Source: a virus
DNA length: 21,673 nucleotides
Direction: 5' to 3' (one strand)
IMG/VR virus record: IMGVR_UViG_3300029951_000120
Span: 1 to 21,673 of that record
Every line of letters begins with the position of its first letter. Within the stretch, counting starts at the first letter, position 1. This document shows positions 1 to 21,673 of the stretch, piece after piece. The translations under genes and the position numbers were made by a program. The notes under the pieces were generated by a model. That model worked only from the letters and a program-made list of their open reading frames with translations, searched no databases and had not been told where the DNA came from.

Positions 1-1683
1 ATCGAAATTATCCCACACCCAAGATCCCACACCAATCCATTCATTTTCTTTTACATTCACCGTTATACTGGGTTTATGTTCACACCAATGTTCTTGGACA
101 TTACGCCAGATTTCAAGGTGCTCGATTGCAGTGATATCCGACCTGCACAAACTAGCATCTGGGCTTGCGATGGGGAAAGAGAAGACAGCCGTATGGTCTG
201 GGTTTGTGACATCTGGTTCAAAGGGTACACCTTGGTCAATTAGGAATGTGGTTAGCGGATCTTTTACATCTCCTCGTACCGTCCTAATATAAAAAGGACT
301 ATGCCGAGGGTGAATGCCAGAACTACTGTCCACCAACTGGGAGACGGTACCTGAAGGCTTAACACAAGTAATAGCCACAGACTGCTGAATACCAAGAGTA
401 GTAGCCAGATTCTTATTTGTTGCAACTGCTATCTCCCGAAGGCGTTGGAGCCACAGACAACCTTCACCAGTTCGTCCGAGGATTGGGTGGTCGAGGATTC
501 CGGTAAGGCTAACGCCAAGTAGACGTTCTTCTTCTGTATTTTTCCGCCAGCAACGTCTGAGATACGCAAACTGAGTAAGAGTGGACTGAAAGGTCCCAAG
601 AATGGTGGCCAGTCGCACTTTTCGTTCCAGGTCTGACAAGTTATCTCCAGATCGTACAACGACTTCAGTGAGGTTACAGAACTGATTAGGTCGAAGAATG
701 ATCTCGCTGCAAGGATTAGTCCCGTACTCGAAAGAGACATCTCGTCTGGCATTTCGACTAGCTTGTCGCACGCTTGCCTTACGGTTGAATATCCCTCGCT
801 CCCCACTTTTACTGTCGTATAGAGATTGCCACTCTCGTAGGAATTCTCCGACGGATGGTTTTCCCAAGTACACCGCGCTGTTATTAGATAGACCTCGTTG
901 TCCATTCTGCTCCCACCAAGCTCCGTGCTTTGCCTGCCTTGCTCCTTCATCACTTAGATCGCTTAGACTGATCATGGCTGACCGTCTTACACCACCGACA
1001 ACAACAACCTCTGCAATCTTACACAAAAGATCGTGGCACTCTAGCGACGATAGTTGCCTTCCTCGGGCTCGATTACAAACTTCTGTAGCATAAGTAAATA
1101 ACTCGACAAGCGGCTCAGGTCCGCTAGCACGACCCCCAAAAGTCTTGAGTCGAGCGCCTGCAGGCCGTACTCGCGAAACGTCCCATCCAGGTGTGTAACC
1201 CTCAAAGAGGTAACTGAGGAGGGTTCTAAGGGCTGATGCCCACCCTTCCTTACTGTCTGGTACTGTGACAATTGGTTGATCTTGTCCACCAATAGTTTCT
1301 CCGATGGTTGGAAGTTGATCCACATATTTCTTTTCCACGCTGAAACCAACACCAGTCCCACAAAGTAGGATGTACATGGCCTCATCGAAGGCGCGTAGGT
1401 TGTCAACTACAAGATAAGCACAATTATAACCAGCTACGTGAGTCCTGTCAAGAGCTGGACCAGCAGTCATAAGACATCTCATTGATGGCATGACTTCTAG
1501 ATTAATTATCGCATCTTCAATTTCAAGCCATTCTTTTGAACCTAGAGAACCACCTTTGGTGTAAAGCATCATCCAATCAATATAGCGTCGGACAGTTTCT
1601 TCCCAGGTTTCTCGTCGGTTCTCATCAGGTATCCACCTAGCGTAGCGACTTGTGTGTATAAATCTTTGATAATCAGTTAGAAT
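1..1683 (-). CDS. nrdJ: Adenosylcobalamin-dependent (class II) ribonucleotide reductase, C-terminus cut by window edge
   Basis: Reduces ribonucleotides to deoxyribonucleotides for phage DNA synthesis, using a cobalamin-generated thiyl radical. The minus-strand frame is open for 561 codons with no stop and runs off the left edge. Family landmarks appear in order: an N-terminal SRYARW segment, PSMRCLMTAG, the first active-site cysteine in YNCAY, GTGVGFSVE, GGRASGPEPL, VGGVRRSAM, SNNSAV, the loop NPCSEI with its radical cysteine, then QFCNLTEV with the second redox cysteine, and KPSGTVSQL. These match monomeric RTPR-type enzymes; the C-terminal cysteine pair lies outside the window. No ATG, GTG or TTG occurs between the in-frame stop at 1704-1702 and the conserved N-terminus. 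The best start is ATT at 1683-1681, seven bases after an AGGAG, giving (M)LTDYQRFIH. It overlaps the end of the preceding gene by 7 nt. Function is near certain; the start codon is inferred. Confidence 0.95.
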   Translation of the reverse strand, partial: MLTDYQRFIHTSRYARWIPDENRRETWEETVRRYIDWMMLYTKGGSLGSKEWLEIEDAIINLEVMPSMRCLMTAGPALDRTHVAGYNCAYLVVDNLRAFDEAMYILLCGTGVGFSVEKKYVDQLPTIGETIGGQDQPIVTVPDSKEGWASALRTLLSYLFEGYTPGWDVSRVRPAGARLKTFGGRASGPEPLVELFTYATEVCNRARGRQLSSLECHDLLCKIAEVVVVGGVRRSAMISLSDLSDEGARQAKHGAWWEQNGQRGLSNNSAVYLGKPSVGEFLREWQSLYDSKSGERGIFNRKASVRQASRNARRDVSFEYGTNPCSEIILRPNQFCNLTEVVVRSGDNLSDLERKVRLATILGTFQSTLTQFAYLRRCWRKNTEEERLLGVSLTGILDHPILGRTGEGCLWLQRLREIAVATNKNLATTLGIQQSVAITCVKPSGTVSQLVDSSSGIHPRHSPFYIRTVRGDVKDPLTTFLIDQGVPFEPDVTNPDHTAVFSFPIASPDASLCRSDITAIEHLEIWRNVQEHWCEHKPSITVNVKENEWIGVGSWVWDNFD

Positions 1684-2237
1684 AGGTTTTCTCCTGCTGG
1701 TTCAATATTAAAAGCTAGATCGAACCCTTTAAATTGTGGGTTAAGCCAGCCGTACTTATCTGCTTTCTTTTGTGCCCGTGCCAAGGACTTAGCAACTGCT
1801 TTAGGTTCTTTATTCTTGCTAATGTACTCAATAGTTTCATTCTGTACGGATTCAAAAGCCTTACGATGAATGAACATACCTTTATTGCTGAACACACCAA
1901 GAGTTAGACTATGATCAAAGGATTTGAAATGCTGCTTTGGGTCAATAAAGTGCACACCTATTAGTTGTATCCTATACACCCCATCAACTAGATAATCATA
2001 GACAGATCCGATGTGATTACCATTACCTTGTTCATACTCATTCTGATTATCCTGATCAAGTTTTACCCAATTAGGTGGTAGAACTGGTAGACCAACCTGA
2101 TATGTATAAAAGATATCGTAGTCTTTCGGTTGAAGATGTACACTATATGCGTAGTCAACAACTGCTCCACCCATCAGAACAGAGTTCTTTGGGGCCTCAG
2201 AGATCAATTTCATCCAGAGTTTCGGACCGTTCGCCAT
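1677..2237 (-). CDS. Putative nucleotidyltransferase-fold protein
   Basis: A 186-residue protein whose N-terminus carries a GGAVVDYA turn followed about 15 residues later by KDYDIF. This is the pattern of nucleotidyltransferase-fold enzymes (GG, then D-x-D or a related acidic pair), as in the polymerase-beta / CCA-adding / MNT superfamily. The substrate cannot be told from sequence. The C-terminal half has a Lys/Ala-rich helix (KAVAKSLARAQKKADKYG). The ATG start has AGGA six bases upstream, inside the small overlapping gene before it. The 3' end overlaps nrdJ by 7 nt, so the two are probably translationally coupled. The second acidic residue of the canonical motif is not plain (DYD rather than DxD), so catalysis is uncertain. 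Confidence 0.65.
   Translation of the reverse strand: MANGPKLWMKLISEAPKNSVLMGGAVVDYAYSVHLQPKDYDIFYTYQVGLPVLPPNWVKLDQDNQNEYEQGNGNHIGSVYDYLVDGVYRIQLIGVHFIDPKQHFKSFDHSLTLGVFSNKGMFIHRKAFESVQNETIEYISKNKEPKAVAKSLARAQKKADKYGWLNPQFKGFDLAFNIEPAGENLF
1691..1695 (-). promoter_or_regulatory. Shine-Dalgarno AGGAG for the ATT start of nrdJ
   Basis: AGGAG lies seven bases upstream of the ATT at 1683-1681, inside the last codons of the preceding gene. It is the evidence that fixes an ATT start for nrdJ. The nearest in-frame ATG (1572-1570) would remove the conserved N-terminal segment. Confidence 0.6.
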
Positions 2238-2346
2238 CCCAGTTCCTTTTGGGTTTCTGTCGTTGTTGTTTAGGTAGTTTCAGATCCTTATCAAAGTGAT
2301 TCTGCCTACGCTGTCTTCTACGATCCTTAAGATCGAACTTGTTCAT
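2197..2346 (-). CDS. Small basic protein, overlapping both neighbours
   Basis: An ATG-initiated frame of 49 codons, MNKFDLKDRRRQRRQNHF at its start, strongly basic in the first two thirds (runs of Arg, Lys and Gln) and acidic at the end (LDEIDL). It begins inside the last codons of the DUF4406 gene (20 nt overlap) and ends 41 nt into the nucleotidyltransferase-like gene, so it fills the only gap between them. An AAGG sits just before the ATG, closer than ideal. The composition suggests nucleic-acid binding, but no family is recognised. Support is its position, since gaps are otherwise absent here, and the uninterrupted frame; it could be fortuitous. Confidence 0.45.
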   Translation of the reverse strand: MNKFDLKDRRRQRRQNHFDKDLKLPKQQRQKPKRNWDGERSETLDEIDL

Positions 2347-2680
2347 ACCCTTGCTCAACGTCGTACTCCGATAGTTCCCAAATCTTGAGGCTAAGGAATT
2401 TAGCTAGTGCCACTTCTGCCGCAACCCCTTTTGACTTCTGCCACCCAGGAAGAAGAGCAATTGCGTCCGCTTCATTTGCAATATAATTGAGATCATCCAT
2501 AATCATACAACGCATAACCTTACCATCAAGTTCTAGTTTATCATAACCTTTTTGGCGATCATTATCCGCTGGACTAAAAACTTCATGTCCATGTTTTCTT
2601 AGTGTCAGGGCAGCCATATCAAAGGCTGGAAAGTTAAACTCTGGAATGCCTCTCATAGGGCCAGCTAGGTAGACGTTCAT
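2327..2680 (-). CDS. DUF4406 protein, nucleoside 2-deoxyribosyltransferase-like
   Basis: A 117-residue protein starting MNVYLAGPMRGIPEFNFPAF, the hallmark N-terminus of DUF4406, a Rossmann-like family related to nucleoside 2-deoxyribosyltransferases and common in phages. Further family features are the NDRQKGYDKLELDG stretch and DAIALLPGWQKSKGVAAEVALA, where the latter matches the strand-turn-helix of the fold with a conserved Glu. It may act in nucleotide salvage or hydrolysis during infection, but no activity is established for the family. The start was placed at ATG 2680 rather than upstream because GGAG lies five bases before it and the conserved fold begins there. Confidence 0.8.
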   Translation of the reverse strand: MNVYLAGPMRGIPEFNFPAFDMAALTLRKHGHEVFSPADNDRQKGYDKLELDGKVMRCMIMDDLNYIANEADAIALLPGWQKSKGVAAEVALAKFLSLKIWELSEYDVEQGYEQVRS

Positions 2681-2773
2681 TGGTTCTCCAATATTTCGAA
2701 TAACCAATACCACAATATTTGGTTTGGTTCTATATTTTTATGCCGGAAATAAGCATAACTACTCGTCCAATAA

Positions 2774-3097
2774 TCAAGATTTTTGTTCAAGAATTAGTTC
2801 CAAACGAGCTAGACTATTCCAGGCAACGTGGGCAGCATGTAGAAGTTCACTATCAGCATCACAAACCTCTCCAGATGCTTCCTTGAGCAGGTGTCGAGCC
2901 AGTGCGTCAGTGTAACGATTAAGTCCGTCTGGGACATGTCTCCAACCAGCCCAGGCATATTTTCTGGCACCAAATTCACTGACACGAGATAGTTCTTCAA
3001 TTGCTCGCGGAAAGTATCCGATTGCTCCACGATAGACTGGAGCCTTTCCTTGGTCATACTTAACTGCGCCAGGTATTGACCCCTCGGCATCAGACAT
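2774..3097 (-). CDS. DUF5664 family protein (dATP/dGTP diphosphohydrolase N-terminal-like)
   Basis: A 107-residue protein with the typical order of this phage family: KYDQGKAPVYRG, then GYFPRAIEELSRVSEFGARKYAWAGW, then RYTDALARHLL and an acidic DADSELLHAAHVAWNSLARLEL segment. The family is MazG-like and named for a (d)NTP diphosphohydrolase N-terminal region. The likely role is conversion of particular dNTPs to monophosphates to adjust the pool during replication, which fits its neighbours nrdJ and the DUF4406 gene. It overlaps the end of the preceding small gene by 8 nt. The start was chosen from the ATG just after GGAAG. The family call is good; the substrate is not known. Confidence 0.8.
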   Translation of the reverse strand: MSDAEGSIPGAVKYDQGKAPVYRGAIGYFPRAIEELSRVSEFGARKYAWAGWRHVPDGLNRYTDALARHLLKEASGEVCDADSELLHAAHVAWNSLARLELILEQKS

Positions 3098-3245
3098 TAT
3101 CTTCCATCACACCAAATAGATTGGTTGGGTCTTCAATCGGTACGATCATAAAACCCCATTCAGCAAGTTCTCGTTCGAGAGTCTTAGCATCAAAGGGTTC
3201 GCCTTCGTAGATACGATCAATGATGTCATTCAGCATATCATCCAT
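3090..3245 (-). CDS. Small acidic protein, 51 residues
   Basis: Starts MDDMLNDIIDRIYEGEP and is rich in Asp and Glu. It begins one base after the stop of the DEDD exonuclease gene, with AAGG six bases before the ATG, and overlaps the DUF5664 gene by 8 nt. The frame is open further upstream, but that extension lies antiparallel-free inside the exonuclease coding frame and would duplicate coding of conserved sequence, so the short form is preferred. No family recognised. Its position and ribosome binding site make translation likely. Confidence 0.65.
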   Translation of the reverse strand: MDDMLNDIIDRIYEGEPFDAKTLERELAEWGFMIVPIEDPTNLFGVMEDNV

Positions 3246-3246
3246 C

Positions 3247-3951
3247 TCAAACCTTCTTTCTGGCGCCTGTATGCCAAGAACCACAGTCAATGCACTGAAG
3301 TCGTTGTACTTTAAAAAACTTCGTCCTTCGAAATCCTCTAGATTGTACATGATTACTCCCACAAGCTCCACAAGCTCCCTTGTTATCCCCAAGATGCGGG
3401 TGATCTTGAATGAAAGGTTTAATTCGCTGATAGAGATTAGCAGTTACCTTGACATCCTGAATACAATACTTCTGCATCCGCTTCTGGGCCTTGACATCGC
3501 CTTCAAGAACAGACCGCCAGAGTGCAAAGCCTTCATGCTTCATCTTAGATCCAACACCAAGTAAGGGGCCAATATAAGCCAACTTGGCCATCACAAATCC
3601 CAAGCCTTTTACGGTCTTAATCAAATCGATAGAGGTAGGTGGTGCAAAAGGTTTCAAACCCTCAAGCATTAGATGGCCTTTAATCTTAGGCAAATCATAT
3701 CGATTGCCGTTGTAAGTAATTACAGCGTCTGCCTCATCAAGAAGATTGCGAAGAACATATGCCATGTCTGTTGCACCATACTCCCACTTAGAGAGGAAGA
3801 TGAACTCTTTAGAGCCAACCCAATGAGCACAGAAGCAGAGAAGACCGCCGCTATCAATCAACTGATCAGGACTAATATTCTCATCATACATCCGCCAGAC
3901 ATAAGCCTTGGCAGGTGCCCATTCGATATCTATAACTAGGATTTTACTCAT
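3247..3951 (-). CDS. DEDD-type (RNase H-like) exonuclease with C-terminal zinc ribbon
   Basis: A 234-residue protein. Residues 1-180 carry a 3'-5' exonuclease fold of the YprB/RNase H-like kind: VIDIEW (Asp8, Glu10), then ADAVITYNGNRYDLPKI (Asp86) and YCIQDVKVT (Asp166), giving the DEDD metal-binding set. Residues 190-234 carry two cysteine pairs, CGACG (194, 197) and CIDCG (220, 223), separated by a basic segment, which is a zinc ribbon that could hold nucleic acid. It probably degrades or trims DNA or RNA during infection. The ATG start is preceded by AGGAG at seven bases and overlaps the endonuclease I stop by 8 nt. The longer upstream frame is only the shadow of endonuclease I. Confidence 0.82.
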   Translation of the reverse strand: MSKILVIDIEWAPAKAYVWRMYDENISPDQLIDSGGLLCFCAHWVGSKEFIFLSKWEYGATDMAYVLRNLLDEADAVITYNGNRYDLPKIKGHLMLEGLKPFAPPTSIDLIKTVKGLGFVMAKLAYIGPLLGVGSKMKHEGFALWRSVLEGDVKAQKRMQKYCIQDVKVTANLYQRIKPFIQDHPHLGDNKGACGACGSNHVQSRGFRRTKFFKVQRLQCIDCGSWHTGARKKV

Positions 3952-4294
3952 CAATCCACTCCTGGGGTACGACACCAACGGCCCACTTGTAGCCGTTCCG
4001 GTCTGCCCACTTCTCGTGGGTCTGCTTCTGAAAGGGAACTTTCTTGTTGGCCTCCATAAATAGGAAGCGAATGTCATGATCAGGATATTGTTTACGTACC
4101 GCAATCATCTTGCGAATACTCTCCCGATCTAGTCTACCTTTGACTTCGATAATAATTCCGTTGTCTAGTATGAAGTCTGGATGATAAATTCCGTTTAAAG
4201 TGTAAGGAAGTTCCAAAGTCTCGTAGGTATATTTCACCCCACGAGACCTTAGATTGGCATCGACCGTGCGCTCGAAGCCTGACTTAAAAGCCAC
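3944..4294 (-). CDS. Endonuclease I, T7 gp3-like Holliday junction resolvase
   Basis: A 116-residue protein, close to the family's usual compact size. The catalytic set of the phage T7 endonuclease I family is visible: Glu8 in the first helix (SGFERTVDANL), Asp40 in YHPDFIL, then Glu50 and Lys52 in IIEVKGR. These enzymes work as dimers, cleave four-way and branched DNA before packaging and break down host DNA. The start is GTG, forming a TAGTG overlap with the stop of the endolysin gene, so translation is probably coupled. It lies in the same run as the SSB, exonuclease and polymerase, as in T7-like phages. Confidence 0.93.
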   Translation of the reverse strand: MAFKSGFERTVDANLRSRGVKYTYETLELPYTLNGIYHPDFILDNGIIIEVKGRLDRESIRKMIAVRKQYPDHDIRFLFMEANKKVPFQKQTHEKWADRNGYKWAVGVVPQEWIDE

Positions 4295-4719
4295 TAAGGA
4301 TATTTAGCCGGATCAAGTTGGTAATGGCCCCAGTCCTGGAAGTGACTAACCACACCGTCTACCCAAGCACCAACTGCTTGGCCACCCCACTGAACGTCAA
4401 TACCCAACTCCTGAGCAGCAGCCAAGACTTGTTTACTTACCGCAGTGTAGACCACAGCCACAGTGGGACCAGAGCCAAGATAGACGCCATTGACAAAAAC
4501 CCCAATATCAACAGCCATAGCAAGATTATTGTAATGACTGTCTGGGAGGTGTCTCGAATGAAGTGTTTGGGAAAATCCCTCAAGAACCAATTGCTTTTCT
4601 TCGGCGAGAGTTCTAATTCCATAGATCACCTGAAATGGTTGTGGAGTTTGACTAGCAGCGTTGATGACTTTGACAAGATCGGGATGAACTTGAGAAAGAA
4701 GATTATGTGGATCTAACAT
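4294..4719 (-). CDS. Endolysin, M15-type (L-Ala-D-Glu / D-Ala-D-Ala) peptidase
   Basis: A 141-residue single-domain peptidase. Family landmarks are YGIRTLAEEKQLV near residue 36 (a substrate-binding Arg), SRHLPDSH...AMAVDIG (zinc ligands His57 and Asp71) and DWGHYQL (His132, the third ligand), as in VanY-like M15 peptidases used as phage endolysins. The spacing between His57 and Asp71 is longer than in the usual S-x-H-x-x-G-x-A-x-D motif, which is a slight oddity. It would cleave the peptide part of peptidoglycan at lysis. No signal peptide is seen, so a holin elsewhere is expected. It overlaps the preceding gene by 7 nt and the next by one base. Confidence 0.88.
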   Translation of the reverse strand: MLDPHNLLSQVHPDLVKVINAASQTPQPFQVIYGIRTLAEEKQLVLEGFSQTLHSRHLPDSHYNNLAMAVDIGVFVNGVYLGSGPTVAVVYTAVSKQVLAAAQELGIDVQWGGQAVGAWVDGVVSHFQDWGHYQLDPAKYP

Positions 4720-5150
4720 GTCTTGTAAAACTTCCCAGCTTCGCTCTGATTCAATATCAACAAATGACCACTATTAGGTTTAGGAAGCCCACCTCGAGAT
4801 TGAATGTACTTATTCAACCCTGGTGTCTTGTAAATAATGTCTCCGTACTCAGGTCCATCTTCTGTCATCATAACTGATTGATGATAACCTAGTACCGCGT
4901 TCTTAGTGATACAAACATTATCACGAGCTTCATCGACCAAGATAGTGCAAGCACTCAAACAAGGACCATCCACGATTACAGGCGTCTTGTCAGCAGCAAG
5001 TTGCCTACCTTGAGCGGCAAATAGATCGATGATACCACCAGGACTAAACTCAACCACACAGGGAACTGAGCAAGGGACCGGAGGATAACTAAAGTCAGAC
5101 TGACCTAGACCAAAAATCGAAAGAATAAGAAGACTAATCATAAATATCAT
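4713..5150 (-). CDS. Exported ClpP/crotonase-like serine protease homologue
   Basis: A 145-residue protein with a hydrophobic N-terminal segment (MIFMISLLILSIFGLG) that looks like a signal peptide or anchor. The rest resembles small ClpP-like proteins: EFSPGGIIDLF (the glycine-rich oxyanion turn), VIVDGPCLSACT (putative nucleophile Ser66 flanked by two cysteines) and VLGYHQS (putative His90). The cysteines at 27, 31, 64, 68 and 80 suggest disulfides in the periplasm. The third catalytic residue is not clear. It lies directly upstream of the endolysin gene and overlaps it, so a role at the envelope is possible but unproven. The start is ATG 5150 (5141 also possible), after a GA-rich stretch. 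Confidence 0.65.
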   Translation of the reverse strand: MIFMISLLILSIFGLGQSDFSYPPVPCSVPCVVEFSPGGIIDLFAAQGRQLAADKTPVIVDGPCLSACTILVDEARDNVCITKNAVLGYHQSVMMTEDGPEYGDIIYKTPGLNKYIQSRGGLPKPNSGHLLILNQSEAGKFYKTC

Positions 5151-5412
5151 CACTCTCTTCTTCTTCCAATTCGTCGCACATCTGAGCGGCCTTAACGCGG
5201 CCAATGGGTATAACAATATCAGGAACCGCACCGAGTTCTGTAGTCTTCATGATGGCAACGTGATGCGGGGTGAAGATCAGAAAACCCTCGGCGAACCATT
5301 CCACATCTTCGATGTCTGTAATTACGTAATGATTACTCGGAAACTTAGCCTCTTCTTCCTTACCCTTACCACCATTAATGGTACCGAGATGAAAGATGTT
5401 ATCGTCGTCCAT
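5134..5412 (-). CDS. Hypothetical acidic phage protein, 92 residues
   Basis: The protein begins MDDDNIFHLG, has a central region predicted as mixed beta strands (HYVITDIEDVEWFAEGFLIF, then IPIGRVKAAQM) and ends in an acidic tail, ELEEEESDDIYD. The ATG has AAGGAAG five bases upstream. It follows the exonuclease after a 15-nt gap and overlaps the next gene by 17 nt. No family is recognised. The GA-rich codons of the acidic tail also provide the ribosome binding region of the ClpP-like gene. Confidence 0.8.
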   Translation of the reverse strand: MDDDNIFHLGTINGGKGKEEEAKFPSNHYVITDIEDVEWFAEGFLIFTPHHVAIMKTTELGAVPDIVIPIGRVKAAQMCDELEEEESDDIYD

Positions 5413-5427
5413 ATTTGCTTCCTTGCT

Positions 5428-6264
5428 CTAGAAGTTCACTTTTTCGAATACCTTCGGTTCTCTTTTTACTGTCGTGAAAAACTTAGGGCCATTAGAATAA
5501 AGAAAGGTCCGAAGACCCAAACCACCATTGCTATCAGCCCAACAACGCCTCTTATGATCACAGTAGGAGCAATTTGTTCCAAGAACTCGGTTACCACTTG
5601 CTCCATCTTCTTCATCGGGGTAGCACCTTTCAGGTTCGACATCTGACTCAACAGCAGACTTTAAATAGTCAATACGTTCTTCAACATTAACTGTGGCAGC
5701 AAGTTCGTCCTTAGTGAATGGAAGATAAGCTAGGTGTCCGCTGACTTTGTCCATTGCAAGAAATGCACCGTCTGTGTTTCTTGCTTTACTATAACCGGCG
5801 ATCTGTTCAATATAACCGAAGGCGTCGTCTTCAGCCAAAGATCCATTAGCGAACTTCTTAAACGAATAGGGGCTAGCACTCTTGACATCAACAGTTACTC
5901 CGTCGATGTCGGCGTCGATATGTCCTTTAATTCCTTGGATAGCCACTTCATCTTGGCGAGCCGTAACATTGTGGCCCGACACGCTGGCGAGGAATAGTAG
6001 GACAGACTCTGTAATGTGGCCAACGAGGAACTTGAGGAGAGTGTGGCCTTTGAGTGGTTCTTCTGGTTCATATCTCTTTTGGTACCAAAGTTGACGTGCG
6101 CCTTTTCCGAGGTTGGACATACGAAGGGTGAATGGTCGTTTACCTTCTTCTAGACTGTCCCGGATAATGGTAGCAAGTTCAGACCCAAATTCAGTTGCTT
6201 CGGCGTCGGTAACTTGCTTACCATTTTCCAGGACAGAATAGATGTCATCTACTAAAGTTGAGAT
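5428..6264 (-). CDS. PD-(D/E)XK exonuclease, Cas4/RecB-like with probable Fe-S cysteines
   Basis: A 278-residue nuclease placed where T7-like phages keep their DNA-degrading exonuclease. The active site reads GHIDAD (Asp117), then VTVDVKSAS (Asp126, Lys128) and a downstream EQIAGY motif with Gln154, the RecB/Cas4 arrangement. Four cysteines (214, 232, 235, 241; C-x17-C-x2-C-x5-C) match the cluster-binding pattern of Cas4 and AddB. The conserved N-terminus (STLVDDIYSVLENG) continues 48 codons above the first ATG (6120), which has no ribosome binding site. No ATG, GTG or TTG occurs in those codons. The start is therefore taken as ATC at 6264-6262, sharing a base with the SSB stop (TAATC), with GGAAG seven bases upstream. 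Confidence 0.88.
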   Translation of the reverse strand: MSTLVDDIYSVLENGKQVTDAEATEFGSELATIIRDSLEEGKRPFTLRMSNLGKGARQLWYQKRYEPEEPLKGHTLLKFLVGHITESVLLFLASVSGHNVTARQDEVAIQGIKGHIDADIDGVTVDVKSASPYSFKKFANGSLAEDDAFGYIEQIAGYSKARNTDGAFLAMDKVSGHLAYLPFTKDELAATVNVEERIDYLKSAVESDVEPERCYPDEEDGASGNRVLGTNCSYCDHKRRCWADSNGGLGLRTFLYSNGPKFFTTVKREPKVFEKVNF

Positions 6265-6704
6265 TAAGCGACTTCCTCGGCCCAGGGCTTGTCATCTTCT
6301 CTAGTTGGGAATTCACCGCCTTCAAATGCTACCAAGTCCCAGACCTGAAGCGATAGAATATTAGCCGACTTCTGATTCTTACCATACTCGTTAATAGCAA
6401 AGTTGACATTGACCGTAGAACTATTACCGATCTTGGTCTTCGGATTCCACGCTTCACCATGATGGTCAACCACACGAATGGGTTGGTTCGGACTGCCGTC
6501 TTGCTTCAGTTCACGACGCTTGAAGGTCATATAAGGACCATTACCCTTGTCCTTGATCTTCTCTTTCAGACCTTCAACTTCCAGCCGATGAACAGTTTCC
6601 TCGTCGAGATACACATCAATGCTCCACTCCTTGTGAGCATTTTGATAACCCCAACCAGGTTCACCGGTAATCTTGGCCCACTTGGCCTTTCCACGAATGA
6701 GCAA
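6264..6704 (-). CDS. Single-stranded DNA-binding protein, T7 gp2.5-like
   Basis: A 146-residue protein with an OB-fold-like pattern of strands: LIRGKAKWAKI, EWSIDVYL, PYMTFKRREL, then GNSSTVNVNFAINEYG and SLQVWDLVAF. It ends in an acidic tail (TREDDKPWAEEVA), the feature by which such proteins contact polymerase and helicase. The family coats single-stranded DNA in replication and recombination, and the location next to the exonuclease and polymerase agrees. The start is TTG at 6704, with AAAGGAG six bases upstream, a strong site. A sigma70-type promoter lies about 90 bases upstream. Confidence 0.85.
   Translation of the reverse strand: MLIRGKAKWAKITGEPGWGYQNAHKEWSIDVYLDEETVHRLEVEGLKEKIKDKGNGPYMTFKRRELKQDGSPNQPIRVVDHHGEAWNPKTKIGNSSTVNVNFAINEYGKNQKSANILSLQVWDLVAFEGGEFPTREDDKPWAEEVA
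6272..6278 (-). promoter_or_regulatory. Shine-Dalgarno GAGGAAG for the ATC start of the exonuclease
   Basis: GAGGAAG ends seven bases before the ATC at 6264-6262, inside the last SSB codons. It supports an ATC start coupled to SSB termination through the TAATC overlap. Confidence 0.5.
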
Positions 6705-6790
6705 TAGATGCTCCTTTCTTTCTTGTTATTTTCTTATTGTTTTATTGTCTTCGACATTAAAGTAGATGATCTCTCATCACCATATTCAAT

Positions 6791-6819
6791 ATTGTACCTT
6801 ATGATACTTTACTTGTCAA
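6791..6819 (-). promoter_or_regulatory. Sigma70-type promoter before SSB
   Basis: TTGACA at 6819-6814, a 17-base spacer and TACAAT at 6796-6791 give a near-consensus bacterial promoter on the coding strand. The -35 box overlaps the last codons (V D K) of the small gene upstream. Transcription would start near 6784 and feed SSB, exonuclease and the genes beyond, presumably by host RNA polymerase. Confidence 0.75.
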
Positions 6820-6985
6820 CCAATTTATCGAATATTCTCAAATGAAATGTGCCATTACCGTTGTCGTGGAACTGAACACACTCAGAATCTACAAAGTCGC
6901 CCACTATTTCGAGTGGTACTGTAATGTATGGTCCTATTTCATCATTGCATTCAAATTGTTGATAGTAGTCTGGTCCTTGTCTCAT
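6809..6985 (-). CDS. Small acidic protein, 58 residues
   Basis: An uninterrupted ATG frame, MRQGPDYYQQFECNDEIGPY at its start and HLRIFDKLVDK at its end, fills the space between the polymerase gene and the SSB promoter. The composition is protein-like, with alternating hydrophobic residues (YITVPLEIVGDFV) suggesting beta strands. The nearest purine-rich site (AGGGA) is about 15 bases before the ATG, so the ribosome binding site is weak. An in-frame ATT three codons... two codons earlier (6991) is closer to it, and given the other ATT starts here it cannot be excluded. No family recognised. Confidence 0.55.
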   Translation of the reverse strand: MRQGPDYYQQFECNDEIGPYITVPLEIVGDFVDSECVQFHDNGNGTFHLRIFDKLVDK

Positions 6986-7030
6986 GCAAATAGATCACTT
7001 TCCCTGCAATATTTCTCGTATTTATTTAGA

Positions 7031-8860
7031 TCAATGGCACTCTGCCCAGTTGAGTCCAACTTTGTAGTTACCCGTGAGCGGGACTTTAAATCCAATAGCA
7101 AGCCCTGCACTTGTGATTGCGTCAACACAGGTCTTTCCAACTTCCTCAGAATCCTCGGTCTTTGCATCAAGTTGTCCTTCATCATGAATGTTACCCACAT
7201 AGAAGCCATCAAGCCCGCGCCGTTTAATCTCATTACGGGCTATGATAGCCGCCTTCTTCATAACTATTGCCCCCGCACTTTGGAGCTTATAATTAAGGCT
7301 AGCGCTTTTGGAGTGGCACCTGACGAATCCCCCATCAATAGTTCGGAGAAGTCCGCCAGTTCCTCGAAACTCATCTTGGATATCTGCGACCAATCTGGCC
7401 AGTCCGGGCGTACCTTTTTCAAGGACTCCACGAGCCCATTTACCGTATGGTCCAGCTTCACCTTTACGAAGTTCAGGTTTAAGCGTGACTCCGAGTTTAC
7501 CATCTCCAGCTCCATAGAGATAAGCGTAGAATCCATTCTTGACCGTGAGATCACGCATTTCATCTGGGAGTTCGAGGTTTCTAGTGTTAAGGAGGTGGGG
7601 GTCTCCTGTAGTGAAGAGAAGGGTGGCCTCAGCATTGTTAAGATACTCAGCAAACATACGCATTTCAAGGCCGCTGGCATCATAGCCAACTTCTCGTCGG
7701 TTGGGTCTAGCTTGCCAGAGCCTTCGACATTCAATTCCATACTTTACCTTCTGCTTTGCCTTAGGGATATTGGCTGTGTTTGGACCAAAATGTGTCATCC
7801 GACGGGTTGTTGCACCACAAGTCAGAACACTACCGTGCATACAACTGTCTTCATAGTTAACATTATTCAACCAAGTGTCAATCATAGATGACCGACCCTG
7901 AAGTACAAGCCATTCAGCAATAGCAGTTGCTTCAGGTCTTCTCGAACTCTCAGCGAACGCTAGAAGGCTTTCTTCGTCAACCTTGGGGAAACCCTTCTCA
8001 GTGAAATCTTGGGGTTCCCAACCTAGTCCAAGTAGGCGTTCTACTCTCTGCTTAGGCGATCCAATATTGAAGGCTTGCCAATCGAGAGTGCTGTAGGTTC
8101 CGTCTCCGTTTTCACGGAGTTCAGGATATGTTGCAAGGTGCCTGAGGCGGCTCGCATATTCTCCTCCGTCCGCTTTAACTCTTCGATTGTATGTTCCGAC
8201 AACTTCAAGCTTGGGTGGGAATAGCTCCAGTATTGGACCTTCCAGAGCTGCTTGCTCAGCTCGGAGTTGACCGACAAGAGATTGTGCACCTGGGATGTCA
8301 AATGCCCAACCAGCTCGCTTTTGCTCATCTACTACCTCTCTGATTTCATGTTCAATTTCACAAGACAGCTCACTAAAACCAAGCCGCAACATACGCTGCC
8401 ACAGAGCACGAGCCACTTTCTTTCCGAGCCGAACGTCTTGTTGGCAATACCTGTCCATTTCGGGGCTGTAGCCACTGAAGTCGTCGAACTGCCCTTTCGG
8501 GTCTCCAAGACGTTCGCCCCAAGCTTCCAGGCTGTGGCCGCCGCTGAGAGCAGGATCGTACAGGTATGAAAGAACAAGAGTGTCGACGATATTACCAGTG
8601 TGAATGGGAGCGCCAACCAATCTCGCCGTGTGAGGTCCGTCGTAACTGATCGCGTTATGACCGACAAAATATACCCCCTGTCCCCGTAGTTCATCGAAAA
8701 ATCTCCGTATCGCATCATGGCCAACGAAACTATGAACTTCATCAGAGTCCATTCGACTGGCACACATCATCCAAAGTTTAGATGGGTACAGGCTGTCTGC
8801 TTCGCAGTCTATGTACCAATATTTGTGATAGTCCTCAACGCGGGGAAGGTATTTTACCAT
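7031..8860 (-). CDS. Family A DNA polymerase with 3'-5' exonuclease, T7-like
   Basis: A 609-residue replicative polymerase. The N-terminal exonuclease domain has YIDCEAD (Asp18, Glu20), VGHNAISYDG (Asp74) and RYCQQDV (Asp142). The polymerase domain has motif A GYDASGLEMRMFAEYLN (Asp394), motif B with Arg436, Lys441 and Tyr445 in front of YLYGAGD, and motif C NIHDEGQ (His559, Asp560, Glu561). The O-helix position corresponding to T7 Tyr526 is also tyrosine. The spacing between the motif B Arg and Lys is one residue longer than in T7. No 5'-nuclease domain is present. The ATG lies inside the last codons of the primase-helicase gene (7-nt overlap), so the two are coupled. Confidence 0.97.
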   Translation of the reverse strand: MVKYLPRVEDYHKYWYIDCEADSLYPSKLWMMCASRMDSDEVHSFVGHDAIRRFFDELRGQGVYFVGHNAISYDGPHTARLVGAPIHTGNIVDTLVLSYLYDPALSGGHSLEAWGERLGDPKGQFDDFSGYSPEMDRYCQQDVRLGKKVARALWQRMLRLGFSELSCEIEHEIREVVDEQKRAGWAFDIPGAQSLVGQLRAEQAALEGPILELFPPKLEVVGTYNRRVKADGGEYASRLRHLATYPELRENGDGTYSTLDWQAFNIGSPKQRVERLLGLGWEPQDFTEKGFPKVDEESLLAFAESSRRPEATAIAEWLVLQGRSSMIDTWLNNVNYEDSCMHGSVLTCGATTRRMTHFGPNTANIPKAKQKVKYGIECRRLWQARPNRREVGYDASGLEMRMFAEYLNNAEATLLFTTGDPHLLNTRNLELPDEMRDLTVKNGFYAYLYGAGDGKLGVTLKPELRKGEAGPYGKWARGVLEKGTPGLARLVADIQDEFRGTGGLLRTIDGGFVRCHSKSASLNYKLQSAGAIVMKKAAIIARNEIKRRGLDGFYVGNIHDEGQLDAKTEDSEEVGKTCVDAITSAGLAIGFKVPLTGNYKVGLNWAECH

Positions 8861-10461
8861 GAATGCTCAACTATTGTAGTTCCTCCGTTGTTGTACTGTA
8901 TAATCTGTTCTTTGTCTAGTTCTGTGAGTCGCCCGGTGAATTCGTTATAATGAAGGTAAGCGCCAGGACCAGTCCTGCCACAAAACCTGTTCTTTTCTAC
9001 AATAAGTTTCACCACATTACGCCTCCACGGGTCTTCGGAGAGACGTTCTCTATGAAGTTTGATTACAATATTGGCCAGTTGTTCCACACCAGCAGTGCCC
9101 CTAATTTGACCCTGCCTATTCTGGTGTATTACAGCAAGTACCGCGATATTTAATTCCATTGTCAAAGTTTTGAGCTTAGTGCTAATCTCATCTAGTTGCT
9201 TACGCTCATCCCCTGATTGATCAGACACGACAATACTAAGATGGTCCAAGATAATATACTTGCAACCAAGATTGTGCATATGGCGGACTTTATTGAGTAT
9301 CTCCTGAATGGAGTTACTCCCGAAATGATCATAAATAACCAGCTTGTCAGTATTAACACTCCGATCAAAATACTCACGCATCTCCTCCTGTTTAATTGTG
9401 TCCCTTACATCTGGAAGATGGAGAGGTAGATTAGCCTCAAGTGACATCAAACCTAGTGCTGTGTCGCCGTTAGTCTCTTCCAGGTGAAGGAGTCCGATAC
9501 CCGCATCGGGGCTAACCTTACGGATATTGAACTCTATTTCCTTGAGTACTGATGTCTTTCCAACACCTGTTTCCGCAGTGAAGACCACGAACTCCGAAAG
9601 CCTAATGCCGTATGTCTGAGTATTAAGCAAGTCCCAGGGATACGGTACTGTCTCATACGCCTTCCGTTCGCTGATCTCACCCCACATGTCGCGGCCAAGT
9701 TTGAGGCCGCTTGGAGTAAACGTCGGGCTGGACCACCATTCACGGTTGAACTGCTCCCGCTTACCAGCTTTAAGATAGTCGTTCGGGTCTTTGCCGTCTG
9801 CAAGAGTAAGAATCTTAACCTTGCCGATGGGGAACATACCAGCCACAGCAAGAGCCGCCTCTTGGCCGGGGTAACGGATTTGTCCCGTTCTCTCATTTAC
9901 TTTCGGATCGTCCCTGTCGAAGCAGACAACGACGTTTGCAAAGCTGTTAAGGTATTCAAAGTTGTCTGCAACATCTCGACTAGCTCCGTCCGCTCCATAT
10001 CGAACAGACACGACCGGCCACCTGCTTCCCATGAGCTCAAATGCCGCGCAAGCGTCATATTCGCCTTCAACAATTGTAATGAACTTCGCACTACCTCCAG
10101 GAAAAAGCTGGCTTCCGAAGAGTCCGGAGTGTTTGATGTCACCTTCAACATTAAATTCTTTATCAGGGTGTCTGACCTTGTTTGCAAGGTGTTTTCCATC
10201 ATTGAAATATGGGAAGTATGTCGTGTCACCATTACGCCAAATGCCATACTTCTCAGCACTGGCGCGGGATATCTTTCGATCAGTTAAATCTTTGTAGTCT
10301 TTACCGAGTTCTGTGAGGATATTACTGTCCTCCTTCTTATTGTTATTCGGAAATGTCGTGTTACCGCAACTGAAGCAATGAGTGTGTCCATCATCATACA
10401 AAGAATTGGCATCACTACTATCACATTCGTTACAGGCAATGTGCCTTAGAAACTGACTTAT
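8854..10461 (-). CDS. Bifunctional primase-helicase, T7 gp4-like, with ATA start
   Basis: A 535-residue protein that primes and unwinds DNA at the fork. The zinc-binding domain has two pairs, HIACNEC (Cys10, Cys13) and HCFSC (Cys29, Cys32), close to T7 gp4. The TOPRIM primase domain shows IVEGEYD (about 131-137) and VVCFDRDDP (about 179-187). The RecA-like helicase has Walker A ETGVGKTS (about 297-304), Walker B IILDHLSIVVS, a HQNRQGQIRGTAGVEQL arginine-finger region and LIVEKNRFCGRTG. The first TTG (10401) would discard half the zinc site. Upstream the frame stays open with conserved sequence but has no standard start. ATA at 10461-10459 gives (M)SQFLRHIACNEC, overlaps the upstream stop as ATAA and has GAGG ten bases before it. 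Confidence 0.95.
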   Translation of the reverse strand: MSQFLRHIACNECDSSDANSLYDDGHTHCFSCGNTTFPNNNKKEDSNILTELGKDYKDLTDRKISRASAEKYGIWRNGDTTYFPYFNDGKHLANKVRHPDKEFNVEGDIKHSGLFGSQLFPGGSAKFITIVEGEYDACAAFELMGSRWPVVSVRYGADGASRDVADNFEYLNSFANVVVCFDRDDPKVNERTGQIRYPGQEAALAVAGMFPIGKVKILTLADGKDPNDYLKAGKREQFNREWWSSPTFTPSGLKLGRDMWGEISERKAYETVPYPWDLLNTQTYGIRLSEFVVFTAETGVGKTSVLKEIEFNIRKVSPDAGIGLLHLEETNGDTALGLMSLEANLPLHLPDVRDTIKQEEMREYFDRSVNTDKLVIYDHFGSNSIQEILNKVRHMHNLGCKYIILDHLSIVVSDQSGDERKQLDEISTKLKTLTMELNIAVLAVIHQNRQGQIRGTAGVEQLANIVIKLHRERLSEDPWRRNVVKLIVEKNRFCGRTGPGAYLHYNEFTGRLTELDKEQIIQYNNGGTTIVEHSW

Positions 10462-10679
10462 TTTATAATGGCCTCATAGTAAACATAAAAAAGACCGTGC
10501 CAATATGCTCTGAGATTTTTGTTAGGATAAGCTACTCTAAGAGCTTTGTTCATTTCGGAACAGCGTTCATTATTTGTTAATCCAGACGGGACGTTGATAA
10601 TTCTAATCTGACTACCTGGTAAAAGGTTACCTGCCTCAATAAGCCAATGACTCCAATCAGTTTTTACGGTAATTGTCAT
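10458..10679 (-). CDS. Hypothetical protein, 73 residues
   Basis: Begins MTITVKTDWSHWLIEAGNLL and ends AYWHGLFYVYYEAIIK. AAGGAAAG lies just ahead of the ATG. The gene overlaps the metallophosphoesterase upstream by 23 nt and its TAA overlaps the ATA start of the primase-helicase. The pattern of short amphipathic segments rich in Trp and Tyr suggests a compact fold, but no family is recognised. Because its termination may drive primase-helicase initiation, its translation could set the helicase level. Confidence 0.75.
   Translation of the reverse strand: MTITVKTDWSHWLIEAGNLLPGSQIRIINVPSGLTNNERCSEMNKALRVAYPNKNLRAYWHGLFYVYYEAIIK
10472..10475 (-). promoter_or_regulatory. Weak Shine-Dalgarno GAGG for the ATA start of primase-helicase
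   Basis: GAGG lies ten bases before ATA 10461 in the closing codons of the 73-residue gene. Spacing is long and the match short, so coupling through the ATAA stop/start overlap may matter more. Confidence 0.35.
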
Positions 10680-11193
10680 GCACTTTCCTTTTTAACGCTT
10701 CATGAATTTGAATTGGCGAGTAGTCTGTATGTTCAAGACTGACACACACATACCTTGGATCATCTATTTTCTGGTAGTGAAGGTGACCATGGATGTTGGT
10801 TCCGAACCTTCCCACACTATCAGGATGTATAGGTATGTGGGAAAGAATGACCTTATTACCTTCGCCGTCCTTTTGAACCACATACGAACGAATGTCATCA
10901 AAGAACGGAAGATAGTCTGGCAACTTGAAAATATCATGATTGCCTTTGACTAGAACAAGGCGACCAACAAAGCGAGATAGCAAATGCCTGCTATGCCGAT
11001 TGATACACACGTCTCCAAGCATGTAGACCCGATCTTCGGGCTTGATAACTGCATTGTGACGTTGGATGATTGTTTCATCATGTTCCTCTATAGTTTTGAA
11101 AGGCCGAAGTGGCGTTCCGTCTTCTCGTTTGAAATTGAGAATATTAGCATGGCCAAGGTGATGGTCAGCAGCCACCCACGTCCTGCCGCTCAT
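10657..11193 (-). CDS. Calcineurin-like metallophosphoesterase
   Basis: A 178-residue protein with all blocks of the family in order: ADHHLGH (Asp10, His12), MLGDVCIN, VKGNHDIF, ILSHIPIHP and NIHGHLHY. These ligands bind a two-metal centre that hydrolyses phosphomonoesters or diesters. It is short, like the phage and bacterial YfcE/MJ0936-type enzymes. The GTPLRPF and HDETIIQRHN segments are typical of a subfamily common in phages with unknown substrate. The ATG forms a TAATG overlap with the stop of the preceding gene. An AGGAG lies 13 bases before it, too far to be the only signal, so coupling is likely. Confidence 0.9.
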   Translation of the reverse strand: MSGRTWVAADHHLGHANILNFKREDGTPLRPFKTIEEHDETIIQRHNAVIKPEDRVYMLGDVCINRHSRHLLSRFVGRLVLVKGNHDIFKLPDYLPFFDDIRSYVVQKDGEGNKVILSHIPIHPDSVGRFGTNIHGHLHYQKIDDPRYVCVSLEHTDYSPIQIHEALKRKVHDNYRKN

Positions 11194-11417
11194 TATGGAT
11201 TAGGTTCTCCTTCATAAATCTTCTCTCCGTAGAACCGGGTATTCCAGCCCTCATGCCAGTCCTCCCAGCGTTGATCCCGCAACCCACCGTCCATCTGTGG
11301 AAACGGATTGTGATGACGACTAATTGAGCGAGCACAGGCTCCGTAGCCCTCAAGAAACTCCGTAGAGCGTTCAGCTCTGCCGAACTTGTCCGTCGAATGT
11401 TCCGCTGTCTTGGGCAC
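11193..11417 (-). CDS. Rmf/CrpP-like small protein
   Basis: A 74-residue protein with the signature EGYGACARSISRHHNPFPQM followed by RDQRWEDWHEGW. The spacing of GY, A, NP and W-x2-GW resembles ribosome modulation factor and CrpP-like proteins, which bind the ribosome or are otherwise small and basic. The call rests on this pattern only. The start is GTG with GGGAGA seven bases upstream, inside the preceding gene (47-nt overlap). Phage Rmf-like proteins might influence host translation; that is inference. Confidence 0.6.
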   Translation of the reverse strand: MPKTAEHSTDKFGRAERSTEFLEGYGACARSISRHHNPFPQMDGGLRDQRWEDWHEGWNTRFYGEKIYEGEPNP

Positions 11418-11568
11418 GATTGATCTCCCTTACAGTATAACCACGTTTGGCAAGAGCAATTCGAAGATTTTGAAGGTCGTCCCAAGTACGTTGAAGATAT
11501 TCAATAGCTTCAATTTTGTTACCCTCCTCGGCAATATTGTTAATGAATGCGGCATTGTATTTAGCCAC
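11371..11568 (-). CDS. Hypothetical protein, 65 residues, predicted helical
   Basis: Starts at GTG with GGAGAG six bases upstream, inside the end of the GcrA-like gene (8-nt overlap). The sequence AEEGNKIEAIEYLQRTWDDL is strongly amphipathic and suggests a helical hairpin or coiled coil. The 3' end overlaps the next gene by 47 nt, unusually long here, but both have good ribosome binding sites. No family recognised. Confidence 0.7.
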   Translation of the reverse strand: MAKYNAAFINNIAEEGNKIEAIEYLQRTWDDLQNLRIALAKRGYTVREINRAQDSGTFDGQVRQS

Positions 11569-11797
11569 TTATCGCTCTCCTTATTAGGGGATCAAACTGC
11601 GCAAGACGGATAGCGGACAAACTAGGGGCTTTGTTATAACCATTCCAATGATCTTGGTGGCGAAAGACTTGCCCAGCAACAGCGCTCTTAGTTATACCGA
11701 GCTTATTTGCACACTTACTAAATGAAAGACCAAAATAACGTAGGTCACGCAAAATGAGAAGTTGCTCTTTAGACCAATCAGGCCGTTGCTTGTTCAT
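11561..11797 (-). CDS. GcrA-like helix-turn-helix protein
   Basis: A 78-residue protein with a Myb/SANT or GcrA-like DNA-binding region: PDWSKEQLLILRDLRYFGLS followed by FSKCANKLGITKSAVAGQVFRH. The pattern W-S-x-E-Q ... LR-L ... G-S ... A-x-LG-ITKSAV-x-G-x-x-R is that of the GcrA family, an alphaproteobacterial cell-cycle regulator often carried by their phages. It may regulate phage or host promoters. The start is taken as ATG 11797 because it overlaps the preceding stop as ATGA; a TTG two codons earlier is possible. Confidence 0.75.
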   Translation of the reverse strand: MNKQRPDWSKEQLLILRDLRYFGLSFSKCANKLGITKSAVAGQVFRHQDHWNGYNKAPSLSAIRLAQFDPLIRRAISG

Positions 11798-11931
11798 CCC
11801 CAACCATCTTCAATAAGATCTTCATCTTGCTCTTCTTCATTAAAATATTCAACAGTTTCCTGTATAATCTCACTACAAGAAAGACAGTCCCAAAAACTAT
11901 TAGTATCACGATCACAAATCGGGCAGCGCAT
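11794..11931 (-). CDS. Small zinc-ribbon protein, 45 residues
   Basis: The protein begins MRCPICDRDTNSFWDCLSC, two CxxC pairs ten residues apart that would bind one zinc ion, followed by an acidic tail (EYFNEEEQDEDLIEDGWG). GGAG lies five bases before the ATG. The ATG overlaps the preceding stop (TAATG) and its own TGA overlaps the next ATG (ATGA), so it sits exactly in register between two genes. Small zinc-ribbon proteins of this kind are frequent in phages; its partner is unknown. Confidence 0.8.
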   Translation of the reverse strand: MRCPICDRDTNSFWDCLSCSEIIQETVEYFNEEEQDEDLIEDGWG

Positions 11932-12305
11932 TACTTCTCCCGTACTTTCTTATATTCGTCTTGTTCTGGGAAGTTCTCTTCCATGTAGTCTAAAACAAAC
12001 TGTTGTTGAACGGATTCAAGTGCTTGGGCGAGATTATGAAGACGCTGACGAACAGCCATAGTGGTTGCATATGGATCGGGAAAGAAGTTAACAATGTTGT
12101 CACAGCGTTCAGTCAGCTTCTTCTGCTGGGCTTCGTCAAGAGCCGGACCAAATTTGATAGTCGGGTTAGGCTTTCTCTTGGCTGATCTTGACCTGATGAA
12201 GATAATATGTTGATTGTACTCACGCCTCTCAACAACCCAACCATATTTGTTAACAAGCTTACTTTCAAGATAAAGTGGAAGACTGTATTTAGTCTTTAAC
12301 TTCAT
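11931..12305 (-). CDS. Hypothetical protein, 124 residues
   Basis: Starts MKLKTKYSLPLYLESKLVNK eight bases after the stop of the ATP-grasp gene. It has a short mixed N-terminal part (WVVERREYNQHIIFIRSRSA), a middle part with KLTERCDNIVNFFPDPYATT and a helical C-terminus (VRQRLHNLAQALESVQQQFV). No family recognised. The frame stays open upstream through the ATP-grasp gene, but that part is an out-of-frame shadow of conserved sequence. No clear ribosome binding site is visible, so it may depend on coupling. Confidence 0.75.
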   Translation of the reverse strand: MKLKTKYSLPLYLESKLVNKYGWVVERREYNQHIIFIRSRSAKRKPNPTIKFGPALDEAQQKKLTERCDNIVNFFPDPYATTMAVRQRLHNLAQALESVQQQFVLDYMEENFPEQDEYKKVREK

Positions 12306-12312
12306 TGGTCCA

Positions 12313-13194
12313 CTACCAACCGAGATTGAGGTTGCGGATACCACTTCCAATTCCGGCCACGGAAGCAGGGGCGGCAACCCACAATCCAGGTCCAGCTTGT
12401 TGTTCTGCGGGCTTATGATCATAGGCAATTGCCTTCGGTTTAATACCGGTTCGTAAACTTTCTGCAAGACCTCTGAGGGCGACGCCGTACTGCTGAACAG
12501 TTGTCCCTTCGATGCCCGGTGCAGTATTAGCTTCCAGGACATAAAAATCTCCCTTTTTGTCCTCGATGATATCCAGACCACCAAAATCCAAGCCCAGCGC
12601 CTTGATGGTCTGTATTGCCAAGGCGTCGCGTTTAGCACTAGGAATTATGTTCTTGCGCTGAAAGATAAAACCATTTTGCCAGGAACGAACTTTCCAGCTA
12701 ACAACTTCACGCTTAGGGTCACGGACCTTTTGTTGGGTGTCAATAATATCATATGGCGTTGCATGAACGCGAAATTCCTTTTCCTTGAAAATGTATTGGG
12801 TGTAGAGGGGAGCTTCTATGAGCTCATTACCTGGCTCTACTATTACAATACCATCGCCTTCATGGCCTGTCAAGGTCTTCCGGGCCACAACCGTCTTGCC
12901 AGAAGCCAGCCACTCCTTGGCCACAGCCTTATTAGCTGTCCAAGGAACTGTGGGTATATTCTTTCCCGCCAGCATCTGAAATGTCATTAGCTTATTAACA
13001 GCCTTAGCAACCGCACCCGGTTGATTTAGTGGCCGAAATTTAGTAACTGCAATAGCAGCGCGACATTTACCCCAGTTAACAATCACATCGTCCGGCTTAA
13101 CAACCTTATTAAGATGAAGACGACGAAAACCCTCCTCTTTAGCGAGCAAGGCGGCTCCGTCGGACGGTCGGCCACTGTAAATCCAAATGGTCAT
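12313..13194 (-). CDS. ATP-grasp ligase of the phage amidoligase cassette
   Basis: A 293-residue protein of the ATP-grasp superfamily, which forms amide bonds through an acyl-phosphate. Family features: VVARKTLTGHEGDGIVIVEP (the ATP-binding loop with a catalytic Lys), EFRVHATPYDIIDTQQKVR, FGGLDIIEDKKGDFYVLEAN with the metal-binding Glu and Asn, and TAPGIEGTTVQQY. It resembles RimK / D-Ala-D-Ala ligase-like enzymes found in phages. The C-terminal 50 residues are Gly/Ala/Pro-rich. The ATG overlaps the amidoligase stop (ATGA). Its position after two COOH-NH2 ligases and two amidotransferases suggests one peptide or amide modification pathway, whose target is unknown. Confidence 0.9.
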   Translation of the reverse strand: MTIWIYSGRPSDGAALLAKEEGFRRLHLNKVVKPDDVIVNWGKCRAAIAVTKFRPLNQPGAVAKAVNKLMTFQMLAGKNIPTVPWTANKAVAKEWLASGKTVVARKTLTGHEGDGIVIVEPGNELIEAPLYTQYIFKEKEFRVHATPYDIIDTQQKVRDPKREVVSWKVRSWQNGFIFQRKNIIPSAKRDALAIQTIKALGLDFGGLDIIEDKKGDFYVLEANTAPGIEGTTVQQYGVALRGLAESLRTGIKPKAIAYDHKPAEQQAGPGLWVAAPASVAGIGSGIRNLNLGW

Positions 13195-14060
13195 TCGGTC
13201 AAAGCCCCTTCATTCCACGCAGAACAGAACGCCAAATCTTGAGCGATCCTCATGCCGTCTCGCAACATCTCTTCAAATCCAGCAACCTTAAGATACTTGA
13301 TAGCATATGGCCCAAGAGAATTCTTCAGGAATTCAGTCGAGTCCATCATGCTGAATTGCTGGATGATTGCAGTAGGATTTTGAAATGTCCTAGCCCTTTC
13401 CTTGATCTGCTGGAGGGTACCAATCCAATGCATAAGACGACCCTCATGCAATGTGCATTCCAAGGACCGATACTCAATACTGCCAAACTTCAACAGACTG
13501 GCGAAATTAATTGAACTATAGCGATTATTCTGTTGAATACCGAAGAAGTCTGAACCCTGGGAAATGGAGTTTACAAGTTCAACAATTTGTCCCATCGCAT
13601 CCTTGGCGCGGAAACAGAAATTATTACCAACTCTGTGTTCTCCGTTCTGAGACACTAGAAGTTCGTCAAGTATCACAGACAACACCATCGAATTGTAGAT
13701 GGTTCTGAATGATTCTTGAGAATAATTAACGTGAACATGGATTGAAGTCCGGTACGAGTCGAACACCTCAACCCCTGGACCGGTAAGGTAACCAAACAGA
13801 AGTTGGATAGCTTTCTCAGTATTTTTCAAATTATATGGTGAACGACTGACGTACTCAACAGCCTGAGATCCTGGTACGATTTTCCGAAGACTGCCATCAT
13901 TATGTTGAGCCCACAAAATCTTAACCCGCTCTTCAGGGCTCATAATATTCTTGCCTTCGAGCTCAACTTCAATACCGAAAACGTCTGTCACACTAGCCGC
14001 ATTCGCAATAGGAATATGACGAGTTAAGGTGTCGTCCAGTTTCATTCTCTTTGTAAGCAT
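13191..14060 (-). CDS. Amidoligase (COOH-NH2 ligase, glutamine synthetase-like fold)
   Basis: A 289-residue enzyme of the putative amidoligase family. Visible landmarks: FGIEVELEG (metal- and ATP-binding Glu pair), AQHNDGSLR, AVEYVSRSPYN, SIHVHVNYS and INFASLLKFGSIEYRSLECT. These match the glutamine synthetase / gamma-glutamylcysteine synthetase-like fold, which joins a carboxylate to an amine using ATP. It starts at ATG overlapping the previous stop (TAATG), with GGAGG ten bases upstream. Iyer, Aravind and colleagues described such enzymes in phiEco32-like phages as parts of predicted cell-wall or protein modification systems; the real substrate is unknown. Confidence 0.85.
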   Translation of the reverse strand: MLTKRMKLDDTLTRHIPIANAASVTDVFGIEVELEGKNIMSPEERVKILWAQHNDGSLRKIVPGSQAVEYVSRSPYNLKNTEKAIQLLFGYLTGPGVEVFDSYRTSIHVHVNYSQESFRTIYNSMVLSVILDELLVSQNGEHRVGNNFCFRAKDAMGQIVELVNSISQGSDFFGIQQNNRYSSINFASLLKFGSIEYRSLECTLHEGRLMHWIGTLQQIKERARTFQNPTAIIQQFSMMDSTEFLKNSLGPYAIKYLKVAGFEEMLRDGMRIAQDLAFCSAWNEGALTE

Positions 14061-14689
14061 TATGCGAGAGCCTCCTGCAATGCTTCATTGAGGTGTTTGT
14101 ACTCATTCAAAATCTTGTACTCACCAAGATTACCATTAAGACTTACGCCAACCTTGGTACCACGATATTCAAGAATAAAATCCTGGTGGATGTAATCATA
14201 CGACAATGCGAAATCCTTATGAAAAGCAATAGTCTTAGCTTCTTTGTCTTTCAAGACCTTTTCGACAACAGGAATTTCAGGATAAACATTCTCTAGCATA
14301 TTTACATACGGACGTGAAAAATTGAAATTCTCTTCTGGCATCATAACATTTTCTGAAGATGAAAAGCCGAGTTGGGAACGAATCAAACCCTGCCGATATT
14401 GCTTGATTGGTTTTCTATACCACCAAAGACAGTGATTATTAGTATTGGCATAACCAATATTGTACTTCTTATATGTGAACGCTTTGTCTTCGAGATTTAT
14501 ATTTTTATTGCGCATATTGAAAGCACAGACGACTAGACGAAACTTATCTGGAATCTGTTCACTGTTATTAGGATCTATCTGATGACTAACTTGCTTGACG
14601 AAAACAGCTTTATTCTCATAATAACAGATAGTTTGACTGAACTTGGAACTAACGTCTTCTAGGTTGTCGAACTGTATTTCCTTAGGCAT
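14060..14689 (-). CDS. Unknown 209-residue protein inside the amidoligase cassette
   Basis: I do not recognise this family. The protein has a central aromatic and basic block, GYANTNNHCLWWYRKPIKQY followed by RQGLIRSQLGFSS, and alternating hydrophobic strands toward the C-terminus (FILEYRGTKVGVSLNG). It is rich in Asn, Lys and Tyr. Its start (TAATG) and stop (TAATG) overlap the genes on either side, so it is firmly embedded between two ligase genes. It could be a substrate-binding accessory, a scaffold or the substrate itself; the sequence does not decide. Confidence 0.85.
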   Translation of the reverse strand: MPKEIQFDNLEDVSSKFSQTICYYENKAVFVKQVSHQIDPNNSEQIPDKFRLVVCAFNMRNKNINLEDKAFTYKKYNIGYANTNNHCLWWYRKPIKQYRQGLIRSQLGFSSSENVMMPEENFNFSRPYVNMLENVYPEIPVVEKVLKDKEAKTIAFHKDFALSYDYIHQDFILEYRGTKVGVSLNGNLGEYKILNEYKHLNEALQEALA

Positions 14690-15531
14690 TAAGCCGCCTT
14701 AAGTAGTGTTAGTGGATCCAAGTGCAAGTCACACTCGGGATAGTGTTCAGGCCAATCAACATCATTGGTGTTGATCACAGTCTGTGCGATGTCACCATAG
14801 TTGTCCTCGGCCCAGAGCCCGCTAAAGCCGTCGGCCATAGCGACCTGAGTAGTGTTATAGACCCAACGCATCAATGGGTCTGAATCCAACCATCTATTTG
14901 AGAGAACGCGATACTCCAACCCGTAGGATTTCGGACGAAACGCACCCGCTTTCCCGTATAGTGAACGACGAACCGGGTCTTTATCCCAAAAAAGTGAATA
15001 CATCCCAAGATAGTAGTCCAACTGACGTGCAAAACGACAACAAAGCATGAACCAATCTTTATCCTCAATGTCTTTGTCCTCTGTCCAACCAATGTGAATG
15101 TGCCCGCTAGCGGTCCTGAAAGGCTCCCCAGCGGGATCGGGGGCCGGATTGGTAGTCATGGTCCAGCCACTATAGTCAGGGTTACAGCCGAGCTCCTGGG
15201 CATGACTAGGGACTTGAAACTTGAAGTAGTCTGGCTCAAACCGAGCAACAGGTTCAGCCACAACATTATAGCCGGGGACCATATTGATCATGGTGTTCAT
15301 AACGGATTGAATATTGTGAACAAACTCATCACAGGTTTTAGCAGGATCAATGTTAAACTCAAGTGCGGTTCCGTCAATTTGGACCGCCCCAAATGGAACT
15401 TTGTGAGGTTCCCACTTAGTTCCGGGAATTCTTGGTCCATGTTCCAGGTCGTCAGCAGACACAAAAGCACCCGTATTAGGGTTACGCATAAAGAGTTCTG
15501 GGTCGCAACCGACCAATACTGTTGATTTCAA
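14689..15531 (-). CDS. phiEco32-like COOH-NH2 ligase, type 2 amidoligase
   Basis: A 280-residue enzyme with the features of the phage type 2 amidoligase family: VGCDPELFMRN at the N-terminus, KVPFGAVQIDGTALEFNIDP, then RTASGHIHIGW and the C-terminal KAGAFRPKSYGLEYRVLSNR. The Glu, His and Arg residues in these blocks correspond to the ATP/metal site of the glutamine synthetase-like fold. It would activate a carboxylate and couple it to an amine. The start is TTG with AGGA eight bases upstream. It follows the class II amidotransferase after 12 bases and overlaps the unknown gene by one base. Confidence 0.92.
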   Translation of the reverse strand: MKSTVLVGCDPELFMRNPNTGAFVSADDLEHGPRIPGTKWEPHKVPFGAVQIDGTALEFNIDPAKTCDEFVHNIQSVMNTMINMVPGYNVVAEPVARFEPDYFKFQVPSHAQELGCNPDYSGWTMTTNPAPDPAGEPFRTASGHIHIGWTEDKDIEDKDWFMLCCRFARQLDYYLGMYSLFWDKDPVRRSLYGKAGAFRPKSYGLEYRVLSNRWLDSDPLMRWVYNTTQVAMADGFSGLWAEDNYGDIAQTVINTNDVDWPEHYPECDLHLDPLTLLKAA

Positions 15532-15543
15532 CTCTTGTTTCCT

Positions 15544-16617
15544 TCACATCACATGTCGGAGGGTTTCATAGCAATCAACATCGCCATAACAAACTTCACA
15601 CATGAATGGAGTATTCTTGGCCCCATTCCAGTTACCCATTATCTGAATAAAGTCACCCCATTCTTGACTGTTGTCATTACAGAACGCACAGCCTTCGGCA
15701 ACCATGTGCTCAAACTGCTGCTTGTTGATGGTGTGGCCGTAGATGTCTTTGTATGGGGGGCGAAATCGCTTGGTATCGAATTTTTGATTAAACGATAGAA
15801 CATTGCTATCACTCTTCTTATAACCAGCAAACGTCTTCACCGTCGTCGTAGTTGTAGCCCCACCTGTAAAAGGGACTGTGGCATAAACACATGACTTCCC
15901 TTCAACTTTAGACTGCTCGGGACTGTCAAATTTCTTGGTAACAACCGTGGGGACTTTCCACTTATAATGGGTGTCCTTGGTTATCGTGAAGAACTCGTCG
16001 CCTTCCGTTTTCTTGCGACGACGACCTAGAACGTACTTAAGCATCTCAGGTTCAGACGCCCAAATAAGCGTGCAACGATCTGCAGAATAGCAATAGTGAA
16101 GTGGTCGCTTGTCATTACGCAGGAAGTTTAGGGTTCCGTCTCGCTTGTCAAACCACGTAAGAGCCCAAGCGCCAGTCACACGCTTCATGGTTTCAACAAC
16201 ACCAACTTCATTTATTGTCGAAAAAATGGCCTGACTGTCTGTGTCATAGAGATTCGCATCATGAAGATTTTTAATAGTAAATTTGTCAAGCGTACCATTA
16301 TGAGCACCCATAACATGTTCAAAAGCGAATGGATGAGCATTCTCTTCAGTGTGAGCCCCAAGAGTGGCATATCTGTTATGCCCTATGAGAACTTTAACAG
16401 GATTATTGATGTCCATAGCGTCTTCGAACGCCTTGGAGTGAAACAAGTTGAAAGGGTGTCCGGGCGCTCTTGCTAGAGTGAACTCGTTCGTGGCTCTGTG
16501 AACAAATCCAGCACCAGTTGAGTGTGCACCTCTAACACTGTCAACTAGTAGTAGTTCATTAAAAACGTCTTTCCAACTTCCATAAATGTCTCCCGCGACT
16601 CCGACTAGCCCGCAAAT
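15544..16617 (-). CDS. Class II (Ntn) glutamine amidotransferase with zinc-ribbon tail, ATT start
   Basis: A 357-residue protein. The N-terminal domain is an Ntn-type glutaminase: catalytic Cys directly after the initiator in (M)CGLVGVAGDI, GHNRYAT (79-85, substrate Arg), HNGTL (106-110, oxyanion Asn-Gly) and DTDSQ (125-129). It releases ammonia from glutamine. The C-terminus adds two cysteine pairs, CAFC (310-313) and CEVC (340-343), likely binding zinc. The catalytic Cys must be residue 1 after Met removal, and the codon before it is ATT (16617-16615), with AGGAG eight bases upstream. The first TTG (16446) would delete the nucleophile. It overlaps the end of the class I amidotransferase gene by 13 nt. 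Confidence 0.93.
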   Translation of the reverse strand: MCGLVGVAGDIYGSWKDVFNELLLVDSVRGAHSTGAGFVHRATNEFTLARAPGHPFNLFHSKAFEDAMDINNPVKVLIGHNRYATLGAHTEENAHPFAFEHVMGAHNGTLDKFTIKNLHDANLYDTDSQAIFSTINEVGVVETMKRVTGAWALTWFDKRDGTLNFLRNDKRPLHYCYSADRCTLIWASEPEMLKYVLGRRRKKTEGDEFFTITKDTHYKWKVPTVVTKKFDSPEQSKVEGKSCVYATVPFTGGATTTTTVKTFAGYKKSDSNVLSFNQKFDTKRFRPPYKDIYGHTINKQQFEHMVAEGCAFCNDNSQEWGDFIQIMGNWNGAKNTPFMCEVCYGDVDCYETLRHVM

Positions 16618-17273
16618 TGCAAACTCTCCTGCATGAATTCTGACATTAGTTCAAAACAATAATCAGCAAAACGAGAACCGGGAACATATTCTGGATGACC
16701 CTGAATGCAGAGGGTCCGGGTTTGCGGATACCAAACGATCTCAGTGTCCTTGTGGTCGTCTGGGTAGAAAAGACTATGCCCAGCTTCCCAATGATCAGGA
16801 TTCGCAAGCTTTCTGGTTGATTCGTCAGCCGTTGCAATGACAACACCAGTCTTGTAATTGGGTCGCATCATCTGGTGGTGTGTGCTGGTGGCTCTGATCT
16901 TTTCACCAGTTCGGGTGTCAACGATCATATGGTCGCGAGTGTGACGATCAACATCTTGCCAGAGGGTGCCACCATTAAGGCAATTGAGAAGTTGAGCTCC
17001 ACGACAGATACCAAGTTTGAAAGTATTCGGAAAACGATTAAAGATGGCAATCTCTTCTTCATCACGACGAGACGGTTCGAACGGAACACCACGATAAGCC
17101 GGTCGTTCGTGGTAGATTTTGGTACCAATATCGGCACCGCCGTTAAAGACAATCAAAGTAGCAGACTCGGGATCTTTGATAGGACGCATACCAATTCCAC
17201 GGAAAAGATGGCTGGAACTGTCCAAACCACCATATTCGTTAAGGCTAGTAAACGGCATGTCTTTAAAGTTCAT
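16605..17273 (-). CDS. Class I glutamine amidotransferase / gamma-glutamyl hydrolase-like (C26)
   Basis: A 222-residue protein resembling PuuD-type gamma-glutamyl-GABA hydrolases. It shows FNGGADIG, LGICRGAQLLNCLNGG with nucleophile Cys90, TSTHHQM and IQGHPEYV with His193 and Glu195, the full class I triad. It could cleave gamma-glutamyl amides or supply ammonia, and so reverse or feed the ligases encoded downstream. The start is uncertain: ATG 17273 overlaps the end of the Pro-Gln protein gene, and ATG 17258 comes just after it; neither has a clear ribosome binding site. The frame further upstream falls in the acidic tail codons and is not real. Confidence 0.88.
   Translation of the reverse strand: MNFKDMPFTSLNEYGGLDSSSHLFRGIGMRPIKDPESATLIVFNGGADIGTKIYHERPAYRGVPFEPSRRDEEEIAIFNRFPNTFKLGICRGAQLLNCLNGGTLWQDVDRHTRDHMIVDTRTGEKIRATSTHHQMMRPNYKTGVVIATADESTRKLANPDHWEAGHSLFYPDDHKDTEIVWYPQTRTLCIQGHPEYVPGSRFADYCFELMSEFMQESLQFAG
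16626..16630 (-). promoter_or_regulatory. Shine-Dalgarno AGGAG for the ATT start of the class II amidotransferase
   Basis: AGGAG lies eight bases before ATT 16617-16615, in the final codons of the class I amidotransferase gene. Together with the catalytic cysteine codon that follows the ATT, it fixes the start. Confidence 0.75.
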
Positions 17274-18252
17274 CAAAGGCGTCGTCGTCGTCAAGGTCGT
17301 CGAAATCAAAATCGTGTTCCTCTATGTGTGGTTGTGGTTGTGGTTGTGGTTGTGGTTGTGGTTGTGGTTGTGGTTGTGGTTGTGGTTGTGGTTGTGGTTG
17401 TGGTTGTGGTTGTGGTTGTGGTAGATCATCCCAAATATGCAAGGGAGGTTGAACAAATAGTGGAGGCATTGGAACAAACTTTTTAATCTTTGGTTCAGCT
17501 ATTGGCTTGATAATGGGTAGACCAAACAACTCCGAGATCTTTTCGTCGTCCATAGTCTTCATACCCCGAATAGTATTATAATCGGTACTACCCCAAATTT
17601 TGTCACACGGACGACAATTTTTAGGATTTACCTTAAAAGATTCTGACATTGAAGTCATATCACCTTTTATGATCCGACCCCAATCGGACGACGGAGCGAA
17701 CCAATAGTGACCATGTACCGGGAAAAATCTGTTGTCGCCATTAAATGGCTCACCACGAGTAGAATAAGACAGCAGAAAGGCTAGAACAGTGTCGAACCCA
17801 GCTTGTGTCAACAACTTCCATTGTTTAAGAAACTTTGAATGTTCTATTGGAACTCGGGTGGCAATACAGAAGTTGTAAAGAACATTGCTTGGCCATTTGT
17901 CTAGATCAGTAATATGAAGATAATAAGTCGCTCTCGATTTCTTAAGACTGACAAGATCACTAAAAGCTTTGAAGGGACCATTTATCAACATTCGAATATA
18001 GTCTATAGAAACCTCATTAGACTTTGGAACAGCAGTAACCATCTCTTCAAAACCAGGTTTGTGCATTTGCATACTAGCGTGACATATACGCATGTATTCC
18101 TTGATAAGAACACCTTGAGAATTCCAAATGAACCAAGAAGATGGACTAGCATGATTCAAGCTTTTATACGTGTCAAACAAAGAGGGTAGGTTCTCTTCTA
18201 TAACACTCTTACTATCAACTAGGATTTCTTCGGGGATTTTCTTATTCACCAA
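17263..18252 (-). CDS. Unknown protein with Pro-Gln repeat and acidic tail, first gene of the amidoligase operon
   Basis: A 329-residue protein. Residues 1-270 form a globular part of unknown family, with FFPVHGHYWFAPSSDWGRII and a CRPCD motif. Then comes a run of about 16 Pro-Gln pairs, followed by a tail almost wholly of Asp, Glu, Phe and Leu (HDFDFDDLDDDDAFDEL). Such a stiff linker with an acidic end suggests a protein that presents its tail to a partner. Being the first gene of an operon of ATP-dependent carboxylate-amine ligases, its carboxylate- or glutamine-rich end is a candidate substrate; that is inference. The start is TTG (18252) or GTG (18249), after AAGGAA. Confidence 0.8.
   Translation of the reverse strand: MVNKKIPEEILVDSKSVIEENLPSLFDTYKSLNHASPSSWFIWNSQGVLIKEYMRICHASMQMHKPGFEEMVTAVPKSNEVSIDYIRMLINGPFKAFSDLVSLKKSRATYYLHITDLDKWPSNVLYNFCIATRVPIEHSKFLKQWKLLTQAGFDTVLAFLLSYSTRGEPFNGDNRFFPVHGHYWFAPSSDWGRIIKGDMTSMSESFKVNPKNCRPCDKIWGSTDYNTIRGMKTMDDEKISELFGLPIIKPIAEPKIKKFVPMPPLFVQPPLHIWDDLPQPQPQPQPQPQPQPQPQPQPQPQPQPQPQPHIEEHDFDFDDLDDDDAFDEL
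17327..17422. repeat. Perfect hexanucleotide tandem repeat, 16 copies of TGTGGT
   Basis: Sixteen perfect 6-bp units (96 bp) inside the coding sequence of the Pro-Gln protein; on the coding strand the unit reads as CCA CAA. A perfect repeat with identical codons implies recent expansion by slippage. Copy changes keep frame, so length variation among related phages is expected. Confidence 0.97.
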
Positions 18253-18260
18253 TTATTGGT

Positions 18261-18309
18261 CTTCCTTAACGGAGTTAAGAACTTCTACGTTGAGGGTAAA
18301 GAGATCTTT
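18261..18309 (-). promoter_or_regulatory. Leader hairpins before the Pro-Gln gene, one touching its ribosome binding site
   Basis: On the minus strand CTTAA (18279-18275) pairs with TTAAG (18269-18265) across CTCCG's complement loop of five bases, and the second arm runs into the AAGGAA ribosome binding site, so folding could hide it. A second palindrome, AAAGATCTCTTT, lies at 18309-18298. Both are in the 5' leader produced by the promoter at 18396-18369. Confidence 0.45.
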
Positions 18310-18332
18310 ATATATTATTATATTATTTAGTC

Positions 18333-18367
18333 TCTTTAAAGAACTCTCTAAGAGTCTCTTTAAGAGA
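18333..18367 (-). promoter_or_regulatory. Cluster of palindromes at the transcription start (possible operator)
   Basis: Three adjacent dyads: TCTCTTTAAGAGA (18355-18367), ACTCT-CTA-AGAGT (18343-18355) and TCTTTAAAGA (18333-18342). They begin at the expected start site of the promoter beside them, the position of an operator, or would form hairpins at the 5' end of the message. The half-sites share CTCTT/AAGAG. Confidence 0.5.
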
Positions 18368-18368
18368 T

Positions 18369-18396
18369 ATTATATACCAAAATATTAAGCTGTCAA
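18369..18396 (-). promoter_or_regulatory. Near-consensus sigma70 promoter of the amidoligase operon
   Basis: Consensus TTGACA (18396-18391), a 16-base spacer and consensus TATAAT (18374-18369) on the coding strand. The -35 box lies in the last codons of the small membrane protein gene. The start site should be near 18362. With no gap of note downstream, it would drive the whole cassette and perhaps the replication genes. Confidence 0.85.
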
Positions 18397-18561
18397 GATA
18401 ATAAATCCAATTACAGCAGAAACAGCACCGGCATAACACCAATGCAACCCTGTAATTGTGGTACGTCTTCCGTCTTCAGGAAAGTCGTTCTTCATAGCAG
18501 ATATGCCTGCTAGGAACATACAAACAGCACAAATAGCGAAGAAAAGACCCGCGATAGACAT
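18385..18561 (-). CDS. Small membrane protein with two transmembrane helices, 58 residues
   Basis: The first hydrophobic stretch is IAGLFFAICAVCMFLAGISA (residues 3-22); a polar, charged loop (KNDFPEDGRRTT) follows, then a second hydrophobic stretch from about residue 41 to 58 (YAGAVSAVIGFIILTA). The ATG overlaps the preceding stop as TAATG. Size and topology would fit a class II-type holin or another inner-membrane accessory, but the endolysin is 14 kb away and no holin family is recognised, so function is left open. Confidence 0.8.
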   Translation of the reverse strand: MSIAGLFFAICAVCMFLAGISAMKNDFPEDGRRTTITGLHWCYAGAVSAVIGFIILTA

Positions 18562-18956
18562 TATGCCGCCAGCTTCCAGGTTTTGCTTTTGTCGCGAAGG
18601 AACAAACCTTGGGGGCTACCGCGCGGTGTGGCTTCCCCGATCTTGACAAAACCACACTTCTTGATGGCGTCCATGATCTTCTTGCTAGTCATTTGACCAG
18701 AATTGAGGGTCAACCAAGTCATGGCAGGTTTCATTTGTTCGTGCTGAAAGATCTGAAAATCTGGCCGAGGAACAGTACAAATATGTTCAATCTGTTTAAC
18801 CAACTCGTCGTCCGACAAGGTGTTAACAGACTTAAAACCACTGATAATTGACATCCCGCAGCACAACGGCCACATTTGGCGTCGCATTTCAGGTGGGAAA
18901 TGACCCTCGAAAGTTGGGCCAAAAACTGTCGGAAGTTCTTTCTTTTCGTCAGCCAT
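18561..18956 (-). CDS. Hypothetical protein, 131 residues
   Basis: Starts MADEKKELPTVFGPTFEGHF with GGAG six bases before the ATG. It has a cysteine pair in MWPLCCGMSIISGF and a C-terminal part (KKIMDAIKKCGFVKIGEATP) that looks like a small alpha/beta or winged-helix-like unit. No family recognised. It follows a 58-base gap that holds a TTTGACCT-type element shared with the next upstream gene. Confidence 0.8.
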   Translation of the reverse strand: MADEKKELPTVFGPTFEGHFPPEMRRQMWPLCCGMSIISGFKSVNTLSDDELVKQIEHICTVPRPDFQIFQHEQMKPAMTWLTLNSGQMTSKKIMDAIKKCGFVKIGEATPRGSPQGLFLRDKSKTWKLAA

Positions 18957-19014
18957 TGTTTTCTCCTAGTTGGATTAAGTGAGCCTTTTAATGACATGCT
19001 CAGGTCAAAAACAA

Positions 19015-19680
19015 TTACGCGGCGATTTGTTCGGGGAAAACCCAGCCACGATGCTTGGCGACCTGCTCAATCTCGTAGCGCCGCAGAGTGTGGCCGCCGA
19101 CCGTCACCTTGTCCATGGTGAAGTAAGCAGTCTTGCGACCAAGGGGTGTGGTCAGCATCATCGACTGACTGGCCTTGGGTATGTTCGCCCAATATTTGGA
19201 CACATTGGACCAAAGTCCAAGGAACTGGGCGGGCGACAGATAGAACTCGGTGCCATCACCAAAGCCGTTCGGCAGTTTGCGCTTGATCTTCGTCTGACCA
19301 AGGCTCATGTTATTGCCAATCGACCAGCCGTCAGGGACTTCAGCGAACTGATAGCCGCCGATGGCATTTGCTGGGGCCTGGGGGGCCTCTACAGCCTCAA
19401 GAACCTCCTGTACTACCTGAGGTGCCACAACAACGTTTTGGGCTCCACCGAGCTTCTCAGCGACCAAGTTGAACCTGCCATCTTTGAGTTGCACCAGCTT
19501 GATCAGGTTTTCGACCGTGAAGAACTGCTCCGCATCGTCCACCACCAGCAAGGGCTTCTTGTTGTTGGAGATTGCCGTGATGGTTTCGGCCATCAAGTCC
19601 GCACCGAACTGTCGGAAGATGGTCCTGTCCAACACAATCCCTTGTTGAAGAATTGTGAGAGCTTGATTTTTATCAGCCAT
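19015..19680 (-). CDS. Hypothetical protein, 221 residues
   Basis: Begins MADKNQALTILQQGIVLDRT with AAGGAA eight bases upstream. The N-terminal 90 residues are predicted mixed alpha/beta (KKPLLVVDDAEQFFTVENLI); a linker rich in Pro, Ala and Val follows (VVVAPQVVQEVLEAVEAPQA). The C-terminal domain contains Gly- and Trp-rich segments (FYLSPAQFLGLWSNVSKYWA, HRGWVFPEQIAA). No family recognised. The frame remains open upstream through the repeat of the next gene, but that part would be a Leu/Gly repeat and is rejected. Confidence 0.85.
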   Translation of the reverse strand: MADKNQALTILQQGIVLDRTIFRQFGADLMAETITAISNNKKPLLVVDDAEQFFTVENLIKLVQLKDGRFNLVAEKLGGAQNVVVAPQVVQEVLEAVEAPQAPANAIGGYQFAEVPDGWSIGNNMSLGQTKIKRKLPNGFGDGTEFYLSPAQFLGLWSNVSKYWANIPKASQSMMLTTPLGRKTAYFTMDKVTVGGHTLRRYEIEQVAKHRGWVFPEQIAA

Positions 19681-19732
19681 AGCTGAAATTCCTTGTTTTG
19701 TTTGTGCATGACTTAGGTCAAATGTAATCTTA

Positions 19733-20296
19733 TTAACTAAAAATTCTAATAAAGATTTTTCGTTGTTCGAGTTCCTCAGCAGACCTAGCAGCAGACCAAG
19801 TAGCAGACCAAGTAGCAGACCTAGCAAACCCAGCAGACTCAGCAGCAGACCTAGCAGACCAAGCAGCAGACCTAGCAGACCAAGCAGCAGACCTAGCAGA
19901 CTCAGCAGCAGACCTAGCAGACCAAGCAGCAGACCTAGCAGCATACCTAGCAGCAGACTCAGCAGCCTCAGCAGCCTCAGCAGCCTCAGCAGCAGACCTA
20001 GCAGACCAAGCAGCAGATTTAGATGGTGAGTCTAGCCAAGCCTGTACTGCTCGAAGAGCTTTTGAAACTCTTATATCAGTATTATTGTGAGAAACTCTTT
20101 GTGCACATTCCAAAGCAAACCGAACACAAAGATCTTTTCTACCAAGTTTGCCAGCCACCCAGAGAAGATCGTCAACGCTAACACCTTTGTCAAGTGCCTG
20201 TTCGGCCGTTAAATACTTTCGACGACCAAAATCAGGTATTTTATTACGAGAACATGGCTGTAGCTTTAGAACTTGGTCATATGTCAGTTTAATCAC
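19733..20296 (-). CDS. Imm-5-like putative immunity protein with Ala/Ser heptad repeat
   Basis: A 187-residue protein. The N-terminal domain (about 1-90) has VSVDDLLWVAGKLGRKDLCV, ALECAQRV and KALRAVQAWLDSP, the pattern of Imm-5-like putative immunity proteins, which are followed as here by a long Ala-rich repeat. The repeat (about 92-175) is built on seven residues like SAAWSAR or SAAESAR and should form a long helix. Such proteins are common in phages but untested; the immunity name comes from toxin neighbourhoods in bacteria. The start is taken as GTG 20296 because AAGGTGG lies five bases before it; a GTG three codons earlier lacks a site. Confidence 0.7.
   Translation of the reverse strand: MIKLTYDQVLKLQPCSRNKIPDFGRRKYLTAEQALDKGVSVDDLLWVAGKLGRKDLCVRFALECAQRVSHNNTDIRVSKALRAVQAWLDSPSKSAAWSARSAAEAAEAAEAAESAARYAARSAAWSARSAAESARSAAWSARSAAWSARSAAESAGFARSATWSATWSAARSAEELEQRKIFIRIFS
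19777..20017. repeat. Degenerate 21-bp tandem repeat in the Imm-5-like gene
   Basis: About 240 bp of repeats built from AGCAGACC, TAGCAGACC and AAGCAGC blocks, with a main period of 21 bp (seven codons) and local 9- and 12-bp variants. There are no unique spacers, so it is not CRISPR. Four or more reading frames stay open through it, which produces false long frames. Confidence 0.9.
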
Positions 20297-20314
20297 TTTA
20301 ACCACCTTATAAGG

Positions 20315-20343
20315 TTGACATAAGTATAGTTAGAGTATAAAAT
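20315..20343 (+). promoter_or_regulatory. Promoter-like sequence on the plus strand
   Basis: TTGACA (20315-20320), a 17-base spacer and TAAAAT (20338-20343) lie in a non-coding gap and face against all genes. If active it would make RNA antisense to the 101-residue gene and beyond. It may be chance in AT-rich DNA. Confidence 0.3.
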
Positions 20344-20379
20344 AATGATATCAAAGTAAAAATGATCTATGACGTAGTA

Positions 20380-20685
20380 TTAGGCCGCGGCAGCAACCTG
20401 TTCGTGGTTGAACTTGTCCGCCAGGGCCGTCTTGGCCGCCGCCAGATACTTCTCGATCTGCTCAGGAGTGGCCACATTGGTTTCCACGCAGTTACCGTTA
20501 TGCATCGCCCACCAATGGTGGTTCTGGAGCCAATTGCGGGTCCCGAAGTGGTACATGTCCACGATGCGGAACCCAATGTCCTTGCCTTCGGGATTGAAGG
20601 TTTGGACACTAATGTAGAGGTTGTTGGGGTTTTGTGCCACTGGGGCTTGTTGCTCGCCGGTGGTCTTGGTGACTTGCTTGGTCAT
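20380..20685 (-). CDS. Hypothetical protein, 101 residues
   Basis: Starts MTKQVTKTTGEQQAPVAQNP, a disordered Gln/Thr-rich leader, then a compact part rich in aromatic residues (YISVQTFNPEGKDIGFRIVD, YHFGTRNWLQNHHWWAMHNG) and an Ala-rich helix at the end (QIEKYLAAAKTALADKF). GGAA precedes the ATG by five bases. No family recognised. GC content is higher than in the flanking gaps, as expected of a real coding sequence. Confidence 0.75.
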   Translation of the reverse strand: MTKQVTKTTGEQQAPVAQNPNNLYISVQTFNPEGKDIGFRIVDMYHFGTRNWLQNHHWWAMHNGNCVETNVATPEQIEKYLAAAKTALADKFNHEQVAAAA

Positions 20686-20766
20686 TTCATTTCCATATAT
20701 GTGAGGACTGATTGACGATTGTGGTGTTATGAAAGCAAGTCAAAATAAAGGTTAAAATATGTTGCC

Positions 20767-20779
20767 CCCCCGACGGGGG
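20767..20779 (-). terminator. GC-rich hairpin, possible terminator after the KTSC gene
   Basis: CCCCC and GGGGG separated by three bases form a very stable short hairpin 30 bases beyond the stop of the KTSC-domain gene. On the minus strand it is followed by GGCAACATATTTT, with Ts only after ten bases, so it is an imperfect intrinsic terminator and may instead be an attenuator or processing site. Confidence 0.4.
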
Positions 20780-20808
20780 TTCCATTTCTTCCCCGATTTT
20801 GAACTAAA

Positions 20809-21084
20809 TTAAACGTTATTCAGATAAGCAAGAAGACTGTCTTCACTCTCCCAACGAGTGTAGGGATACGACTTCACGACGTTGTGAAGATACTTACCCA
20901 TGGACTCCGCATGGACGAGACCCATGTAGATGTCTAATGGGGCCATGTAACTATAAAGACCACCATTTTTGAATCGAACACAGAGGGTCTGTGACGGTTC
21001 ATGGAAGAATGTGGCACTGATATTGGAAGAGTCGCTATCAGCCCACCCAATTGCTGTCAGTTGTTTTTGTGATTTGTAAACCAT
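20809..21084 (-). CDS. KTSC-domain protein
   Basis: A 91-residue protein matching the KTSC domain: SSNISATFFHEPSQTLCVRF, then NGGLYSYMAPLDIYMGLVHA and ESMGKYLHNVVKSYPYTRW. The family combines a strand pair (L-x-V-x-F-x-x-G-x-x-Y-x-Y) with a helix and is common in phages and bacteria; its function is not established, although it is sometimes fused to nucleic-acid enzymes. ATG 21084 is chosen as start because the domain begins shortly after. The only purine-rich signal is AGAGG two bases before it, which is too close, and the frame is open upstream to 21132 into the structured RNA region. Confidence 0.8.
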   Translation of the reverse strand: MVYKSQKQLTAIGWADSDSSNISATFFHEPSQTLCVRFKNGGLYSYMAPLDIYMGLVHAESMGKYLHNVVKSYPYTRWESEDSLLAYLNNV

Positions 21085-21114
21085 AACCTCTCTAACCCCA
21101 CACCATACCCATGA

Positions 21115-21221
21115 TTGAGTATGAGAGAACACACAGAAAGTTTCGACATAGAGCTTCCCGCTGCATCCGCGCGGACTTGTTGGGAAGATACCCGCTGATC
21201 TGTGTGTTCACTGATACTCAA
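21115..21221 (-). ncRNA. Structured RNA unit A (long closing stem)
   Basis: Arms 21115-21137 and 21199-21221 are inverted copies matching at 21 of 23 positions. The enclosed 61 bases contain a second stem, CTTCCC with GGGAAG, around the perfect palindrome TCCGCGCGGA. There is no open frame of note. The closing arm begins TTGAGTAT, as in unit C, and ends ACACACAGA, as in unit B. Possibly an untranslated leader or processed small RNA. Confidence 0.55.
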
Positions 21222-21256
21222 CGTACTTCATTCAAAGTAAGGTTGTATGTCTTACC

Positions 21257-21385
21257 TTCAATATAATTGAGCACACAGAACACCTAGTAGTCCGATGTAC
21301 CGACTTCACATCCCGACCTAGGGTCTGAGGGTCTTACCTCTAGCAGTCTGCGGTCTGGCCTGTCTGTGTGCTCAATTATACTGAA
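21257..21385 (-). ncRNA. Structured RNA unit B (long closing stem)
   Basis: A perfect 18-bp inverted repeat (arms 21262-21279 and 21363-21380; TATAATTGAGCACACAGA) is extended by TTCA/TGAA beyond one mismatch. Inside, 21283-21322 forms a 13-bp hairpin in three parts (CCTAG, GTC and GATGT with their partners), and GAGG/CCTC forms another. This multi-branched form resembles that of unit C. Confidence 0.6.
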
Positions 21386-21500
21386 CATAGGAGACCACCT
21401 GTAGGGATCGCCTTACGGGTCTTCGATCGTGTAGCACCCAGGGCTTACACGCCTGCTTTACCGACTATTGGTCGATGTGCAGATGGTCACCTATACTCAA
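21381..21500 (-). ncRNA. Structured RNA unit C (cloverleaf-like)
   Basis: Arms 21381-21401 and 21480-21500 pair over 21 positions. Read on the minus strand, four of the five differences become G.U pairs and one is U.U; on the plus strand they would be C.A mismatches. Inside are three hairpins in series: CGAC/GTCG, GTGTA/TACAC and GATCG/CGATC. The shape is a four-way junction, but no tRNA T-loop or anticodon arm is present. Confidence 0.6.
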
Positions 21501-21673
21501 CCTAACGAATAAACAAAGACAAGGGAAAAGACCCCAAACCCACTGCCAGTTTGACGCCCCGGCGAGGCAGTTTAACGACAAGACAACGTAAGGGGGGTAA
21601 GTTTACGTAGTCAATGCCCAGGTCGCTTGCAGGTGCCCCAAAAGGGTAGTTCAACGCTTACACCTGCGAAGTT
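21501..21673. other. Non-coding region with further hairpins, running off the window
   Basis: No gene is seen. Inverted repeats are ACTGCC/GGCAGT (21542-21547 with 21566-21571), ACGTAA/TTACGT (21586-21591 with 21603-21608) and GCAGGTG/CACCTGC (21629-21635 with 21661-21667, extended by CTT/AAG around one bulge), the last enclosing a CCC-AAAA-GGG loop. It continues the structured character of units A-C and may belong to the same transcript. Confidence 0.5.

Follow-up and report, generated by a model that had tools for sequence, protein, structure and literature searches.

The window, by which we mean the whole analysed stretch of 21,673 nucleotides of viral DNA, holds four genes, all on the minus strand, with no canonical start codon (ATG, GTG or TTG) between the upstream in-frame stop and the conserved N-terminal sequence. 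These are nrdJ, a Cas4-like exonuclease, a primase-helicase and a class II amidotransferase, and each would begin at one of the isoleucine codons AUU, AUC or AUA (AUH). The genes and their start sites are as follows.

1..1683, minus strand: nrdJ (B12-dependent ribonucleotide reductase), running off the window (PHROG 367, E 5.5e-160; Pfam RNR_Alpha and RNR-II insertion domain)
1681..1683, minus strand: nrdJ start codon ATT; canonical-free from the in-frame stop to the conserved FIH.SRYA
1691..1695, minus strand: nrdJ Shine-Dalgarno AGGAG, 7 bases before ATT (same sequence in G001)
1677..2237, minus strand: nucleotidyltransferase-like gene preceding nrdJ (PHROG 1614, E 4.7e-07), stop TAA at 1679-1677
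5428..6264, minus strand: Cas4-like exonuclease (PHROG 1990, E 2.7e-36; a Pfam search gave no match)
6262..6264, minus strand: exonuclease start codon ATC, in a TAATC overlap with the preceding stop
6275..6278, minus strand: exonuclease Shine-Dalgarno GAGG, 10 bases before ATC
6264..6704, minus strand: Gp2.5-like ssDNA-binding protein gene preceding the exonuclease (weak match, PHROG 112, E 0.00019), stop TAA at 6266-6264
8854..10461, minus strand: T7-type primase-helicase (PHROG 239, E 1.6e-142; Pfam DnaB_C)
10459..10461, minus strand: primase-helicase start codon ATA, in an ATAA overlap with the stop TAA of the preceding gene
10472..10475, minus strand: primase-helicase Shine-Dalgarno GAGG, 10 bases before ATA
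10458..10679, minus strand: small gene (73 aa) that follows the phosphoesterase and precedes the primase (PHROG and Pfam searches gave no match)
10657..11193, minus strand: phosphoesterase (PHROG 547, E 1.2e-46)
15544..16617, minus strand: class II glutamine amidotransferase (PHROG 4736, E 9.8e-67; Pfam GATase_6)
16615..16617, minus strand: amidotransferase start codon ATT, directly before the catalytic Cys codon
16626..16630, minus strand: amidotransferase Shine-Dalgarno AGGAG, 8 bases before ATT
16605..17273, minus strand: class I amidotransferase (Peptidase C26) preceding the class II gene (PHROG 7218, PF07722), stop TAG at 16607-16605

The initial annotation had proposed ATT, ATC or ATA starts for these genes, ribosome binding sites 7-10 bases upstream, and closeness to the preceding stop, and all three proposals hold: canonical codons are missing before the conserved N-termini, AGGAG or GAGG stands at 4/4 starts, and the overlaps with the preceding gene are 7 bases for nrdJ (sharing ATTCTAA), 1 for the exonuclease, 4 for the primase-helicase and 13 for the amidotransferase. 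The internal codons it listed are exact as well; the first in-frame canonical codon is ATG 1572 in nrdJ (37 codons downstream of the ATT), ATG 6120 in the exonuclease (48 codons), TTG 10401 in the primase-helicase (20 codons) and TTG 16446 in the amidotransferase (57 codons). Identical AUH codons recur in separate contigs (nrdJ 4, exonuclease 4, primase 3, amidotransferase 2), and sequencing error, which this repetition in 2-4 contigs makes very unlikely, was rejected. The nrdJ ATT is also present in L029 (80% identical) and L234 (62%), and in several relatives the phosphoesterase overlaps the primase directly.

For nrdJ, the exonuclease and the primase the exact first codon is probable from context, unlike that of the amidotransferase, which is the decisive test among the four genes: no residue may stand between its initiator and the catalytic Cys. 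The predicted protein has the N-terminal Cys nucleophile expected of a class II (Ntn) amidotransferase right after the putative initiator, and this Cys is invariant in 21 aligned proteins. We examined the codon before it in relatives, building the set from the best 80 of 355 stretches. Matches lay at 148 loci; 5 whose alignments stopped short of residue 3 and one at a contig end (carrying ATG) were left out, none for a missing Cys, and collapsing identical contexts reduced the remaining 142 loci to 94 rows. In these 94 distinct phage sequences the codon is ATG in 58, TTG in 11, GTG in 4, ATT in 11 and ATC in 10, with no other codon in any of the 94. Because of how the set was chosen, 21/94 is the AUH share among the window's nearest relatives, not among all phages. 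In 19/21 AUH genes no canonical start lies between the in-frame stop and the Cys; a propeptide upstream of the Cys was rejected on these grounds, with L309 and L320 as the exceptions. GGAG precedes 20/21 AUH starts vs. 37/73 canonical starts, and the Shine-Dalgarno spacing is 8 in 19/21 AUH genes. On the family tree the AUH state requires 18 changes (17-18 in bootstrap trees), at least 10 of them forced by well-supported branches, and AUH labels are clustered no more than shuffled labels.

Named phages carry such starts as well. The amidotransferase starts with ATC in phages O4, K4, Ty, IME180 and Klyazma, and with ATT in FBPa8, Asterion and VR7901; O4, K4, Ty, IME180 and FBPa8 are Pseudomonas phages, and Klebsiella phages are also represented. 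Common gene finders take only ATG, GTG and TTG as starts, and phage enzymes are therefore recorded without an active-site residue: in 8/8 named AUH phages found, the record places the start downstream, 14-37 codons late, dropping the Cys. Read from the ATC, 37 codons before the annotated ATG, the O4 protein has the predicted N-terminus CGLVGVAGAVTFNLEK, whether the initiator methionine is kept or removed. Codons 2-37 of O4 and PA11 differ by 7 synonymous changes and 1 non-synonymous change; the unannotated N-terminus therefore evolves as protein. Close relatives differ in the start itself, as in PPAT (an unverified record, ATG) vs. FBPa8 (ATT) and PA11 (TTG) vs. O4 (ATC). As to the genes upstream, Pfam HNH_3 was found in the gene preceding L315, L333, L346 and L355 (4/6 upstream proteins scanned, one from an ATG row), and an HNH is annotated in Klyazma.

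The four cases in one window, which the initial annotation had called exceptional, exceed chance. In the window, 4/32 conserved genes were flagged as lacking a canonical start; across eight clade genomes a near-cognate start is needed in 19/366 genes vs. 0/135 in four T7-like phages (Fisher p 0.003), both sets being run with a common script, the T7-like one smaller and unmatched in divergence. The clade census flagged 27 genes, of which 19 were kept by hand curation; the 8 dropped were a split nrdJ (G003), a split polymerase (G004), an unclear case at position 20104 in G005 and five ORFs that were weak or in the wrong frame. The gene labelled mazG is a dATP/dGTP diphosphohydrolase domain protein. 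Repeated AUH usage is thus wider than first claimed, recurring through the clade and in named Zobellviridae.

The initial annotation had also raised the question of whether relatives keep the AUH codons. Conserved they are not: the sites swap with ATG, GTG, TTG, CTG and ACG, and this exchange at one site argues against a fixed regulatory role. The exonuclease starts with ATA, ATC, CTG, GTG, TTG or ATG among relatives. With identical contexts collapsed, the primase lacks a canonical start in 8/16 relatives at ≥70% identity, 3/28 at 50-70% and 0/51 below, and the exonuclease in 3/4, 7/21 and 1/65, respectively. False flags in this identity-binned survey were 6/7 endonuclease I rows and the polymerases of L212 and L135, where the anchor codon is itself ATG; the nrdJ start of L060/L241 is uncertain, and the primase comparison with G010 was left out as out of register. 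On these alignments, the AUH starts appear genuine and seem to arise and vanish quickly in virus evolution. AUH starts affect a number of unrelated genes within a single phage clade, with the codon exchanged rapidly.

Across the clade, near-cognate starts do not differ from canonical ones in Shine-Dalgarno length (p 0.16). The near-cognate exonuclease starts of G008 and G009 have no Shine-Dalgarno match, and that of the G003 polymerase has a very weak one. Rescue by termination-reinitiation, which the initial annotation had suggested, has weak support. The single overlaps ATAA, TAATC and ATTAG fit, 3/4 window starts lie within reinitiation distance, taken as ~8 bases of overlap to a 6-base gap from the upstream stop (overlaps 7, 1 and 4; the amidotransferase overlap is 13), and overlap with the upstream gene is mildly commoner in the clade at near-cognate than at canonical starts (12/16 vs. 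99/216, p 0.036). The short distance typical of reinitiation, however, is not enriched there (5/16 vs. 89/216), and termination-reinitiation at AUH starts remains weakly supported. In passages of PMC10666635, reinitiation pairs resemble those found here in overlap geometry, with ATAA standing for ATGA and TAATC for TAATG, and also ATTAG, a -5 overlap possible with ATT and impossible for canonical starts; unlike in those pairs, the start here is AUH and any coupling is putative. In E. coli, according to a passage of PMC2268962, excess IF3 lowers reinitiation, which therefore offers no obvious way round IF3. PMC4648390 treats re-initiation at non-canonical starts in eukaryotic cells and was therefore left aside.

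We consider it quite likely that these are true AUH starts, used by the host initiator tRNA with the help of a Shine-Dalgarno site, with a loosely constrained codon and moderate to low output. The AUH codons, whose position, necessity, recurrence and Shine-Dalgarno sites are established, are most likely decoded by the normal initiator tRNA of the host. AUU, AUC and AUA, as near-cognates, share two of three bases with AUG, so this tRNA would decode them as N-formylmethionine; a Shine-Dalgarno of the GGAG or GAGG type, 7-10 bases ahead of the start, would compensate for the weak codon, as perhaps would ribosomes ending the overlapping upstream gene. The start codon seems loosely constrained in the window's phage lineage, with ATG, GTG, TTG, ATT, ATC, ATA, CTG and ACG interchanging at nearly fixed positions, and a likely consequence would be moderate to low output of enzymes required in small amounts. 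Phage-encoded recoding of initiation was rejected: no initiator tRNA was found in 14 phage records or in the window, and no IF3 gene (IF3_C) in 10 phage records.

That the proteins begin instead at the first downstream ATG, GTG or TTG, with the conserved N-terminal stretch untranslated or dispensable, is the choice made by annotation in all eight named AUH phages, but it would leave the amidotransferase without its catalytic Cys and the window primase without its first Cys pair (CNEC). The stretch evolves as coding, both between O4 and PA11 and in nrdJ, where the window and L029 share 18 identical codons with 12 synonymous and 6 non-synonymous differences, and many relatives start at the same place with ATG; we regard a downstream start as extremely improbable. 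Ribosomes that shift frame or read through from the gene upstream would yield fusion proteins that need no start codon, and the region of the primase start, devoid of canonical starts, does lie 50-68 bases inside the phosphoesterase frame in six relatives. This too is highly improbable, given that most near-cognate codons are preceded by Shine-Dalgarno sites, that upstream genes differ (the window primase follows another gene than in those six relatives), that a stop closes the amidotransferase frame 11 codons (window) and 4 codons (L288) before the ATT, and that the N-terminal Cys would end up buried within a fusion.

A host with relaxed start selection, through altered IF3 or initiator tRNA, which its phages follow, would accord with several genes of one clade being affected and with the frequent TTG (49/314) and GTG (45/314) starts, by our own start calls; we think it very unlikely, since AUH is also used by phages whose recorded hosts are Pseudomonas aeruginosa and Klebsiella pneumoniae. 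A scan of genome contigs for a host returned one distant partial match (28%, a Castellaniella MAG). Regulation of the infC/pcnB type, in which IF3-sensitive initiation sets enzyme dosage or timing in infection, is rather unlikely. The strong Shine-Dalgarno kept at a tight spacing of 8 in AUH amidotransferases speaks for it, as do reports, in excerpts, that IF3 represses non-canonical starts in E. coli and Streptomyces (PMC5472188) and that the S. aureus ccpN AUA is medium-dependent (PMC13009471). Against it, the codon is not conserved, as the close pairs PPAT/FBPa8 and PA11/O4 illustrate.

Isoleucine-codon starts are known in bacteria. Passages of PMC13009471 and PMC5472188 describe AUU in E. 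coli infC and pcnB, ATC in Streptomyces infC, and in S. aureus AUA in infC, AUA in ccpN and AUU in cvfC1, the S. aureus starts standing behind a strong Shine-Dalgarno and giving less product than AUG; in that species, AUU/AUA starts with a strong Shine-Dalgarno reach ~10-30% of the AUG yield (PMC13009471). Like infC-type starts, those of the window and its relatives use a non-canonical codon one mismatch from AUG and a strong, well-spaced Shine-Dalgarno (4/4 in the window), one not longer than at the clade's canonical starts. Unlike infC-type starts, the codon switches freely among phage relatives; the bacterial cases described in those passages are single genes, and ccpN and cvfC1 retain AUH among relatives. 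The swapping at orthologous positions resembles prokaryotic start-codon switching as described in portions of PMC5622118, where of 61,358 ancestral AUG starts 1 changed to AUU and 2 to CUG. The phage amidotransferases, in contrast, have AUU/AUC in 21/94 with at least 10 changes, the two data sets being differently built and not strictly comparable.

By protein best matches and gene content the window is likened to Zobellviridae. Named members with the class II amidotransferase are Paundecimvirus O4 and PA11 and Citrovirus VR7901; as in the window, the neighbours are a class I amidotransferase, a COOH-NH2 ligase, an amidoligase and an ATP-grasp, and O4 and VR7901 share the AUH start. Unlike the window, the named AUH leader has a small hairpin before the Shine-Dalgarno, and the amidotransferase alone was found affected. 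The census of named Zobellviridae flagged 44/192, of which we kept the O4 and VR7901 amidotransferases, the sole two with more than one agreeing partner genome; the remaining flags rest on one partner, nearly all within the near-identical pair O4/PA11. If AUH starts were equally frequent in more phage groups, many records would hold wrong N-termini, gene boundaries and overlaps, and phages would be good natural material on the evolution of initiation fidelity. The named phages of well-known hosts make AUH starts directly testable now.

It is unlikely, and we raise it tentatively, that a movable translational setting is involved, in which a neighbouring gene exchanges its normal start for a cassette made up of hairpin, GGAGGAUA and AUU/AUC, at times preceded by an HNH homing endonuclease gene, and stays expressed during infection in an IF3-sensitive manner; were this so, near-cognate starts would be a normal phage gene structure hidden by gene finders. 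The association of AUH with the hairpin over supported phylogenetic pairs involved too few pairs (median p 0.125), and the window's own amidotransferase has no hairpin before its Shine-Dalgarno; for both reasons the hairpin stands outside our main claim. Among the amidotransferases, a stem of at least 5 pairs before the Shine-Dalgarno occurs in 12/21 AUH vs. 4/73 canonical genes, and a hairpin energy of -4 or below in 10/21 vs. 2/73, and in 17/420 shuffles.

Four genes in the window, read from the sequence of this 21,673-base IMG/VR phage record and then identified with PHROGs and Pfam, start at isoleucine codons (AUH: ATT, ATC or ATA). Re-reading the sequence gave the same codons, Shine-Dalgarno (SD) sites and overlaps with preceding genes that the initial annotation had described:

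nrdJ, minus strand: ATT start, AGGAG 7 bases upstream, 7-base overlap with the preceding gene
Cas4-like exonuclease, minus strand: ATC start, GAGG 10 bases upstream, 1-base overlap
T7-type primase-helicase, minus strand: ATA start, GAGG 10 bases upstream, 4-base overlap
class II glutamine amidotransferase, minus strand: ATT start, AGGAG 8 bases upstream, 13-base overlap

The same codons occur in separate contigs of the same phage (four for nrdJ, four for the exonuclease, three for the primase and two for the amidotransferase).

Class II (Ntn) amidotransferases have an N-terminal catalytic Cys that is exposed once the initiator is removed. In a phage enzyme without a propeptide, the codon preceding this Cys is thus the start codon. 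Among the window's nearest relatives, this codon was ATG in 58, TTG in 11, GTG in 4, ATT in 11 and ATC in 10 of 94 distinct sequences, and no other codon was seen. The set comprised 83 distinct sequences before named phages were joined, with only these five codon types in both versions. Among 148 loci with a match, five were omitted because they did not align to residue 3 and one, with ATG ahead of the Cys, because it sat at the end of a contig; absence of the Cys excluded no locus. In 19 of the 21 AUH amidotransferases, the stretch from the in-frame stop to the Cys contains no canonical start (ATG, GTG or TTG). GGAG precedes 20/21 AUH genes vs. 37/73 others (Fisher 1e-4), with an SD spacing of 8 in 19/21. 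On the maximum-likelihood tree the AUH state changes 18 times (17–18 in bootstrap trees), at least 10 of these on well-supported branches, and its clustering does not exceed that of shuffled labels (130/500 shuffles as low); the state thus turns over fast.

Seventeen named phages, out of 313 records with a match, were read. ATC precedes the Cys in Pseudomonas phages O4, K4, Ty and IME180 and Klebsiella phage Klyazma; ATT in Pseudomonas FBPa8 and Klebsiella Asterion and VR7901; TTG in TC6, PP21, HHBS10_2, DMTU_1 and CVT22; ATG in PPAT (an unverified record), GP100 and Pecta; and GTG in KZY1. The amidotransferase is annotated 14–37 codons late, losing the Cys, in all eight AUH phages, and likewise 37 codons late in HHBS10_2 and DMTU_1. 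GenBank PQ287653 and PV659690 are annotated 37 codons late despite a TTG preceding the Cys. Between O4 and PA11 (TTG), codons 2–37 differ by seven synonymous changes and one non-synonymous change, so this segment is under selection at the protein level.

Relatives of each gene were gathered by scanning the viral collection, and the interval from the upstream in-frame stop to a conserved N-terminal anchor was searched for canonical starts (distinct contexts, window included). None was found for the primase in 8/16 contexts at ≥70% identity, 3/28 at 50–70% and 0/51 below; for the exonuclease in 3/4, 7/21 and 1/65, respectively; for nrdJ in 2/6 and 2/103; and for the amidotransferase in 5/26. The counts by identity band indicate that lack of a canonical start is mainly a property of a phage lineage, not of a single contig. 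The initial annotation had raised the question of whether the AUH codons are conserved among related phages; instead, ATG, GTG, TTG, ATT, ATC, ATA and CTG replace one another at a position that is identical or almost so. ACG starts, read from context, occur in two primases (relatives L015 and L227) and in ThyX of phage genome G005. In L005, L013, G004, G005, G006 and G010 the primase has a long overlap with the phosphoesterase gene upstream: its start is 50–68 bases within the phosphoesterase frame and lacks a canonical codon.

A single script was applied to four genome sets. In the window's clade (eight genomes, of which G001 represents the window's own phage), 27 of 366 conserved genes were flagged and 19 retained after reading by hand (ATT 7, ATA 5, CTG 4, ATC 2, ACG 1), vs. 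0/135 in four T7-like control phages (Fisher p 0.003); given the hand curation and small control set, 19 is an estimate. Five more distant phages gave 2/76 (primase, CTG, in G013; exonuclease, ATC, in G015). In four named Zobellviridae 44/192 were flagged, and only the O4 and VR7901 amidotransferases were accepted; the others, each supported by one partner genome, were set aside.

The AUH starts are most simply explained if the host's initiator tRNA initiates at them as near-cognate codons, assisted by the SD site. ARAGORN found no initiator tRNA in 14 phage records, no IF3 was found in 10, and AUH starts also occur in phages whose recorded hosts are P. aeruginosa and K. pneumoniae. The starts thus require neither an unusual host nor recoding carried by the phage. 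The initial annotation had suggested rescue by termination-reinitiation, and single overlaps fit such coupling: ATAA at the window primase, TAATC at the window exonuclease, and ATTAG at a dATP/dGTP diphosphohydrolase-like gene of G009, a −5 overlap reported as impossible for canonical starts and possible for ATT (PMC10666635). Across the clade, however, overlap with the upstream gene is only mildly enriched (12/16 near-cognate vs. 99/216 canonical, p 0.036), and the short reinitiation window is not (5/16 vs. 89/216); SD length does not differ either (p 0.16). Excess IF3 is reported to reduce reinitiation in E. coli (PMC2268962), so reinitiation would be no simple escape. Sensitivity of AUH starts to IF3 is possible, and their output would probably be lowered; S. 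aureus reporters are described as giving about 10–30% of AUG output (PMC13009471). The variety of codons among close relatives makes a conserved regulatory role less likely.

Bacterial non-canonical starts have been reported one by one (infC, pcnB, ccpN, cvfC1, and sigR with GTC; PMC13009471, PMC5472188), and AUG changed to AUU in one of 61,358 ancestral AUG starts across 36 prokaryote groups (PMC5622118). In searches of open-licence papers for AUH or near-cognate starts and for Zobellviridae amidotransferases, no title or abstract among the matches listed dealt with recurrent use of such starts in a phage lineage.

Many AUH amidotransferase leaders carry a hairpin of 5–6 base pairs directly before the SD site, with unrelated stem sequences (L362, L371, L376, L315, L333, L346 and L356); stems of at least 5 occur in 12/21 AUH vs. 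4/73 canonical genes. In GP100 a like arrangement separates an HNH gene from the following gene, which has an ATG start (L381:10625). Directly upstream of the AUH amidotransferase, L315, L333, L346, L355 and Klyazma (L377) carry an HNH endonuclease gene, which suggests that the start region was replaced when a mobile gene inserted.

Further features of the window are:

12313–17273: cluster of RimK-like ATP-grasp, amidoligase, COOH-NH2 ligase, and class I and II amidotransferase genes
17327–17422: hexamer repeat, sixteen perfect copies, TGTGGT on the plus strand
19777–20017: imperfect 21-base tandem repeats
21115–21504: two inverted repeat pairs (30 bases, 87%; 23 bases, 91%) and three 21-base direct copies

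Like-named genes of the cluster are present in O4 and VR7901. The hexamers encode a (Pro-Gln)n tract of the gene at 17263–18252, and the 21-base tandem repeats a repeat rich in Ala and Ser within the open frame at 19733–20329; the repeats at 21115–21504 are perhaps promoters or an origin. Elsewhere in the clade, conserved sequence is broken into two frames in nrdJ of G003 (minus strand ORF at 24991) and G002, and in the DNA polymerase of G004 (plus strand ORF at 11821), which may reflect introns, inserted genes or frameshifts.
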